64,000 nucleotides of DNA, from assembly GCF_023476645.1 (NCBI RefSeq), contig NZ_JAMCOJ010000002.1, positions 467,561 to 531,560 on the forward strand, in the 5' to 3' direction. This DNA comes from Cellulophaga sp. 20_2_10. Its GTDB lineage: Bacteria > Bacteroidota > Bacteroidia > Flavobacteriales > Flavobacteriaceae. The translations under genes were made by a program, and so were the position numbers. The notes beneath the pieces were generated by a model. That model had not been told where the DNA came from, did no database searches, and saw nothing but the letters and a program-made list of their open reading frames with translations. Positions 1 to 64,000 of the stretch are shown piece after piece. How positions within the stretch are numbered: position 1 is the first letter of the stretch; each line of letters opens with the position of its first letter.

Positions 1-168
1 AATAAAGAACAAATTATTACTGTAAATTGGGAGTTGTTAGGTATTTCTGGCCCTCAGTCTTTTAGAGATGTTTGGAGACAAAAAGATATTGGTGGGTTTA
101 ATAATGAGTTTTCTGCCAGTGTACCTAGGCACGGCGTAATATTTGTAAAAGTTACTAGTATTAAATAA
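1..168 (+). CDS. GH27 alpha-galactosidase, C-terminal end only
   Basis: The reading frame is open from the first base and stops at 166-168, leaving 55 residues of a protein that begins outside the window. The visible part resembles the C-terminal beta-sandwich of GH27 (melibiase) enzymes: a VRDLWRQKDLG-like segment (here FRDVWRQKDIGGF) and a final strand of the form VPRHGVIFVKV. GH27 enzymes release terminal alpha-galactose. The next sulfatase starts 12 nt after the stop, so it is probably co-transcribed with the sulfatase operon. A role on alpha-1,3-linked galactose or anhydrogalactose at the non-reducing end is inference. The catalytic barrel is not visible. Confidence 0.7.
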   Translation, partial: NKEQIITVNWELLGISGPQSFRDVWRQKDIGGFNNEFSASVPRHGVIFVKVTSIK

Positions 169-180
169 CCTTTTGTTTGT

Positions 181-1587
181 ATGAGATTTATAACATTTAT
201 ATGCTGTTTTTTACCTTTAGTTTTATTTTCACAAACGAATAAACCCAACGTTGTTTTTTTGTTGGTAGATGATGTTGGTTGGGGAGATTTTAGCTGTTAT
301 GGTGCTACATTTAATGAAACGCCAAATATTGATAAGTTAAGTAAAGACGGAATGCTTTTTGTAAATGGATATGCAGCTAGTACTGTCTGTTCTCCGAGTA
401 GAGCTGCAATTTTAGCAGGTAAATATCCTGCAAAGTTAAAATTAACAGACTGGATAGATGGTCATAATTATGCCTATGCTAAACTAACAGTACCAGATTG
501 GACATTAAAATTAGATCACAAAGAAAAATTACTACCAGAGGTATTAAAAGACCAGGGCTACACAACGGCATTTTTTGGTAAATGGCATTTAATGCCTATT
601 AACAGAAAAGATTTTGACGACCATTACCCAACCAATCACGGTTTTGATATAAATGTAGGTGGTAGAGAATGGGGACAACCAAAAGGTAGAGGTAAGTATT
701 TTTCTCCTTTTGATATGCCTAATTTAGACAATGGTAAAAAGAACGATTTTTTAACCGATAAGTTAACCAACGCAGCAATAACATATTTAGACACGGTATC
801 TAAAAAAGATCCTTTTCTACTATATTTTTCTTATTATACAATACACGGTCCGGTGATGGCACCAAAGACTATAATAGAAAAATATAAAAAAAAATCTAAA
901 ACTTTTGTAAACACTAAAAACGAATATGTTAGCGCCACAAGAGCAGCAATGGTAGAACGGTTAGATGTTAGTGTTGGTAAAATACTAGACAAATTAGATG
1001 CGCTAGGTATTGCAGATAATACCATTATTATTTTAACAGGAGATAATGGTGGTAATTATGACGAAACCACAAACGGATTAAGAGGGTACAAGGGCTTTGC
1101 TTATGAAGGCGGAGTAAGAGAACCTCTAATAGTAAAGTGGCCCAATAATATAGCACCAGGCAGTAGATCTGCTGTGCCAGTTATGGGAATAGATTTTTAT
1201 CCTACAATTTTAGATATGGTAGGTATTGCAGATTATAATGCTAAAGAAATAGATGGCGAGTCTTTTTTACCGGTACTTACGGGAGAAAAGAATAAATTAA
1301 AACGTAAAAGTTTATTTTGGCATTATCCCCACTATCATAGAACAAAACCATATGGAGCTATTTTAGATGACAACTGGAAATTATTAGAGTTTTTTGAAGA
1401 TGGTAATTTAGAATTGTACAACTTGACTACAGACCCTAATGAAACAAGGAACCTAGCAAACATTAATGTGGCTAAGACACGTAAAATGAAAAAGAAACTA
1501 GTAAAATGGAGAGCATCTGTTGGGGCACAAATGATGACAGAAAATCCAAATTATGATGCTACAAAAGCAGACCTAAGAGTTAAATAA
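181..1587 (+). CDS. Secreted formylglycine sulfatase (family S1), no. 1
   Basis: A 468-residue sulfatase with an N-terminal signal peptide (residues 1-18). The metal-binding Asp pair is at residues 30-31 (LLVDDVGWGD). The formylglycine signature C-S-P-S-R has Cys70, which must be converted to formylglycine for activity. The second metal-binding motif TGDNGG is near residue 287. Family S1 enzymes hydrolyse sulfate esters of algal galactans in the periplasm. It lies 12 nt after the GH27 stop and 14 nt before the next sulfatase, in one operon. Exact sulfate position and S1 subfamily cannot be assigned by eye; the setting favours a carrageenan-type substrate. Confidence 0.93.
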   Translation: MRFITFICCFLPLVLFSQTNKPNVVFLLVDDVGWGDFSCYGATFNETPNIDKLSKDGMLFVNGYAASTVCSPSRAAILAGKYPAKLKLTDWIDGHNYAYAKLTVPDWTLKLDHKEKLLPEVLKDQGYTTAFFGKWHLMPINRKDFDDHYPTNHGFDINVGGREWGQPKGRGKYFSPFDMPNLDNGKKNDFLTDKLTNAAITYLDTVSKKDPFLLYFSYYTIHGPVMAPKTIIEKYKKKSKTFVNTKNEYVSATRAAMVERLDVSVGKILDKLDALGIADNTIIILTGDNGGNYDETTNGLRGYKGFAYEGGVREPLIVKWPNNIAPGSRSAVPVMGIDFYPTILDMVGIADYNAKEIDGESFLPVLTGEKNKLKRKSLFWHYPHYHRTKPYGAILDDNWKLLEFFEDGNLELYNLTTDPNETRNLANINVAKTRKMKKKLVKWRASVGAQMMTENPNYDATKADLRVK

Positions 1588-1601
1588 TTTAAGTTTTTAA
1601 A

Positions 1602-3017
1602 ATGAGAAATAGAATTTATATCAGCCTAGTTTTTATACTGCTTATTTGTAGTGTAGTTACGGCTCAAAATAATAAAAAACAGCCTAACGTTTTATTTATC
1701 ATGGTAGATGATTTAAACGATTGGGTTGGTGCTTTTGGGGGCAACCAACAAGCTATAACACCAAATATAGATGCGTTGGCAGCAAAAGGTGTCGTTTTTA
1801 AAAATGCCTATTGTTCTGCGCCATTATGCAACCCATCTAGAACCAGTATTTTAACGGGTTACCAGCCAAGCACAACAGGTGTTTATGGTAATAACGAGGT
1901 TTTTAGAGAAATAGAGGGTTTTAAAAATACGGTTACTTTACCGCAGTATTTTGAAGAAAACGGGTATGAAACTGCAGCGGCAGGTAAAATTTTTCATAAT
2001 GCAAGAGGAAGAGGTAAAGAACCAAAAGAGGGTAGCGATCCAGGCTCTTTTCAACAAGAAAAAATAGGGAATGCAGGTACAGTGTATCCGTCAGATGAAA
2101 ATCGTCATTCGCATAATTTAAATTTAAAAAAATACGGAGTTAAGGGTTCTTTTTTAAGATCTTTTGACTGGTATGCAACAGACTCAAAAGATGAGGAAAA
2201 TAACGACTTTAAATCGGCTCAATACTGTGCAGATTTTATAAATCAAGAACATACAAAACCCTTTTTTGTTGCTTGTGGTATTTTTAAACCACACCTGCCT
2301 TGGTACGCACCTACAAAATATTTTGATTTATACAATTTAGATGCTATTAAACTACCAACTGTTTTAGAAAACGATTTAAGTGATGTTGGTAGAATGGGTA
2401 ATAATATGGCTAAAAAAGGAGTGCATAAAGCCATTTTAGATTCTAATAATTGGAAACAAGCCGTTAGAGCATATTTAGCAAATATTTCTTTTGCAGATGC
2501 TTGTGTTGGTCATGTATTAAATGCGTTAGAACAAAGTGATTATGCAGATAATACTATTATTGTTTTAATGGGAGACCACGGTTGGCATTTAGGAGAAAAA
2601 GAACATTGGTCTAAAAACGCATTGTGGGAGCGCGCTGCAAAAACACCATTGTTAGTGGTAGACCCGAGAACCAAAAATGTAGGTATTAGTACAAAAATTG
2701 TATCTCTTTTAGATGTTTATCCCACTTTAGTAGATATATGTAATCTTCCAGAGAAAAAAGATTTAGAAGGGGTAAGTATAGCAAAATTATTACAAGATTC
2801 TAATGCAAATTGGGACCATACTGCTTTAACTATTAAAGCAAAAGGAATATACTCTTTACGTAATAATGATTATAGATATACAGTATATTCAGATGGTTTT
2901 GAGGAGTTGTACAACCACAAAATAGATCCTAACGAATGGACAAATATTGCAAAAGACAAAGGGAGTAAAACAGTACTAACTCAATTTAGAAAAGAACTAC
3001 AACAAAAACTAAAGTAA
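1602..3017 (+). CDS. Secreted formylglycine sulfatase (S1), iduronate-2-sulfatase-like, no. 2
   Basis: A 471-residue protein with a signal peptide ending near AQ (residues 21-22), Asp pair in MVDDLND (residues 36-37), formylglycine site C76 in CNPSR, and the GDHGWHLGEK motif typical of the iduronate-2-sulfatase-like branch of S1. The FKPHLPW segment is also characteristic of that branch. It is a close relative of the next gene (same MRNR start, same motifs), so the pair probably arose by tandem duplication. It should act on oligosaccharides after import. The substrate is not determined from sequence. Confidence 0.93.
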   Translation: MRNRIYISLVFILLICSVVTAQNNKKQPNVLFIMVDDLNDWVGAFGGNQQAITPNIDALAAKGVVFKNAYCSAPLCNPSRTSILTGYQPSTTGVYGNNEVFREIEGFKNTVTLPQYFEENGYETAAAGKIFHNARGRGKEPKEGSDPGSFQQEKIGNAGTVYPSDENRHSHNLNLKKYGVKGSFLRSFDWYATDSKDEENNDFKSAQYCADFINQEHTKPFFVACGIFKPHLPWYAPTKYFDLYNLDAIKLPTVLENDLSDVGRMGNNMAKKGVHKAILDSNNWKQAVRAYLANISFADACVGHVLNALEQSDYADNTIIVLMGDHGWHLGEKEHWSKNALWERAAKTPLLVVDPRTKNVGISTKIVSLLDVYPTLVDICNLPEKKDLEGVSIAKLLQDSNANWDHTALTIKAKGIYSLRNNDYRYTVYSDGFEELYNHKIDPNEWTNIAKDKGSKTVLTQFRKELQQKLK

Positions 3018-3113
3018 ACATTGCTTTTACGCATACCTACAATTGTTATACTAAAGCAGACATAAATTTATTTTTTTATGTATTATTTAGAGGTGTTAAA
3101 TGACACCTGTATA

Positions 3114-4634
3114 ATGAGAAATAGAATGTATAGAATAGCAATTGTACTTTTACTTTTTTGTGTTTATACCAAAGCACAAAATAAAAAGGAGCAACCCAAT
3201 ATATTATTTATAGCTATAGATGATATTAATGATTGGGTATCTCCTTTAGGGGGCAATACACAAGCCATTACACCTAGTATGGATAAGTTTACCAAACAAG
3301 GGGCAATGGTCTTTAAAAATGCAGTTTGTGCAGCGCCTATATGTGGCCCATCTAGATCCTCTTTATTATCTGGTTTTTTACCAAGTACATCTGGTGTTTA
3401 TGGTAATGCACATAATATGTTGTATTCAGATATTGTTAAAGAGAATGCCACACTACCAGAATACTTTTCTAAAAACGGATACCACACCTTAGCAAACGGT
3501 AAAATATTTCATAAACACGGTACCGCAAACGGTACAGATTTTGGGCATTGGGCTTTTAATGAATTTGCTCGTGCACGTAGGTATAATAATGACCCTGTAG
3601 ATAAAACCAAATACACCTCTTCTAAAGCGGGTATAATAAATGGGGTTAAAAATGAAAACTTTAAAAACAAGAATGCAAAACTAAGCTGGGGACCAACCAC
3701 TGATCCTTTTAAGGAAACAGTGGATTATATGGTTGCAGATTGGGCAAGATCACAACTAAAAAGAGATTTTGATAAACCATTTTTTATGGGTGTTGGTTTT
3801 ATTAAGCCCCATTTACCTTGGATAGTACCACAAGAATTTTTTGATTTATATAAGCTTGATGAAATAGTACCACCAGTGGTAAACGAAACAGACTTAGATG
3901 ATATTTTAACCCCGGATGGCAACAAGGCATATAAGCCTACAGGAGAATATAAATGGGTTAAAAAACACGGATTAGAAAAAGATGCTACCAGAGCATATTT
4001 GGCAAGTATATCTTATGTAGATGCTTGTTTAGGTATGGTTGTAGATGCTTTAGAGCAAAGTAAATATGCAAATAATACTATTGTTGTGGTTTGGGGAGAT
4101 CACGGTTGGCACTTAGGGGAAAAGCAACGTTACCTTAAAAATACAACTTGGTTAGAGGCCGTAAAAACACCATTGTTTGTACGTGTACCAGGTCTGAAAA
4201 AAGCTATTGTTGTAGATAAAAACGTAAGCTTAATAGACTTGTATCCTACTTTAATTGAGTTAAGCGGATTACCAAAAAAAGAAAATTTGGACGGACACAG
4301 TTTTGCTAGTTTAATAGATAATCCCCAAGCAAAATGGGACTATCCAGGTATAACAATTACGCAAGACGGTACGTCTGTTTTACTAGGGAAATGGCATTAT
4401 ATGATAACGGTTACTGGTACAGAGCAGTTGTATAATATTGATGAAGATCCGTTAGAATGGAAAAATTTAAGTACAGATCAAAAATACAATCATATTGTAA
4501 CCGATTTAAAAAAGTGGGTTCCTGTAAAAAGGAAAAAACCGAGCAAACTTCATTTTGGTAAAATGAAAAATTATGTAGATGCACCAGCAGATCCTACAAT
4601 TAAGCCAACTAGAAATTTAGATCAACTACACTAA
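3114..4634 (+). CDS. Secreted formylglycine sulfatase (S1), iduronate-2-sulfatase-like, no. 3
   Basis: I chose the ATG at 3114, giving 506 residues, instead of the in-frame ATG at 3078. The later start places a normal signal peptide first (MRNRMYRIAIVLLLFCVYTKAQ) and matches the start of the preceding paralogue; the 12 extra residues are polar and look untranslated. Asp pair at residues 36-37, formylglycine site C77 in CGPSR, and the GDHGWHLGEK motif are present. The C-terminus is about 35 residues longer than in its neighbour and is rich in Lys and Pro. It sits in the same operon, 11 nt before the TIM-barrel hydrolase gene. Confidence 0.92.
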   Translation: MRNRMYRIAIVLLLFCVYTKAQNKKEQPNILFIAIDDINDWVSPLGGNTQAITPSMDKFTKQGAMVFKNAVCAAPICGPSRSSLLSGFLPSTSGVYGNAHNMLYSDIVKENATLPEYFSKNGYHTLANGKIFHKHGTANGTDFGHWAFNEFARARRYNNDPVDKTKYTSSKAGIINGVKNENFKNKNAKLSWGPTTDPFKETVDYMVADWARSQLKRDFDKPFFMGVGFIKPHLPWIVPQEFFDLYKLDEIVPPVVNETDLDDILTPDGNKAYKPTGEYKWVKKHGLEKDATRAYLASISYVDACLGMVVDALEQSKYANNTIVVVWGDHGWHLGEKQRYLKNTTWLEAVKTPLFVRVPGLKKAIVVDKNVSLIDLYPTLIELSGLPKKENLDGHSFASLIDNPQAKWDYPGITITQDGTSVLLGKWHYMITVTGTEQLYNIDEDPLEWKNLSTDQKYNHIVTDLKKWVPVKRKKPSKLHFGKMKNYVDAPADPTIKPTRNLDQLH

Positions 4635-4645
4635 TACATAAAAGA

Positions 4646-6106
4646 ATGTCTAACAGAAGAAATTTTATTAAAAAAGCTGGCCTTGGAGTTGCTGGCGCAA
4701 GTATATTAAGTTGTTCTTCTACGGCCAAAGTTGCTGTAGAAAAATCTGAGGATGATTACTTATCTGCTAGTACTGTATCAGGATCTAGTGCAATAGAAAA
4801 AGTTACTTTAAAAGTAAAAACACCTTTGTTTTGTCCGTACCACAGTATATCTACGCCAGAAGAAAAAGGTGGCGGGGCACATTATTACAAGAGTAGTGCA
4901 TTTACACATAATCCGTTTACCATAGAGGCTTCAGGTATGTCTGGATCTCCAATTATTGTAGATGCTAATGGTGTTTTTGTAGGCTTTATGACCACTTTTG
5001 GTTTTGAAAATAGTACGTTTAGTTTTGATGGTAATGAAACCCTAACCATTAGCGTACCAGAAGGTCAGGAGTTATTTATAGAAGAATCTGGAGACGGTGA
5101 TGCAGCTTGGAAAGCGTATAATAGAGAAATGATGAAACGTCTTAATTTTAAGCCGTTAACAACAAATTATCCTAAGTTTTGGAGTGATGTTGAATATTGT
5201 ACTTGGGTAGAGCAAAAATACTTATCTAAAGAAAGACAGGGACATTTTAATTTGCTTACGCACGACTTTGTTAAGGACTATTTAGATAAAATAGTGGCGT
5301 ATGGGTATCCAAAAGGTAAAATGACTCTAGATCACGGCTGGGGACAGTTTCCTAATGGTACCGTAAATTCTGGTTTTGGTACTTGGCATCCAGATCCAAA
5401 AAAGTTTCCCGACTTTGAAAAAACAATGGGAATGATTAATGAAAAAGGATTTACACCTGGACTTTGGATTGCGTTTCCTAAAATTCATCACGCTAGTAGT
5501 ATTGCCCAAAAGTACCCAGATATGTTAGGTAGTTGGAAATCTAGTGGAAAAGTAAATAAAGCCACAGCAGAACGTTGGTTAAACCCTAAAGCAGATATTT
5601 TTGAGTATGCATCAGAAGTTATTTATAGGTTTTATAAAATAGGGGTAAAAAAGTTTAAGATAGATATGTCTTACAACACAAAATCAGACATGTTGCACAT
5701 ACATAAAGAGTTGTATCGCGCAGCAAAAGCAATAGACCCAACTATAGAAATGGAATTTCATGTACCAGACATCTTTTTTACAAAATTTACAGATGTAACA
5801 AGAACTAATGATGTTTGGTTAAATGACAAATACAATTGGCCGGCACGTGTAAAAACACATTACGAGGTTACTTATAAATCTTCTCCAGGGCGTGGTATAA
5901 ACATAGATCATATTGGTGGCAATGATACAGGAGCCATAACAGAAGCCAAGTTTTTACAGCATTTAGATATGTATAAAGGAAAAACAGGTTACCCTTTAGT
6001 TTCTGTTTTGCCTCATCATTACAGTCAAAAATGTGTAGATGCTACAGGAGATTATTTATGGGATTATCACAAGGGAGAGCGTAAATTTATTTCGGACTTT
6101 TATTAA
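4646..6106 (+). CDS. Exported clan-D-like (GH31/GH36-related) TIM-barrel glycoside hydrolase
   Basis: A 486-residue protein whose leader combines a twin-arginine motif (RRNFIKK, residues 4-10) with a lipobox (SILSC, Cys23), suggesting a Tat-exported lipoprotein. A short beta-sandwich (about 50-150) precedes a TIM barrel. The barrel has WSDVEYCTWVEQK, a LDHGWGQFPNG loop that matches the binding-site Asp-Trp of GH31/GH36, and a KFKIDMSY strand whose Asp340 is at the expected nucleophile position. The acid/base may be the Asp in RTNDVW. This fold cleaves alpha-galactosides or alpha-glucosides. Specificity, perhaps alpha-1,3-galactose or anhydrogalactose, is inferred only from the PUL. I do not recognise a characterised family member. 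Confidence 0.7.
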   Translation: MSNRRNFIKKAGLGVAGASILSCSSTAKVAVEKSEDDYLSASTVSGSSAIEKVTLKVKTPLFCPYHSISTPEEKGGGAHYYKSSAFTHNPFTIEASGMSGSPIIVDANGVFVGFMTTFGFENSTFSFDGNETLTISVPEGQELFIEESGDGDAAWKAYNREMMKRLNFKPLTTNYPKFWSDVEYCTWVEQKYLSKERQGHFNLLTHDFVKDYLDKIVAYGYPKGKMTLDHGWGQFPNGTVNSGFGTWHPDPKKFPDFEKTMGMINEKGFTPGLWIAFPKIHHASSIAQKYPDMLGSWKSSGKVNKATAERWLNPKADIFEYASEVIYRFYKIGVKKFKIDMSYNTKSDMLHIHKELYRAAKAIDPTIEMEFHVPDIFFTKFTDVTRTNDVWLNDKYNWPARVKTHYEVTYKSSPGRGINIDHIGGNDTGAITEAKFLQHLDMYKGKTGYPLVSVLPHHYSQKCVDATGDYLWDYHKGERKFISDFY

Positions 6107-6115
6107 AATAATACT

Positions 6116-8188
6116 ATGACTTTTTTAAAAATTAAGAATTTTTCATTTTTTCTATTTCTGACTTTATTCATTTTAAAAATACAAGCGCAGGATACAAGTA
6201 GAAGTGTTTTGCCTATGAATGCGGATTGGAGCTTTGTAAAGTCACCAGAAGGTACCTTAGAGGTTAAAAATGCTAGTTGGGAAACAGTTTCTGTACCACA
6301 TTCTTGGAACCAATCTGATATGCATGAGGGAGAAGGTTTTTATGAAGGCGTTGGCTTGTATAAAAAGATCATTAAAGCTCCTGAAACTTGGAGTAATAAA
6401 CGCGTTTTTATAAAGTTTAAAGGTGTAGGTCACGTAACCGACGTATATATTAATAACATACATGTTGGGCAACATAAGGGATCTTTTAGTGCTTTTATTT
6501 TTGATATTTCTCCATTTTTAAAATTTGGGGAAACCAATACTATTCTTGTAAAAGCAGATAATACAGCAAGAGAAGATGTAATTCCTGTAAATCATAATTT
6601 ATTTGGAATTTATGGTGGAATATATCGTCAGGTTGAATTAATTGTTACCGGTAAATTGAATATAACAACTACAGATTATGCGTCATCTGGGGTGTATATT
6701 AAACAAAAAAATGTAACTACATCATCCGCAGATATACAAGTAGAAACAAAGTTAGAGAATACGCTAAAGAAGACACAAAATGTAAACTTAAAAACGACGG
6801 TATATAACAATGCGGGCGAAATAGTTGCTGTCAACTTAAAAAATATAATGGTATATCCGCAAGGTAGACAGTCGTACTATCAAACATTAGTACTAAAAAA
6901 ACCTCATTTGTGGCAGGGTATATTTGATCCTTATTTGTATAAAGTAAAGGTTGTTGTTAGTTCTGAAAATGGAGAAAAGATTGATGAAGTAACACAAAAA
7001 ATAGGACTTAGAACTATTGAAATTATAGCGGGTAAAGGTTTGTTTTTAAACGGAAAAAAATATCCAATGTATGGCGTTAATAGACATCAAGATTTATTTA
7101 AACACGGTAATGCCCTAACTAAAGAGCAAGAAAATAGAGATATAGAATTAATAAAAGAAGTTGGAGCAACAACAGTAAGGTTGGCTCATTATCAGCAATC
7201 AGATCATTTTTACACTAAATGTGATAGTGTGGGTTTTTTGGTTTGGGCAGAAATCCCTTTCGTAAATCAAACACGAAAATCGGAATCGGATAATGCAAAA
7301 TTGCAAATATCAGAATTGATTAAACAAAATTTCAATCATTCTAGTATTTATATTTGGGGAACTTATAATGAAGTTTGGGCAAAAACAACCTCGGACTATG
7401 CTCCGGTTTTAATTAGAGATTTACATGATTTAGCAAAAACATTAGATCCAGATCGTTATACAGTAGGAGTTTCGGGAAAACCAGATATTGAAAACCCCAA
7501 TAATTTAAATACAGATGTACACGGTAATAATAGGTATTTTGGTTGGTACCAAGGTGAGAGTGCAGCCGATTTAAAACCTTGGTTGGATAATTTAAAAAAT
7601 AATTATCCAGATTTTAAGGTCATCTTATCAGAATACGGAGCAGGTTCAAATATTTTTCAGCAAGCGGAGGTATTGCCTGATAAAATAGATCCTAAAGGGC
7701 AATTTTTTCCAGAATCTTATGCCAATAGGTTGCATGAAACGCAATGGGGAATTATTAATGATAACGGTTACCTAATTGGCAGTTATGTTTGGAATATGTT
7801 CGATTTTGGTCTGCCTTTATGGTCTAGAGGAGGTATTACGAAACGCAACCATAAAGGATTAATAACATTTGATAGAAAAAATAAAAAGGATGTGTTTTAC
7901 TGGTACAAGGCTAATTGGAATCCTGAGCCTATGATTTATATTTCGGACAGGCGTTTAGTTAATAGAACGCAGGCAGAAACAGATATACACGTATATTGTA
8001 ATGTAGAAGATATAGAGCTATATGTAAATGGCACAAAAATAAAGTCTGTACATACAGGGGCAACTAAGGTTCATTATATATACAAAGGAGTAGCACTTAA
8101 AAAGGGAAAAAATAAGGTAGTAGCCAAAGCAAAAGATAACGGGGAGATAATAGAAGATAAGGTAGTTTGGAATTTAAAAAAGAAATAA
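6116..8188 (+). CDS. GH2 beta-galactosidase-like glycoside hydrolase, no. 1
   Basis: A 690-residue secreted enzyme (signal peptide ending near IQAQ). Domain order is the GH2 sugar-binding jelly roll (about 30-180), the immunoglobulin-like domain (190-310), and the TIM barrel (315-610), followed by a short C-terminal beta domain. The acid/base is Glu419 in GTYNEVW and the nucleophile Glu506 in LSEYGAG. The GVNRHQD motif opens the barrel. It begins 9 nt after the TIM-barrel hydrolase and is 10 nt before sulfatase 4. It is expected to remove beta-linked galactose from desulfated galactan oligosaccharides; GH2 also includes glucuronidases and mannosidases. Confidence 0.9.
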   Translation: MTFLKIKNFSFFLFLTLFILKIQAQDTSRSVLPMNADWSFVKSPEGTLEVKNASWETVSVPHSWNQSDMHEGEGFYEGVGLYKKIIKAPETWSNKRVFIKFKGVGHVTDVYINNIHVGQHKGSFSAFIFDISPFLKFGETNTILVKADNTAREDVIPVNHNLFGIYGGIYRQVELIVTGKLNITTTDYASSGVYIKQKNVTTSSADIQVETKLENTLKKTQNVNLKTTVYNNAGEIVAVNLKNIMVYPQGRQSYYQTLVLKKPHLWQGIFDPYLYKVKVVVSSENGEKIDEVTQKIGLRTIEIIAGKGLFLNGKKYPMYGVNRHQDLFKHGNALTKEQENRDIELIKEVGATTVRLAHYQQSDHFYTKCDSVGFLVWAEIPFVNQTRKSESDNAKLQISELIKQNFNHSSIYIWGTYNEVWAKTTSDYAPVLIRDLHDLAKTLDPDRYTVGVSGKPDIENPNNLNTDVHGNNRYFGWYQGESAADLKPWLDNLKNNYPDFKVILSEYGAGSNIFQQAEVLPDKIDPKGQFFPESYANRLHETQWGIINDNGYLIGSYVWNMFDFGLPLWSRGGITKRNHKGLITFDRKNKKDVFYWYKANWNPEPMIYISDRRLVNRTQAETDIHVYCNVEDIELYVNGTKIKSVHTGATKVHYIYKGVALKKGKNKVVAKAKDNGEIIEDKVVWNLKKK

Positions 8189-8198
8189 AACACATAAA

Positions 8199-9668
8199 AT
8201 GAAAATAAAACAAAACATTTTTGGTGCAGCAATAGCTATTGTTTGTACGGCTAGTAGTATGGCGCAGAAAAAACCTAATTTAATTATTATTCATACAGAT
8301 GAGCATAACTTTAGAACCTTAAGTTGTTACCAAAAATTATTACCAGAGGAGCAAGCATTTATTTGGGGAAAAGGCAATAACTCTATCACTCCAAATATTG
8401 ATAAAATTGCAGATGAAGGTGCAATTTGTACTAGTTACTATGCATCTTCTCCTGTATGTACACCATCTAGAGCATCGTTAGTAAGTGGTTTGTATCCGCA
8501 AGCAACAGGTGCACCTAAAAACGGGTTGCATATAAGTGAAGATATACCAACATTTGCAACAATTTTAAGAGATAAAGGGTACGCAACTTCTTATGTAGGT
8601 AAATGGCATTTAGCAGGTCATGAAAAATATAGTTTTAATATAAAGTACAAAGCTGGTTTTGATGATAATAGATATATGATGCGTGGTGGCCACGCTCCTT
8701 ATTTTAAAATAACACCAAAAGGAGTAAAAGGTATTAATGAAAAAGTAGCTGCTAAATTACCTGCAGATGAGGTAGTGCATTTAACAGATTACTTTACAGA
8801 TAAAACATTAGAAATATTAGAGAGAGATAAAAACAAACCTTTTGCGTTAATGCTTTCTATACCAGATCCACACACGCCAGATTATGCCAAACCACCATAC
8901 AATACAATGTATAAAGATTTAGATGTTAAGGCACCTAAAACAATGGCAGCAGAGTACACTGCAATTAAACCATCTTGGGCAGTAAGTGATGAAAACACCA
9001 ATGAAGCATCGGGTAAAGCCTCGTTTGAAAAACAAAAAGAAGCTTTAAAGCAATACTTTGGTATGGTGAGTCATATAGATGATAGTGTTGGCCGTATTTT
9101 AAAGTTTTTAAAGGATAACAATTTAGAAGAGAATACTATAATTGTATTTACATCTGACCACGGAGATATGTTTTTTGAGCACAACCGTAGAAATAAAGGA
9201 GTGCCTTATGAGGCTTCTGCAAGGATTCCTTTTGTAATTAGATATCCAGAAAAAATTAAAGCAGGTAAAGTAATTAATACCGCATATACTAATGTAGATT
9301 TTGCGCCTACTATTTTAAGTTTAATGGATGTAAGTACAGATGCTACTTTTGATGGTAAGGATACTTCAAAAGATTTTTTAAGTAGAAAAAAAGAAATTAC
9401 AGATGCAGATAGGTTAACCTATTATGCAAAAAGCGGTGGCTGGTGGGTTACTGGCGTTACCGATAGGTATAAGTTAGTATTGGATAAAAAAGAGAAACCA
9501 TATTTATATGATTTAGAAAAGGATCCGGATGAACTAATAAATTTTTATAATGATGTTGCGTATAAGTCTATAAGAGATAAAATGCAGAAAGAGTTATTGG
9601 CGCAATTAATACAATACAAAGAGCCAGGATTAAAAGGTACAAGCGGAAGCGCTTATATATTAAATTAA
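8199..9668 (+). CDS. Secreted formylglycine sulfatase (S1), no. 4
   Basis: A 489-residue protein with a signal peptide (cleavage near MAQ, residues 21-23) and a formylglycine site at C87 in CTPSR. The first metal-binding pair is Asp-Glu (IIHTDEHNF, residues 34-35) instead of the usual Asp-Asp. The second metal site is TSDHGDMF. GKWHL, seen in most neighbours, is also present. It is the last gene of the first operon; a strong terminator begins 22 nt downstream. The DE variant suggests an S1 subfamily different from nos. 1-3, hence a different sulfate position. Confidence 0.92.
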   Translation: MKIKQNIFGAAIAIVCTASSMAQKKPNLIIIHTDEHNFRTLSCYQKLLPEEQAFIWGKGNNSITPNIDKIADEGAICTSYYASSPVCTPSRASLVSGLYPQATGAPKNGLHISEDIPTFATILRDKGYATSYVGKWHLAGHEKYSFNIKYKAGFDDNRYMMRGGHAPYFKITPKGVKGINEKVAAKLPADEVVHLTDYFTDKTLEILERDKNKPFALMLSIPDPHTPDYAKPPYNTMYKDLDVKAPKTMAAEYTAIKPSWAVSDENTNEASGKASFEKQKEALKQYFGMVSHIDDSVGRILKFLKDNNLEENTIIVFTSDHGDMFFEHNRRNKGVPYEASARIPFVIRYPEKIKAGKVINTAYTNVDFAPTILSLMDVSTDATFDGKDTSKDFLSRKKEITDADRLTYYAKSGGWWVTGVTDRYKLVLDKKEKPYLYDLEKDPDELINFYNDVAYKSIRDKMQKELLAQLIQYKEPGLKGTSGSAYILN

Positions 9669-9690
9669 GTTAGTTTTTTATTTTCTGTTG

Positions 9691-9732
9691 AGCATCAAAA
9701 AAAGGGAGTTTTCTTTTTTTGATGCTTTTTTT
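9691..9732 (+). terminator. Rho-independent terminator ending the first PUL operon
   Basis: Two perfectly complementary 14-nt arms (9691-9704, AGCATCAAAAAAAG, and 9713-9726) flank an 8-nt loop and are followed by a T run. It lies directly after sulfatase 4 and separates it from the next operon. Confidence 0.85.
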
Positions 9733-9747
9733 GTAGCTACCAGTAAT

Positions 9748-9785
9748 TAAACGTAGAACTACAAACTATTTATTAAGAAGAACAC
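9748..9785 (+). promoter_or_regulatory. Tandem direct-repeat operator, copy 1 (before sulfatase 5)
   Basis: Half-sites 9748-9764 (TAAACGTAGAACTACAA) and 9769-9785 (TTTATTAAGAAGAACAC) repeat with a 21-bp period and end 50 bp before the start codon. They share the invariant T1, A4, A10, A14, C15 and A16 of the copies at 18424, 20008 and 27123. This is the weakest of the four copies and was found by searching for the pattern of the others. Confidence 0.5.
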
Positions 9786-9835
9786 ATTTTTAAATGGTTT
9801 TATTGAATTTTAGATGATTAAAAAAATGAATTAAA

Positions 9836-11293
9836 ATGATGCTTCAGCTTATAAATAACTTTAAATTTTTAACGCTAACAATTGTTAGTGCCTTTTTGCT
9901 TTTTAGCACAGACGGAATTAGTCAATCTAAAAAAAACAAGAAGAAACCAAATATCATATACATAATGGCAGATGATTTGGGGTATGGTGACTTAAGTAGC
10001 TATGGGCAACAAAAGTTTAATACACCAAATATTGATGCTCTTGCAGCAAAAGGCATAAAATTTACTCAGCATTATAGCGGTTCTGCCGTTTGTGCGCCGT
10101 CTAGATCATCGTTAATGACAGGTCAGCATACTGGGCACACATTTGTTCGTGGTAATCTGGAGGCCGGTAATGATGAAAAGGGACAAGTTCCGTTACCAGA
10201 TAGTGCTTTTACTATTGCAGAAATGTTACAGCAAGCAGGTTATAAAACCGGTATGTTTGGTAAATGGGGCTTAGGTTTTGGTACTGGCGATCCAAATAAT
10301 CAGGGTTTTGATGAGTTTTATGGTTATAACGATCAAAAATTAGCGCATCGTTATTACCCGTCCTACTTAAACCACAATCAAGAAATAGATTTTTTAGTAG
10401 GTAACAACTGGATTAATACACAAACGTACGCACAGGATAAAATACAAGAAGCAACGCTTAATTTTATAGAAGACAATAAGGAAAAACCATTTTTTGCTTA
10501 CGTGCCTTTTGTGTTACCGCACGCAGAATTAATATCTCCAAAAGATTCTATACTGGCTAAATATATGGGGAAATTTAAAGAAGTGCCTTATACCGCAGAA
10601 GATTCGTACTCATCAGATTATGGTCCAGATATTGTAAAATACAAGTATTGCACACAAGAAACACCCTATGCTGTTTTTGCATCTATGGTAGATAGGCTGG
10701 ATGTTTACGTTGGTCAAATTGTAGCTAAGTTACAGGAGTTGGGATTAGAAGAAAATACTATTATTATGTTTACAAGTGATAATGGTCCCCATGATGCTGG
10801 TGGTGCAAATCCTGAGTTTTTTAATAGTGCAGGTGGTTTTAGAGGTATAAAAAGAGATTTGTATGAAGGTGGAATAAGAGCACCATTTATAGTTTCTTGG
10901 CCTAATAAAATTAAAAAGGGAACTGTAACCAATCATATCTCTGCTTTTTGGGACGTTATGCCAACTTTGGCAGAAGTTGCAGCAGTACCAAAACCAAGTA
11001 CAACAGACGGAATTTCATTTTTGCCAACGTTATTGGCTAAAAAGAAACAAAAACAACACCCGTATTTATATTGGGAGTTCAATATTAAAAACGGACGTAA
11101 AGCTGTTAGAAAAGGAGATTGGAAAGCAGTTGTTTACAATGTGAAAAAAAACGGAAAAACAGAACTTTATAATTTAGCCTCAGATCCATCAGAACATACA
11201 AATGTTGCTAGTAAGCATCCAGAAATTGTTGCAGAAATGGAACAAATAATGACAGCTGCACATACAGATTCTACTATTTTTCCTTTGAACTAA
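9836..11293 (+). CDS. Secreted formylglycine sulfatase (S1), no. 5
   Basis: A 485-residue protein with a signal peptide (cleavage near GISQ, residue 30), Asp pair at 46-47 (MADDLGYGD), formylglycine site C86 in CAPSR and second metal motif TSDNGPH. It is strongly similar along its length to sulfatase 10 at 36248 and less so to no. 7, sharing FTQHY, GSAVCAPSRSSLMTG and the DLYEGG segment. The start at 9836 has two Met in a row; the second (9839) is also possible. It opens the operon that continues into the oxidoreductase module, which suggests that desulfation and oxidation act in sequence. Confidence 0.93.
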   Translation: MMLQLINNFKFLTLTIVSAFLLFSTDGISQSKKNKKKPNIIYIMADDLGYGDLSSYGQQKFNTPNIDALAAKGIKFTQHYSGSAVCAPSRSSLMTGQHTGHTFVRGNLEAGNDEKGQVPLPDSAFTIAEMLQQAGYKTGMFGKWGLGFGTGDPNNQGFDEFYGYNDQKLAHRYYPSYLNHNQEIDFLVGNNWINTQTYAQDKIQEATLNFIEDNKEKPFFAYVPFVLPHAELISPKDSILAKYMGKFKEVPYTAEDSYSSDYGPDIVKYKYCTQETPYAVFASMVDRLDVYVGQIVAKLQELGLEENTIIMFTSDNGPHDAGGANPEFFNSAGGFRGIKRDLYEGGIRAPFIVSWPNKIKKGTVTNHISAFWDVMPTLAEVAAVPKPSTTDGISFLPTLLAKKKQKQHPYLYWEFNIKNGRKAVRKGDWKAVVYNVKKNGKTELYNLASDPSEHTNVASKHPEIVAEMEQIMTAAHTDSTIFPLN

Positions 11294-11340
11294 GTTAAAT
11301 TATTAAGACATCAAAATAGACCAAAAAAAACCAATAAATA

Positions 11341-13053
11341 ATGAGTAAATTTTATTTTAACGAAGAGCAAGATTTTTATGATGCTATTGTTGTAGGTACA
11401 GGAATTAGTGGTGGTTGGGCAGCAAAAGAACTTTGTGAAAACGGACTTAAAACATTAGTGCTAGAGCGTGGTAAAATGGTAGAGCATATTAAAGATTATA
11501 CTACAGCACATTTAGATGATTGGGATTTTCCTAACGGGGGAAAATTAACTAGAGAACAAAAAGCACAACAGTTAAAGCAAACTAGAACAGGACGTATAAA
11601 CAATGCGGATGTTAATAATTGGTTTGTAAACGATTTAAAGCACCCATATACAGAAACAAAACCGTTTGACTGGGTACGTGGTTACCATGTTGGTGGTAGG
11701 TCTATAATGTGGGGAAGACATAGTTACAGGTGGAGTGAGATTGATTTTGAAGCAAATGCTAAAGATGGTCATGGTGTGGACTGGCCCGTACGTTATAAAG
11801 ACATTGCTCCTTGGTATGATAAAGTGGAAACTTATATTGGTGTATCTGGAGAAAACTTGGGATTAGAGCAATTACCAGACGGACAGTTTTTACCAATGAT
11901 GGAACACAATTGTGTAGAACAACATTTTAGAGATGGTGTAGGTAAAAATATGGATGGTAGAGTGGTAACTGCTGGTAGAATAGCACACATTACAGGAGAT
12001 AAAAAGTTTGAAGGGCGTACCAAATGTCAGTTTAGAAATCGTTGTACACGGGGTTGCCCTTTTGGAGGTTATTTTAGTAGTAACTCATCTACTTTACCTG
12101 CAGCAGAACGTACTGGAAATATGACGTTAAGAGTAGATTCTATTGTGTCTGAGGTTATTTATGATCCAAATACAAAAAAAGCAAGTGGTGTAAAAGTGAT
12201 AGATAGCCTTACAAAGGAGGAGTTTATTTTTAAGTCAAAAGTAGTTTTCTTGTGTGCTTCATCAATGGCATCTGCATCTATATTATTACAATCTAAATCT
12301 GACCGTTTTCCTAACGGATTAGGAAATGATTCTGATCAAGTTGGAAGAAACGTAATGGATCATCATTTAGGAACAGGAGCAAATGGTACTATAGACGGTT
12401 TTGATGATAAATATTATAAAGGAAGACGTCCTGGTGGTATCTACATTCCTAGGTTTAAAAATTTAGGAGGTACATCTAACAGTAAAGATTATATAAGAGG
12501 TTATGGCTATCAAGGGAGTGCTAGTCGTAAAAACTGGAAAGATGCTGTGGCAGAATTAACTATGGGAGAGCCATTAAAAGAGGCCATTTTAAAACCAGGA
12601 GGATGGACAATGGGTGTTGGTGGTTTTGGAGAAATATTGCCATACCAAGACAACCGTATGTTTTTAGATTACGATAAATTAGATGAATGGGGCTTGCCAA
12701 CGGTAAATTTTGATGCGGAAATTAGAGATAATGAGCATAAAATGAGAGAAGATATGGTAAACCAAGCAGCAGATATGCTTAAAAAAGCAGGTTTTAAGGA
12801 TATTAAAGCTAGAAATGGCAAGTACAATATGGGACACGGTATTCATGAAATGGGTACTGCTCGTATGGGTAAAGATCCAAAAACATCTGTGCTTAATGCA
12901 CACAACCAAATACACGCGGTACCAAATGTATATATAACTGATGGTGCTTTTATGGCATCGGCAAGTTGTGTAAATCCGTCTTTAACGTATATGGCTTTTA
13001 CTGCAAGAGCAGCAAACCACGCAGCACAAGAACTTAAAAAAGGAAACTTATAA
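11341..13053 (+). CDS. GMC-family FAD oxidoreductase with Fe-S cysteine motif
   Basis: A 570-residue flavoprotein of the glucose-methanol-choline family. The FAD-binding GTGISGG loop is at residues 19-25. The active-site pair appears to be His499 (MGHGIH) and Asn545 (CVNPSLT). Cys229, Cys235 and Cys239 (C-x5-C-x3-C) have the same spacing as the three Cys that hold a 3Fe-4S cluster in bacterial FAD-glucose dehydrogenase, so electrons probably leave through an Fe-S centre, not to oxygen. There is no signal peptide; export may depend on the Tat-type leader of the next gene, whose ATG overlaps this stop (TAATG). Likely role: sugar dehydrogenase acting on a galactan-derived glycoside. Substrate unknown. 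Confidence 0.88.
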   Translation: MSKFYFNEEQDFYDAIVVGTGISGGWAAKELCENGLKTLVLERGKMVEHIKDYTTAHLDDWDFPNGGKLTREQKAQQLKQTRTGRINNADVNNWFVNDLKHPYTETKPFDWVRGYHVGGRSIMWGRHSYRWSEIDFEANAKDGHGVDWPVRYKDIAPWYDKVETYIGVSGENLGLEQLPDGQFLPMMEHNCVEQHFRDGVGKNMDGRVVTAGRIAHITGDKKFEGRTKCQFRNRCTRGCPFGGYFSSNSSTLPAAERTGNMTLRVDSIVSEVIYDPNTKKASGVKVIDSLTKEEFIFKSKVVFLCASSMASASILLQSKSDRFPNGLGNDSDQVGRNVMDHHLGTGANGTIDGFDDKYYKGRRPGGIYIPRFKNLGGTSNSKDYIRGYGYQGSASRKNWKDAVAELTMGEPLKEAILKPGGWTMGVGGFGEILPYQDNRMFLDYDKLDEWGLPTVNFDAEIRDNEHKMREDMVNQAADMLKKAGFKDIKARNGKYNMGHGIHEMGTARMGKDPKTSVLNAHNQIHAVPNVYITDGAFMASASCVNPSLTYMAFTARAANHAAQELKKGNL

Positions 13054-13613
13054 TGGACAGAAGAAAAGCATTAATGCAAATGGGAATGTCTTTGGGCTAT
13101 GTGGTAGCAGTACCAACTTTTGTAAGCATATTACAAAGTTGTGAAGACAAGAAAGAAGAAGTTTGGACACCAACATTTTTTAAAGCAGCACAAGGTTTAA
13201 CTTTAGTACATGTGGTAGACTCTATTTTACCAAAAACAGATACTCCGTCTGCATCAGAAGTAAACGTCCATATATTTTTAGATGGTTTTGTTGCTGATGT
13301 TATGGATGTAAAACAGCAGAACGATTTTAAAAAGACCTTAGATGCAATAGCACAGAGTGCACTAGCTAAATCTAATAAAAAGGAAGTAGCAGAATTAACA
13401 CAAAAAGATGTGGAACCTGTTGTACGCGAGTTTTTAGAAGCTAAAGGAAAAGAAAATGCTTTTGTTAAAAAGATTAGAGAGTTAACTATTTGGGGCTATA
13501 AGTGCAATGAATATGTTGGGGAAAAAGTATTGGCATATTTGCCTATTCCGGGAGAGTTTATTGCTTGTGATAGTGTAGAGGAATTAACAGGCGGTAAAGC
13601 ATGGTCTATCTAA
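13053..13613 (+). CDS. Gluconate 2-dehydrogenase subunit 3-like small subunit
   Basis: A 186-residue protein with a twin-arginine start (MDRRKALMQMG) and a lipobox-like Cys30 (ILQSC). The helical body fits the gluconate 2-dehydrogenase subunit 3 family, the usual partner of GMC dehydrogenases. Its start codon overlaps the stop of the GMC gene by one base, so the two are translationally coupled. Known small subunits act as chaperone and Tat export escort for the leaderless flavoprotein. A membrane-anchored periplasmic complex is therefore likely. No haem-binding CxxCH motif is present, so a separate cytochrome must accept the electrons. Confidence 0.82.
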   Translation: MDRRKALMQMGMSLGYVVAVPTFVSILQSCEDKKEEVWTPTFFKAAQGLTLVHVVDSILPKTDTPSASEVNVHIFLDGFVADVMDVKQQNDFKKTLDAIAQSALAKSNKKEVAELTQKDVEPVVREFLEAKGKENAFVKKIRELTIWGYKCNEYVGEKVLAYLPIPGEFIACDSVEELTGGKAWSI

Positions 13614-13634
13614 ATTAATGCAAATACTATAAAA

Positions 13635-14552
13635 ATGAAAAGAAGAAATTTTATACAAAAGTCAGCCCTTTCTGCCAGTGCATTAACATTAGGAAGTTCT
13701 ATTGCTTACGCAGCAAATAAGCATCAAAAAGTGATGAAACCTACTTTTAATTTAAAATATGCTCCGCATTTGGGTATGTTTAAAAATCATGCAGGTAAAG
13801 ATCCTATAGATGAGTTAAACTTTATGGCAGACCAAGGCTTTACCGCTTTTGAAGATAATAAAATGCGTAAAAGAGATATTGCCTTACAAGAGAAAATGGC
13901 AAGCACAATGCAAAAAAGAGGCTTAGAAATGGGCGTTTTTGTAGCAGTATTTTTAAAAGAAGGTAATGTAGCATCTGGAGATAAAAATATACAAGAAGCA
14001 TTTTTAAAACACTGTAAAGAATCTGTAGAGGTTGCAAAAAGAGTAAATGCAAAGTGGATGACTGTGGTACCTGGTAATATTGCCGATAAAGTAAGAGCAG
14101 GCTACCAAACGGCTAACGTTGTAGAAACTTTAAAACGGGCATCGGATATTTTTGAGCCACATAACCTAACAATGGTTTTAGAGCCATTAAACTTTTTTAA
14201 TCACCCTGGAGCCTTTTTAACAGATTCTCCGCAAGCTTATGATATTTGCAAAGCTGTAGATTCTCCGTCATGTAAAATTTTGTTTGATATATACCATCAA
14301 CAAATACAAGAGGGTAATTTAATACCAAATATGGAAGCTTGTTGGGATGAGATTGCATACCTGCAAATAGGTGATAACCCTGGACGTAATGAGCCAACAA
14401 CAGGAGAAATAAATTATACAAATGTGCTTAAATTTATTCATGATAAAAAGTACAATGGTATTTTAGGTATGGAACACGGTAATTCTAAACCAGGAAAAGA
14501 AGGAGAAAAAGCAGTGTTAGAAGCGTATAAACAAGTAGATAGTTTTAAGTAA
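13635..14552 (+). CDS. Exported hydroxypyruvate isomerase-like TIM-barrel protein
   Basis: A 305-residue protein with a Tat-type leader (KRRNFIQK, residues 2-9, then a hydrophobic stretch to AYA). The body is an AP-endonuclease-2/xylose-isomerase-type TIM barrel. It carries hydroxypyruvate-isomerase hallmarks: LEPLNFFNHPG, DIYHQQIQEGN, GDNPGRNEPTTGEINY and GMEHG, with Glu, Asp and His residues set to bind a metal. Export makes a role in central metabolism unlikely. Together with the GMC dehydrogenase it may isomerise or epimerise an oxidised sugar in the periplasm. The next gene has nearly the same leader and the same fold. Confidence 0.8.
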   Translation: MKRRNFIQKSALSASALTLGSSIAYAANKHQKVMKPTFNLKYAPHLGMFKNHAGKDPIDELNFMADQGFTAFEDNKMRKRDIALQEKMASTMQKRGLEMGVFVAVFLKEGNVASGDKNIQEAFLKHCKESVEVAKRVNAKWMTVVPGNIADKVRAGYQTANVVETLKRASDIFEPHNLTMVLEPLNFFNHPGAFLTDSPQAYDICKAVDSPSCKILFDIYHQQIQEGNLIPNMEACWDEIAYLQIGDNPGRNEPTTGEINYTNVLKFIHDKKYNGILGMEHGNSKPGKEGEKAVLEAYKQVDSFK

Positions 14553-14563
14553 AATAATATAGA

Positions 14564-15502
14564 ATGAAAAGAAGAAATTTTTTACAAAAATCTGCACAAA
14601 CGGGAGCTTTACTTACCTTGGGTAGTTTAATACCTAATACGGTATTAGGAATGCCTTTTACCAAGACAGATACCGAATTATTTTTTAAGTTGTCTTTGGC
14701 AGAATGGTCTTTTCATAGAGCTATAAAGTCTGGAGAAATGGATCATTTAGATTTTGCTGCCAAAGCACAAAGTTTTGGCTGTACAGGTGTAGAGTATGTT
14801 TCTAACTTATTTAAAACTAAAGCCAAGGACAAAACCTATTTAAAGCAAATGAATACGAGAGTTGCAGATGCAGGTGTAGAAAATGTTTTAATTATGATAG
14901 GCGGAGAAGGTAACTTAGCTACAGCAAACGCACAAGACCGATTAAAGGCTATAGAAAGGCATTATAAATGGATAGATGCTGCTCATTTTTTAGGCTGTAA
15001 AACCATACGAGTAGACCTAAGAGGTGGAACAGATAAAACGGAAGCAGCAAAAGCATCTGCTGCTTCTTTAGCAACATTAGCTAATTTTGCTAAAAGCTCT
15101 AATATAAATGTGGTAGTAGAAAATCACGGTGGATTTTCATCAGATGGGGTATGGCTTTCTAATATTATGAAGCAAGTAGGTCTTAGTAATTGCGGAACCT
15201 TACCAGATTTTGGAAATTTCTGTATAACAAAGGATAAGAATAAAAATTGTTTAGAGTCTTATGACCTTTATAAAGGTATGGAAGAATTATTGCCTTTTGC
15301 GAAAGGTGTAAGTGCTAAAAGCAAAAATTTTGCTGCTGATGGTACAGAGACAGATATAGATTTTTATAAAATAATGAAACTTGTTAAAGAGTCAGGATAC
15401 ACTGGTTTTGTTGGTATAGAGTATGAGGGTACTTTACTATCTGAAGATGAGGGAGTACAAAAAACAAAAGATTTGCTGTTAAAAGTAGCAAAGCAATTAT
15501 AA
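14564..15502 (+). CDS. Exported sugar phosphate isomerase/epimerase-like TIM-barrel protein
   Basis: A 312-residue protein with a Tat-type leader (KRRNFLQK) almost identical to that of the preceding gene, then an IolE-like TIM barrel. Likely metal ligands lie in VVENHGG, LPDFGNF and VGIEYEG. It is the last gene of the sulfatase 5 operon, 11 nt after its neighbour. Proteins of this type are often found beside GMC dehydrogenases in Bacteroidota, where 3-keto-sugar processing has been described. Its exact reaction here is unknown, and the name of the family should not be read as activity on a phosphorylated sugar, since it is exported. Confidence 0.78.
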   Translation: MKRRNFLQKSAQTGALLTLGSLIPNTVLGMPFTKTDTELFFKLSLAEWSFHRAIKSGEMDHLDFAAKAQSFGCTGVEYVSNLFKTKAKDKTYLKQMNTRVADAGVENVLIMIGGEGNLATANAQDRLKAIERHYKWIDAAHFLGCKTIRVDLRGGTDKTEAAKASAASLATLANFAKSSNINVVVENHGGFSSDGVWLSNIMKQVGLSNCGTLPDFGNFCITKDKNKNCLESYDLYKGMEELLPFAKGVSAKSKNFAADGTETDIDFYKIMKLVKESGYTGFVGIEYEGTLLSEDEGVQKTKDLLLKVAKQL

Positions 15503-15527
15503 GTTTATTGTTAGTTTAAGTTGAGAT

Positions 15528-15564
15528 AAGGAGGCTAAATTGTTATTATTTAGCCTTCTTTTTT
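15528..15564. terminator. Bidirectional terminator between convergent genes
   Basis: Arms at 15528-15540 and 15548-15560 (AGGCTAAAT core) pair with one mismatch. A T run follows on the + strand. The + side ends the second PUL operon; the right arm overlaps the last codons of the outer-membrane barrel gene on the - strand. Confidence 0.65.
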
Positions 15565-18275
15565 GTACCTCCTAATTTGTGTGTAAAGCTTAAAATAATA
15601 TAGCGACCTAGACTTTCAGACTCTGTTTCTTCAAAGTAATTAATAGTACTTCTTCTATCTATATTAATATTTTTATCCAATAAATCTATCAATACTAATT
15701 TTAATAAATTACTTCTATTTTTAGTTAGAGCGTAAGAAACGGTTGCATTCCATAAAGGGAGCTTTTGGTTACTATTAAATTTATCATCAACAAAAACAAG
15801 ATAATCTAACTGTGTATTAAAGCTTAGTTTTTTGGTAAAATCCTTATCAAACATTACAAAGTATTGCTGTTTTGTATATTTTCTGTCTAAATTGTTTTCT
15901 ATAGAAAAAGTGGTGTTGTTTGTGCTGTATGTAGCACCAGCTTTAACATCTAAAGTACTCTTGTTACTGTTTTCTAAAAGTAGGCTAAGCATAATATCTG
16001 TAGACTTTACTTTATTGGTTTGTAAGTTAACAATAGAATTGGCACTGGTGTAGGTGTTTTTATTTTTAAAAGTATATCTAAGTCCAATATCCTTTAATTT
16101 TTGTCCAAAGCTTATGCTGCTATTAAAACGTTCTTTTTTGCCGTTATTTTGGTAACTTATAGTTCTTATATAGTCATCATCTATGGTGACGCTTCTAATA
16201 ATTGCATCTGTTGTAATTTGGTAATCAAATTTGGTATTAAAACTTAAGTCAGATTTAAAGTTATGCACTACAGTATTTATTGTAAATGCATTGGTTTTTT
16301 CTGCACTTAAGTCAGGATTACCTTTTCTTATATTATATGGGTTTATATCATTAATAACTGTGGAGCTTTGAAAACTATTAGGGTTACGAATAAATTTTCT
16401 GTAGTTAAGTCTATATTTTTGACCTCTAACAGGTTTGTACATAATATTTGCCATAGGATTAATATAAAGTTTATTAGAAAGTCTATTGGCATCTGTAATA
16501 ACGCCAAAAGACCTACTAAGTTCTTGTAACTCTATAGCTGCATATGTATTTAACTTGCCGGGACTGTAGCTGTGTGCTAATCTTGTTTGGGCACTATTTT
16601 CTATATGCTTGTATTTATAAACCAGCAACTCATCTTTAGAGGTTGTAGTTATTGTGGTTTTAGATTGATGAACATCTTCGTTATTTGTTCTATTTCTTAA
16701 ATATGTTTCTAGTTTTGCGTAGTGGTTGTTACCTAAGGGCTCTGTATATTTAAAGTTGAGGTTTACCGTAGTGGTTGAAAAATCTTCATCCCTAATAGCA
16801 TCAATAGTACTGGTGGTAGGGTTATCTGTATTTTGTCTTCTTGTAATTTGTGTTGTTTGGTTATTTAATCTGTTAGAGTTGTTTACTGTTGTTTTTAACC
16901 CAACATTAAAACTACGTCCAATTTTTGCCAATCGTTGGTAAAAGTTAATGGTAACGTCTCCAATGCTTTTATCTCTTTTGTTATTAGATGCTGCTATGTT
17001 AGTGGTAGCCAATTCATTTAAATCATTAAAATAAAAACCATCCCTGTTGGTTATATAGTCAATATTATCCTTGGTAAACTTTCCTTTAACTAACAAGCTA
17101 TTGTTTTTGTTAGACTTGTTTTTATAATCAAAATTTAGATTGTAATTATTAGAGCTGTTATTAAAGGTATTCTCTGTTCTGTAGTCAAAATTAGAGTTGT
17201 TAGAAAAATTTATTCGTTTTGTATTAGAGACGCCTTCATTGTCAGATAAATTGTAAAAAAAATCTATATTTAAAGACTCTTTATCTTTAAACTCGTGACC
17301 AATATTTATACCGGCAACACCGGTTTTTAAATATCCGCTTAAGCTTTTGGTTTTTAGATTTGTGTCATCATCATCAGATTCATCTGCAATACCATTGGCA
17401 TTTTTTAAAAAGCCCTGTATATTAGAACCTGTAACGTTTATGTTGTTAAGTTTTCCTATTACAGAAAACTGGGTTTTAGATGTAAATTTATTGTAATTAA
17501 GGTTGCTAAAATATTTACTGTCTAAGCCCATACCGGCAGATACTTTACCAAAACCATTATTCTTCTTTGTTTTTTTTAGGGTGAAATTTATGACCATTTG
17601 TTTGTTACCATCGTCTACACCTGTAAGTTCAGACTCATCACTCTTTTTATCTATAATTTCTATTTTAGCAATTGCATCTGCAGATAAATTTTTTAAAACA
17701 ATAGATGGGTCTCCACCAAAAAACTCTTTACCATCTACCATTATTTTAGCAACCGAATTACCTTGAGCGTTAATATTTCCGTCAGCGTCAATTTCTAAAC
17801 CTGGTAATTTGGTTAGTAGTTCCTCTAAGTTATCATCAGAATTTGTTTTAAAAGAGTTGGCGTTGTAAGCTATAGTATCTTGTTTTATTTGTATTGGTAC
17901 TACGGCAGTTAATGTTATTCCGTCTAGAGCAAATGATTCTTCTTTAAGTACAATTGTATTAAGGTCTAGTAAATCTGTATTATAATCAATATTCTTAAAA
18001 AAAGATTCAAACCCCATAGATGAAATCTGTAGAATATAGTTTCCTAATTTTGCTTTATCTAAGGTAAATTCACCGGCGTTATTGGTTATGGTATAATCTA
18101 CGTAAGTGGAATCTTTTGGATTTAGTAATGTAACCGTAGCTGCTTCAATAGGTTGTTTGTTTTCTTCTGTAACTTTTCCTGTAATACCACTTTTAGATTG
18201 GGAAAAAACTGTTGTAAAAGAAAAAAAGAGGATAAATATATAACTAGTTGTGGTAATTTTTTTCCTTTTAGACAT
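15546..18275 (-). CDS. TonB-dependent-receptor-like outer membrane beta-barrel protein
   Basis: A 909-residue protein with a signal peptide (cleavage near VFSQ, residue 26), then a carboxypeptidase-regulatory-like beta-sandwich (about 30-115), a plug-like domain (about 130-220, with VDGKEFFGGDPS) and a long C-terminal outer-membrane barrel rich in Asn, Thr and Tyr. It matches the OMP beta-barrel family 3 type and is not a SusC: there is no SusD next to it and no SusC-type plug signature. It is the only - strand gene inside the PUL, convergent with the oxidoreductase operon and divergent from GH82. It may be unrelated to the PUL or import a small product. Confidence 0.85.
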   Translation of the reverse strand: MSKRKKITTTSYIFILFFSFTTVFSQSKSGITGKVTEENKQPIEAATVTLLNPKDSTYVDYTITNNAGEFTLDKAKLGNYILQISSMGFESFFKNIDYNTDLLDLNTIVLKEESFALDGITLTAVVPIQIKQDTIAYNANSFKTNSDDNLEELLTKLPGLEIDADGNINAQGNSVAKIMVDGKEFFGGDPSIVLKNLSADAIAKIEIIDKKSDESELTGVDDGNKQMVINFTLKKTKKNNGFGKVSAGMGLDSKYFSNLNYNKFTSKTQFSVIGKLNNINVTGSNIQGFLKNANGIADESDDDDTNLKTKSLSGYLKTGVAGINIGHEFKDKESLNIDFFYNLSDNEGVSNTKRINFSNNSNFDYRTENTFNNSSNNYNLNFDYKNKSNKNNSLLVKGKFTKDNIDYITNRDGFYFNDLNELATTNIAASNNKRDKSIGDVTINFYQRLAKIGRSFNVGLKTTVNNSNRLNNQTTQITRRQNTDNPTTSTIDAIRDEDFSTTTVNLNFKYTEPLGNNHYAKLETYLRNRTNNEDVHQSKTTITTTSKDELLVYKYKHIENSAQTRLAHSYSPGKLNTYAAIELQELSRSFGVITDANRLSNKLYINPMANIMYKPVRGQKYRLNYRKFIRNPNSFQSSTVINDINPYNIRKGNPDLSAEKTNAFTINTVVHNFKSDLSFNTKFDYQITTDAIIRSVTIDDDYIRTISYQNNGKKERFNSSISFGQKLKDIGLRYTFKNKNTYTSANSIVNLQTNKVKSTDIMLSLLLENSNKSTLDVKAGATYSTNNTTFSIENNLDRKYTKQQYFVMFDKDFTKKLSFNTQLDYLVFVDDKFNSNQKLPLWNATVSYALTKNRSNLLKLVLIDLLDKNINIDRRSTINYFEETESESLGRYIILSFTHKLGGTKKKAK

Positions 18276-18423
18276 AGACTGTTTGGTTGTAGTTTCAATT
18301 AAAAAATAGCATTGGTTATGTGCTATAAGTTCAAATATAACAGGTTAATACTGCCTATATGTAGCTTAAAATAAATTTAGTTTTTTTATTGATAAGGACA
18401 TGGACAAGGGCCTTTTTTTTCGA

Positions 18424-18461
18424 TTTACTGATAAATACATCTTATTTATTTGTAAGTACAA
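18424..18461 (+). promoter_or_regulatory. Tandem direct-repeat operator, copy 2 (before GH82)
   Basis: Half-sites 18424-18440 (TTTACTGATAAATACAT) and 18445-18461 (TTTATTTGTAAGTACAA) match at 12 of 17 positions with a 21-bp period. The pair ends 61 bp before the GH82 start. A candidate -7 element follows 19 bp downstream at 18481. Confidence 0.68.
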
Positions 18462-18480
18462 TCTTACTAAAAAGATAAGG

Positions 18481-18488
18481 TAGTTTTG
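18481..18488 (+). promoter_or_regulatory. Candidate -7 promoter element for GH82
   Basis: TAGTTTTG fits the Bacteroidota -7 consensus TAnnTTTG, 34 bp before the start codon. No good -33 TTTG sits at the normal spacing (the nearest is 28 bp away), which fits a promoter that needs the activator site just upstream. Confidence 0.5.
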
Positions 18489-18522
18489 TAGTGCAAATAA
18501 ATATAAACTTTAATTTTTTACT

Positions 18523-19881
18523 ATGATGAAAAACAATTCAAACAATTGGGTAAACTTTCAAACTCCTAAATTAAATAATTTTCGGGTTAAACGTATTTTT
18601 TTAGGGGTATTAGCAGCAGGTTTTATTTCTTGTTCAAATGATGATTTACAAGATCCTGTGCCTTTAAACGATTCTAGTTCACTTTTAGATGAGGGCACTA
18701 GCGTAAAAGTACTAATGCTTAAAGAAAAAGATTTTTATACCCCGCCAACTAGTTATGCAGTAACAAAAAACTTAGTTAAAGATTATGGTGCTGATAAATT
18801 GTTTTCTACAGATGATAGTCAAAAACTGCAAAACGCAATTAATGATATCTCTGACAAAGGGGGAGGCAAGCTATTTATACCAAAAGGTAATTATTCTGTA
18901 TCTGATGTAAAGCTAAAATCTAACGTGCATGTTATAGTTAATGGCGAAGCGGTAATTAGACCATCTGTTAGGCCTAATACAAACAAAAACTATGCAATGT
19001 TTACCTTTGGTAAGGAGTCTGCAGTAGTAAAAAACGTTAGTTTTAGGAGTGCATCTTCAACTAAATTTACGGTAGATTTAACCAAGGCTAACAATCCAAA
19101 TGTTGCTGTATTTAATTTTAACAATGTAGAGAATTTTTCAATATCGGACTTTAGGGTAAAAGATAACTTAACTAAGTTCTCTTCTGTAACGATGGGAATT
19201 ACGGAGTTTAATAATAAATACTATTGGCCTAGAAATGGTGTTATTAAAAATGCAACTACATTAAACTCTGACTATGGGTACGGTTTGGTACAAATACAAG
19301 CGGCAAAAAATGTTTTGTATAAAGACCTAAGTGGCATTGGTGGTGTAACATTAAGACTAGAAACTGGTTGGACATTTATGAACGACTTACAAAAAGGAGG
19401 AGTAGAAGATATGTTTGGAGAAAATATTTCATGTACTAATGGCAATGCAGCAGTTATGGTTTCTCCGCACGCTATGCATAATGGTAAAGTATACGTAAAT
19501 GGTATAACAGCTAATAGTTGTGGCTTTGCTGTGCGTTTAGAGGGTGGTTTTGTTTCTAAAAAATACTCAACTCCAGGATTAACAGATGGTACTTTTAGTA
19601 ACGTAACTATTAATAATGTAAAGGCTACTTTTGGAACTAAAGATGCGCAATTAAAACCAAAGCATTATAAATATATGCCCTGTAATTTAAGGAGTTCAAT
19701 AGATGAAAACCCAATAGTTGCTGGCGGAGATTCTTATAACGGACCATCTATAAGTGCAGTTGTAAATACACCTAATTATGCTGTTACTTTAAATAAAAAT
19801 AGTGTTAAAGGTACTGGTTTTACAGAAGGTTATGTAATAGTAACGGATGCACAAGCTAAAACAGACGCAGAATGTAATTAA
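18523..19881 (+). CDS. GH82 iota-carrageenase-like right-handed beta-helix protein
   Basis: A 452-residue lipoprotein (FISC, Cys27) with a right-handed parallel beta-helix. From memory of the Alteromonas fortis iota-carrageenase CgiA, the core aligns without gaps over the active site: Gln257 corresponds to Q222 (chloride/water site), Glu280 in LRLETG to the proton donor E245, and His316 in SPHAMHNG to H281. The residue matching the base D247 is Gly282. Iota-carrageenases cut beta-1,4 bonds of iota-carrageenan with inversion. This one could be active with another base, have changed specificity, or only bind. It is transcribed alone behind a direct-repeat operator. The lipid anchor suggests the cell surface. 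Confidence 0.85.
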   Translation: MMKNNSNNWVNFQTPKLNNFRVKRIFLGVLAAGFISCSNDDLQDPVPLNDSSSLLDEGTSVKVLMLKEKDFYTPPTSYAVTKNLVKDYGADKLFSTDDSQKLQNAINDISDKGGGKLFIPKGNYSVSDVKLKSNVHVIVNGEAVIRPSVRPNTNKNYAMFTFGKESAVVKNVSFRSASSTKFTVDLTKANNPNVAVFNFNNVENFSISDFRVKDNLTKFSSVTMGITEFNNKYYWPRNGVIKNATTLNSDYGYGLVQIQAAKNVLYKDLSGIGGVTLRLETGWTFMNDLQKGGVEDMFGENISCTNGNAAVMVSPHAMHNGKVYVNGITANSCGFAVRLEGGFVSKKYSTPGLTDGTFSNVTINNVKATFGTKDAQLKPKHYKYMPCNLRSSIDENPIVAGGDSYNGPSISAVVNTPNYAVTLNKNSVKGTGFTEGYVIVTDAQAKTDAECN

Positions 19882-19936
19882 TTAAGAATATGTTTTTAAT
19901 AATGACTCTTAAATGAGTATTTAGTTTTAATTAATT

Positions 19937-19968
19937 AAACCAGAGCACTTAAATGTTCTGGTTTTTTT
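19937..19968 (+). terminator. Terminator after the GH82 gene
   Basis: Arms 19937-19947 (AAACCAGAGCA) and 19954-19964 pair with one G-T wobble around a 6-nt loop, followed by a run of T. It isolates GH82 as a single-gene unit. Confidence 0.8.
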
Positions 19969-20007
19969 GTAAAAAGTATGTTGCTTTAACTGGTAATGTG
20001 CGTTTAA

Positions 20008-20045
20008 TTTACTAATAAATACATATTGTAAACTACTAGGCACAT
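20008..20045 (+). promoter_or_regulatory. Tandem direct-repeat operator, copy 3 (before sulfatase 6)
   Basis: Half-sites 20008-20024 (TTTACTAATAAATACAT) and 20029-20045 (TAAACTACTAGGCACAT) match at 11 of 17 positions with a 21-bp period. The first half-site differs from that before GH82 at one base only. It ends 46 bp before the start codon. Confidence 0.65.
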
Positions 20046-20091
20046 TTGCTATAATGATATTAAAGATATTTACGCTAAACATTTTTATATT

Positions 20092-21504
20092 TTGAAAAGA
20101 GCAAACATTTACAAAAAGACCTTACTACTTGCTGCTGTCACTGGATTAGTTTTTACCTCTTGTAAAAATAAACCCAACCAAACAGCAGAAGTAACAGTAA
20201 AAGAAGAGGTAGTAAAAAATGAAAAACCAAATATTGTGCTATTATTTGTAGACGATTATGGTTGGTCTGACATTGGGTATAGAAACCAAACTTTTACTAC
20301 GCCTAACTTGGATAAATTTAAAAAAGAAAGTTTAGACTTTAATAGAGCATATATACCGACACCTACTTGTAGTCCAAGTAGGTTGTCTTTGCTTACGGGT
20401 AAAGAAGCAATTAGGTTGGGTATGCCAAGACATATTGCATTGGACAAAGATAATCCTGATGCCGAATATAATTTATGGCCTTCAGATCCTGTGCAAATGC
20501 CTTCTAGAAATTACTTGCCTTTAGAAGAAGTAACATATGCAGAACGTTTACAAGAATTAGGGTATTATAATATGTTTATTGGTAAATGGCATTTAGGGCA
20601 TCCAGGACGTTACCCAAAAGACCAAGGTTTTGATGCCGAATATGGAACCACAAACTCTGGACATCCAAAAAGTTACTATTACCCATTTTTTAAACAAGAA
20701 GATGATCCAAGAGGCTTTTTAAAGTCGGGAGTTAAAGAAGGAGATTATTTAACAGACGTGCTTACAGATGGCGCTGTTAATTTTATAAAAGACTATAATA
20801 AAGAAAAGCCATTTATGCTTTCGTTTTGGTATTATTCTGTTCACGGTCCGTCTATAGGTCGTAAAGATTTACTTAAAAAACACCAAGATGCAGGTCTAGA
20901 GGGTAAATACGCACACCACGCTGCTATGGTAGAAGCTATGGATGAGTCTGTTGGTCGTGTACGCAAAGCATTAGAAGAAAAAGGAATTGCAGATAACACG
21001 GTAATCATTGTACTATCAGACCAAGGTGGTGCGTATACAAATGCACCATTAAGTGGCGGTAAAAAAGGAGGTAATACTTTAGGTGAAGGTGGTGCTCGTG
21101 TACCATTACTAATAAATTATCCTGGAGTAACTAAAGCCAATACAGAGACAAATGTACCTGTGCAGTCTATAGATATTTATCCAACCTTAATAGAAATTGC
21201 ATCTGGTAAAAAATGTGAAGACACTCAAATTAACGGTGTTAGTTTACTTCCGGTTTTAAAAGGTGAAACACTAGAAAAACGAAATTTATATTTCTTTAGA
21301 AGTTATGAAGATCAATATGCCGCTGTAATGGCGGGCGATTTTAAACTTATAAAATACCATAGTGGTACATACCATTTATTTAATGTAGCTAAAGATATAA
21401 GCGAGCAAGATGATTTAATGGGTAAGGGGCTTCAAATAGAAGAAGAGCTTAAAAACGATCTTGCAAATTGGGAAAAAGAAGCTGTTCCTGTTTATTCAAA
21501 ATAG
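20092..21504 (+). CDS. Lipoprotein formylglycine sulfatase (S1), no. 6
   Basis: A 470-residue protein read from a TTG start at 20092; no ATG precedes the leader, and this start gives a proper lipoprotein signal (FTSC, Cys24). Asp pair at 54-55 (FVDDYGWSD), formylglycine site C93 in CSPSR, and a second metal motif LSDQGG in which Gln replaces the usual Asn. GKWHLGHPG is present. It opens a four-gene operon (three sulfatases and a GH2). Lipidation places it at the outer membrane or facing the periplasm. Substrate position unknown. Confidence 0.9.
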   Translation: MKRANIYKKTLLLAAVTGLVFTSCKNKPNQTAEVTVKEEVVKNEKPNIVLLFVDDYGWSDIGYRNQTFTTPNLDKFKKESLDFNRAYIPTPTCSPSRLSLLTGKEAIRLGMPRHIALDKDNPDAEYNLWPSDPVQMPSRNYLPLEEVTYAERLQELGYYNMFIGKWHLGHPGRYPKDQGFDAEYGTTNSGHPKSYYYPFFKQEDDPRGFLKSGVKEGDYLTDVLTDGAVNFIKDYNKEKPFMLSFWYYSVHGPSIGRKDLLKKHQDAGLEGKYAHHAAMVEAMDESVGRVRKALEEKGIADNTVIIVLSDQGGAYTNAPLSGGKKGGNTLGEGGARVPLLINYPGVTKANTETNVPVQSIDIYPTLIEIASGKKCEDTQINGVSLLPVLKGETLEKRNLYFFRSYEDQYAAVMAGDFKLIKYHSGTYHLFNVAKDISEQDDLMGKGLQIEEELKNDLANWEKEAVPVYSK

Positions 21505-21516
21505 AATATTAGATTT

Positions 21517-22938
21517 ATGAAAAACCTTATTTTATCAATCTTTATACTTGCAATTTGTATTTCTTGCGGTTCTAAAGATAAAAAAGACCTTGCTTTAACT
21601 GATAAAGAACCTAAAGAAACCCCTCAAACTAAAAAGCCAAATATTATATTTTTATTGGCTGATGATATGGGCTATGGTGAGCTAGGTTCTTACGGTCAAA
21701 AAGTAATTAAAACTCCGTTTTTAGATAGTTTAGCATCTGTAGGTATGCGCTTTACAGATTTTTATGCAGGTACATCTGTATGTTCACCATCTAGAGCTGT
21801 GTTAATGACGGGTCTACACACAGGCCACGTTAGTATTCGTGGTAATAAAGGAGAATATCCTAATAAATATGATAGAGTACCTTTAAAAAAGTCTGAAAAA
21901 ACAATAGGAGAAATGCTACAGCAATCTGGCTACCAAACAGCTATGATTGGAAAATGGCATTTAGGAGTGCCCGAAGATGTATCTACTTGGGCAAAAGGCA
22001 GAGGTTTTACGTATGCTGTACAAGAACAATGGGGAGAAGATGCTAACGGTAATGAGATAGATGAACGTGTACACTGGGTAAACAACAATCAGGATTCTAT
22101 TTTTTACAACTACAATAACTACAGCTGTCTAGATGAGTTTAGAACCAACTTTGCATTAGAGTATTTAGATAAAAAGGACGCTAGTAAACCTTTTTTCTTA
22201 TACATGTCTTATAGAACACCACACGCACACGAGTTCTTTTTAAGTAAAAATGATTTGTATACTGATAAAATAGAGGAATGGCCAGAGATAGAGCGCAGAC
22301 ATGCAGCGCGTATAACAATGTTAGATGCACAAATAAAACGCTTGTTTACTAAACTAAAAGAAAGTGGCGAGTTAGATAATACGTTAATTGTGTTTTCTAG
22401 TGATAACGGACCAACCAATGAAAATCATCATGATTATACCTTTTTTAATAGTTCTGGTAATTTAAATGGCTACAAAAGAGATGTGTATGAGGGTGGCGTA
22501 AGAGTACCAATGATAGCTTATTGGAAAGAAAAAATAAAAGGAGGAACTACAAGTAACCATCCTAGTACTTTTTACGATGTTATGCCAACTTTGGCAGAAG
22601 TAGCAACGGCAAAAGTGCCAAATAAAACAGACGGAATTTCTTTTTTGCCAGAACTTTTGGGCAAAAAACAAGCAAAACATAATTTTTTATATTGGGAAAT
22701 TCAAGAAGGCAGATCAGTAAAAGGGTACAGGCAGGCGACAAGGTTTGGTAGTTGGAAAGCAGTACGTTACAAAGATAATTATCACACAGAATTGTATAAT
22801 TTAGATACAGATTTGTTTGAGAAAAATGACGTATCTGCGCAGTATCCAGAAATTGTAGAAAAGGCAAATAAAATATTAAAAGAACAAAGTGTACCAATAG
22901 CGCATTATCCATTTTCTGGTGGCGTATTTAAAAAGTAA
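21517..22938 (+). CDS. Lipoprotein formylglycine sulfatase (S1), no. 7
   Basis: A 473-residue lipoprotein (CISC, Cys17) with Asp pair at 49-50 (LADDMGYGE), formylglycine site C89 in CSPSR, GKWHLGVP and SSDNGP metal motif. It belongs to the same branch as nos. 5 and 10, sharing GLHTGH, RGNKG and the DVYEGGVR segment. It follows no. 6 by 12 nt. The next gene starts 4 nt after its stop. The three related copies in separate operons suggest specialisation on different oligosaccharides. Confidence 0.92.
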   Translation: MKNLILSIFILAICISCGSKDKKDLALTDKEPKETPQTKKPNIIFLLADDMGYGELGSYGQKVIKTPFLDSLASVGMRFTDFYAGTSVCSPSRAVLMTGLHTGHVSIRGNKGEYPNKYDRVPLKKSEKTIGEMLQQSGYQTAMIGKWHLGVPEDVSTWAKGRGFTYAVQEQWGEDANGNEIDERVHWVNNNQDSIFYNYNNYSCLDEFRTNFALEYLDKKDASKPFFLYMSYRTPHAHEFFLSKNDLYTDKIEEWPEIERRHAARITMLDAQIKRLFTKLKESGELDNTLIVFSSDNGPTNENHHDYTFFNSSGNLNGYKRDVYEGGVRVPMIAYWKEKIKGGTTSNHPSTFYDVMPTLAEVATAKVPNKTDGISFLPELLGKKQAKHNFLYWEIQEGRSVKGYRQATRFGSWKAVRYKDNYHTELYNLDTDLFEKNDVSAQYPEIVEKANKILKEQSVPIAHYPFSGGVFKK

Positions 22939-22942
22939 AACT

Positions 22943-24481
22943 ATGATAAAAGTTAAAGAAATTTTATGGTGTGTAGCATTGGCTTTGCTGCTAATGGCTT
23001 GCGGTGGTAAAACCGATAAAAAAGTGGCTGTTGTAGAAACACCTACAGAAGCTAAAAAACCAAATATTATTTGGATAATGGCGGAAGATATGAGTACTGA
23101 CTTAGCCTGTTATGGTATGCCAGACGTTAAAACTCCGTTTTTGGATAAAATGGCAAAAGAGGGAGTGCTTTTTACCAATGCTTTTGTTACAAATCCTATC
23201 TGTTCTCCTAGTAGATCTTCTATGATGATTGGTACACATCAACTAAAAACAAATACTCATAATCACCGTAGTAATAGAGAGGTTCCCTTAGATCCACAAT
23301 TTACACCTTTTACTAAATTATTAAGAGATGCTGGTTATACTACCATTTTGGGGAACCATGCTGTTTTAAATAAAGGAAGAAAAATAGATGTAAATTTTAA
23401 GCATGAAGCTATTGGTGCTTGGGACGGAAAAACTCAATTTGGATTGTTTGATAAATACGATACCATTGAAAAATCTGATCAACCATTTTTTGCTCAAATA
23501 CAATTGCAAGTGACACACAGAGGAGAATGGTGGGATAGAATTAGAGAAGAATCTAAACACCCAGTAAATCCTGAAACGCTTACATTGCCTCCTTATATGG
23601 CAGACCATCCTGCAGTACGCTTAGATTGGGCTAAATATTTAGACCAAATAGAATATATGGATAGTGAGGTTGGTATGCTGTTTAAAGAATTAGAAGATAA
23701 AGGATTAGCAGATAATACTATTGTAATTTTTATAGGCGATAACGGTCGTTGTAATATTCGTGGTAAAGGCTATTTACAAGATCCGGGTTTACGTATTCCT
23801 TTGTTAGTACATTACCCTGCTAAATTTAAAGGGAATAAGGTAAGAAAAGATGTTATTAGTGCAACAGATATAACGGCAAGTATTATAGATTTTGCAGGTA
23901 TACCAGTACCAAGTTATATGACAGGTTCACCTATTTTTAGTGATAATTTTAATAGAGAATACAATTATGCAGCTAGAGATTTATGGGATGAAATTGTAGA
24001 AAAATCTAGGTCTGTTACAACAACGGAATGGTCTTACATACGTAATGATATGCCAGAGGTTCCTTATGATGCCCACCAAGCATATTTAGAGTTTTATAGG
24101 CCAGCTGTGCACGTAATGCGTACGCTTTATAAAGAAGGAAAGTTAAACGAGAATCAGGCTCCGTTTTTTGCGCCTACAAAACCAAAAGAAGAACTATACC
24201 ATTTAACAGAAGATCCTAATGAATTGGTAAATTTAGCCGAAGATCCAAAATATGCAGATGTGTTAGAAAAATTGCGTAATAAAACAGCCGTTTTTGATGA
24301 GCAGATGAAACCTGTTAGTGCTATTTATGATCCTATACTAACAAATGGACCAGAACTAATTGCTTGGGTTAAAAAAGAAAAACCAGAAGAATATAAAAAA
24401 ATGCTTGCTGGAGCAGAAATAGGGCATAAAAAAATGAATAAGGAATACAGAGCAGCTTTAAAAAAGGCAAATAAAAAATAA
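22943..24481 (+). CDS. Lipoprotein formylglycine sulfatase (S1), no. 8
   Basis: I start this gene at the ATG at 22943 (512 residues), not at the in-frame GTG at 22919, because the ATG gives a clean lipoprotein leader (LLLMAC, Cys20) and avoids overlap with no. 7. The formylglycine site is C87 in CSPSR. The first metal pair is Glu-Asp (MAEDM, residues 48-49), unlike most neighbours. The second metal site is GDNGR. The histidine of the usual GKWH segment is replaced by GNHAVL. A Lys-rich C-terminal tail of about 80 residues is added. These differences mark a distinct S1 subfamily. Confidence 0.9.
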   Translation: MIKVKEILWCVALALLLMACGGKTDKKVAVVETPTEAKKPNIIWIMAEDMSTDLACYGMPDVKTPFLDKMAKEGVLFTNAFVTNPICSPSRSSMMIGTHQLKTNTHNHRSNREVPLDPQFTPFTKLLRDAGYTTILGNHAVLNKGRKIDVNFKHEAIGAWDGKTQFGLFDKYDTIEKSDQPFFAQIQLQVTHRGEWWDRIREESKHPVNPETLTLPPYMADHPAVRLDWAKYLDQIEYMDSEVGMLFKELEDKGLADNTIVIFIGDNGRCNIRGKGYLQDPGLRIPLLVHYPAKFKGNKVRKDVISATDITASIIDFAGIPVPSYMTGSPIFSDNFNREYNYAARDLWDEIVEKSRSVTTTEWSYIRNDMPEVPYDAHQAYLEFYRPAVHVMRTLYKEGKLNENQAPFFAPTKPKEELYHLTEDPNELVNLAEDPKYADVLEKLRNKTAVFDEQMKPVSAIYDPILTNGPELIAWVKKEKPEEYKKMLAGAEIGHKKMNKEYRAALKKANKK

Positions 24482-24493
24482 GAATTACCAAAA

Positions 24494-26839
24494 ATGAATT
24501 ACCTGAAAACCAAAACTGCTTTTACTCTTTTTGTTTTATTAGTAGCTGTTGCAGTGCAGTCTTGCACAAAAGATGTGCCTACTACAATAGCTATAAATAA
24601 AGATTGGAAGTTTAAAATAATAGACGAATCTAAAGTAGCAGCCAAAGACTTGGCTACAGCAGAATTTAATGATAAAGATTGGCAAAGTGTACAATTGCCA
24701 CATACGGCAAATATAGAGCCACTGATTGTTAATAACCAATGGCAAGGCATATGTTGGTATAGAAGAACAATTGCTATTTCTAATGATGATGCTAATAAAA
24801 AGGTGTTTTTTGAGCTAGAAGCGGCAATGAATTTTTCAAAAATTTGGGTGAACGGAAAATTAGTTTCTGAACACCACGGTGGATATTTACCAATAGCTTT
24901 AGACTTATCGGACTATATAAAAGCAGGAGAAAATTCTATTGCTATTAGACTAGATAATACAGATAATGAAATTACAGGGCCAAAGCCATTAAAACGGTTA
25001 GACTTTAATATGTATGGTGGTTTGTATAGAAATGCAAAGTTATCAGTTAAAGAAAATGTGTATATTTCTAATGCTGTATTGGCCAATAAAGTTGCGGGTG
25101 GTGGTATTTTTATTACCTACCCAAAGGTTAATACATCTTCTTCTTTGGTAAACATTAAAACAAATGTTGCTAATGATAGTAATGAGGAGCAAAGTATTAC
25201 CGTAGTACAAAGTATACTTAAAAATGGTAAAGTAGTAAAAGAAAATACATCAGATAAAATAACTGTTGCAGCCACTAAAAGTACAGATCATATTGTACAG
25301 TTAGCTATAGATAGTCCTGACTTATGGTCACCAGACAACCCTAATTTGTATGAGTTAGAAACTAAAATACAAGTAAAAGGTAAAACAGTAGATGTACAAA
25401 AAACGAAATTTGGTATTCGTGTTTTTGAGTTTATAGAAAACCAACTATATGTAAACGGTGAAAAAACATTTTTACGTGGTGTAAATAGGCACCAAGAGTA
25501 TCCTTTTATAGGGTATGCCTTGTCTAACAACGCACAATACCGTGATGCTAAAAAAATAAAAGATGCTGGTTTTAATTACATAAGATTATCACACTACCCG
25601 CAATCTCCAGCTTTTTTAGATGCTTGTGATGAGCTTGGTTTGGTTGTTATAGACGCCATTATGGGTTGGCAATATTATAATGATACAGATGCTTTTAGAG
25701 AATATTGTTACCGTTCTGCATCAGAATTAATACGAAGAGATAGGAACAGACCATCTGTTTTGGCTTGGGAAGTATCTTTAAATGAGACCAAGATGCCTAT
25801 TTTCTTTATGGAGGAATTAAATAAAATAGTACATGCAGAATATCCTGGAGACAATGTATATTCTTGTGGTTGGATGGATGATGTGTATGATATTTATTTA
25901 CAAGCGCGCCAGCACAGAATTATGCATCCACATGCACTAAAAGATAAGCCATACTCTGTATCTGAATATGGAGATTGGGAATACTACTCTAACAACGCAG
26001 GTTTAAATCAGCATAAATTACCAAAAGATATTAGACTAGAAAAGAGTAGTAGGCAGTTAAGAGCAGATGGCGAAGTTAGATTGTTACAACAAGCTTACAA
26101 TTTACAAGAATCTCATAATGATAATTTAACAACACCAGCGTATTCAGATAGTTATTGGGTGATGTATGACTACAACCGTGGGTACCATAATGATATTGAA
26201 GCTTCAGGTATTATGGATATTTTTAGGTTGCCAAAATTTGGGTATTATTTTTACCAAAGTCAGCAAAGTTTTCATCAAAAAAAGGTATTAAAGATAGCAA
26301 CGTACTGGAATAATAATTCGCCTACAGATGTAAAAGTATTTTCTAATGTAGATGAAGTTAAGTTGTTTTTAAATGATGAATTAATAGCAACGCAAAAACC
26401 AGATCAAGATCGTATATCTACAAAACTTACACACCCACCGTTTACATTTAAATTAGGGTCTTTCTCTGCCGGAACTCTAATGGCTAAAGGATTTGTTAAC
26501 GGAGAACAAGTTGCAGAAGATACTGTAAAAACACCAGAAAAGGCTACTAAATTAAAAATTTGGGTAGATGAGAGTACTAGACCTGCTGAGGCAAATGTAA
26601 ACGATGTTTTATTTGTATACATAGCTGCGGTAGACGCCAATGGTACGGTAATACCAGATTTTAATGGCGCAATAGATATTACAGTAGGTAATGGATTAGA
26701 AGTTTTAAATGTAGAAGCAATAACAGCTGAAGCTGGTATTGCTACGGCAGTTGTAAAGGTTGGAGCAGAATCGGGATCCGTACCAGTAAGTGCACTATCT
26801 AACACCTTAAAAGGTACTTATGATTTTATGATAAAATAG
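24494..26839 (+). CDS. GH2 glycoside hydrolase with extra C-terminal Ig-like domains, no. 2
   Basis: A 781-residue lipoprotein (AVQSC, Cys24) with GH2 jelly roll (about 35-195), Ig-like domain (200-310) and TIM barrel (315-600). The acid/base is Glu431 in VSLNET and the nucleophile Glu491 in VSEYGDW. After the barrel come a DUF4982-like domain and an Ig-like domain (to the end). It is longer than the first GH2 and only moderately similar, so it probably attacks another beta-galactoside or a different chain context. It is the last gene of its operon and is followed by a terminator. Confidence 0.88.
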   Translation: MNYLKTKTAFTLFVLLVAVAVQSCTKDVPTTIAINKDWKFKIIDESKVAAKDLATAEFNDKDWQSVQLPHTANIEPLIVNNQWQGICWYRRTIAISNDDANKKVFFELEAAMNFSKIWVNGKLVSEHHGGYLPIALDLSDYIKAGENSIAIRLDNTDNEITGPKPLKRLDFNMYGGLYRNAKLSVKENVYISNAVLANKVAGGGIFITYPKVNTSSSLVNIKTNVANDSNEEQSITVVQSILKNGKVVKENTSDKITVAATKSTDHIVQLAIDSPDLWSPDNPNLYELETKIQVKGKTVDVQKTKFGIRVFEFIENQLYVNGEKTFLRGVNRHQEYPFIGYALSNNAQYRDAKKIKDAGFNYIRLSHYPQSPAFLDACDELGLVVIDAIMGWQYYNDTDAFREYCYRSASELIRRDRNRPSVLAWEVSLNETKMPIFFMEELNKIVHAEYPGDNVYSCGWMDDVYDIYLQARQHRIMHPHALKDKPYSVSEYGDWEYYSNNAGLNQHKLPKDIRLEKSSRQLRADGEVRLLQQAYNLQESHNDNLTTPAYSDSYWVMYDYNRGYHNDIEASGIMDIFRLPKFGYYFYQSQQSFHQKKVLKIATYWNNNSPTDVKVFSNVDEVKLFLNDELIATQKPDQDRISTKLTHPPFTFKLGSFSAGTLMAKGFVNGEQVAEDTVKTPEKATKLKIWVDESTRPAEANVNDVLFVYIAAVDANGTVIPDFNGAIDITVGNGLEVLNVEAITAEAGIATAVVKVGAESGSVPVSALSNTLKGTYDFMIK

Positions 26840-26870
26840 TCTGTAGGGAAAAACATTCTGTTGATAAAAG

Positions 26871-26914
26871 ACAGTTTCTAAGGGGATTAATTCCTTTTTA
26901 GAAGCTGTTTTTTT
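26871..26914 (+). terminator. Terminator after the second GH2 gene
   Basis: Arms 26871-26881 (ACAGTTTCTAA) and 26898-26908 pair with one wobble, followed by T at 26908-26914. It begins 31 nt after the stop of the GH2 gene. Confidence 0.75.
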
Positions 26915-27122
26915 AGTTTTAGATTCAACCTAAAAGGGCTTTTTTTAATGCCTTAGCAAAGATGATATGCTTTTTACGGTATTTTCGCAAAATTTGGAGG
27001 TTATATTGTAAATCTGCCATACGTTTTATTCGGCTTAAATGCCGTTTTTATCCCTTTTAAATTAAAAAAAATAAAAGTAATTTCAATTGTAATGTATTGA
27101 TATTGTAGTTTTTAGGTGTTGT

Positions 27123-27160
27123 TTTACGGAAAGATACATTTGATTTACGGGTATAGACAA
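27123..27160 (+). promoter_or_regulatory. Tandem direct-repeat operator, copy 4 (before GH110-SusCD)
   Basis: Half-sites 27123-27139 (TTTACGGAAAGATACAT) and 27144-27160 (TTTACGGGTATAGACAA) match at 12 of 17 positions with a 21-bp period, ending 56 bp before the GH110 start. The TTTACGG beginning is identical in both halves. TACATTTG at 27135-27142 also resembles a -7 element but overlaps the site. Confidence 0.68.
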
Positions 27161-27216
27161 AGTTATTGCATAAAAACTGCAACTTTATGAAACAATTAAC
27201 ATACTATCAGTAAATA

Positions 27217-29121
27217 ATGAACAAGAACTCCAAAAATAATACGAATATAAAATTAGCACTATTTGTTGTCCTAATTACATTTATAACGAGTACTGGTTAT
27301 GGTCAAAATAATGCATCAGAAAAAGTACTATTTAAAGTAAATATAGCAGAAGATGCTACACCATATGTATTGGCTAGAATTTTACAGGCAGAGGTGTCTC
27401 CAATTTCAGAAATTAAATTTGAAAAAGGAACATATCATTTTTATCCAGATTTAGGATTAGAAAAGTTTGTACATATATCTAATCATAATGATGTTATTGT
27501 AAAAACAGCTTTTCCTTTAGATGGATTTAAAAACTTAACGATAGACGGTCAAGGTTCTAGTTTTATTTTTCACGGAAGAATGATTCCTTTTTTAATAGAC
27601 AATGCTACTAATATTACAATAAAAAATGTGTCAGTAGACTGGGCGCAATCTTTTCATAGTGAAGCAACAGTTGTTGCAAATAATAATGAAGAGCACACGT
27701 TTGATATTCAAATATCTAATGAGTACCCTTATGAAATTAGAGACAACCAATTAATATTTATAAAAGAATATTATGAGCACGATTTTGGACAGGCTATTTT
27801 ATATGATCCAGTACGTAAAGCAATCTCTTTTAATACAGAAGCCTATACCTCTTTAGCATTATACAAAAAGGTAGATGTTAGTAGAAACATAGATAAAATT
27901 AAATACAAGTACCCTACAGACAGGCAAGATCCAGATAAAAGAATTATTAGTAGAGAATCTTATATGGTTTTTAAAGAAATTACACCAGGTGTAGTGCGTA
28001 TTTATAACCATAAAAAGAAATTACCAGAGGTTGGTAAAATTATAGTTAGTAAAGGAGAGCAGCAACACAATAGGTTGGCACCTGCTTTTAGAGTATCTAA
28101 TACCATTGGTTTTAATGCTACTAATGTAAATGTACACCACGCTGGTGGTATGGGGTTAATTGCAGAAAATAGTGAAAACCTTATTTTAGATGGTTTTAAT
28201 GTTACTCCGTCTAACGGGCGTATGGTGTCTACAAGTGCAGATGCTACGCACTTTGTGGGTTGTAGAGGTCAGGTTGTGTTAAAAAACTGTACATTTTCTA
28301 ATCAGTTAGATGATGCAACAAATGTACACGGAACATACCAAATTGTACAAGATGTAAAAGACGAGTACACATTAGGTATTAGAATGGGGCATTTTCAGCA
28401 ACAAGGATTTGTTATCGGTAGAACTAATGATAAAATCGGATTTTTACGTTTAACTAATTCATTTTTTCCATTTGCAGAAAATTCTATCAAGAGTATTAAA
28501 AAGATAAATAGCAGATACCAAATTATAACTTTTAATCAAAAATTACCAGCAGACCTTAAGGTTGGTGATTTAATAGAAAATCTAGATGCTTACCCAGAAT
28601 TAACGGTAGAGAACTGTACAATTAAAAATAACAGAGCACGTGGTTTGTTAATTTCTACACCTAGAAAAACAGTAATTAAAAACAATTTTTTTAGCACAGA
28701 GATGGAAGGTATTTTAATTCCGGTAGAAAGCGGAAATTGGTATGAGTCTGGTAGTGCTAGGGATTTACTAATAACAGGCAATACTTTTCAAGATTGTCAG
28801 CACAGCGGTTTTAATAGAGGTGTTATTAGGTTTGATACAGATGATGATAATAAAAACACGGCATTTAAAAATATTAGAATAGAGAATAATGTTTTCAATC
28901 AGTTTGATAATTTAATTCTTCAGGTGAAAAATGTAGATGGTTTATTGTTTACAAAAAATACAATAACAAACTCGGGTACGTTTCCTCAGCTGCATGCAGA
29001 CAACCCTGCAATACGTATAGAGCATTCAAAAAATATTCAATTTAAAAAGAATACATACAAGGGGAAAGCATCTACAATTTTAGAAGCAGATGACTCAGCA
29101 GGTAAATTAAAGTTTAAATAA
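27217..29121 (+). CDS. GH110-like alpha-1,3-galactosidase (right-handed beta-helix)
   Basis: A 634-residue secreted protein (signal peptide ending near GYGQ) built as a right-handed beta-helix with many N-x-T/I-x-I-x-N turns. The length, the GSSFIFHGRMIPF strand and the QLDDATNVHG loop (Asp365-Asp366) fit GH110, whose catalytic acids are in such DD-x-NVHG loops. GH110 enzymes remove terminal alpha-1,3-linked galactose with inversion. In carrageenan-type oligosaccharides the alpha-1,3 bond links (anhydro)galactose to galactose 4-sulfate, so this is a candidate for that step. It opens the operon with SusC and SusD. A different beta-helix family remains possible. Confidence 0.75.
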   Translation: MNKNSKNNTNIKLALFVVLITFITSTGYGQNNASEKVLFKVNIAEDATPYVLARILQAEVSPISEIKFEKGTYHFYPDLGLEKFVHISNHNDVIVKTAFPLDGFKNLTIDGQGSSFIFHGRMIPFLIDNATNITIKNVSVDWAQSFHSEATVVANNNEEHTFDIQISNEYPYEIRDNQLIFIKEYYEHDFGQAILYDPVRKAISFNTEAYTSLALYKKVDVSRNIDKIKYKYPTDRQDPDKRIISRESYMVFKEITPGVVRIYNHKKKLPEVGKIIVSKGEQQHNRLAPAFRVSNTIGFNATNVNVHHAGGMGLIAENSENLILDGFNVTPSNGRMVSTSADATHFVGCRGQVVLKNCTFSNQLDDATNVHGTYQIVQDVKDEYTLGIRMGHFQQQGFVIGRTNDKIGFLRLTNSFFPFAENSIKSIKKINSRYQIITFNQKLPADLKVGDLIENLDAYPELTVENCTIKNNRARGLLISTPRKTVIKNNFFSTEMEGILIPVESGNWYESGSARDLLITGNTFQDCQHSGFNRGVIRFDTDDDNKNTAFKNIRIENNVFNQFDNLILQVKNVDGLLFTKNTITNSGTFPQLHADNPAIRIEHSKNIQFKKNTYKGKASTILEADDSAGKLKFK

Positions 29122-29205
29122 AAATACTAACTAAAAACTCGGCAAAAAATGAAATAACGATTAAGAATACATAATAACTAACTAAAAAACTAAAACTTAT
29201 AGAAA

Positions 29206-32200
29206 ATGAAAAACAAAATAAAACGCCCCAAGCCAAGGACAATTGGTTCTAAGGTACTACTAATGGTACTGCTGTTGTTCTTCACTTTTACTTCATTTGC
29301 ACAAGAAATAGAAGTAAAAGGAACAATTACAAGTGCTGATGATGGCTTGCCAATAGCAGGTGTCTCTGTAGTGGAAAAGGGAACAACAAATGGAGTAGCC
29401 GCAGATTTTGATGGTAATTATGCTATAAAAACTAAAGTAGGAGCAACTCTAGAATTTAGCTTTATTAGTATGCAAAGAAGAGCTATTAAAGTAACAGGAA
29501 ATAAACTAAATGTTGTTTTGGAGCCAGATTTAGAGGCTTTAGATGAAGTAGTTGTTATTGGGTATGGTACAGTTAAGAAGAAAGAACTTACCGGAGCCGT
29601 AGCGCAAGTAAAGTCAGAGGCAATTGAAAAATTTATAACACCAGATTTAGCTTCTGCTTTACAAGGGCAAGTAGCAGGTGTAAATATTACTGCAAATTCT
29701 GGAGAACCAGGAGAACAGTCTAGCATACAAATTAGAGGTATAACATCTTTATCTGGTAGTAATACACCATTGTTTGTTGTAGATGGTATACCACAGCAAG
29801 GAGATCCTAGGTTAAGCGCTAACGAAATAGAAACTATAGATGTATTAAAAGATGCTGCTTCTGCAGCTGTATATGGTACTCGTGGTGCTGCCGGTGTAAT
29901 CTTAATTACAACAAAAAGAGGTAAAGAAGGTGCAATGCGTGTAGAGTTTAACCACTCTTACGGTATACAAGACTTAGGAAAAAACATACCATTGTTAAAT
30001 ACTAAGCAGCAGCTTTATTTTGAGACACAAATGAAAAAATACTATCCACAAGCTTTTGATCCAGGACCAAATAGAGCAGAATGGTTAAGTAATGATAACG
30101 ATTTAAGAGACATTGTATTAATAGATAACACAGAAAGTAAAACCTATAATTTAAATATTTCTGGAGGAACAGAAAAATTTACGTACAATGTAGTAGGTGG
30201 TTATTTTGATGCAGGAGGAGTGCTTATTGGTTCTTCTTTTAAAAGGTATAATGGTAGAGCAAATACAACGTACAATACAGAGAACTGGAAAATTAGTACA
30301 AGTATTGGGTATACATTAGAAGACAGGAATAGAGCAACAAACAGTTTGCTTACAAACGCAATACGTTACAAACCTTATTACCCTATAATAGACAGAACAT
30401 CTGATGTGTTTTTTACAGAATCTGGACAAGGTGGTGTAGAAACGCCCTTAAATACATTAGCGCAAAATCTTAAAAGAAAAGATAACGAAAAGACAGATAA
30501 GATTAATGTTAGTTTAAGTATTAACCGTAAAATTACAGATGACCTTAATTTTACGACTAGAATTGGAGCCAACATAAACAACGCTGTTAGAAACATATTT
30601 AGACCAAGGTTTGAGCTTTTTGATGTTACCACAGAAACATCTGAAGTAGATCCATTAAAAAGTGGTGTATCTGCACAATCATCTAGATTAAGTGTTTTTA
30701 GTTGGGATGGAAGCTTTAACTATAAAAAATCTTTTGGAGACCATACTGTAACGGCTTTAGCTAGTACCTCTTTTGACGAAAGAAATTTCCAATCTTTTAT
30801 AGCTTCTAGAAACGGAGTTATTTCTAATGAGGTAGAAGTAATAAATAATGCAGGACAAGATCCTTTAGCAGAATCTGGAATTAATTATGTTAGAAAAAAC
30901 ATAGGTTTAATTGGTAGACTGCAATACAATTACAAAGGTAAATACTTACTTTCTGGTTTAATTAGAAGAGATGGTTCTAGTAAGTTTGGAGAAAACTACC
31001 GTTGGGGTAACTTTCCTTCTCTTTCTGGAGCGTGGAATGTATCTAGTGAAGAGTTCTGGTCTTCTTTAAAAGGAACAGTAAATAACTTTAAAATTAGAGC
31101 CAGTCACGGTACAGTGGGTAATGATAGTTTTAACGATTACCAATTTGCATCTGTAATTTCTGGAGAAAGAGATTATATTTTTGATCTTAATGATGCTGTT
31201 GTCAACTTAGGCTCTGCAGTAGTTGCATACTCTAATCCGCAAGTAAAATGGGAAACTTCTATATCTGATAATATTGGTATAGATTTAGGTTTCTTTAAAA
31301 ATAAATTTACACTTACCGCAGATTACTACGTAACTAAAAAGGAAGATATGTTGTTCCCAGTTAGGTTGCCAGGATCTACAGGTGTAGTTACTGGTCAGCC
31401 GCAAAATGTAATTTTAAATATTGGTAATATGACCAATAAAGGTTTAGAAATAGGTGCACAGTACAACGAGAAAATAGGAAAAAGTAAAATTACTATTGGT
31501 GCTACGTTTACTAAAAACTCTAATGAAATTACAAGTATTGTAGATGGTGTAGATATTATTTATAACTCTAATTCACAAGTACTAGGTTCTCCTGCTACAG
31601 TTTTTAAAGTTGGTAGAGAAGCAGCTTCATTTTGGTTGCACCAAACACAAGGAACTATAAAAACAGAAGAACAATTAATAGCTTACCAAGAATTAGACTC
31701 TAATGCAAGACTAGGAGATTTAATATATACAGATCAGATTACTGTAGATACCGATAATGATGGTATAGCAGATGCTGGCGATGGTAAAATTACAGATGAT
31801 GATAGGGTATATTCTGGTAGTGGTTTACCAGATTTTGAAGCTGGGTTTAACTTTACATGGGCATATCAAAATTTCGATTTTTCTATGAACTGGTATGGTT
31901 CTGTAGGATCAGAAATTATTAACGGTACAAAAGCAGATGCTTTTACTAGAGGTCGTCACAGAGATTTATACAATATGTGGACACCAGAGAACCCAACATC
32001 TAATGTGCCTTTTTATATAGATCGTAATGGGAGACATCCAAATTATGATGGTGACACAGATTTATGGGTAGAGAGTGGTGATTACCTTAGACTTAAACAA
32101 GTTTCTTTAGGGTACAGCTTAGATAAGGATATGCTAATGAAAAACGGAATTTCTAAATTAAGAATCTATTTTTCTGCACAAAATCCGTTAACAATTACTG

Positions 32201-32316
32201 GTTATGATGGTTATGACCCCGAAGTAGGCGGGGGTAATGTAGCGCAAAGAGGACTAGATTTATCTAGATTTCCATTAACATCTTTGTATTCACTGGGTAT
32301 TAACATAAGCTTCTAA
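29206..32316 (+). CDS. SusC-like TonB-dependent outer membrane transporter
   Basis: A 1036-residue protein with a signal peptide ending at FAQ, a carboxypeptidase-regulatory-like domain (about 35-110), the SusC plug (about 120-230, with TGAVAQVKSEAIE, IQIRGITSLSG, TLVVDG-like FVVDGIPQQG and DAASAAVYGTRGAAGVILITTK) and a 22-strand barrel ending in a C-terminal aromatic-type strand (LGINISF). It imports galactan oligosaccharides with energy from TonB, together with the SusD lid encoded 10 nt downstream. It is the only SusC/SusD pair in this 40-kb PUL, so all the enzymes depend on this importer or on one elsewhere. Confidence 0.95.
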   Translation: MKNKIKRPKPRTIGSKVLLMVLLLFFTFTSFAQEIEVKGTITSADDGLPIAGVSVVEKGTTNGVAADFDGNYAIKTKVGATLEFSFISMQRRAIKVTGNKLNVVLEPDLEALDEVVVIGYGTVKKKELTGAVAQVKSEAIEKFITPDLASALQGQVAGVNITANSGEPGEQSSIQIRGITSLSGSNTPLFVVDGIPQQGDPRLSANEIETIDVLKDAASAAVYGTRGAAGVILITTKRGKEGAMRVEFNHSYGIQDLGKNIPLLNTKQQLYFETQMKKYYPQAFDPGPNRAEWLSNDNDLRDIVLIDNTESKTYNLNISGGTEKFTYNVVGGYFDAGGVLIGSSFKRYNGRANTTYNTENWKISTSIGYTLEDRNRATNSLLTNAIRYKPYYPIIDRTSDVFFTESGQGGVETPLNTLAQNLKRKDNEKTDKINVSLSINRKITDDLNFTTRIGANINNAVRNIFRPRFELFDVTTETSEVDPLKSGVSAQSSRLSVFSWDGSFNYKKSFGDHTVTALASTSFDERNFQSFIASRNGVISNEVEVINNAGQDPLAESGINYVRKNIGLIGRLQYNYKGKYLLSGLIRRDGSSKFGENYRWGNFPSLSGAWNVSSEEFWSSLKGTVNNFKIRASHGTVGNDSFNDYQFASVISGERDYIFDLNDAVVNLGSAVVAYSNPQVKWETSISDNIGIDLGFFKNKFTLTADYYVTKKEDMLFPVRLPGSTGVVTGQPQNVILNIGNMTNKGLEIGAQYNEKIGKSKITIGATFTKNSNEITSIVDGVDIIYNSNSQVLGSPATVFKVGREAASFWLHQTQGTIKTEEQLIAYQELDSNARLGDLIYTDQITVDTDNDGIADAGDGKITDDDRVYSGSGLPDFEAGFNFTWAYQNFDFSMNWYGSVGSEIINGTKADAFTRGRHRDLYNMWTPENPTSNVPFYIDRNGRHPNYDGDTDLWVESGDYLRLKQVSLGYSLDKDMLMKNGISKLRIYFSAQNPLTITGYDGYDPEVGGGNVAQRGLDLSRFPLTSLYSLGINISF

Positions 32317-32326
32317 ACAAAAAATT

Positions 32327-34075
32327 ATGAAAAAGTATATAGTTATAATCGTATTAATTGCGGCAGGGGTTTTTCATTCCTGTTCAGATTATCTAGAAGA
32401 AACCAACCCTAATTTTTTGTCTTCAGATACATATTGGAGAACATTAGAGGAATCAGAATCTAACCTTACATCTGTATATGGCGGTATGTTAGATCATTTT
32501 ATATTAGATTTAGAAGAAGAGTTTTACCGTACAGATTTGGCACATCCAGGGCCTAGAAATAACCCAACAGGTGCTTATTTACCTTGGTACCAACACCGTC
32601 TAACTTTTGATAATTCTATTGTGCAAAAAAGATGGGATTCTAAATACAGAGTAATTTGGAGAGCTAACCAAGTTATAGAAGGTTTAAATTCTATGACAGA
32701 TGATCTTAAATCTAAACAAAGATGGACAGAGCAAATGGCACAAGCTCGTTTTTTTAGAGGTTTAATGCATTTTTATTTGCACTCAACTTTTAATGAAGGG
32801 AAAATAATTATTAGAGAGTCGGTTCCAAAATCAACAGCAGATTACTCTAAAGCTCTGTCTACATCAGAAGAAGTTATAGCATTTTTTACTGAAGATTTAG
32901 AGTATGCTTATAATAATTTACCATTGCAAATGAAACCTATTTCTAGGGTAGATGCAGGTGCTGCAGCAGTAATTTTAGGAACTAGTTATTTGTATAGAGG
33001 TGAGTATGATAAAGCTAGTACATATTTTAATGATGTTATTAACAATGTAAAAGGCGATTATGGCTATGAGCTGGAGCAAGATGTTTCTAAAATGTTTACT
33101 ACTGCTGGGGAGTTTAACTCAGAATCTATTTTTGAAATTAACTACGGCAACGATCAACAATTAGAAGATGGCTTTTTTAATGAGGAATCATTTAATAACA
33201 GGTTAGCACGTAGATCTGCACCAACGGCTAAACACGCAGAAGAAAAATTAGCTATAGGCGGACAAGCACAGTTGTTACCTTCTGCTTGGTTAACATATGC
33301 GTACTCTACAGAAGCTATGGATATGCAAGATCCTAGAAATTATGTAGATGGGGATATTTCGGGTATACTTAGAACAATTCCATTACGTGGGGCGCAAACA
33401 ATAGCCGTAGTAAATGATGAGATATCTGAATATTATAAATATACAGCTGCGCAGACAACAACTTTTGGTGGTACTAGATTTTCAAATTATAAAAAATATA
33501 CCAATCACATAGGCCACGTAACAGAGTTTGAAACATCTACATCTCCTTGGAAATCTGGTAGAAACGTAGTTGTTAATCGTTTGTCTGGTGTGTATTTAAT
33601 GCAAGCAGAATGTATGCTAAATACAGGTAATGTAGGTGGTGCATTAGACTTAGTAAACCAAATACGCCAACGTTGGGGATTACAATTATTAGGTATGCCA
33701 GATGGTAGTGCACACGATTTTGATGGTGTAACTTATTCATCTACTACATTAATGCAACATTTAATGTATAAAGAATATCCTTTAGAGTTGTCTTTAGAAG
33801 GTTTTTCTACAAGAACAATAGATTTACGTCGTTGGGGAGTAACTTTAGAGAGGTTTCAAGATTTAAGTACTCAAGTTTTTTCTGTAGGAGATTATACTTA
33901 TACAAGAACAAATGGTAATGAGGCATTACGTAAGCAAAGTTTATTGCAAACAGGCAATGGACCTAAAAAATTCTCAGAATATACAGATGCGGCTGCGGCT
34001 TGGTCTGCAGGTGAAACTGGCTATTTTGAAATTCCACAAGGGGAAAGACTTAACAATAATAAGATTAACGACTAA
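32327..34075 (+). CDS. SusD-like substrate-binding lipoprotein (RagB/SusD family)
   Basis: A 582-residue lipoprotein (FHSC, Cys19) with the N-terminal SusD helical region (SDTYWRTLEESE) and the tetratricopeptide-like scaffold typical of the family (VYLMQAECMLNTGN...ALDLVNQIRQRWG). It ends with the LSLEGFSTRTIDLRRWG segment found near the C-terminus of SusD proteins. It forms the surface lid of the SusC channel and binds the glycan. It lies 10 nt downstream of SusC and 12 nt upstream of a small lipoprotein. Confidence 0.95.
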   Translation: MKKYIVIIVLIAAGVFHSCSDYLEETNPNFLSSDTYWRTLEESESNLTSVYGGMLDHFILDLEEEFYRTDLAHPGPRNNPTGAYLPWYQHRLTFDNSIVQKRWDSKYRVIWRANQVIEGLNSMTDDLKSKQRWTEQMAQARFFRGLMHFYLHSTFNEGKIIIRESVPKSTADYSKALSTSEEVIAFFTEDLEYAYNNLPLQMKPISRVDAGAAAVILGTSYLYRGEYDKASTYFNDVINNVKGDYGYELEQDVSKMFTTAGEFNSESIFEINYGNDQQLEDGFFNEESFNNRLARRSAPTAKHAEEKLAIGGQAQLLPSAWLTYAYSTEAMDMQDPRNYVDGDISGILRTIPLRGAQTIAVVNDEISEYYKYTAAQTTTFGGTRFSNYKKYTNHIGHVTEFETSTSPWKSGRNVVVNRLSGVYLMQAECMLNTGNVGGALDLVNQIRQRWGLQLLGMPDGSAHDFDGVTYSSTTLMQHLMYKEYPLELSLEGFSTRTIDLRRWGVTLERFQDLSTQVFSVGDYTYTRTNGNEALRKQSLLQTGNGPKKFSEYTDAAAAWSAGETGYFEIPQGERLNNNKIND

Positions 34076-34087
34076 AAACAGAACCAG

Positions 34088-34570
34088 ATGAAAACGATAC
34101 ATAATAAAATAAAATTTTGCTTAGCATTAGTTGTTCTGTTCTTTGCGTTTAGTTGTGAAGAAGAAGATGATTATGAACCACCATATAATGATTTTTCTAG
34201 TCTTACTATTTGGACCTCTTTTGAATTTGATGACGAAGAACAAGAAATACAAGAAATTGTGGTAAATAAATACGTTGCCTTTAACGATATATCTAGAGGC
34301 TTGTTAAGTCATGAGTGGCAAATTGAAGATGGTATGCGGTATATGAATGGTAATTTTACAGCAGCAGATACTTTAAACTATGCACGCTTTGTAAAATCTG
34401 GTGTAGGTAAAGTAACCTCAGACGAAGCAATCTATGTTCTTTTTGATGAGGTTGGAGAAAAAAATGTGAGACTCATAAATACCTATAAAGATTCTGTAGC
34501 AGAATCTGTAAAAGTAGATGATGTCTGGAAAGTAGATAAAACAATAACAGTTACTGTTTTAGAAGAATAA
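34088..34570 (+). CDS. Small PKD-like surface lipoprotein, candidate glycan-binding protein
   Basis: A 160-residue lipoprotein (FAFSC, Cys23) followed by an acidic stretch (EEEDDYEPP) of the kind that directs Bacteroidota lipoproteins to the cell surface. The remaining 120 residues look like one PKD/Ig-like fold (HEWQIEDG, then a G-x-V-L-x-L-INTYKDSV strand set). Position after SusD fits a SusE/SusF-like surface glycan-binding protein, but it is much smaller than those. No enzymatic motif is seen. Function is inferred from position and fold only. Confidence 0.7.
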   Translation: MKTIHNKIKFCLALVVLFFAFSCEEEDDYEPPYNDFSSLTIWTSFEFDDEEQEIQEIVVNKYVAFNDISRGLLSHEWQIEDGMRYMNGNFTAADTLNYARFVKSGVGKVTSDEAIYVLFDEVGEKNVRLINTYKDSVAESVKVDDVWKVDKTITVTVLEE

Positions 34571-34579
34571 TTTATAAAG

Positions 34580-34619
34580 GTTCCGTTTCAATTTAATATT
34601 GAAATGGAATCTTTTTTTT
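34580..34619 (+). terminator. Internal terminator between SusCD and sulfatases 9-10
   Basis: Arms 34581-34592 (TTCCGTTTCAAT) and 34598-34609 pair with one G-T wobble, followed by eight T. It lies inside what otherwise looks like one operon, so it probably reduces expression of the two downstream sulfatases relative to SusCD, or marks a separate promoter. Confidence 0.75.
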
Positions 34620-34658
34620 AATAGAAATAAGCATAATTAATAGTAAAATTAACACCCT

Positions 34659-36224
34659 ATGAAAAAAACTCTTAACCTGGTAGTACTTTCATTTGCATTA
34701 GTAGCATTTGGTTGCAAAGATAAACCTAAAGAAAAGCAAGAGGTTGCAGTAGAAGAAAGTAAAGACGTAAAACCTAATGTTGTTGTTATTTATTTAGATG
34801 ACTTAGGGTATGGAGATATTAGCTCGTACGGAGCAACAGAATTAAGTACGCCAAATATAGATGCTTTAGCTTCTGGTGGCTTAAAGTTTACAAACGGTTA
34901 TGCATCTTCTGCAACTTGTACTCCTAGTAGGTACGCGTTATTAACAGGTATGTATCCTTGGCGTAATAAAGATGCTAAAATACTACCGGGTACAGCACCA
35001 TTGTTAATTAGTACAGAACAACAAACATTGCCTAAAATGCTTAAAAGTCAAGGATACCAAACAGCAATAGTTGGTAAGTGGCATTTAGGGCTAGGAACAG
35101 GAACTGTAAATTGGAATGAGCGTGTTTCTCCAGGTCCTAATGAAGTTGGCTTTGATGAAGCTTACATACTAGCTGCAACACAAGACCGCGTACCAACAGT
35201 TTATATAGACAATGGTAATGTTGTTGGTTTAGATCCTAAAGACCCAATAGAAGTAGATTATGAAACAAATTTTGAGGGTGAACCTACGGCTATAGATAAT
35301 CCAGAAATGGTAGATATGAAATGGCACCACGGACACAATAACAGTATTGTAAACGGTATTGGTAGAATAGGGTTTATGAAAGGTGGCGATGCCGCTAAAT
35401 GGAGTGATGTGGATATGGCAGATCATTTTTTAGCTAAAGCACAAGACTACGTAAAAACGCATAAAAATTCTCCATTCTTTTTATACTATGCAATGCAACA
35501 GCCACACGTGCCACGTACACCACATCCTCGTTTTGCAGGCAAGTCTGGATTAGGTCCAAGAGGTGATGTTATTTTAGAAGCAGACTGGTGTATTGGCGAG
35601 TTTGTAAAAACATTAAAAGAAGAAGGTCTTTTAGAGAATACTTTAATTGTTTTTTCTAGTGATAATGGTCCTGTTTTAAATGATGGGTATTATGATGATG
35701 CTGTAGAAAAAATAGGAAAACACGATCCAAAAGGAGGTTTAAGAGGTGGTAAATACAGCTTGTTTGAGGCTGGTACACGTGTTCCTTTTATAACGTATTG
35801 GAAAAATCATATTAAACCTGGTGTATCTGATGCTATTGTTTGCCAAATGGATTTATTAGCTTCTTTAGCAGATTTAGTTGGTACAGAAGATAAGACTACA
35901 GACAGTAAAGATATTTTGGAAACGTTTTTAGGTAAAACGGATAAAGGAAGAGATAATTTGGTCATAGAGGCAACCTCAAGAACTGCGTTACGTAGTGGAG
36001 ATTGGTTAATGATACCTCCTTACAAAGGAAAAGTATACCAAGAAAAAGTAGATATAGAAACAGGTAGTAGCCCAGATTTTCAATTGTACAATGTTAAAGA
36101 GGACAAGGGACAACAAAATAATCTTGCAAAATCTAAGCCTGAAAAATTGCAAGAAATGGTAGCTGAGTTTGAAGCTATTCGTGGTAAAAATTACAATAAC
36201 ATTCAGCAATTAAAACTTAGGTAA
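34659..36224 (+). CDS. Lipoprotein formylglycine sulfatase (S1), no. 9
   Basis: A 521-residue lipoprotein (AFGC, Cys19) with Asp pair at 47-48 (YLDDLGYGD), formylglycine site C87 in CTPSR, GKWHLGLG and SSDNGPV metal motif. The YASSATCTPSRYALLTGMYPWR stretch and the QQPHVPRTPHPRF segment recall arylsulfatase A-like members of S1. It is 521 residues, longer than most of its neighbours owing to an insertion around residues 165-260. It follows a terminator and precedes sulfatase 10 by 23 nt. Confidence 0.92.
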   Translation: MKKTLNLVVLSFALVAFGCKDKPKEKQEVAVEESKDVKPNVVVIYLDDLGYGDISSYGATELSTPNIDALASGGLKFTNGYASSATCTPSRYALLTGMYPWRNKDAKILPGTAPLLISTEQQTLPKMLKSQGYQTAIVGKWHLGLGTGTVNWNERVSPGPNEVGFDEAYILAATQDRVPTVYIDNGNVVGLDPKDPIEVDYETNFEGEPTAIDNPEMVDMKWHHGHNNSIVNGIGRIGFMKGGDAAKWSDVDMADHFLAKAQDYVKTHKNSPFFLYYAMQQPHVPRTPHPRFAGKSGLGPRGDVILEADWCIGEFVKTLKEEGLLENTLIVFSSDNGPVLNDGYYDDAVEKIGKHDPKGGLRGGKYSLFEAGTRVPFITYWKNHIKPGVSDAIVCQMDLLASLADLVGTEDKTTDSKDILETFLGKTDKGRDNLVIEATSRTALRSGDWLMIPPYKGKVYQEKVDIETGSSPDFQLYNVKEDKGQQNNLAKSKPEKLQEMVAEFEAIRGKNYNNIQQLKLR

Positions 36225-36247
36225 TTTATTATTTTTAATAATTTAGA

Positions 36248-37732
36248 ATGAAATTAATGAGATTTATAAAGACTAGCGTATATGTTGTTTCTACATCATT
36301 GCTTTTTTTAGCTTGTAAAGAAACAAAAAAGCAACCTGAAGCAACAGTTGTAAAAGAGGAAGTTGTACAACCAAAGCCTAATATTATTTACATTCTAGCA
36401 GATGATTTGGGTTATGGCGACTTAAGTAGTTATGGTCAGGTAAACTTTAAAACACCAAACATAGATAAGTTAGCTGCCAGAGGTATAAAATTTACACAGC
36501 ATTATACAGGTTCTGCGGTATGTGCACCGTCTAGATCTTCTTTAATGACTGGTTTACACACAGGGCACACGCCCATTAGAGGTAACAGAGAATTAAAGGG
36601 ACAAGAAGGACAGGAGCCAATACCGGCTTCTAGTGTTACCATAGCAGAGGTTTTAAAAGACGCGGGCTATACTAATGGCGCTTTTGGTAAATGGGGATTG
36701 GGTTTTATAGGTTCTACAGGAGATCCAATAAATCAGGGTTTTGATGCCTTTTATGGCTACAACTGTCAACGTATGGCACACCGTTATTACCCCCCACATT
36801 TATGGAAGAACGATGAAAAAGTACTTTTAGAGGGTAATGATTATACCAATATGGTTACCTATGCACCAGATCTTATACAAGAGGAAACTTTAAAGTTTTT
36901 AGAAGATAATAAAGACAAACCATTTTTTGCTTACGTGCCTTTGGTTTTGCCTCATGCAGAGTTAATGGCGCCTAAAGATTCTATTTTTAAAAAGTACGAT
37001 GGTAAGTTTAAAGAAGTACCACATACAACTAAAGAAAGTTACACGTCAGATTATGGGCCAGATATTAACCCAGCCGAATACAGCTCACAAGACAAGCCAT
37101 ATGCAATGTATGCATCTATGGTAGACAGGTTAGATGTGTATGTAGGGCAAATTGTAGCTAAGGTTGAAGAACTAGGCATTGCAGACAATACAATTATTAT
37201 GTTTGCTAGCGATAACGGACCACATAAAGAAGGTGGTGCAAGTCCGGCTTATTTTAATAGTGGAGGCGGATTAAAAGGACAAAAAAGAGATTTGTATGAA
37301 GGTGGTATACGTACCCCTTTTATAGCAGTTTGGCCTAACAAAATTAAAGCAGGTACTACTACAAATATGGTTTCTGCTTTTTGGGATATTTTACCAACGG
37401 TAGCAGATATTACAGAAACTACAATTCCGGTTGCTGTAGATGGAGTGTCATTAGTACCAACTTTACTAGGCCAAGGCGAGCAAAAACAGCACGATTATCT
37501 GTATTGGGAATTTAATATTCAAAAAGGTAGAAAAGCAGTTAGAAAAGGCGATTGGAAAGGAGTTTGGTATAAAATGAATGCAGCAAAACAAGGAAAGTTT
37601 GAACTGTATAATTTAGCTAAAGACCCTAAAGAAGAACACAATGTTGCTTCTGCAAACTTAAATACAGTAGCAGAATTAAAACAAATAATGAAAGATTCCC
37701 ATTCCGAGTCTGAGTTATTTCCGTTTGAGTAA
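36248..37732 (+). CDS. Lipoprotein formylglycine sulfatase (S1), no. 10
   Basis: A 494-residue lipoprotein (FLAC, Cys23) with Asp pair at 52-53 (LADDLGYGD), formylglycine site C92 in CAPSR, FGKWGLG and ASDNGPH metal motif. It is a paralogue of sulfatase 5, similar from the Asp pair to the end (EFNIQKGRKAVRKGDWK), but it has a lipoprotein leader where no. 5 has a cleavable signal peptide. The pair may thus do the same chemistry in different places. A bidirectional terminator follows. Confidence 0.93.
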   Translation: MKLMRFIKTSVYVVSTSLLFLACKETKKQPEATVVKEEVVQPKPNIIYILADDLGYGDLSSYGQVNFKTPNIDKLAARGIKFTQHYTGSAVCAPSRSSLMTGLHTGHTPIRGNRELKGQEGQEPIPASSVTIAEVLKDAGYTNGAFGKWGLGFIGSTGDPINQGFDAFYGYNCQRMAHRYYPPHLWKNDEKVLLEGNDYTNMVTYAPDLIQEETLKFLEDNKDKPFFAYVPLVLPHAELMAPKDSIFKKYDGKFKEVPHTTKESYTSDYGPDINPAEYSSQDKPYAMYASMVDRLDVYVGQIVAKVEELGIADNTIIMFASDNGPHKEGGASPAYFNSGGGLKGQKRDLYEGGIRTPFIAVWPNKIKAGTTTNMVSAFWDILPTVADITETTIPVAVDGVSLVPTLLGQGEQKQHDYLYWEFNIQKGRKAVRKGDWKGVWYKMNAAKQGKFELYNLAKDPKEEHNVASANLNTVAELKQIMKDSHSESELFPFE

Positions 37733-37751
37733 ATTCTATTTTTAATACATT

Positions 37752-37781
37752 AAAAAGTCGTGCTTTGTAGCACGACTTTTT
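37752..37781. terminator. Bidirectional terminator between sulfatase 10 and lacI
   Basis: Perfect 13-nt arms (37752-37764, AAAAAGTCGTGCT, and 37769-37781) with a 4-nt loop, A run on one side and T run on the other. It serves both convergent genes. Confidence 0.88.
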
Positions 37782-37802
37782 GTTTATATATATTGTTTTT
37801 AT

Positions 37803-38816
37803 TTAAGACGATTCTCTAACAATAAGCTTAGCCTCTAATATCTTTTTATTTAATTGCTGAGTAGTTGTTTTTTTATCTGCATACTCTAAAAAAGTCTCAG
37901 CTGCTAGTTTACCAATTTCGGCACTATGTTGGTCTACTGTAGTAATGGTTGGTGTAACCATTGTAGTAAAGGGTTCGTTACCAAAACCAACAAGCGCAAT
38001 AGTTTTGGGCACAGCAATATTTTCTTCCTTTAAAATTTGTAGAGCACCAAGAGCAGCATAATCACTAGCAGCATAAATAGCATCTGGTGGGTTTTTAAGA
38101 GCTAGTAACTTTTTCATTTGCGTTCTACCATCTTCAATAGTAAGGTTACTTTCGCTTACATACTCATCAACCAAAGTAAAGCTGTGCTTTTGCAGTGCAT
38201 CAACATAACCTCTAATTCTATTGTTGAAAATACGCGTATGTTTAAATCCGCCTATATGAGCAATGTTTTTTCGTCCTTGTTCTACCAAATGTTCTACAAT
38301 CATATGGCTACTATCATAATCGTTAATACCAATATAATCTACATTTAAATCGTTTTCACCTCTATCAAACAAAATAAGCGGAATGCCTTTTGACTTTATT
38401 TTTTCAAAATAATCTAAATCAACAGTTTCATTTGCCATAGACGCAATAATGCCATCTACCTGCGTAAAAAGCAACGTATCTATATTGTTACATTCTTTGG
38501 TGTAAGACTCGTTAGATTGGGTTACAATTACATTGTAGCCCTTACTGTTTAAAACCTCTTCTATGTTTTGTAAAACCGATGAAAAATAAGAACTATTTGT
38601 ACTTGGTACCATAACACCAACCAGGTTACTTTTACCACTACGTAAGGCGCTAGCAAGGTTATTTGGCTGGTAATCTAAATCTTTTGCTATTTTTTTTACA
38701 GCGTCTTTTGTCTTTGTACTAATTCTAGAATCGTTACGTAATGCTTTAGAAACTGCAGCAGTAGATATGTTTAACTTAACAGCAATATCTTTAAGAGTGG
38801 TTTTTTTGTTTGACAA
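37803..38816 (-). CDS. LacI-family transcriptional regulator
   Basis: A 337-residue regulator: N-terminal LacI helix-turn-helix (residues 5-55, TLKDIAVKLNISTAAVSKALRN), hinge helix (LASALRSGKSN), then a periplasmic-binding-protein-like effector domain (60-337). It is divergent from kdgK with 151 bp between them. Two copies of a perfect palindrome, one just before each gene, are the obvious operators, so it probably represses itself and kdgK-eda until an inducer (perhaps KDG or a related acid) appears. It may also bind elsewhere in the PUL, but I found no other copy of the palindrome in the window. Confidence 0.93.
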   Translation of the reverse strand: MSNKKTTLKDIAVKLNISTAAVSKALRNDSRISTKTKDAVKKIAKDLDYQPNNLASALRSGKSNLVGVMVPSTNSSYFSSVLQNIEEVLNSKGYNVIVTQSNESYTKECNNIDTLLFTQVDGIIASMANETVDLDYFEKIKSKGIPLILFDRGENDLNVDYIGINDYDSSHMIVEHLVEQGRKNIAHIGGFKHTRIFNNRIRGYVDALQKHSFTLVDEYVSESNLTIEDGRTQMKKLLALKNPPDAIYAASDYAALGALQILKEENIAVPKTIALVGFGNEPFTTMVTPTITTVDQHSAEIGKLAAETFLEYADKKTTTQQLNKKILEAKLIVRESS

Positions 38817-38830
38817 TTTTTAATATATTT

Positions 38831-38846
38831 GCTTAATCGATTAACC
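38831..38846. promoter_or_regulatory. LacI operator, copy proximal to lacI
   Basis: GCTTAATCGATTAACC with a perfect 12-bp palindromic core TTAATCGATTAA at 38833-38844. It lies 14 bp before the lacI start codon, the place for autorepression. The central CG is typical of LacI-family sites. Confidence 0.85.
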
Positions 38847-38921
38847 AAAAGTATTAAAAATACAATTACAATCAAAGCTATTGTTGTTTACAACGCGGTT
38901 TTGATTTTATTTTAACGCAGT

Positions 38922-38937
38922 GCTTAATCGATTAACC
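38922..38937. promoter_or_regulatory. LacI operator, copy proximal to kdgK
   Basis: The same 16 bases GCTTAATCGATTAACC occur 91 bp from the first copy, with the palindromic core at 38924-38935, 30 bp before the kdgK start. Two identical operators at this distance allow DNA looping. Confidence 0.85.
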
Positions 38938-38967
38938 AATGCCTATTTTAATTAAAATGTATTAAAA

Positions 38968-39990
38968 ATGAAGAAAGTTGTAACCTTTGGGGAAATAATG
39001 TTGCGTTTATCTACAGATAGACATTTACGCTTTTCACAAGCCAATAATTTTACAGCTACGTATGGAGGGGGAGAATTTAACGTTGCAGTTTCTTTGGCAA
39101 ACTATGGCTTAGAGGCCGAGTTTGTAACACGATTACCAGACAACGATTTAGGTAGAACAGCCTTAATGGAAATTAAAAAAAGAAACGTACTGGCAAACAA
39201 CGTTGCCTTTGGAGGCGATAGGTTAGGAGTCTATTTTCTAGAAACAGGAGCAGGTACAAGAGGCAGTAAAGTAGTGTACGACAGGGCAAATAGTGCAATG
39301 GCAACAATACAAACGGGTACAATAGATTGGGAAAAGGTATTTAAAGATACGGCCGTTTTTCATTGGAGTGGTGTTACGCCAGCAATTTCTCAAGACGCAG
39401 CAGATGTTTGTTTAGAGGCTGTTAAAGTTGCAAGTAAAATGGGGGTATTTATTACATCTGACTTAAATTATAGATCCAAGTTGTGGCAATACGGTAAAGA
39501 GCCAAAAGATATTATGCCAGAATTATTATCTTACAGTAATGTAATATTGGGAGATTTAGATACCGCCTTCTTTATGTCGGGCCAGCCTACTGTGGAGCCC
39601 AATTATCAAAAAAGAGCAACCCTACCAGAGTTGTATAACAAGTTATTTAAATTGTATCCTAAATTGGAGAAGGCAGCAACAACATTACGTTATTCTATAA
39701 GTGCGTCTCACCAACAAATAGGTGGTATTTTATATGACGGTACAGAGTTATTTGGTGCAGTTGTAAAAGATGTTACACCTGTTGTAGACAGGGTTGGTAG
39801 CGGAGATGCTTTTATGGGAGGCTTAATTTATGGTTTGTTAAATACAGAGTATACACCACAACAAGCAGTAGATTTTGCAGTAGCAGCTTGTTGTTTAAAA
39901 CATACAGTATCTGGTGATATTAACTTGGTAACAGTAGAAGAAGTAGAAAAATTAATGCAAGGAGATGCTTCTGGCAAAGTAGCTAGGTAA
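38968..39990 (+). CDS. kdgK: 2-keto-3-deoxygluconate kinase
   Basis: A 340-residue PfkB-family sugar kinase. It begins with the VTFGEIMLRLS motif, followed by GGGEFNVAVSLANYG and the C-terminal RVGSGDAFMGG motif with catalytic Asp280. This combination and the KDPG aldolase gene 42 nt downstream identify it as KDG kinase, making KDPG with ATP. In red-algal galactan PULs this step follows oxidation and cycloisomerisation of 3,6-anhydrogalactose to KDG. In other bacteria it serves pectin or alginate. The genes for anhydrogalactose oxidation are not in the window. Confidence 0.88.
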   Translation: MKKVVTFGEIMLRLSTDRHLRFSQANNFTATYGGGEFNVAVSLANYGLEAEFVTRLPDNDLGRTALMEIKKRNVLANNVAFGGDRLGVYFLETGAGTRGSKVVYDRANSAMATIQTGTIDWEKVFKDTAVFHWSGVTPAISQDAADVCLEAVKVASKMGVFITSDLNYRSKLWQYGKEPKDIMPELLSYSNVILGDLDTAFFMSGQPTVEPNYQKRATLPELYNKLFKLYPKLEKAATTLRYSISASHQQIGGILYDGTELFGAVVKDVTPVVDRVGSGDAFMGGLIYGLLNTEYTPQQAVDFAVAACCLKHTVSGDINLVTVEEVEKLMQGDASGKVAR

Positions 39991-40032
39991 CTTGTAAATT
40001 AGTAAAATAAATAAAATACAGTACATACAATT

Positions 40033-40704
40033 ATGGCACAATATACTAGAATAGAAGTTTTTAATAAGATGAATGAAACAGGGTTAGTACCCTTATTTTA
40101 TCATTCTGATATAGAAATAGCAAAGAATATTTTAAAAGCGTGTTATAACGGTGGTGCAACATTAATGGAGTTTACTGCTCGTGGCGACTTTGCTTTTGAG
40201 GTATTTTCTGAGTTAAACAAATACGCTATAAAAGAATTGCCAGGTATGGCATTAGGAGTAGGTTCTGTAACAGATGCCGCTGCTGCTTCTATGTATATGC
40301 AAATGGGTGCTAATTTTATAGTAACTCCATCTTTTAGAGAAGATATTGCCATAGTTTGTAACAGACGTAAAGTACTATGGTCTCCTGGATGTGGCTCTTT
40401 AAAAGAAATAAACACGGCTGAAGAATTAGGCTGTGAGGTGGTAAAATTGTTTCCAGGGGCTACCTATGGAGCAGATTTTGTAAAAGCCATAAAAGGGCCA
40501 CAACCGTGGACAAGTGTAATGCCAACAGGTGGCGTAACCACAGAAGAAGATAATTTAGCAATGTGGTTTAACGCAGGTGTAACTTGTGTGGGCATAGGCT
40601 CTAAATTAATAAGTAAAGACATTATAGCTAATAAAGATTACAATATTTTGGAGACTACAGTACAGCAAACAATTGCAGTTATAAAAAAACTGAAACAAAA
40701 ATAA
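40033..40704 (+). CDS. eda: KDPG (2-keto-3-deoxy-6-phosphogluconate) aldolase
   Basis: A 223-residue class I aldolase of the KDPG/KHG family. Motifs: LVPLFYHSD, MEFTARGD with the proton-transfer Glu, GAGSVTD-like GVGSVTDAAAA, the Schiff-base lysine near residue 138 in VVKLFPG, and a phosphate-binding MPTGGV. It splits KDPG into pyruvate and glyceraldehyde 3-phosphate in the cytoplasm, finishing the pathway begun by the preceding kinase. It is followed by the first 64-bp repeat, whose hairpin acts as the terminator. Confidence 0.9.
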   Translation: MAQYTRIEVFNKMNETGLVPLFYHSDIEIAKNILKACYNGGATLMEFTARGDFAFEVFSELNKYAIKELPGMALGVGSVTDAAAASMYMQMGANFIVTPSFREDIAIVCNRRKVLWSPGCGSLKEINTAEELGCEVVKLFPGATYGADFVKAIKGPQPWTSVMPTGGVTTEEDNLAMWFNAGVTCVGIGSKLISKDIIANKDYNILETTVQQTIAVIKKLKQK

Positions 40705-40715
40705 TAAAGGCCCTT

Positions 40716-40779
40716 TTAGGGTTATACTAGACACAACCAACAGGCCATATTCATTTTTTTAATGGGTATGGTTTTTTTA
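40716..40779 (+). repeat. 64-bp repeat, copy 1, carrying a terminator
   Basis: It begins TTAGGGTTATACTAGACACA and ends in a T run. It is 63 of 64 identical to 41435-41498. Within it, arms 40745-40755 (CCATATTCATT) and 40761-40771 form a hairpin with two wobbles, followed by seven T, a Rho-independent terminator for eda. It starts 11 nt after the eda stop. Confidence 0.88.
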
Positions 40780-40990
40780 AGTCTAAAAGTTAATAGTGTT
40801 TTACACTTTAAGTAGCTATAGCTACCATTTATACTTTAATACGGTATAGTTATACAATTAAAAGTTTATGAGCTTAAAATAGTTCTAAATTGTAATTGTA
40901 AAAGCTTAAATTAAAATGTGTTTTAAAACATAGAAATTAGATCGTGGTATTAAAGTTGAATAAATAATTAAAACCATAAAAACCTTTATA

Positions 40991-41431
40991 ATGAAAAAAC
41001 TACTATTTACCGTATTTACCTTTGTAACTATTTTTGCTACGGCACAAGAAAAACGAAGTGGAGAAAGAAGAACAAAGGCTAGTGCAAAATTATAAGAATC
41101 TAATGTAAAGGAAAGCCCGTTATATGTACAAGCAAAAAAATTAGAAGAAGAGTATGCAAATAAAGTTTTAGCAGAGTGGATTAAAGAAAACGATGCTAGT
41201 AAAATCTACATATGTCCTATATGCTATCCTAGTAAACCAAGTGGACCTCTTGCTCTTGGTTTAGGAGCAATAATAGCTGTTGGCGCAATTAATAATCCAG
41301 ATGACAATACACAGGAAAAAGTAGCAAATATATTCCATAGCAAGGCCGAACATAAAAACATAAATCAATCTGATAAAGATTTAGAGCTAAAAAAATACAT
41401 AGAGTTGCTGCAAAGAGAAATTAAAAAATAA
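40991..41431 (+). pseudogene. Small secreted protein gene interrupted by an in-frame TAA
   Basis: From ATG 40991 the frame encodes a signal peptide (MKKLLFTVFTFVTIFATAQ) and 15 more residues, then meets TAA at 41093-41095. The same frame continues without another stop for 111 codons to 41431 with plausible protein: an amphipathic Lys/Glu-rich helix, a Cys-x2-Cys pair (YICPICYPSKP) and a Gly/Ala-rich segment (GPLALGLGAIIAVGAINN). No frameshift is needed. Most likely it is a gene killed by a single substitution, or a sequencing error. Function unknown. It is bracketed by the two 64-bp repeats. Confidence 0.65.
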
Positions 41432-41434
41432 ACA

Positions 41435-41498
41435 TTAGGGTTATACTAGACACAACCAACAGGCCATATTCATTATTTTAATGGGTATGGTTTTTTTA
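41435..41498 (+). repeat. 64-bp repeat, copy 2, carrying a terminator
   Basis: Differs from copy 1 at one base (A for T in the loop of the hairpin). It starts 3 nt after the stop of the interrupted gene, so it serves as its terminator. Downstream similarity continues weakly: AAAATAGTTnTAAATTGT lies 160 bp from the start of copy 1 (40876) and 161 bp from the start of copy 2 (41596), pointing to a tandem duplication of a longer unit. Confidence 0.88.
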
Positions 41499-41826
41499 TA
41501 CTTAAAAAAGTAGTTAATTTTTCTTTTTAGACTGATGTTGTTACCAATTATACTAAAAATTAGTGCAATTCCACATATTCGTAATCGTAGTACAGAAAAT
41601 AGTTTTAAATTGTGAGAAAATTAATGCGAATTTTGTGTTTAATCAAGAGTTTAGTGTATTGTTTAAAGTCCACCGAATAGAATATTACGCGATAGCGAAA
41701 TGGTCTATTTTGGCTTTAGAACAGAGAAATTAAAAGCAAAATATTTATATTTAGCTAAATGTTAACCCCTAAAATGTAAGTATCGTTTATACATTATGTT
41801 TTATACAATAGTCATTATCTATAATT
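41499..41826. other. Non-coding stretch after the second repeat
   Basis: 328 bp with no convincing ORF. It contains the diverged downstream part of the duplicated unit (around 41596) and, at its end, TAATTTTG (41822-41829), which resembles a -7 element but overlaps the start of the next gene. Nothing else recognised. Confidence 0.5.
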
Positions 41827-42966
41827 TTGAAAATACTTAGGTTAAAAAAAATAACACTTATAATCATAGTACTGTTTATAAGTATAAGTTTTATAAGAGA
41901 ACAAATTAGTTTATCAGAACTAGAGAAATTTAAACCCTTAACTAGTATTACAGAACGTGTACATTCAAAAAATTATGAAATTACATCAATAAATGGTACT
42001 CTTCCAGTTTTGTACGACAGTATAAAAAATCAATTTTATTTAAAAAATAAGAGCGGTTTAACTAAATTAGATAACCAAGGAAATGTGATGTTTTCTGATG
42101 ATCTATTACATGAAAAATCGTACATAAGTACTTTAGATTATAATAATTTTATTCCCTTTGTATTTACATCAAAAGGAGTTTATGACTTTTCTGGTAAAGA
42201 GCTTATTTTTATGCCTTTTGAGGAAAAATTAAATGTCAAAACTGAATTAAATAATAGCAACTTCAAATCTATTTTTGAAAAAAAATATAATAGCGCTGAC
42301 TTAGTTATCTATGGAAATGAAATAGGGAATGAAACAACTAAATTTAGAATCTATTTTAGAGTTGATAATAAATGGATTTTGTTGCTATCTCAAAAAGGAG
42401 ATTATAATCAATTTAGACAACCCGAAACGTTTACAAAAAATACTAACCCTACAGCACAAATTGATTACAGTAAATTTTCTTCAAAGTTTTCAAATAAAAA
42501 ATTAATCGCTTTAAAAGATAATCAAAGTGGTTTTTACACAGCAAAAGAAAGAGATGGTAATTTAAACAACTATTTTACTAAAAATTTAAATGAACCAGAA
42601 TTAGACTATCAAACTACAAATGAATTCAAAATGGTTGCTGTAAAGAATAAAAGTACTTACGGTTTACCGGATTGGATGAATCACACTTTTTTTAAACTCG
42701 CTTACTTTGAATTAAACTATAACAATGAACAGCTATTTTTTAAGGGAAATACAATTAAATATAATGCATTAGCAAATGAATATACTGATGTAGACTTTTA
42801 CTTATATGAATTGCCTAAAAATATGAGAGCTAAAACGAAAGTGGCTTTTATCGATTTTGGAAATTATTCAGGAATTGCAATAGATCCAAAAACGAATTAT
42901 TTAGAACCTCAAATTGAAAACACTGGAATATTTATAATTAAACCAACAAATAGGAGCTACAGGTAG
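41827..42966 (+). CDS. Hypothetical membrane-anchored or exported protein
   Basis: A 379-residue protein read from a TTG start at 41827; no ATG exists upstream of its hydrophobic N-terminal segment (residues 8-23, ITLIIIVLFISISF), and this start gives a normal Lys-rich leader. The rest is polar and beta-rich with repeated LDNQGNVMFSD/YDFSGKELIF-type turns, reminiscent of WG-like or beta-propeller repeats. I do not recognise the family. It is convergent with another unknown exported protein in the eroded accessory stretch. The TTG start is the main uncertainty. Confidence 0.6.
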   Translation: MKILRLKKITLIIIVLFISISFIREQISLSELEKFKPLTSITERVHSKNYEITSINGTLPVLYDSIKNQFYLKNKSGLTKLDNQGNVMFSDDLLHEKSYISTLDYNNFIPFVFTSKGVYDFSGKELIFMPFEEKLNVKTELNNSNFKSIFEKKYNSADLVIYGNEIGNETTKFRIYFRVDNKWILLLSQKGDYNQFRQPETFTKNTNPTAQIDYSKFSSKFSNKKLIALKDNQSGFYTAKERDGNLNNYFTKNLNEPELDYQTTNEFKMVAVKNKSTYGLPDWMNHTFFKLAYFELNYNNEQLFFKGNTIKYNALANEYTDVDFYLYELPKNMRAKTKVAFIDFGNYSGIAIDPKTNYLEPQIENTGIFIIKPTNRSYR

Positions 42967-43121
42967 CGTCTTATAGTATTAATTACTAGTAAAAACTTAC
43001 TTCTAAAACCTTTAGCGTGTTTGCTAGCGGCATAATAAATATACACAGACCTTATAGTTTTGCACTAAAGTCCGCATGAGGTTTTATTAGCCTCTAAACC
43101 TGTCATTGTTAACAACTGACT

Positions 43122-43895
43122 TTATTCATAATATTCATTACCTTCTGAATCTATATATCCAGTTTTGTTATCAATTGTTTTGAATCTTGCTAAACTGTAT
43201 TCAAAATCATCAAGTTCTATGTATTTAACTTCTGTTATGCCGTAGTAACCAAGTTTATTATTGATTTTCACCTTAAACAATCCAGATTTATATGTCACTT
43301 TGTCAAAAAACTGTACATCTTTTTCATATAAAATGCCTTGCTTTTGGTTGAAATCAATTATTAAAGCATTAGGAAATGTTTTTGTATAGTTAAAAATGAA
43401 AGATTCTGAGTTATAATTTATTTCTTTTTTACCATTTGAAAAGTTAATTTTCTCAATCCCTTTTTTATGAATTGAATCAATTTTTTTTGATAAAACAGTA
43501 TTTTCTAAATCATTTAAGTATTCATTTTTTATTAAAAAATAGTACTCTCCTTTTTCAATTATTTTGTAATGATATTCTTTTACTCCAGTTCCACAAATCA
43601 TTAGTGTCAAATTCTCTTTTTTCCTTATCTTTTTTCCTTTATAATTGATGTAAGAAATTTTATTTTTGTCATCTAAAATTTGCATATATTTTCCTCCTAT
43701 TAACGCTTGATAGAATTTTAGGTTTTCAAAAAAAATCTTTTTGTCGTTTTTTTTAATGGAGTAGGTATTAGAGCTTAATTCTTTATAGATCTTGAATTTT
43801 TCGTGATACTTATAAATTAAAGAATCCTTTTTTTGAGAGAAAGAATTTGAAATATTTAAAGTTAAAAATAAAATTAAAATTAAAAGTGTTCTCAT
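43122..43895 (-). CDS. Hypothetical secreted protein, WG-repeat-like
   Basis: A 257-residue protein with a signal peptide (cleavage near NSFSQ, residue 21). It contains short beta-hairpin units such as KISYINYKGKKI, GLFKVKINNKLGYYG and TGYIDSEGNEYYE, resembling WG (KWG) repeats. It is very rich in Lys, Ile, Asn and Tyr. No catalytic motif is seen. It is convergent with the previous unknown gene and stands alone. Function unknown. Confidence 0.65.
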   Translation of the reverse strand: MRTLLILILFLTLNISNSFSQKKDSLIYKYHEKFKIYKELSSNTYSIKKNDKKIFFENLKFYQALIGGKYMQILDDKNKISYINYKGKKIRKKENLTLMICGTGVKEYHYKIIEKGEYYFLIKNEYLNDLENTVLSKKIDSIHKKGIEKINFSNGKKEINYNSESFIFNYTKTFPNALIIDFNQKQGILYEKDVQFFDKVTYKSGLFKVKINNKLGYYGITEVKYIELDDFEYSLARFKTIDNKTGYIDSEGNEYYE

Positions 43896-43978
43896 GATTC
43901 TTAGGCTTTGTATGCAATGTTTCGTGTACGGTTTGTTTCGTGTTGTAAGCGCCTAATTTAGTAAATAATAACTAAATA

Positions 43979-44016
43979 AAAAGCCCTCACAAACTTTCGT
44001 AAATAGGTGAGGACTT
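43979..44016 (-). terminator. Terminator for the SDR-like gene (- strand)
   Basis: CCTCAC at 43985-43990 pairs with GTGAGG at 44007-44012, extended by AAG/CTT. On the - strand the hairpin is followed by a T run. It is about 40 nt past the SDR stop. Confidence 0.6.
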
Positions 44017-44054
44017 AGCAATAAATTATATATGGTGTTGGCGGTAGTTTTTAT

Positions 44055-44663
44055 TTATGCATCTACAAAAATTACTTGACCCGTAATAAATCCATCAACC
44101 GAACGTTCAAAAGCTTTACCTACTAACTTTCCAGGAACAGGCTCAAAACCTGGCATCATTTCACCATAAACATCCCAAGCCTCTTCTAAAACAGTTGGGT
44201 TTATTGAGTTTACTCGGATTCCTCTTGGCATTTCAAAAGCAACACATTTAACAAATGTGTCAATAGCGCCACTAGTAGTAGCATCAGCAATTGCAAAAGG
44301 TATAGGCTTAGTATTTAAAATTCCTGTTATTAAAGTAAATGACCCCTTATCTGCAATATATTCTTGACCAATACGTACAATGTTTATTTGTCCCATCATT
44401 TTACTTAAAATGGTACTCATCCATTGTTCTTCGGTCATTTCAGTAAAATTTGCATATTCACAAACACCAACAGTGTTTACAACAGCATCAAAATGACCAA
44501 CATCTTCGTATAATTTCCTTAATGATGCTTCGTTTGTAATATCTACTTGAAAGTCATAATTATCGGCAGACCGTCCAGCGGTTATAATTTTATGTTTTCC
44601 AAGACCAGTTAAAGCAGCTTGTCCCATTTTTCCGTTTGCTCCAATTAAAATTATTGTTTTCAT
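44055..44663 (-). CDS. Short-chain dehydrogenase/reductase-like protein without the catalytic Tyr
   Basis: A 202-residue Rossmann protein. The nucleotide loop GANGKMG is at residues 8-14, Asp in FQVDITN binds the adenine side, and VVNTVG replaces the NNAG motif. Where SDRs carry YxxxK this sequence has FAIADATTSG, so the usual Tyr is missing, as in some atypical SDRs of similar length. The C-terminal GFITGQVIFVDA is typical SDR. A broken Crp/Fnr regulator lies 67 nt upstream on the same strand, perhaps its former regulator. Substrate unknown. Confidence 0.8.
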   Translation of the reverse strand: MKTIILIGANGKMGQAALTGLGKHKIITAGRSADNYDFQVDITNEASLRKLYEDVGHFDAVVNTVGVCEYANFTEMTEEQWMSTILSKMMGQINIVRIGQEYIADKGSFTLITGILNTKPIPFAIADATTSGAIDTFVKCVAFEMPRGIRVNSINPTVLEEAWDVYGEMMPGFEPVPGKLVGKAFERSVDGFITGQVIFVDA

Positions 44664-44730
44664 ATAATATTTGTTTTTAAATTATATGCAAATTTATGAA
44701 GCACTAAAGGTTTATGAAGAGGACATTTGT

Positions 44731-45294
44731 CTAATACGTAATATTAGCCCTTATTCGACTTAGGTGACGTTGTGTAACGCCTAGGTAAGAAGCTATATAA
44801 TGTAGTGGAATTTCTTTGATATATTCAGGTTGCGTTGTAATTAAATCTAAATAGCGTTGTTGAGCCTTATCTTTTTGATGATTAAATATCCATTTTTCTA
44901 ATTCAACATATTCCTTTTCGGCAATAATTTTCAAAAAACGCAACCAATTACTATTTGATTTGGCTAAATTTTCTAACGTTGCTTTTGGTATTGAAATTAT
45001 TTCAGCATCTGTTAGCGCTTGAATATTTTCTTCAGATTTTTTTTGTGAAATAAATGAAGAATAAGCCATTAATAATTTATTAGGAAAAGTAAAACAATAT
45101 GTGATTTAATCGTCATTATTTGAATAATAATAGGAACGAAAAATTCCACTTTTGACAAAAGCTATAGAGTCGCAAATTTCATTATTATTAATATATAAAT
45201 CGCCTTTTTTTAATAAAATAGTTTGAGATAAATTCAAGAAATCATTAATTTCAATGTCTGTAAATAAATTAAATGATTTTAAATATTCGTTCAT
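44731..45294 (-). pseudogene. Crp/Fnr-family regulator interrupted by an in-frame TAA
   Basis: Read on the - strand from ATG 45294, the first 62 codons encode the start of a cyclic-nucleotide-binding-type domain (LLKKGDLYINNNEICDSIAFVKSG). TAA at 45106-45108 then stops it, and the same frame goes on as ITYCFTFPNKLLMAYSSFIS, continuing the domain through LEKWIFNHQKD to a C-terminal helix-turn-helix (HYIASYLGVTQRHLSRIR). The full frame would be 187 residues, the normal family size. Related proteins have Glu before ITYCF, so GAA to TAA is likely. A restart at 45069 would give only the C-terminal part. Confidence 0.8.
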
Positions 45295-45557
45295 TTCTTT
45301 CTTTGATGTTTGGTATGCTTAAATTATCTCCAACTTACTTATATACAAATATTTAGGTTTCTTATATCACCAATATGGCAGGATATTCGGAACTTTTGTT
45401 CCATTTATCATTCTGCATATTTTTTATAAAAACAACTCTTATTCTTAGTTTTCTTACAATTTATGTATGTTTTATAAATTATCAAACGAAATTTTTATTT
45501 TTCTTAAACTTGTTTCAGATACGTCTGTATAAATGTAAAGTATTTAAAATTAGGTTT

Positions 45558-46406
45558 TTAGAGGAAAACAATCGTTTTATTATTAAAAACCATCGTTTTT
45601 CGTTCTATATGAAGTTTTATACCCCTAGCAAGTACTATTTTTTCTAGATCTCTACCTTTAGCAATTAAATCGTTTATACTGTGTGTATGAGACACGGTTG
45701 TAACATCTTGCTCTATAATTGGGCCTTCGTCTAAATCTGCGGTAACATAATGACTCGTAGCGCCAATAATTTTAACACCTCTTTTATAAGCTGCGTGGTA
45801 TGGTTTAGCACCTGCAAAAGCGGGTAGAAAAGAGTGGTGTATGTTTATTATTTTATTTGGGTATTGGTCTATAACGGTTTGACTAACAATTTGCATATAC
45901 CTAGCAAGTACAATAAAATCTACCTTAAATTCTGCTAATAAATCCAGTTGCTTTTCTTCAGCTTCTTTTTTTGTTGTTTTTGTTACAGGTATATGGTAAA
46001 ACGGAATATTAAACTGGGTAGCAATACGTTCTGCTTTCTCGTGATTGCTTATAATTAAAGGTATTTCTACGTCTAGTTCTCCAGAGCTATGTCTGCTTAA
46101 TAAATCGTACAAACAATGGTTGTACTTACTAACAAAAATGGCCATTTTTGGTACCGTAATTTCTTTGTGTACTTCCCATTGCATTTGGTATAATGCAGCT
46201 AAACTTGTTTTAAATTCAGCTTTAAACTCGGCATATGTAAGTGCATTGCTAAACTCACTCTCTAATCTCATAAAAAAAGTAGCACTTTCTTTATCTACAT
46301 ATTGGTCTATATATACAATATTGCCGCCCCTAGTATGTATAAAATTGGTTACACTGCTTATAATACCAGCTTGGTCAGGACAATTAATAAGTATAGTTAG
46401 CTTCAT
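45558..46406 (-). CDS. purU: Formyltetrahydrofolate deformylase
   Basis: A 282-residue enzyme with an N-terminal ACT domain (1-80, CPDQAGIISSVTNFI) and a formyltransferase-type hydrolase domain (85-282). The active-site block NIHHSFLPAF, the KPYHAAYKRGVKIIGATSHYV segment and LDEGPIIEQ with catalytic Asp are all present. It hydrolyses 10-formyl-THF to formate and THF and balances the one-carbon pool. The length is normal. It is divergent from icmF with 144 bp between the start codons. Confidence 0.93.
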   Translation of the reverse strand: MKLTILINCPDQAGIISSVTNFIHTRGGNIVYIDQYVDKESATFFMRLESEFSNALTYAEFKAEFKTSLAALYQMQWEVHKEITVPKMAIFVSKYNHCLYDLLSRHSSGELDVEIPLIISNHEKAERIATQFNIPFYHIPVTKTTKKEAEEKQLDLLAEFKVDFIVLARYMQIVSQTVIDQYPNKIINIHHSFLPAFAGAKPYHAAYKRGVKIIGATSHYVTADLDEGPIIEQDVTTVSHTHSINDLIAKGRDLEKIVLARGIKLHIERKTMVFNNKTIVFL

Positions 46407-46503
46407 AAATAGTAAAATTAAGCTAACTAATTTAGGGTATTATCAAATAAGGCTCCTTAGTTTTTGTTATTTTTATAATATTAGATGTTTTAGGTGATAT
46501 TTT

Positions 46504-46525
46504 TTGCAATTTTCGTAAATTGCAA
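46504..46525. promoter_or_regulatory. Perfect inverted repeat before icmF
   Basis: TTGCAATTT-TCGT-AAATTGCAA, 9-bp arms with a 4-bp spacer, 25 bp before the icmF start codon. It fits an operator for a dimeric repressor at the transcription start or a short 5' hairpin. No regulator lies nearby. Confidence 0.55.
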
Positions 46526-46550
46526 GTCTAAAATTAGCTATTTAACAGGA

Positions 46551-49500
46551 ATGGAACAACAGAAACCATATACACCAAAAAATAAAATAAGAATTGTAAC
46601 AGCAGCGGCTTTGTTTGATGGCCACGATGCAGCAATAAATATAATGCGCCGTATTATACAATCTACAGGCGTAGAAGTAATTCACTTAGGGCACGACCGT
46701 AGTGTTGCAGAAGTTGTAGACTGTGCTATACAAGAAGATGTAAATGCAATTGCAATAACGTCTTACCAAGGTGGGCACAACGAGTATTTTAAATATATGT
46801 ACGATCTGTTGCAAGAGCGCGGAGCAACACATATTAAAATATTTGGTGGCGGTGGTGGTGTAATACTACCAGAAGAGATTAAAGACTTAATGGATCACGG
46901 TATTACTAAAATTTATGCGCCAGATGATGGTCGTAAACTAGGGTTGCAAGGTATGATTAATGATTTGGTAGAACAGAGCGATTTTCCTGTGCCTGCATTA
47001 AAATTACCAAAGAACACCTCTATTTCTAAGTCGATAAGAAACAAGGATATAAATACAATTGCTAGATTAATTAGTCTTGCAGAAAACAGACATGAAGAGT
47101 TTGTAGCGCATTTTTCTAAGGTTGAAAAATCGGATAAAAATGTACCTGTACTTGGTATAACTGGTACTGGTGGTGCTGGTAAATCTAGTTTGGTAGATGA
47201 GCTTGTAAGACGATTTTTATTAGATTTTCCTGATAAAAAAATAGGCTTAATTTCTGTAGATCCATCTAAAAGAAAAACCGGTGGTGCTCTTTTAGGAGAT
47301 CGTATACGTATGAACGCTATTAATAACGACCGTGTTTACATGCGTTCTTTAGCAACAAGACAGTCTAATCTTGCATTATCTAAATATGTAGAAGAAGCAG
47401 TAGAGGTTTTAAAAGCTGCTGAGTACGATTTAATTGTACTAGAAACTTCTGGTATTGGACAGTCTGATACCGAAATTATAGAACACAGTAACGTATCTCT
47501 TTATGTAATGACGCCAGAATTTGGTGCTGCTACACAATTAGAGAAAATAGATATGTTAGACTTTGCAGATTTAGTTGCACTTAATAAGTTTGATAAGCGT
47601 GGTGCACTAGATGCAATTAGAGACGTAAAAAAACAATACATGCGTAACCATAATTTATGGGACACGCCACAAGAAGATATGCCAATATTTGGTACTATGG
47701 CTAGCCAGTTTAACGACCCAGGCATGAACAGGCTGTACACCCGAATTATGGAAACATTAGTGACTAAAGCAAATGCAGATTTACAATCTACTTTTAAATT
47801 TGCAAACGAGGTAGAAGATAAGGTATTTGTTATACCACCGGCTCGTATACGTTATTTATCAGAAATAGCAGAAAGCAATAGAGGTTATGATGCTAATGTA
47901 GATACACAAGCAAAGGTAGCACAACGTTTATACGGAGTATATCAAACAATATTATCGGTTTCTAATACGGCTAAGAATGAAGTTGCTTTATTAATTAAAA
48001 GCGGATTAGACGCAGATGCAATTTTAGAAAACGTAAAAGAAGAAGTAGATAAAGATTTTTTAAATTTACTTTTTAAAGAGTTTGATAGGGTTAAGATGAA
48101 TTTAGACCCGTATAACTGGGAAGTTATTACGACCTGGGATGCTAAGGTTAATAAGTACAAAGAACCTATTTACAGCTTTAAAGTAAGAGGTAAAGAAATT
48201 AAGATAGAAACACATACAGAGTCATTATCTCATTCGCAAATACCTAAAGTAGCTTTACCAAAGTACCAAGCTTGGGGAGATATTTTACGCTGGTGTTTAC
48301 AAGAAAATGTACCAGGAGAATTTCCGTATGCCTCAGGTTTATATCCGTTTAAAAGAACAGGAGAAGATCCAACGCGTATGTTTGCTGGTGAAGGCGGACC
48401 AGAACGTACAAACAGACGTTTTCATTACGTAAGTTTGGGTATGCCAGCCAAAAGGCTTTCTACTGCTTTTGATTCGGTTACTTTATATGGTAACGATCCA
48501 GACCATAGACCAGATATTTATGGTAAAATTGGTAATGCAGGGGTTTCAATCTGTTGTTTAGATGATGCAAAAAAATTATATTCTGGGTTCGATTTAAGTC
48601 ACGCTATGACATCGGTTTCTATGACTATTAATGGTCCGGCTCCTATGTTATTAGGTTTCTTTATGAATGCCGCTATAGATCAAAATTGCGAAAAGTATAT
48701 TAAAGAAAATGACTTAGAAGCACTGGTTGAAGCTAAATTTAAAGAGGTTTATGATAGTAAAGGTTTAGACAGACCAACATACCAAGGAGGTTTGCCAGAA
48801 GGTAACGACGGTTTAGGTCTTATGTTATTAGGTGTAACTGGTGATATGGTACTACCTGCAGATGTATACGCAGAAATTAAAGCAAGTACGTTAGCGCAAG
48901 TGCGTGGTACAGTACAAGCAGATATTTTAAAAGAAGATCAGGCGCAAAATACCTGTATATTTTCTACAGAATTTGCTTTGCGTTTAATGGGCGATGTACA
49001 AGAGTACTTTATAGAAAAAGAAATTCGTAATTTTTATTCGGTTTCTATATCGGGTTACCATATAGCAGAAGCTGGTGCCAACCCAATAACACAATTAGCA
49101 TTTACATTAGCTAATGGCTTTACATATGTAGAGTATTACTTAAGTAGAGGTATGGATATTAATAAGTTTGGACCAAACTTATCTTTCTTTTTCTCTAATG
49201 GTATAGATCCAGAATACGCAGTAATTGGTAGAGTTGCACGTAAAATATGGGCAAAAGCTTTAAAATTAAAGTATGGTGCAGACCCAAGAGCACAAATGCT
49301 TAAATACCATATACAAACATCTGGGCGTAGTTTACACGCACAGGAGATAGATTTTAACGACATTAGAACTACATTACAAGCGCTATACGCTATTAATGAT
49401 AACTGTAACTCTTTGCATACAAACGCGTATGATGAGGCTATTACAACACCAACAGAAGAATCTGTTAGACGTGCAATGGCAATACAATTAATTATAAATA

Positions 49501-50000
49501 AAGAATTAGGACTTACTAAAAATGAAAATCCTATACAGGGTGCATTTATAATTGAAGAGTTAACAGAACTTGTAGAAGAAGCTGTTTTATTAGAGTTTGA
49601 TAGAATTACCGAACGTGGTGGTGTTTTAGGTGCAATGGAAACAATGTACCAGCGATCTAAAATACAAGAAGAAAGTTTGTATTATGAAACATTAAAACAC
49701 ACAGGAGAGTTTCCTATAATTGGTGTAAATACGTTTTTAAGTTCTAAAGGATCGCCAACAGTATTGCCTGCAGAGGTTATACGTGCTACCGAAGAAGAAA
49801 AACAAGCGCAAATTGAAACCTTAAAAAGTGTACAGAGTAGAGCTGAAAATACAGAAGAACTATTAGAAGACTTACAAAGGGCAGCTGTAAAGAATGAAAA
49901 TATTTTTGAGAAACTAATGGAGGTTTCTAAAGTATGTACATTAGGACAAATAACAAGTTCGCTTTTCCAAGTAGGAGGGCAGTACCGTAGAAATATGTAG
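46551..50000 (+). CDS. icmF: Fused isobutyryl-CoA mutase (IcmF) with built-in G-protein chaperone
   Basis: 1149 residues from ATG 46551. An in-frame ATG at 46494 lies upstream, but the 19 extra residues cross the inverted repeat and look untranslated. Domain order: B12-binding domain (about 1-145, DGHDAA...[12 protein letters not shown]), MeaB-like GTPase (about 190-430, P-loop GTGGAGKSS), linker, then the acyl-CoA mutase TIM barrel (about 560-1100; [28 protein letters not shown]). This order is diagnostic for IcmF, which interconverts isobutyryl- and n-butyryl-CoA (or related acyl-CoAs) and protects its own cofactor. The B12 motif has Ala where many mutases have Gly (DxHxxA). Confidence 0.94.
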
Positions 50001-50020
50001 TCTAAAATTACAGTAAACAA

Positions 50021-50053
50021 AAAAAACACCTAATATCTATTAGGTGTTTTTTT
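50021..50053. terminator. Terminator after icmF
   Basis: Perfect arms 50021-50032 (AAAAAACACCTA) and 50041-50052 with an 8-nt loop and a T run. It also lies at the 3' side of the convergent unknown gene. Confidence 0.85.
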
Positions 50054-50075
50054 GTTTTACTAAGTATCTGTTTTT

Positions 50076-50465
50076 TTAGCGTAAAGACTTGCGCCAATTT
50101 TTATATGTTTTTCTAAAGCTGGTAATTTCTGTGCGTAAAATATTTAAGTATTCTTTTTCTTTAACACCGTGGTGCTCTAAACCATTACAGTAAGACAAGA
50201 TGTTCCTGGTAATAATATTAATAAACCGAATACTATTAAGCTTAGCGTGCTTACAGTCACTGCGCTCTGCTTGCTCTATTTGTATAGGCAACAAGATAGC
50301 GTCTGTTAGTATGGAGTTGGCCATAATATCTGTTAAGCTACTAGACTTGTATAAGTGCAACAAATCTTTATTGTAGCTAAAATAAGAAGCTAGTTCTCTA
50401 CTAGTGTGGCAAAGCGCAAGCGCTTTTTTGTAAACCGGTACTGTGCTAAGATTTCTGTATGGCAT
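50076..50465 (-). CDS. Hypothetical helical protein
   Basis: A 129-residue protein without signal peptide, predicted all-helical (KKALALCHTSRELASYF, HAKLNSIRFINIITRNIL). It resembles four-helix-bundle proteins of the S23 type in length and layout, but I cannot confirm the family. Its normal amino-acid composition and stop-to-terminator arrangement support a real gene. It is convergent with icmF and divergent from the Lrp regulator. Function unknown. Confidence 0.6.
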   Translation of the reverse strand: MPYRNLSTVPVYKKALALCHTSRELASYFSYNKDLLHLYKSSSLTDIMANSILTDAILLPIQIEQAERSDCKHAKLNSIRFINIITRNILSYCNGLEHHGVKEKEYLNILRTEITSFRKTYKNWRKSLR

Positions 50466-50519
50466 TACTGTGTCTATTATATTATAAAATTACATCCTTA
50501 TTTCTATTGTTATGATTAT

Positions 50520-50555
50520 GAATCAAAAGTGAATTTTTATATTTACTTTTGATTC
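50520..50555. promoter_or_regulatory. Inverted repeat before the Lrp-family regulator
   Basis: Arms 50520-50534 (GAATCAAAAGTGAAT) and 50541-50555 pair at 14 of 15 positions around a 6-bp spacer. It ends 24 bp before the Lrp gene start, as expected of an autoregulatory Lrp/AsnC site. Confidence 0.65.
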
Positions 50556-50579
50556 TAAATATTTTAAACACAAAAAGCT

Positions 50580-51044
50580 TTGAATAACAAGATTGATGCA
50601 ATTGGATGGAAAATCATTACCTATCTACAGAAAAACGCAAGAGAATCTTTTGCTCATATTGGTAGAGAAGTAGGCTTATCTGCTCCTGCGGTAGCAGAGC
50701 GAGTAAAAAAAATGGAAGACCTGGGTGTTATTACGGGTTACAAGGCTATGGTATCTCATACAGAAACTGGCTATCAGCTTAAAGCAATTATTACATTGCG
50801 TGCTTTTATGGGGAAACTAAAACCATTTTTAGAATTGGTAACCACTTTTGATGAGGTTATAAATTGTTATAGAATTACGGGTAACGAAAATATTATAATG
50901 GAAGTGGTACTTAGAAACCAGTTTCATTTAGAACAATTTATAGATAGATTAATACAATATGGAGAAGCGCGTACCCATATTATATTATCTGATGTAGTTT
51001 CTAACGGGCCTATTAAAAAAATAGAGGCGTTGAATAGAGAATAG
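50580..51044 (+). CDS. Lrp/AsnC-family transcriptional regulator
   Basis: A 154-residue protein read from a TTG start at 50580. N-terminal helix-turn-helix (about 5-55; SFAHIGREVGLSAPAVAERVKKMEDLGVITGY) and C-terminal RAM ligand-binding domain (65-150; CYRITGNENIIMEV). Family members respond to amino acids. There is no ATG upstream, and later ATGs would cut into the DNA-binding domain, so TTG is the best start. The strong inverted repeat just upstream suggests autoregulation. An MscS gene follows 57 nt downstream. Confidence 0.88.
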   Translation: MNNKIDAIGWKIITYLQKNARESFAHIGREVGLSAPAVAERVKKMEDLGVITGYKAMVSHTETGYQLKAIITLRAFMGKLKPFLELVTTFDEVINCYRITGNENIIMEVVLRNQFHLEQFIDRLIQYGEARTHIILSDVVSNGPIKKIEALNRE

Positions 51045-51101
51045 ACAGTAAATTTGTAATTTGCGCCTTTAAAATAAATATATCTTTTTAGTTCAATAGA
51101 A

Positions 51102-51935
51102 ATGCAAGCAGAAGATTTAGACATTATTGGAAAGTACATGCAAATAGCAACGGATAAAGCGGTGTATTTTTTACCTCGTATTATTGGTGCAGGTCTAGTT
51201 GTTTGGATAGGCTTTAAGGTAATAAAAAAGATATTAAAAATGATTGGTGTTGCCCTGGAAAAAACGGGCATTTCTAAAACACTACGTCCATTTGTATCTT
51301 CTTTAGTCGGGGTTTTATTAAAAGGTACTGCTTTATTTATTGCGGCTTCTATTGTTGGTGCAGACTTAACGGGGTTAATGGCAATTTTAGCTGCTGTTAG
51401 TTTTGCTATTGGTATGGCATTGCAAGGTAGTTTGGGAAACTTTGCATCAGGTATTTTAATTCTGACATTAAAACCATACAAAATTGATGATTGGATACAG
51501 CTAGAGGATAAATTTGGACGTGTTTCTGAAATAGGGATTTTTAGTACAGATATTGTTACTCCAGGAAACAAAGTTCTAATTATACCAAATTCTAAGATTA
51601 CAGACTCGGTAGTAACTAATTACTCAGAAAAAGGAATGATTAGGCTAGAGTTGTTAGTAACGATGCCGTACTCAGAGAGTTTTCCTAAAGTAGAAACTAT
51701 TATTATTGATGCTTTATTAGAACTTCCAGGGGTATTAAAAGATCCAATTCCGGATATCGGTATTCAAACTTTTGATACGCATACTATACAATTATTAGTT
51801 AGACCTTTTGTAAATCCAGACGATTATTGGCCAGTTACTTTTGAGGCTAATAAAGCAATAAAAAATGCATTCAGTAAACACGGTATACAAGTAGCATACT
51901 CAGAGGGTGTAGAAATGGGATCAATAGGAGATTAA
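51102..51935 (+). CDS. Small-conductance mechanosensitive channel (MscS family)
   Basis: A 277-residue inner-membrane channel. Three hydrophobic helices are at about 20-45, 65-85 and 90-115; the third contains the Gly/Ala pore helix (AVSFAIGMALQGSLGNFASG). The beta domain follows (PYKIDDWIQLEDKFGRVSEIGIFSTDI, PNSKITDSVVTNYS) and the alpha-beta C-terminal domain. It releases solutes on hypo-osmotic shock, suitable for a marine bacterium. The size matches E. coli MscS. Confidence 0.93.
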   Translation: MQAEDLDIIGKYMQIATDKAVYFLPRIIGAGLVVWIGFKVIKKILKMIGVALEKTGISKTLRPFVSSLVGVLLKGTALFIAASIVGADLTGLMAILAAVSFAIGMALQGSLGNFASGILILTLKPYKIDDWIQLEDKFGRVSEIGIFSTDIVTPGNKVLIIPNSKITDSVVTNYSEKGMIRLELLVTMPYSESFPKVETIIIDALLELPGVLKDPIPDIGIQTFDTHTIQLLVRPFVNPDDYWPVTFEANKAIKNAFSKHGIQVAYSEGVEMGSIGD

Positions 51936-52063
51936 TTATTTTTGATCTATATTTTCTTTCTTTTGGCTAGATTTTTGATGTTATATTTTGTGTTAAATAC
52001 AAAGAATAAATCGTTACTTTTAGCTTTTAATGGTAACCAACTAACAAGAAAATACCGTAACCT

Positions 52064-53476
52064 GTGAAAAAATTAGTATTACTGCTGTTTGTTATTGTGA
52101 GCTTACAGATTTCTGCGCAAGAATTAAGATTAAAAAAAGGAGTAGTTGTAGATGCTATAAAAGTATCGGACTCATTACCACAAAGTTTTTCACTTTTTCT
52201 TCCTTCAAATTTTAATACTGATAAAAAGTGGCCCGTTATGTTTATTGTAGATTACAATGGCAAGGAAAAACAGGTAATACGTTTATTGGCAAATACAGCA
52301 GAAAGAGAAGGGTATATTTTAGCTGCTTCTAATAATTTAAACGATACACTATCAATATCTAAAAATATACTAGCATTTACCAAAACATACAATGCAATTG
52401 TAAGTATGTTACCTTTAAACGATAGTCAAGTATATATTTCTGGTTTTAATGCCGGCGGACGGTTAGCCACAACAATACCCGCTTTTATTTCTAATATAGA
52501 TGGTGTGTTGTCTTATAACGCAGCTATAGGTAATATAGAAATTATAAATGTAGATAAGCCTTACCAGTATATAGGTATTGTTAGTTCATCTAACTATAAC
52601 TATATGGCAATGCTAAGCAATAGAACCATCTTAAATAGATTAAAGTTTCCCAATCAATTGTTTGTGGTAGATGAAGCTAAGGAATGGCCTAGTCAAAATA
52701 GTATAGATAAAGCTTTTTCTATATTCAAGTTATCTGCAATGGCAAAGGGCAATGTTAGTAAGGATACTACTTATGTAACAGAGAATTTTACTGCAATTAC
52801 AAGTGAAATAAATAATTTAGTTGCTGCTAATAAATTAAAAAAAGCAAAAGACTTAATAGATCAGTCTATTGTAGTTTATAAGCCTTTTAAAAATATTGAA
52901 GCCTTAAAAGATAAAAGCAATGAGCTACGTAAAAACAAAATTTACAAATCTTTAAGACGAGCAGAGAATAATATGTTTTTTAAAGAGCAATCTTTAAAAG
53001 ATGATTTTAATTACTATATAGAGGAAGATGCATACACCTATAATTTTAATAATTTAGGTTGGTGGGCGCATCAGATAGATGAAATAAGTAAGTTTAAAAA
53101 CAGCACTGATCTAGAACAGCAGAAAATGGGGCATAGGCTACATAGCTACTTAGTTGCTTTAACCGATGATTTTACAGAATCTAATTTAGTAGAAAAAAAT
53201 ATAGATTATGATGCGCTTAGCTTTTTATATATGCTAAAGACTATAGTAGCACCAGAAGCATACGATGCATATTTAGAAATAATAGCTCTTAGTGCTAAAA
53301 ACGATGATTTTGGAACTTCTATTTTCTACCTAGAAGAATTACTTAAAAACGGATACACCAATGCAGATAAACTCTATGATTTAGAGTTTACCACATTGTT
53401 GAAAATTACGCCAGAGTACAATCAACTAATTGAAAAATACTTAAAAAAAGGTCGCTATATTCTTAAGGAAGAATAA
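52064..53476 (+). CDS. Exported alpha/beta-hydrolase-like protein lacking the nucleophile Ser
   Basis: A 470-residue protein from a GTG start at 52064, giving a signal peptide ending near ISAQ (residue 19). The N-terminal half looks like an esterase or prolyl-peptidase type alpha/beta hydrolase, but the elbow is ISGFNAGGRLA: Asn stands where GxSxG enzymes have Ser. The C-terminal half (260-470) is helical and TPR-like. It may be a non-catalytic binding protein. Its 3' end overlaps the convergent DJ-1-like gene by 14 bp. Confidence 0.75.
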   Translation: MKKLVLLLFVIVSLQISAQELRLKKGVVVDAIKVSDSLPQSFSLFLPSNFNTDKKWPVMFIVDYNGKEKQVIRLLANTAEREGYILAASNNLNDTLSISKNILAFTKTYNAIVSMLPLNDSQVYISGFNAGGRLATTIPAFISNIDGVLSYNAAIGNIEIINVDKPYQYIGIVSSSNYNYMAMLSNRTILNRLKFPNQLFVVDEAKEWPSQNSIDKAFSIFKLSAMAKGNVSKDTTYVTENFTAITSEINNLVAANKLKKAKDLIDQSIVVYKPFKNIEALKDKSNELRKNKIYKSLRRAENNMFFKEQSLKDDFNYYIEEDAYTYNFNNLGWWAHQIDEISKFKNSTDLEQQKMGHRLHSYLVALTDDFTESNLVEKNIDYDALSFLYMLKTIVAPEAYDAYLEIIALSAKNDDFGTSIFYLEELLKNGYTNADKLYDLEFTTLLKITPEYNQLIEKYLKKGRYILKEE

Positions 53477-54224
53477 GGTGTGGTACCTTATTAACATCCC
53501 AGTCTATAACCAAACCGCCAGCTAAAGATTGTGCTACCTCTTTGCCGTATAAATGCTCACATAAGTAAAGTGCTGCTTCAAAACTTTTAGCGCCACCAGC
53601 AGAGGTAATATACTTTTTATCGTGTACAAATAATGCATTGTCTGCCACTTTTAAGTGCGGAAAAGTCTTTTTGTATAATTCTATATCACTAGGAAATGTA
53701 GTTGAGGTTACGCTGTCTAGAACACCAGCTTTGGCAAGTACAAAAGCGCCATCGCAATGAGATGTTATAAATAATGCATCCTTGTTTACCTTCTTTACAA
53801 AATTAAGCATAGCGGTATCTTTTAAGTCAGAATCCAAATGGTGCTCTGCACTTGGTACAACTAGTATGTCAATTTTTGGCAATACATCTTCAATATAATT
53901 GAAATCTGGTAAAATGCGTACGCCTTCAAAAGTGGTAATTGGTTCTAAGGTATTTGCCACTGTAAAAACATTCATCGACTTAATGTTTTTTCTAAATTTT
54001 GTGTGCTGAAAAATATCAAAAGGAGCTGTAAACTCAGTATTAAAAGTACCGTCCATTATTAAAAATGCTACATTGTAACGTGTAGAATCTAATTTGGGGT
54101 AAAATCTTTTTGGACTAACTTCTTCTAGCTTTTTTTCTGTTGCCAGTACTTCTTTCTTTTTGTTAGTGCAAGCAATAACTAGAGTTACTAGTAAGCTCAA
54201 AATTATATAGTTTAATTTTTTCAT
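53463..54224 (-). CDS. DJ-1/PfpI-family lipoprotein
   Basis: A 253-residue lipoprotein (VIACT, Cys19) with a DJ-1/PfpI class I glutamine-amidotransferase-like fold. The nucleophile elbow is ITSHCDGAFVLAKAGVLD with the reactive Cys, preceded by VPSAEHH. The sub-branch resembles the ligand-binding half of AraC-type GATase regulators but has no DNA-binding domain. Its start overlaps the stop of the MFS gene by 4 bp (ATGA), so both are co-translated. The role may be detoxification or sensing outside the cytoplasm; the substrate is unknown. Confidence 0.85.
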   Translation of the reverse strand: MKKLNYIILSLLVTLVIACTNKKKEVLATEKKLEEVSPKRFYPKLDSTRYNVAFLIMDGTFNTEFTAPFDIFQHTKFRKNIKSMNVFTVANTLEPITTFEGVRILPDFNYIEDVLPKIDILVVPSAEHHLDSDLKDTAMLNFVKKVNKDALFITSHCDGAFVLAKAGVLDSVTSTTFPSDIELYKKTFPHLKVADNALFVHDKKYITSAGGAKSFEAALYLCEHLYGKEVAQSLAGGLVIDWDVNKVPHLILP

Positions 54225-55423
54225 TTGTTTGTAATTGCTATTCGTTTTAATAGTAAAAGTAGTAAAATACCTAAGACTGATATTATAGTAATAACATTCC
54301 AGGTTAAAGTATAGCCATTATTGGCAATAGAGTGCATACCATAATTATGGGCAAAAATATGAGAAATTGAAAAAGCAATACTGTATAAAGCCATATATTC
54401 TCCTTGGTTACCCCTTTTGGAGCGCTCCATAGCAATAGCGTTAGAAAACGGAAAAGCAATCATTTCTCCTAATGTCATTAGTAACATGCCAATGACTAAT
54501 ATACCTGCCCAAGAGAACAAGTTAAGGAGTAAAAAACTTAGGCCAACTAAAGCTAAACCAAAAATTACATAATTGGTTTTAGAGTGGTTTAATTTTTCTA
54601 AGTATTTAATAAGTGGCATTTCAAAAGCAAATATTAAAAAGCCATTCATCGCTAATAATAGTCCAATTTTAAATTCGTCTAGCTTGTATATATCACTATA
54701 GTAAATAGGCACGGTGGAAAAGTATTGTACAAAGCAAAAACCAAATAAAACCATAGCAGCTACAAATACCCAATAGTAACCATCTCCGTAAGCAGATTTT
54801 GGATTTTCGTTTTTACTGCTATCCATTACTCTAGCTTTTTTAGGATTTAAGACCACTAAAAGTAAAATACTGGCTAGTATACAAGTTAAACCATCTACCC
54901 AGAAAAGTCCAACATAACCTAAAGATGTTATTATAATTCCGCCTACCGCAGGTCCGGCAGAAAAACCAAGATTAATAGCTAGTCTAATTAGTGTAACAGA
55001 TCTTGTTTTATTTTCAGGTTTGCTATATGCAATAAGTGCTACAAAAGCTGCAGGCCTAAAGCAATCTGCAACAATCATAAGTATAAATATGCCAACACAG
55101 ATAGACTCGTAAGTGTGTAAAAATTGTAATGCAACAAATAAAATGCCACTACTAAATAAACTAAAGAGCATTACTTTATAATACCCAAATTTATCTGTTA
55201 AAGTACCTCCTAACCACGAGCCAATTAAAGAACCTGCACCAAAACAAGACATAACAATACCAACATTTTCTAATGTTAGACCAACATCATTAATTAGATA
55301 GAGCGATAAAAAAGGGATCACCATTGTGCCGGCTCTATTAATTAGTGTAATTAGAGCTAGCCACCATACCTCAGTAGACAGCCCTTTAAAAGAGCTTATG
55401 TAATTTGCATAAAGATTTTTCAT
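54221..55423 (-). CDS. MFS transporter
   Basis: A 400-residue major facilitator with about twelve membrane helices and the inter-helix motif GSWLGGTLTDKFGYYK after helix 2, typical of drug/metabolite H+ antiporters. It is the first coding gene after a cysteine-rich leader ORF and terminator, and is coupled to the DJ-1-like lipoprotein. If the leader senses cysteine supply, this may be a cysteine, thiol or related amino-acid exporter or importer; that is inference. No substrate motif is visible. Confidence 0.88.
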   Translation of the reverse strand: MKNLYANYISSFKGLSTEVWWLALITLINRAGTMVIPFLSLYLINDVGLTLENVGIVMSCFGAGSLIGSWLGGTLTDKFGYYKVMLFSLFSSGILFVALQFLHTYESICVGIFILMIVADCFRPAAFVALIAYSKPENKTRSVTLIRLAINLGFSAGPAVGGIIITSLGYVGLFWVDGLTCILASILLLVVLNPKKARVMDSSKNENPKSAYGDGYYWVFVAAMVLFGFCFVQYFSTVPIYYSDIYKLDEFKIGLLLAMNGFLIFAFEMPLIKYLEKLNHSKTNYVIFGLALVGLSFLLLNLFSWAGILVIGMLLMTLGEMIAFPFSNAIAMERSKRGNQGEYMALYSIAFSISHIFAHNYGMHSIANNGYTLTWNVITIISVLGILLLLLLKRIAITNK

Positions 55424-55433
55424 TTTGGTTGGT

Positions 55434-55469
55434 ATAAAAAAAGCCTGACGATTTTTTTTCGTCAGGCTT
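55434..55469 (-). terminator. Terminator hairpin directly before the MFS start (attenuator)
   Basis: On the - strand, perfect 11-nt arms (55469-55459, AAGCCTGACGA, and 55451-55441) are followed by a T run and, only 10 nt later, the MFS start codon. No full gene lies upstream on this strand, so it must act on the leader transcript. Confidence 0.8.
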
Positions 55470-55502
55470 AGTAATTGTATTGTAAATATGTTTATTTCAA
55501 TA

Positions 55503-55574
55503 TTATATACAGCAGCGCTGACACCTTGTTAAGGTACAGTAGACAGATGATTTGTAAATTGATAATTTTTGCAT
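55503..55574 (-). CDS. Cysteine-rich 23-residue leader peptide
   Basis: A - strand ORF of 24 codons, ATG at 55574-55572, TAA at 55505-55503. It has four Cys, and the last residues are RCQRCCI. Its stop is 33 nt before the terminator. The segment 55522-55514 (GTCAGCGCT on the - strand, in the Cys codons) can pair with AGCCTGAC in the first arm of the terminator, with one bulged C, giving an antiterminator. Translation of the Cys codons could thus decide termination, as in amino-acid attenuators. Whether it is translated is not shown. Confidence 0.6.
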   Translation of the reverse strand: MQKLSIYKSSVYCTLTRCQRCCI

Positions 55575-55652
55575 TTCGCTATTATTGATAAGCAAAGCTA
55601 ATTAAAAAAAGTAATAAGTTGTATTTTTGCAGTATTAATTTAAAATGATAAG

Positions 55653-56300
55653 ATGAGGTATACTGTATTTTTATTTTTAGTGGTATTGTTAAGTTGTAAT
55701 GGACAAAAAAAATATCATACAAATAAAGTTGAAGAAGAAATAGCAGCAACTAAATCTGATAAACTTAAAGGAATTTTAGAGTATCATAAAAAATTAAATG
55801 ATGATTATAGGGATCCTAAAACATCTCCTTTACCTACTAAGTATAGAAAAGACTTTAATGGGTTAGAGTTTTTTACGCCAGATACAACCTACATTGTTAA
55901 CGCTAAATTAAAATTAGCTCTTGGTGCACCAACATTTTTAATGCCAACTACAACGAATCAAAATCAGGAATATAAATTATATGGAACGTTACACTTTACC
56001 TTAAATGGTAAACAGTTGGAATTAGAGGTGTATCAAAATCAGCAATTAATAAAGCAGAAGAAGTATATAGATCATCTGTTTTTGCCTTTTTTAGACAATA
56101 CCAACGGTAAAGAAACGTATGGTGGAGGAAGATATATAGAGTTATCTATACCAGATGAAGATTATATAACTATAGATTTTAACAGGGCTTATAACCCTTA
56201 TTGTGCTTATAGTAAAAAGTATTCTTGTCCTGTTGTACCAGCTGTTAATACTTTAGATACAGAAGTAAGAGCGGGGGTTAAGGCCTTTAAAAAAGAATAA
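55653..56300 (+). CDS. DUF1684-family lipoprotein
   Basis: A 215-residue lipoprotein (LLSC, Cys15). The C-terminal two-thirds match the DUF1684 family: LFLPFLDNTNGKETYGGGRYIEL, then ITIDFNRAYNPYCAYSKKYSCPVVP and LDTEVRAGVKAF. Such proteins are widespread in Bacteroidota and have no established function. It is divergent from the MFS leader and followed by its own terminator. Confidence 0.88.
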   Translation: MRYTVFLFLVVLLSCNGQKKYHTNKVEEEIAATKSDKLKGILEYHKKLNDDYRDPKTSPLPTKYRKDFNGLEFFTPDTTYIVNAKLKLALGAPTFLMPTTTNQNQEYKLYGTLHFTLNGKQLELEVYQNQQLIKQKKYIDHLFLPFLDNTNGKETYGGGRYIELSIPDEDYITIDFNRAYNPYCAYSKKYSCPVVPAVNTLDTEVRAGVKAFKKE

Positions 56301-56304
56301 AAAA

Positions 56305-56336
56305 GAGAAAGTCCAGTGCACATACTGGACTTTCTA
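56305..56336. terminator. Terminator between the DUF1684 gene and the porin gene
   Basis: AGAAAGTCCAGT (56306-56317) pairs perfectly with 56324-56335 around a 6-nt loop. The T run is short, but position just after the stop supports the call. Confidence 0.65.
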
Positions 56337-56369
56337 CAACAACCAAACTATAAACTAAACTTGCTTTTT

Positions 56370-57386
56370 TTAAAACGAATAAATTGCGGCAATTAAAAAG
56401 GTAGATAAGCTTTTTGATGGATCTCCATCATTATCAAAAAATGGCTCATTGTTACTCCAAGCATCTAACCTAACTTCTGGCTTAATTATTAAATCTTCAA
56501 CAATAAAGCTACCAGTTAATGTAGTTGCAAAAACACTTGGTTCATTGTCTAAGCCATCAATCATTTGAGTGAAATACTCGCCTCTTAATCCAAAAGTGAC
56601 TGTTTCAGATGTTTTTAACTGTGGATATAAAGCAACACCAGCAAAACCATTACCTTCATTGTCAGCATAAGCACCGTTAATGCCTAGGTAAAAACTATCA
56701 GATAAATCAAAACCACCTGTGTAGTCAATTTCAAAACCTAAGTTAGCTTTGTCGTCATAATATAAATTTAAATACTGTCCTGAGTAGCCTAACTGCGCTC
56801 CCAAAGAGTATTGGCTCGTTAAGTTATTGTCTACATCTGTAACATTCATTACAGCAAGCATTAAGCTAAAATCATCAGATAATGTAAAGTCTGCTTTTAA
56901 ACCAGTATGAGAAAATGGTCCGCTAGAAAATAGGTGAGACGTACTGTAGTTGAAGTTACCTACAGGAGAAATAACTTCGTATCCTAAAAATGTATTAAAA
57001 CGTCCCATTGTTAATTTTGTCCCTTCACTTACGTTCCAGTAAGCGTATAATTGATTAACATTTAAACCTGTAATTGCTTGTTCACCTCTAGGTCCAAATA
57101 CAAGGTCTGCTACAGCTCCCGTTTTTTCACCTTCATAACTAGCAATAATATTAGCCATACCCAAGGCAAAACCAGTTTCATTAGCAAATGAAGTTAATGG
57201 AGCTACTGGTTCGCCGCCAACAGCTTTGTCATCTGCTGTTAAGTTTGTTCTGTAATATGCGTCTACAGACCCGCTAATGTTTAATTTTTTTTCCTCTTCT
57301 TCTTGAGCAAAAATTACGGTTGTAGATAAAATCATTATTGAAAATGATATTTTTTTTAAGTATTTTGTGGTCGTATTCAATTTCAT
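56370..57386 (-). CDS. Outer membrane beta-barrel porin (OmpL-like)
   Basis: A 338-residue protein with a signal peptide ending at IFAQ (residue 27), an acidic EEEEKK stretch, then a barrel of alternating aromatic strands ending in Phe (FLIAAIYSF). The phrases LNISGSVDAYYRTNL and LTMGRFNTFLGYEVISPVGNFNYSTSHLFSSGPFSHTGLK match the putative porin-2 (bbp2) family. It lies downstream of glnK-amt on the same strand, suggesting that it helps nitrogenous solutes across the outer membrane. A hairpin separates it from amt. Confidence 0.85.
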   Translation of the reverse strand: MKLNTTTKYLKKISFSIMILSTTVIFAQEEEEKKLNISGSVDAYYRTNLTADDKAVGGEPVAPLTSFANETGFALGMANIIASYEGEKTGAVADLVFGPRGEQAITGLNVNQLYAYWNVSEGTKLTMGRFNTFLGYEVISPVGNFNYSTSHLFSSGPFSHTGLKADFTLSDDFSLMLAVMNVTDVDNNLTSQYSLGAQLGYSGQYLNLYYDDKANLGFEIDYTGGFDLSDSFYLGINGAYADNEGNGFAGVALYPQLKTSETVTFGLRGEYFTQMIDGLDNEPSVFATTLTGSFIVEDLIIKPEVRLDAWSNNEPFFDNDGDPSKSLSTFLIAAIYSF

Positions 57387-57462
57387 ATTAAATAAATTAT
57401 AGATCCTTAAGTATTAAGGGTTTGTTAGTGAATTTTATTTTATGTTTTGAAACTTTTTAGTT

Positions 57463-57492
57463 ACGGAGCGTTCTGCAAAACGCTCCGTTTTT
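57463..57492. other. Hairpin between amt and the porin gene
   Basis: Perfect 10-nt arms (57463-57472, ACGGAGCGTT, and 57479-57488). The T run is on the + strand, so for the - strand operon it is not a classic terminator. It may stop antisense transcription or protect the processed mRNA ends. Confidence 0.55.
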
Positions 57493-57506
57493 AGTTTCTT
57501 TAGTTT

Positions 57507-58787
57507 TTATTTTTCAGTAGTTGTAAATTCTGGATAAACTTCTATGTCGTGTTCGTGAACATCTAAGCCATCTACCTCTTCTTCTTTAGTTACTCTTAGT
57601 CCTATAGTTTTCTTTAAAACAAAAAGAACAATGAATGATGTAATTCCTGCCCAGAAAATATAAGCTAAAGAGCCATATGTTTGTACCAATAATAATTTAC
57701 CGCCACCACCGTGCAGTAATCCGCCTTTTGATGCAAAAACACCAACTAAAACAGTACCAAGAAAACCACAAACACCGTGTACAGAAACAGCTCCTACTGG
57801 ATCATCTATTTTTAATTTTTTATCAATAAACTCTATAGAAAGTACTACTACAATTCCGCATATAAGACCAATAGCTAAAGCGCCCCAAGCGTTTACAGCA
57901 CCACAACCGGCGGTAATACCTACCAAGCCAGCCAAAGCACCGTTAAGTGTCATAGAAATATCTGGTTTTCCGTATTTTAACCACGTAAAGAAAAGAGCAG
58001 ATATAGCACCAATTGCTGCTGCTAAGTTGGTGTTTATAATTACACTCCCTGCTGCAATAGTGTCAGATCCACCCCAAGCTAATTGAGAACCGCCATTAAA
58101 GCCAAACCATCCTAGCCATAGAATTAAAACACCTAGTGCACCAAGTACCATATTATGACCTGGTATAACTTTTACCTTTCCGTCTTCGTATTTGCCAATA
58201 CGTGGGCCAACTAAAATAGCAGCTACTAATGCAGCAGAGCCACCAACGGCGTGTACTACAGAAGATCCTGCGAAATCTACAAAGCCAGCAACATCTAGCC
58301 AAGCATTTTTGTCAAACGTCCAATACCAACTACCAGAGATAGGGTAAATTATTGTGGTTAGTATAGCGGAGAATATAAGGTAGGTAGAGAATTTAGTACG
58401 TCCAGCTATTGCTCCAGATACAATTGTTGCTGCAGTAGCGCAAAATACTGTTTGAAAAAATAAGTTGTACCAGTCATCTGCAGAGAAAAAGAAATACCCT
58501 TGTTCTGTTGGGCTAGATCTAAAAAGGCCCCCTAAAACAGTATCGCTACCATACATAATTCCGTAACCTACTGCCCAGAACATTATAGAACCAACACAAA
58601 GGTCCATAATGTTTTTCATTATTATATTACCCGAGTTTTTACTACGTGTAAAGCCAACTTCTACCAGTGTAAAACCTGCCTGCATAAAAAATACTAAAAT
58701 GGCAGCAATTACTATCCATAAAGCACTTATATCACTAGTGATAGATTCTACGGCTTTGTTTAATGCGTCTTGTTGTACGTCAGTCAT
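57507..58787 (-). CDS. amt: Ammonium transporter
   Basis: A 426-residue Amt/MEP channel with about eleven helices. The two pore histidines are in GSSVVHAVGG and VSVHGVCGFLG, and the GWFGFNGGS signature is present. The leading residues are not a signal peptide. It is 30 nt downstream of the PII gene, the normal glnK-amtB pair in which PII blocks the channel when nitrogen is plentiful. It carries a short acidic cytoplasmic tail (EEEVDGLDVHEHDIEVYPE). Confidence 0.96.
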   Translation of the reverse strand: MTDVQQDALNKAVESITSDISALWIVIAAILVFFMQAGFTLVEVGFTRSKNSGNIIMKNIMDLCVGSIMFWAVGYGIMYGSDTVLGGLFRSSPTEQGYFFFSADDWYNLFFQTVFCATAATIVSGAIAGRTKFSTYLIFSAILTTIIYPISGSWYWTFDKNAWLDVAGFVDFAGSSVVHAVGGSAALVAAILVGPRIGKYEDGKVKVIPGHNMVLGALGVLILWLGWFGFNGGSQLAWGGSDTIAAGSVIINTNLAAAIGAISALFFTWLKYGKPDISMTLNGALAGLVGITAGCGAVNAWGALAIGLICGIVVVLSIEFIDKKLKIDDPVGAVSVHGVCGFLGTVLVGVFASKGGLLHGGGGKLLLVQTYGSLAYIFWAGITSFIVLFVLKKTIGLRVTKEEEVDGLDVHEHDIEVYPEFTTTEK

Positions 58788-58817
58788 AATCTTAATTTTA
58801 AGTATATCTTGGTTTGG

Positions 58818-59156
58818 TTAGTTAATTCCGGCGTTACCGTTTTCTTTAGTTCTAATACGGTATGCGTCGCTAATTTCAGATACAAATATTTTGCCGTCGC
58901 CTACATTGCCTGTGTAAGCTGCATCTAAAATTGTGTTTACAGTTTTTTCTAAAAACTCATCAGAAATAACTATAGATAAATACCTTCTTTGTATATCACT
59001 TGTGCTATAAGATATGCCTCGGTATACGTGTCCTTGTTTCTCGTTGCCTACTCCAGTTACATCCCAGTAACTAAAAAAGTTTACTTCAATCTTATGTAAC
59101 GCTTTCTTAACGTCGTCAAATTGAGATTTTCTAATAATTGCTTCAATTTTTTTCAT
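58818..59156 (-). CDS. glnK: PII nitrogen regulatory protein (GlnK/GlnB)
   Basis: A 112-residue trimeric signal protein of the usual length. Start MKKIEAIIRKSQFDDVKKAL is standard. The T-loop reads QGHVYRGISYSTSD, keeping the Tyr equivalent to the uridylylated Tyr51 but with a loop sequence unlike the proteobacterial RGAEYVVDF. GNVGDGKIFV is the ATP-binding B-loop. It partners with the amt gene 30 nt downstream and is called GlnK for that reason. Confidence 0.94.
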   Translation of the reverse strand: MKKIEAIIRKSQFDDVKKALHKIEVNFFSYWDVTGVGNEKQGHVYRGISYSTSDIQRRYLSIVISDEFLEKTVNTILDAAYTGNVGDGKIFVSEISDAYRIRTKENGNAGIN

Positions 59157-59176
59157 ATCGTTTGGTTAATTACAGG

Positions 59177-59202
59177 GTAAATGTATTTTATAATGTATTT
59201 AC
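59177..59202. promoter_or_regulatory. Imperfect palindrome before glnK-amt
   Basis: GTAAAT and ATTTAC ends enclose two direct copies of AATGTATTT 12 bp apart, 20 bp before the glnK start. It may be a nitrogen-control operator; the AT-rich background makes chance possible. Confidence 0.35.
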
Positions 59203-59252
59203 TTCTAAATTTTGAGGGGTATGTTTTTTATTTTTACGATATAAATAAAATA

Positions 59253-59273
59253 ACCCCCATTAAAAATGGGGGT
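59253..59273 (-). terminator. Probable terminator for crcB (- strand)
   Basis: Perfect 9-nt arms rich in C/G (59253-59261, ACCCCCATT, and 59265-59273) in otherwise AT-rich DNA. On the - strand the hairpin is followed by TTATTTTATTT. It is 136 nt past the crcB stop. Confidence 0.55.
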
Positions 59274-59408
59274 GTATAAATAATAAATTAATATTTTGTT
59301 AAATTGATATTATGAAAAAGTATATTTTGAGTAAAAAGGGGTGTTCTAATAGTTTATTTGCAACTATTAGTTATTTTATGTAGAAATTAAGTGAAATTTT
59401 AAGAAGTA

Positions 59409-59780
59409 TTATAAGGATTTAGAAATCCAGAAACCACCTATAACGGCAAATATGCCAAAAGTAATACTGAGGACAGTATATAATGTAAAGTGTAAAAAGT
59501 CTCCGTTCTTTAATAAAGATTGGTTTTCTAATGCAAATGTTGAGAAGGTGGTAAAGCCACCGCAAAAACCTGTAGCTAAAAGTAGTGCTTGGTTTTCTGT
59601 TAAGTAATTGCCTTTTAAAGTTAGTCCTATAATAAGTCCTATGATTAGGCTTCCTATTATGTTAACTAAAAAAGTACCTAAGAATAAAGGTTGAAATGAG
59701 TTATTAAATGTTTTGCTAACAAGAAAGCGTAATACACTCCCAGCTCCACCACCTAAAAAGACAAGTAACATTTGTTTCAT
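59409..59780 (-). CDS. crcB: Fluoride channel FluC/CrcB
   Basis: A 123-residue four-helix membrane protein. Signature motifs: GGGAGSVLRF in helix 1, GTFLVNIIGS with the conserved Asn in helix 2 and GFCGGFTTFSTFALE in helix 3, whose Phe residues line the fluoride path. It works as an antiparallel dimer exporting fluoride. A small membrane protein is encoded 17 nt upstream. I see no fluoride riboswitch fold in the leader. Confidence 0.94.
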   Translation of the reverse strand: MKQMLLVFLGGGAGSVLRFLVSKTFNNSFQPLFLGTFLVNIIGSLIIGLIIGLTLKGNYLTENQALLLATGFCGGFTTFSTFALENQSLLKNGDFLHFTLYTVLSITFGIFAVIGGFWISKSL

Positions 59781-59797
59781 ACCTCAAAGGTAAAAAA

Positions 59798-59965
59798 CTA
59801 AATTGCTTTTTTGTACTTCGTAGTAATAATATTAAGTGGGTAAACTTTTGCTGAAGGTTGTTCTATCGTTTTCTTTGCTTTAGACGTATTACGATTAACG
59901 CTAAATACCAGTAGTACAGCGTTTATAATAACTAGAATAAATAATATGTTAAGAAAAATAGTCAT
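59798..59965 (-). CDS. Small single-pass membrane protein
   Basis: 55 residues from the Met at 59965 (MTIFLNILFILVIINAVLLVFSV, one membrane helix, then a basic tail). I reject the in-frame ATG at 59995 because a good -7 promoter element lies there (59993-60000), so that region would not be transcribed in full. It is 17 nt upstream of crcB and probably co-transcribed. Such proteins are common in Flavobacteriia and have no known function. Confidence 0.6.
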   Translation of the reverse strand: MTIFLNILFILVIINAVLLVFSVNRNTSKAKKTIEQPSAKVYPLNIITTKYKKAI

Positions 59966-59992
59966 TTGACAGAGTTTGTTATCAGTACAACG

Positions 59993-60000
59993 CAAAAATA
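59993..60000 (-). promoter_or_regulatory. -7 promoter element of the small membrane protein-crcB unit
   Basis: TATTTTTG on the - strand fits TAnnTTTG, with TTG about 20 bp upstream. It is 28 bp before the chosen start codon. Confidence 0.5.
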
Positions 60001-60081
60001 CGTGTTTTCTTACACTACAACGAAGAAAGTCTACTTTTTGTTGTGTGTTGCTTGATTTTTGTTGTGAATGGTAGTAAAACG

Positions 60082-60270
60082 TTAATTTTTTAAAAAATGT
60101 TTAATAAAGAACAACGAAATAATGAAGATTATAAATGTTAATACGATCCATTTAACACCGGTATAGTTTTTTAAATGTAATTTTTTGTCCTTTTTATATG
60201 TAATTACAATAAGTATTGTAAAAGCGATAAAAAAAAGAGCAGCAAATATATATTGTCCGGTGGTAAACAT
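60082..60270 (-). CDS. Small two-helix membrane protein
   Basis: 62 residues from the Met at 60270 (MFTTGQYIFAALFFIAFTILIVITYKK), with a second helix at about 40-58 (WIVLTFIIFIISLFFIKHF). The in-frame ATG at 60309 is rejected because a -7 element (60286-60293) lies between it and the gene body. It is divergent from the pyrophosphohydrolase gene. It resembles unnamed small flavobacterial membrane proteins; function unknown. Confidence 0.6.
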   Translation of the reverse strand: MFTTGQYIFAALFFIAFTILIVITYKKDKKLHLKNYTGVKWIVLTFIIFIISLFFIKHFLKN

Positions 60271-60275
60271 ATTTC

Positions 60276-60293
60276 TATTTTTGTGCAAAACTA
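60276..60293. promoter_or_regulatory. Overlapping divergent -7 elements
   Basis: TATTTTTG on the + strand (60276-60283) faces the pyrophosphohydrolase gene; TAGTTTTG on the - strand (60293-60286) faces the small membrane protein gene. They are only 2 bp apart, so the two transcripts should start overlapping. The + element has TTG 20 bp upstream; the - element has no ideal -33. Confidence 0.45.
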
Positions 60294-60309
60294 ACGTAAA
60301 ATTATACAA

Positions 60310-60696
60310 ATGAAAAATAAACTTAAGGCAGTAGAGTTATTTCATAAATCTTTTGGGGCAGGAGTTTCTCAGGAATTAAAAGCAGATCTAGGCGAGCAAA
60401 GAAATTTGTTGCGTTTTAACCTTATGGACGAAGAGAACAAGGAGTATTTAGAGGCAGCCAATAGCAAAGATATGGTAGAGGTTGCAGATGCCTTAGGTGA
60501 TATGTTATATATATTGTGTGGTACTATTTTGGAACACGGTATGCAATATAAGATTGAAGAAGTTTTTAATGAGATACAGCGTAGTAATATGAGTAAGTTG
60601 GGAGCAGATGGTAAACCTGTCTATAGGGAAGATGGTAAAATACTAAAGGGGCCAGGTTATTTTAAACCTAGTATAGCTAGTATTTTAGAAAAATAA
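60310..60696 (+). CDS. Nucleoside triphosphate pyrophosphohydrolase-like protein (MazG/PRA-PH fold)
   Basis: A 128-residue all-helical protein with the all-alpha NTP pyrophosphatase metal motif: EENKEYLEA (EExxE-type) followed by EVADALGDMLYI (ExxD). The C-terminal NMSKLGADGKPVYREDGKILKGPGYFKP is typical of the phosphoribosyl-ATP pyrophosphohydrolase-like branch found in Bacteroidota. It likely hydrolyses a nucleotide triphosphate to the monophosphate, perhaps as housecleaning. It is followed by a terminator shared with ilvE. Confidence 0.85.
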   Translation: MKNKLKAVELFHKSFGAGVSQELKADLGEQRNLLRFNLMDEENKEYLEAANSKDMVEVADALGDMLYILCGTILEHGMQYKIEEVFNEIQRSNMSKLGADGKPVYREDGKILKGPGYFKPSIASILEK

Positions 60697-60724
60697 AAAG
60701 AGTGCCTTAGTAAGGCACTCTTTT
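60696..60724. terminator. Bidirectional terminator between pyrophosphohydrolase and ilvE
   Basis: AAAAGAGTGCCTTA (60696-60709) pairs with TAAGGCACTCTTTT (60711-60724), perfect arms on a minimal loop, between convergent genes. Confidence 0.85.
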
Positions 60725-60749
60725 GTTTTATATAAGTTAGCGTTACAGC

Positions 60750-61817
60750 TTATTCAACTTTAAAACGCCATCCAAATTTATCTTCAGATTTGTTGTATTG
60801 TATACTAGTAATGTGGTTTTTTAATAACGTTGCGTAACTATCATCTACACTAGGTAGCATATAATCTGTATCTCTAAATCCAAAACCAGAAATAGGAGAA
60901 ATTACAGCTGCTGTACCGGCGCCAAACATTTCTTTTAAACTACCATCTTTAGCGGCATCTACTAATTCTTTTACCTTTATTTTACGAACCTCAGTTTTAA
61001 TACCTTGGTCTTCTGCAATTTTTAAAATACTCTTACGTGTAATACCATCTAATATACGGTCACTTGTTGGGCACGTTAATAATGTATCGTTAATACGTAC
61101 AAAAACGTTCATAGCACCAGCTTCTTCAATATACTCGTGTGTGTTATCGTCTGTCCATATTACTTGTTGGTACCCTTTGTCTTGTGCTAATTTAGTTGGG
61201 TAAAACTGACCAGCGTAGTTACCACCAGCTTTTGCAAAACCAACACCGCCATTTGCAGATCTAGAATATTTTTCTTCAATAAGTACTTTTACTTCTCCAG
61301 AGAAATAAGATCCAGAAGGAGCACCACAAATAACAAACTTATATTCGTCTGCTGGTGATGCGTGGAAACCTAATCCTGTTGCAAAAATAAATGGTCTAAT
61401 ATATAAAGAACTTCCTGCAGATTGTGGAATCCAATCGCTATCAGTTTTTAATAACGCTTTAAGACCTTCCATAAAATAGTTTTCAGGAATTTCTGGAATA
61501 GCCAATCTTTTAGCAGATAAGTTTAAACGTTTGTGATTGTCTAAAGGACGAAACATCCAAATGGTATCGCTCTCATCCTTGTAAGCTTTCATTCCTTCAA
61601 AGATAGATTGCCCATAATGAAAAATCTTAGCAGAAGGATCTAAAGAGATAGGTTGGTAAGGAACAACTTTAGGTGCCTCCCAAGCGCCATTTTTATAATC
61701 GCAGACCAACATATGGTCCATATAAATACTTCCAAACGAAAGATTATCAAAATCAACATCGTTTATTTTAGTGTTTTTTGTCTTTTCTACACTAATTTGG
61801 TTTGTAGTAACATCCAT
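60750..61817 (-). CDS. ilvE: Branched-chain amino acid aminotransferase
   Basis: A 355-residue fold-type IV PLP enzyme of the eukaryote-like BCAT2 branch. Motifs: HYGQSIFEGMKAYK, RPLDNHKRLNLSAKRL, LYIRPFIFA, the PLP lysine in VGFAKAGGNYAGQFYP, EEAGAMNVFV and GAGTAAVISPI. It transfers amino groups between branched-chain 2-oxo acids and glutamate. Length is normal for the branch. It stands alone between convergent and divergent neighbours. Confidence 0.95.
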   Translation of the reverse strand: MDVTTNQISVEKTKNTKINDVDFDNLSFGSIYMDHMLVCDYKNGAWEAPKVVPYQPISLDPSAKIFHYGQSIFEGMKAYKDESDTIWMFRPLDNHKRLNLSAKRLAIPEIPENYFMEGLKALLKTDSDWIPQSAGSSLYIRPFIFATGLGFHASPADEYKFVICGAPSGSYFSGEVKVLIEEKYSRSANGGVGFAKAGGNYAGQFYPTKLAQDKGYQQVIWTDDNTHEYIEEAGAMNVFVRINDTLLTCPTSDRILDGITRKSILKIAEDQGIKTEVRKIKVKELVDAAKDGSLKEMFGAGTAAVISPISGFGFRDTDYMLPSVDDSYATLLKNHITSIQYNKSEDKFGWRFKVE

Positions 61818-61924
61818 AGTATTCAGAATTTAAGATCATAAAATTAATCAATTATCAGTACTAGTACTTCTTTTTTAGATTAAAAATGTTCAAATTTGCA
61901 TTCTATCACTAAATTTTATCAGAT

Positions 61925-62428
61925 ATGAAAAGTTTTAACATTTTGCTTGTAGTAATTTTATTGTTTATGTCTTGCAAAGAGGCTAAAAAAGAAACGGTAA
62001 CACCAGAAGAAGGCACAAAAACAGAAGAATTAGCATCTTTTGGGGAAAAAATTACTCCAGACAATGCTAAAGTTACTAAGGAAATAGCCGCTGTGTACCA
62101 TAATTTGGCTGTAGCAGATACAGTTGCTACAAAATTTACAGGAAAGGTATTAGATGTTTGTCAGTCTAAAGGATGTTGGATGAAATTAGACTTGGGTGAC
62201 GGTGAAGAAGCAATGGTAAAGTTTAAAGACTATGGTTTTTTTATGCCTAAAGATATTGCAGGTAAAGAAGTAGTTGTAAATGGTAAAGCATTTGTAGAGC
62301 AAATGTCTGTTGATGAGCAACAACACTATGCAGAAGATGGTGGAGCAACGAAAGAAGAAATAGCACAAATTACAGCACCAAAGAAAACGTATAGGTTTGA
62401 GGCTGATGGTGTGCTTTTAAAAGAATAG
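61925..62428 (+). CDS. DUF4920-family lipoprotein
   Basis: A 167-residue lipoprotein (FMSC, Cys17). The core VCQSKGCWMKLDLGDGEEAMVKFKDYGFFMPKDIAGKEVVVNG matches DUF4920, an OB-fold-like domain whose C-x3-GCW motif may bind a metal. The function is not established. It is divergent from ilvE and 4 nt before mnmD, probably co-transcribed. Confidence 0.85.
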   Translation: MKSFNILLVVILLFMSCKEAKKETVTPEEGTKTEELASFGEKITPDNAKVTKEIAAVYHNLAVADTVATKFTGKVLDVCQSKGCWMKLDLGDGEEAMVKFKDYGFFMPKDIAGKEVVVNGKAFVEQMSVDEQQHYAEDGGATKEEIAQITAPKKTYRFEADGVLLKE

Positions 62429-62432
62429 TTAT

Positions 62433-63095
62433 TTGAAACGCAAAATAATTACAACTGGTGATGGTTCTAAAACCATACAGATAGAAGAATGGGACGAGCA
62501 GTACCATTCTAAACACGGAGCAATACAAGAAGCGTATCACGTATTTATAAAACACGGCCTGTCTTTGTTTAAAGATAGTGCCGTTTCTATTTTAGAAATT
62601 GGTTTTGGTACAGGGTTAAATGCCTTAATAACCACTCTAGAAGCTTCAAAGAATAATTTAACAATAGCATATACAGGTGTAGAAGCCTACCCTGTGGCCT
62701 TAGAAGAAGTAGCGCAACTTAATTATGTAGCGCAATTAAATGCTCCAGAATCTAAAGATGTATTTACTAAAATGCATACATCTGCTTGGGAATTAAAAGA
62801 AAATATTCTCCCATATTTTTCCCTTTTAAAAAAGCAACAAGATTTTTTAGATATTAAAGATGAGGCTGCTTTTGATCTTGTTTATTTTGATGCCTTTGGG
62901 GCAAGGGTTCAACCAGAGTTATGGACAGAAACCATTTTTACTATAATGTATAAAGCATTAAAACCTAATGGTGTGCTTGTAACATATGCAGCCAAAGGCA
63001 GTGTAAGAAGAGCTATGTTGGCAGTAGGTTTTACTGTGGAGCGTTTGCCTGGACCTCCTGGAAAAAGAGAAATGCTTAGAGCAACTAAGTCATAA
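62433..63095 (+). CDS. mnmD: tRNA 5-methylaminomethyl-2-thiouridine methyltransferase, MnmD-type
   Basis: A 220-residue SAM-dependent methyltransferase from a TTG start at 62433, the only start that keeps the conserved first strand. The SAM loop is LEIGFGTGLNA, and DLVYFDAFGARVQPELW and LVTYAAKGSVRRAM... GPPGKREM are typical of MnmD (the methyltransferase half of MnmC). It finishes the modification of U34 in tRNAs for Lys, Glu and Gln. It lacks the FAD domain of the fused enterobacterial MnmC. Confidence 0.9.
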   Translation: MKRKIITTGDGSKTIQIEEWDEQYHSKHGAIQEAYHVFIKHGLSLFKDSAVSILEIGFGTGLNALITTLEASKNNLTIAYTGVEAYPVALEEVAQLNYVAQLNAPESKDVFTKMHTSAWELKENILPYFSLLKKQQDFLDIKDEAAFDLVYFDAFGARVQPELWTETIFTIMYKALKPNGVLVTYAAKGSVRRAMLAVGFTVERLPGPPGKREMLRATKS

Positions 63096-63124
63096 TAGCA
63101 TTTAAGTAGAAACTTTAATGACAT

Positions 63125-63157
63125 TTTGACAATTTTGAAGAATTGGCAGTACTTTTG
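63125..63157 (+). promoter_or_regulatory. grpE-dnaJ promoter with internal inverted repeat
   Basis: TTTG at 63125-63128 and TACTTTTG at 63150-63157 are separated by 21 bp, a textbook Bacteroidota -33/-7 pair. Between them is TGACAATT-N6-AATTGGCA (63127-63148), an inverted repeat with one mismatch, a possible heat-shock operator. Confidence 0.7.
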
Positions 63158-63195
63158 CCATCTTATAAAATCAAGATTATAAACGTTAGCATATA

Positions 63196-63756
63196 ATGAG
63201 TAAAAAAGATAAAGCTGAAGAAGTAGCACCAGACGAAATAGTAAATAACGTTACTGAAGATGTTACGGAAAATACAGAAGCTCCGGCAGAAGAGGTCGTA
63301 GAGTTGTCTGTTGAAGAACAATTACAACAAGATTTAGCAAAAGAAAAAGATAAGTTTTTACGTCTATTTGCTGAGTTTGAAAACTATAAAAAGAGAACGT
63401 CTAAAGAACGTATGGACTTGTTTAAAACTGCAGGCCAGGAAATAATTGTTTCAATGCTTCCTGTTATAGATGATTTTGACCGCGCTATGAAAGAAATTTC
63501 TAAATCTGAGGATAAGGAATTGGTAACAGGTGTAGAGTTAATACAGAATAAATTTACAGGAGCCTTAAAAACAAAAGGTTTACAAGAAATAGAGGTTTTA
63601 CAAGGAGATGCATTTAATGCAGATGTACATGAAGCTATTACGCAAATACCAGCTCCAGAAGAGAAGCTTAAAGGTAAAATTATAGACGTAATAGAGAAAG
63701 GATTTACGTTAGGAGATAAAATTATTCGTCACCCTAAAGTAGTTGTTGGGAACTAA
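63196..63756 (+). CDS. grpE: GrpE nucleotide exchange factor
   Basis: A 186-residue cytoplasmic cochaperone. An acidic N-terminus (to about residue 50) leads to the long dimer coiled coil (LAKEKDKFLRLFAEFENYKKRTSKERMD) and the beta domain (LLPVIDDFDRAM; HEAITQIPAPEEKLKGKIIDVIEKGFTLGDKIIRHPKVVVG). It releases ADP from DnaK. dnaJ follows 9 nt downstream in the same operon. Length is normal. Confidence 0.97.
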   Translation: MSKKDKAEEVAPDEIVNNVTEDVTENTEAPAEEVVELSVEEQLQQDLAKEKDKFLRLFAEFENYKKRTSKERMDLFKTAGQEIIVSMLPVIDDFDRAMKEISKSEDKELVTGVELIQNKFTGALKTKGLQEIEVLQGDAFNADVHEAITQIPAPEEKLKGKIIDVIEKGFTLGDKIIRHPKVVVGN

Positions 63757-63765
63757 AAACAAGAA

Positions 63766-64000
63766 ATGAAAGAGGATTTTTACAGCATATTAAGCATTAC
63801 CAAAAGTGCAACTGCGGCAGAAATAAAAAAAGCATATCGTAAAAAAGCCATAGAGCATCACCCTGATAAAAACCCAGGAGATCCTAAGGCAGAAGAGCTA
63901 TTTAAAGCAGCAGCAGAAGCATATGAGGTTTTAAGTGATCCAGATAAAAAAGCAAGATACGATCAATACGGTCACGCAGCCTTTGAAGGTGGTGCTGGTG
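63766..64000 (+). CDS. dnaJ: DnaJ chaperone, N-terminal part only
   Basis: The window ends after 78 codons. Visible is the complete J domain (residues 4-70) with the essential HPD motif at 32-34 (HHPDKNPGD), followed by the first residues of the Gly-rich region (AFEGGAG). Position 9 nt after grpE and the [15 protein letters not shown] end identify it as DnaJ, the DnaK cochaperone, and not a small J-domain protein. The zinc-finger and C-terminal domains lie outside. Confidence 0.95.

Follow-up and report, generated by a model that had tools for sequence, protein, structure and literature searches.

Paired direct repeats upstream of sulfatase and glycoside hydrolase genes

In the stretch of 64,000 nucleotides of Cellulophaga sp. 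20_2_10 that we analysed (the window), several sulfatase and glycoside hydrolase genes are preceded by paired 17-bp direct repeats, and we asked whether these pairs are operators and, if so, which regulator reads them. The initial annotation had placed pairs with a 21-bp period at 9748/9769, 18424/18445, 20008/20029 and 27123/27144, and all eight half-sites are present there. The six half-site positions that it named as invariant (T1, A4, A10, A14, C15 and A16) are unchanged in 8 of 8 half-sites, and the distances that it gave to the start codons (50, 61, 46 and 56 bp for the pairs we call S1 to S4) are correct.

All four pairs, their boxes and their targets lie on the forward strand. S1 (9748-9785; half-sites 9748-9764 and 9769-9785) has a -7-like box, GAATTTTA, at 9805-9812 and precedes a sulfatase gene (PF00884; 9836-11293) that has GMC oxidoreductase and sugar isomerase-like genes behind it. 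S2 (18424-18461) stands before a GH82 iota-carrageenase gene (18523-19881), whose product matches the iota-carrageenase structure 3lmw with an E value of 2.4e-66. Its box, TAGTTTTG (18481-18488), is a perfect TAnnTTTG, and from the published location of the -7 box at -12 to -5 (PMC9723704) we predict a transcription start near 18493. S3 (20008-20045) has a -7-like box, GATATTTA, at 20065-20072, with the same letters in three congeners, and precedes a sulfatase gene with a TTG start (20092-21504), which is followed by two further sulfatase genes and a GH2 gene. S4 (27123-27160), with the -7-like box CAACTTTA at 27180-27187, lies before a gene for a GH110 alpha-1,3-galactosidase (27217-29121; match to the GH110A structure 9beh, E 2.4e-107), behind which come susC and susD. 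For S1, S3 and S4 the predicted transcription starts are at about 9817, 20077 and 27192.

Four transcription units had been proposed under this shared operator. The sharing stands, but the count is too low, because a fifth pair in the window (3026-3063, forward strand; C12:470586) was overlooked, and we count 11 credible sites overall. This weaker pair, with one mismatch, lies before sulfatase 3 and has aligned counterparts in both congeners with the candidate regulator described below; in its -7-like box, TTATTTAG (3083-3090), the TTTA comes one base early. The sulfatase ORF is listed from 3078, and its true start is probably 3114 instead (gene 3114-4634, forward strand), where an ATG puts 50 bp between site and gene, as at other sites. 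A possible divergent operator on the reverse strand (18359-18396), before an outer-membrane protein gene (15546-18275), scores only 4.7; in the congener G011, a better copy lies 62 bp before the ortholog of that gene.

Genome-wide search and controls

We searched the 4.17-Mb genome with the pattern TWWAY-N4-A-N3-ACA, in two copies 21 bp apart. The perfect matches number four and are exactly S1 to S4. With at most one mismatch there were 17 matches, against 8 for the reversed pattern; among the 13 one-mismatch matches we regard four as credible (C12:427351, C12:430409, C12:470586 and C1:782333), and the remaining nine, which look like background, were set aside. One-mismatch matches lie 23 bp past the stop codon of the candidate regulator gene, upstream of genes for an EF-hand protein and a sulfatase and, on another contig, upstream of an iota-carrageenase-like gene. 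The 11 credible sites are spread over two contigs and include one before a SusCD pair, one directly behind the regulator gene, and two before iota-carrageenase-like genes on a contig other than that of the window. From a further genome search, 8 of 18 matches in this strain were left as background (control 3), and a motif match at L043:11269, which spans a gene start and has no -7 box, was dropped as likely chance.

The initial annotation had called for a statistical test against the AT-rich background. Within the window, five matches with at most one mismatch were found where 0.08 are expected, and 0 of 100 dinucleotide shuffles reached five. With a weight matrix trained partly on the tested sites, seven pairs scored at least 18 in 124 kb of the window's contig, and no pair did so in 20 first-order Markov resamplings or in the reversed sequence. 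The matrix was trained on 8 sites of Cellulophaga sp. 20_2_10, on L100 and on 20 perfect matches from relatives; of the 22 available, L076 (no gene found within 450 bp) and L091 (gene 109 bp off) were left out. On the strength of shuffles, resampling and the reversed pattern, and of the spacing and AT-matched controls described below, chance was rejected.

Promoter geometry

Among the 22 perfect pairs of relatives bearing an ortholog of the candidate regulator, TTT(A/G) stands at exactly +24 in 17, compared with a mean of 0.68 of 22 at 59 other offsets; in genomes lacking the ortholog it does so at 1 of 9 pairs. These counts took all 22 and all 9 perfect pairs, and the box played no part in picking the sites. 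At 4 of the 11 sites of Cellulophaga sp. 20_2_10, the TTTR element is altered or one base off. Because a -7-box-like element follows most sites 24 bases on, we treat them as operator-promoter modules, with an activator site at a fixed distance from the -7 box as in class II promoters. Between the promoter-proximal half-site and the TAnnTTTG-like box lie 19 bp, so that the half-site covers the -33 region. The operator lies where an activator would act, in agreement with the initial annotation.

A hybrid two-component protein as candidate regulator

Some 40 kb upstream of the window, adjoining a lambda-carrageenase gene, lies a gene (C12:423191-427327) for a hybrid two-component protein (HTCS) of 1378 aa. 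Six of six domains score above the Pfam cut-offs (Reg_prop, Y_Y_Y, HisKA, HATPase_c, Response_reg and HTH_18), and the single polypeptide thus combines a sensor, kinase domains, a receiver and a C-terminal AraC-type HTH. We consider it very probable that the pairs are operators of this one HTCS. The initial annotation had predicted an AraC/XylS-type activator encoded outside the window; it was probably right about an AraC-type DNA-binding domain and about a gene beyond the window, but the best candidate is an HTCS instead of a classical AraC/XylS activator.

In ten relatives whose HTCS ortholog is at least 53% identical we counted 22 perfect pairs, spread over 9 of the 10 genomes (reversed-pattern control, 3); in 30 chosen relatives that lack an ortholog the count was 9 (control, 4). 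In a held-out test on eight new genomes, 14 pairs scored at least 18 at six of the eight HTCS ortholog loci (183 kb), nine other spacings yielded 0-2 pairs, and no pair reached 18 in 69 HTCS paralog loci (1.56 Mb; 44 of these loci with G+C of at most 37%); the relatives are non-independent samples, L125 and L127 being close kin. The motif tracks the HTCS orthologs into other genera, and in 12 of the 21 HTCS copies examined the gene is followed, at a distance of no more than about 250 bp, by the start of a site. In two congeneric orthologs the HTH domain is 98-99% identical and the sensor 69-81%, in a comparison in which the L051 and L129 sequences are partial (1029 and 1079 aa). The initial annotation had made its proposal depend on conservation before orthologous genes: S1 to S4 are all kept in G015 and G011, the two congeneric genomes possessing the regulator, and this includes the copy at 9748 that it had considered weaker.

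Overall, the site occurs before targets where the ortholog is present and is rare elsewhere, with G002, L129, L130 and G146 as exceptions. The held-out loci L129 and L130 have no site at score 18, and G146, like the second HTCS copies of G018 and G019, has none at score 14 in the 20 kb behind the gene. No site was found at any of three loci of a sister group (L120-L122; 41-42% identity). In the congener G002 the GH82 gene is preceded by a near-perfect operator and a -7 box, yet there is no HTCS ortholog (DNA-binding domains at most 39% identical); this operator is either a relic or read by another regulator. As a second holder of the regulon G002 was rejected: it has 12 matches with at most one mismatch against 10 in the control, which leaves its single perfect site as the only conspicuous one.

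From the computed sites, their spacing, the fixed -7 box, their conservation and their linkage to the HTCS gene, we infer that the HTCS would bind the pairs and activate their genes in response to a ligand. Its periplasmic propeller may sense a carrageenan oligosaccharide, and a phosphorelay would then activate the fused receiver. Two AraC-type DNA-binding domains would sit in tandem, one per 17-bp half-site; 21 bp being two helical turns, both would be on the same face of the DNA. There the HTCS would probably substitute for the -33 contact and recruit sigma-A, much as AraC does at class II promoters. The lambda-carrageenase gene immediately follows the HTCS gene, and for this reason lambda- plus iota-carrageenan is the probable substrate. 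Genes scattered over the genome would most likely be switched on together through the HTCS.

Alternative explanations

A stand-alone AraC-family activator, for example a counterpart of Zobellia CgrA (ZGAL_3159), might read the pairs, with the HTCS merely in the same gene cluster. AraC-type proteins bind tandem 17-bp half-sites, and the operator before the GH82 gene of G002 occurs without an HTCS ortholog. Deletion of the AraC-family CgrA delays and lowers growth on carrageenan (PMC5698469). However, the motif accompanies HTCS orthologs across genera and is missing at the 69 paralog loci, and of 24 further AraC-domain loci in the genome, two of them overlapping, none carries a site scoring at least 14 within the match and 1.5 kb on each side, about 3.2 kb each; on this count (0 of 24) we rejected the idea that a gene for a classical AraC/XylS protein of about 300 aa adjoins the sites. 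We hold such an activator to be unlikely.

The pairs might instead bind a repressor that blocks the promoter, and the window does contain a LacI-family gene (37803-38816). LacI-family operators are palindromic, whereas S1 to S4 are direct repeats, and the sites stop 19 bp short of the -7 box, leaving it uncovered; we regard this reading as very improbable. It could also be argued that the repeats are AT-rich, promoter-associated sequence with no dedicated regulator, alike through their -7/-33 architecture and composition, given an A+T content of 67% in the window and the position of the sites just 5' of genes. Yet such pairs were absent or far fewer in shuffles, in Markov resampling, with the reversed pattern, at other spacings and at AT-matched paralog loci. 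These controls in effect refute that explanation, to which we assign next to no probability.

Comparison with known systems

In E. coli, AraC binds araI1-araI2, two 17-bp half-sites with a 21-bp period, the second of which overlaps the -35 region. Half-site length, period and promoter overlap are alike in our pairs, but the sequence differs, and the promoters here are those of a Bacteroidota sigma-A with the -7 box TAnnTTTG. The analogy with AraC in the initial annotation thus holds for the geometry, but a nearer precedent is that of Bacteroides HTCSs, with direct repeats at 21 bp. The HTCS regulons of Bacteroides thetaiotaomicron, as far as we draw on their description (Ravcheev et al. 2013, PMC3878776), share with ours a hybrid two-component protein carrying an AraC-type HTH, direct-repeat motifs with a mean spacing of 21 bp, and regulation of genes for SusCD and for polysaccharide-degrading enzymes, distant ones included. 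Our pairs are direct repeats about 21 bp apart from centre to centre, and the likeness drawn is one of spacing. The regulator and targets differ, as do the setting in marine Flavobacteriia and the lambda/iota-carrageenan substrate; a fixed spacing to the -7 box is seen in our pairs, and the description as drawn on here gives no promoter spacing. Since HTCS operators with a 21-bp period are already published in that source, the kind of switch is known, and the addition is a lambda/iota-carrageenan HTCS regulon, whose sensor and red-algal targets look new.

The carrageenan regulon of Zobellia galactanivorans (PMC5698469) likewise brings clustered and distal genes, a distal SusCD pair among them, under one carrageenan-induced control. 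Its regulator is the stand-alone AraC protein CgrA, and the portion of that report used here describes no DNA operator, whereas in our strain the central elements are an HTCS and a lambda-carrageenase. The lambda-carrageenan cascade of Pseudoalteromonas distincta (PMC12549532) comprises GH150, two GH110, GH2 and S1 sulfatases, enzyme types also present in the regulon here; it belongs to a gammaproteobacterial PUL, and the text considered is enzyme work, in which the word "regulator" does not occur and "regulon" occurs once.

Marine flavobacteria split the genes for one polysaccharide among loci, and those that act together are usually learnt only from transcriptomes. The 65-bp operator-promoter signature ties three GH82-like genes, GH150, GH110, sulfatases and SusCD to one sensor, across genera, so that the regulation of lambda-carrageenan use becomes predictable from sequence. 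It also provides a candidate HTCS-DNA pair in Flavobacteriia that is cheaply testable, and a layout of HTCS-activated promoters that may be looked for in other PULs.

A leader RNA before the lambda-carrageenase gene

Between the operator behind the HTCS gene and the lambda-carrageenase gene the sequence predicts a conserved leader RNA with a terminator. In three Cellulophaga genomes it is about 90 nt long, with a 5' hairpin that is conserved, a single-stranded stretch of 22 nt that is invariant, and an intrinsic terminator. Rfam at the gathering threshold gave nothing in 60 kb of L045, L107 and L108. An antiterminator pairing of the 22-nt stretch with a terminator arm, drawn by eye, was rejected, as shuffles were as good in 43, 108 and 208 of 500. 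A search for copies or targets of 21 bases of that stretch found, apart from the stretch itself, five matches, each with 3 mismatches, against 3 in the control. We suggest only tentatively, at rather less than even chances, that the HTCS controls lambda-carrageenase at two levels, the operator-driven leader acting as an HTCS-induced attenuator or small RNA; if so, it would gate the first step of the attack on carrageenan or act on other transcripts. Similarly shaped leaders occur before sulfatase genes in two other genera.

Operator pairs in the window and across the genome

The initial annotation had described four pairs of 17-bp half-sites at a 21-bp period as the operator of four transcription units, and all four were present and matched that description: S1 (9748), S2 (18424), S3 (20008) and S4 (27123), with a sulfatase, GH82, a sulfatase and GH110 plus SusCD as putative targets. 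Its concern about the AT-rich background was answered by 5 pairs at ≤1 mismatch in the window against 0.08 expected, a count that 0 of 100 shuffles reached. Among the 4,168,929 bases of the Cellulophaga sp. 20_2_10 genome, in which the window is C12:467561-531560, the paired IUPAC half-sites had only these four perfect matches; at ≤1 mismatch there were 17, versus 8 for the reversed pattern, and of the 13 carrying one mismatch 4 were credible from context and 9 were not. The four units thus stood and their number did not, as the window holds a fifth pair (3026-3063) and the genome eleven credible sites, a lower bound because the matrix scan did not cover the whole genome.

The weight matrix of paired half-sites had 8 of these 11 sites in its training set: S1 to S4 (scores 23.3, 36.9, 36.6 and 35.6), the site behind a hybrid two-component system (HTCS) gene (C12:427351; 29.2), and the sites preceding EF-hand protein and sulfatase genes (C12:430409; 26.8), SusC and SusD genes (C12:445840; 26.5) and a GH82-like gene (C1:782333; 29.4). 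Outside the training set were those preceding a second GH82-like gene (C1:784001; 17.2), a sulfatase gene (3026-3063; 16.9) and a Melibiase_2 gene (L044:18472; 13.1), the last with half-site 2 and the -7 region common to this genome and its congener G011. When the pattern was extended by the -7 box, a TAnnTTTG-like promoter element, 18 matches at ≤2 mismatches were obtained versus 3 for the control, comprising 9 of the 11 credible sites, one weak divergent site preceding an outer-membrane protein gene, and 8 that were left unassigned. One further pair (L043:11269; score 20 with the first matrix) was set aside as probably due to chance; it spans a sulfatase gene start and lacks a -7 box.

Target genes

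In the window, the GH82 gene matched 3lmw (E 2.4e-66) and the GH110 gene 9beh (E 2.4e-107), and SusC/SusD and sulfatase genes were also called. The sulfatase behind the 3026-3063 site probably starts at ATG 3114 (or 3126), not at the first ATG, 3078, which is disfavoured because the start codon would then sit upstream of the -7 box; ATG 3114 leaves a 50-bp gap to the site. Another contig carries two GH82-like genes in tandem (locus L265), each with a predicted operator of its own that ends 45 bp before the start codon. The gene behind C1:782333 matched the iota-carrageenase 1h80 (E 7.7e-26), that behind C1:784001 is a close paralog of its neighbour, judging by eye from the translation, and neither had a Pfam match.

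Weak divergent operator copies lie at 18359-18396 (minus strand) and L221:18888 (plus strand), before the outer-membrane protein gene adjoining GH82; only the G011 copy is convincing, with 62 bp between its end and the ortholog of that gene.

Promoter geometry

Alignment of 29 sites gave a consensus of approximately TTTAC-N4-A-R-R-T-ACAT, four further bases and TWWAY-N4-A-N3-ACA, followed by TTT(A/G) at +24 to +27, counted in bases after the site. The TTT(A/G) element played no part in picking sites, and it was found at +24 in 17 of 22 perfect pairs from genomes with an HTCS ortholog (the other 59 offsets average 0.68) and in 1 of 9 from genomes without one. Among the G000 (Cellulophaga sp. 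20_2_10) sites it is exact in 7 of 11 and one base off or altered in the remainder. In Flavobacterium psychrophilum the sigma-A -7 box, TAnnTTTG, lies at -12 to -5 (PMC9723704). Measured by that box, the two half-sites would cover about -69 to -53 (half-site 1) and about -48 to -32 (half-site 2). The araI1-araI2 half-sites are placed much like these predicted spans.

The candidate regulator

An HTCS of 1378 aa with all the defining domains is encoded just ahead of the C12:427351 site (C12:423191-427327), which starts 23 bp past its stop codon. The gene directly downstream, 174 bp past the site, encodes a lambda-carrageenase (CGLA_M, E 6.3e-197). This enzyme is also the neighbour of the HTCS ortholog in two relatives, G011 and G089, and in G101 and at locus L132 its gene is no more than a few kb away. 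With two candidates scored per genome in 248 genomes, G000 included, an ortholog at ≥53% identity was found in 10 others; the next group lay at 41-44%, with paralogs at ≤37% below it. The 10 ortholog genomes hold 22 perfect pairs versus 3 for the reversed control (none in G146), and 30 chosen relatives without an ortholog hold 9 versus 4. Behind the 22 pairs, translations examined by eye showed sulfatases, GH110, GH82, GH42-like proteins, SusC and symporters; no gene was found behind the L076 site. In 12 of 21 HTCS copies examined (13 from the first set and 8 held-out), the gene is followed by a site that starts no more than about 250 bp away.

A further contig search found 132 relatives, from which 80 loci were kept, 11 with HTCS orthologs (51-78%) and 69 with paralogs. 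Three ortholog loci from genomes already used (L123, L128 and L133, from G011, G053 and G101) were set aside, leaving 8 held-out loci (183 kb) from Maribacter, Lacinutrix, Polaribacter, Flavicella, Algibacter and other Flavobacteriaceae, none of them on a contig matching in length one already used. At a matrix score of ≥18 these gave 14 pairs, in 6 of the 8 loci, and all 69 paralog loci (1.56 Mb) gave 0; nine alternative half-site spacings gave 0-2 pairs each, and TTT(A/G) fell exactly at +24 in 12 of the 14. At ≥14 there were 15 pairs in the 8 held-out loci versus 2 in the 44 paralog loci with G+C ≤37% (1.02 Mb).

Conservation and exceptions

Conservation before orthologous genes had been named as a check, and S1-S4 were all found in both HTCS-bearing congeners (G011 and G015); judged by eye, the half-sites and the -7 box form islands of conservation. 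The HTCS ortholog of one congener is 87% identical overall, 99% in the HTH domain and 81% in the sensor, and that of the other 78%, 98% and 69%.

There were exceptions. Congener G002 has no HTCS ortholog, and no DNA-binding domain matched there exceeded 39% identity to the HTCS, yet it carries a near-perfect operator and -7 box before GH82 (L217:9726-9763; G002:C1:2942726), the one +24 case among genomes without an ortholog; this operator is either a relic or read by a second regulator. The matrix found no site in 24 kb at each of two ortholog loci (L129 and L130), and none lies within 20 kb behind the HTCS gene of G146 or, in G018 and G019, behind the second copy.

Relation to known systems

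Motifs predicted for 16 B. thetaiotaomicron HTCSs are all direct repeats with an average distance of 21 bp, according to Ravcheev et al. (PMC3878776), so this kind of operator is already known. Our searches of open-access literature turned up no publication on an HTCS for carrageenan or on the operator of one, which does not prove that none exists. As a set, the enzymes are similar to those of the Pseudoalteromonas lambda-carrageenan cascade, with its GH150, GH110, GH2 and S1 sulfatases (PMC12549532).

A predicted leader RNA and other operator-linked genes

Within the 174 bp between the C12:427351 operator and the lambda-carrageenase start, outside the window, we predict a leader RNA of about 90 nt (L045:19855-19950; C12:427416-427511), for which an Rfam search gave no match. 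Its 5' hairpin, invariant 22-nt stretch (AATTAGTTTTTATTTTGAGTTA) and intrinsic terminator are conserved in three Cellulophaga genomes. In G011 the hairpin changes from TGTAAG/CTTACA to TGTGAG/CTCACA, a double change that keeps the pairing, and the terminator stem is altered in sequence and retained. Among 12 leaders examined, the terminator is clear in 5 (G000, G015, G011, G053 and L131:18058), weak in 1 and absent from 6. Similar leaders in G053 and L131 precede sulfatase genes; in G089 the lambda-carrageenase lies 66 bp behind the operator, with no leader.

A sodium:solute symporter gene stands behind the same operator-promoter in two other genera, at L085 (G089:C34), where the symporter was confirmed as SSF, and at L086 (G053:C6), where it was identified by eye, which suggests that sugar uptake is part of the regulon in these two genomes.
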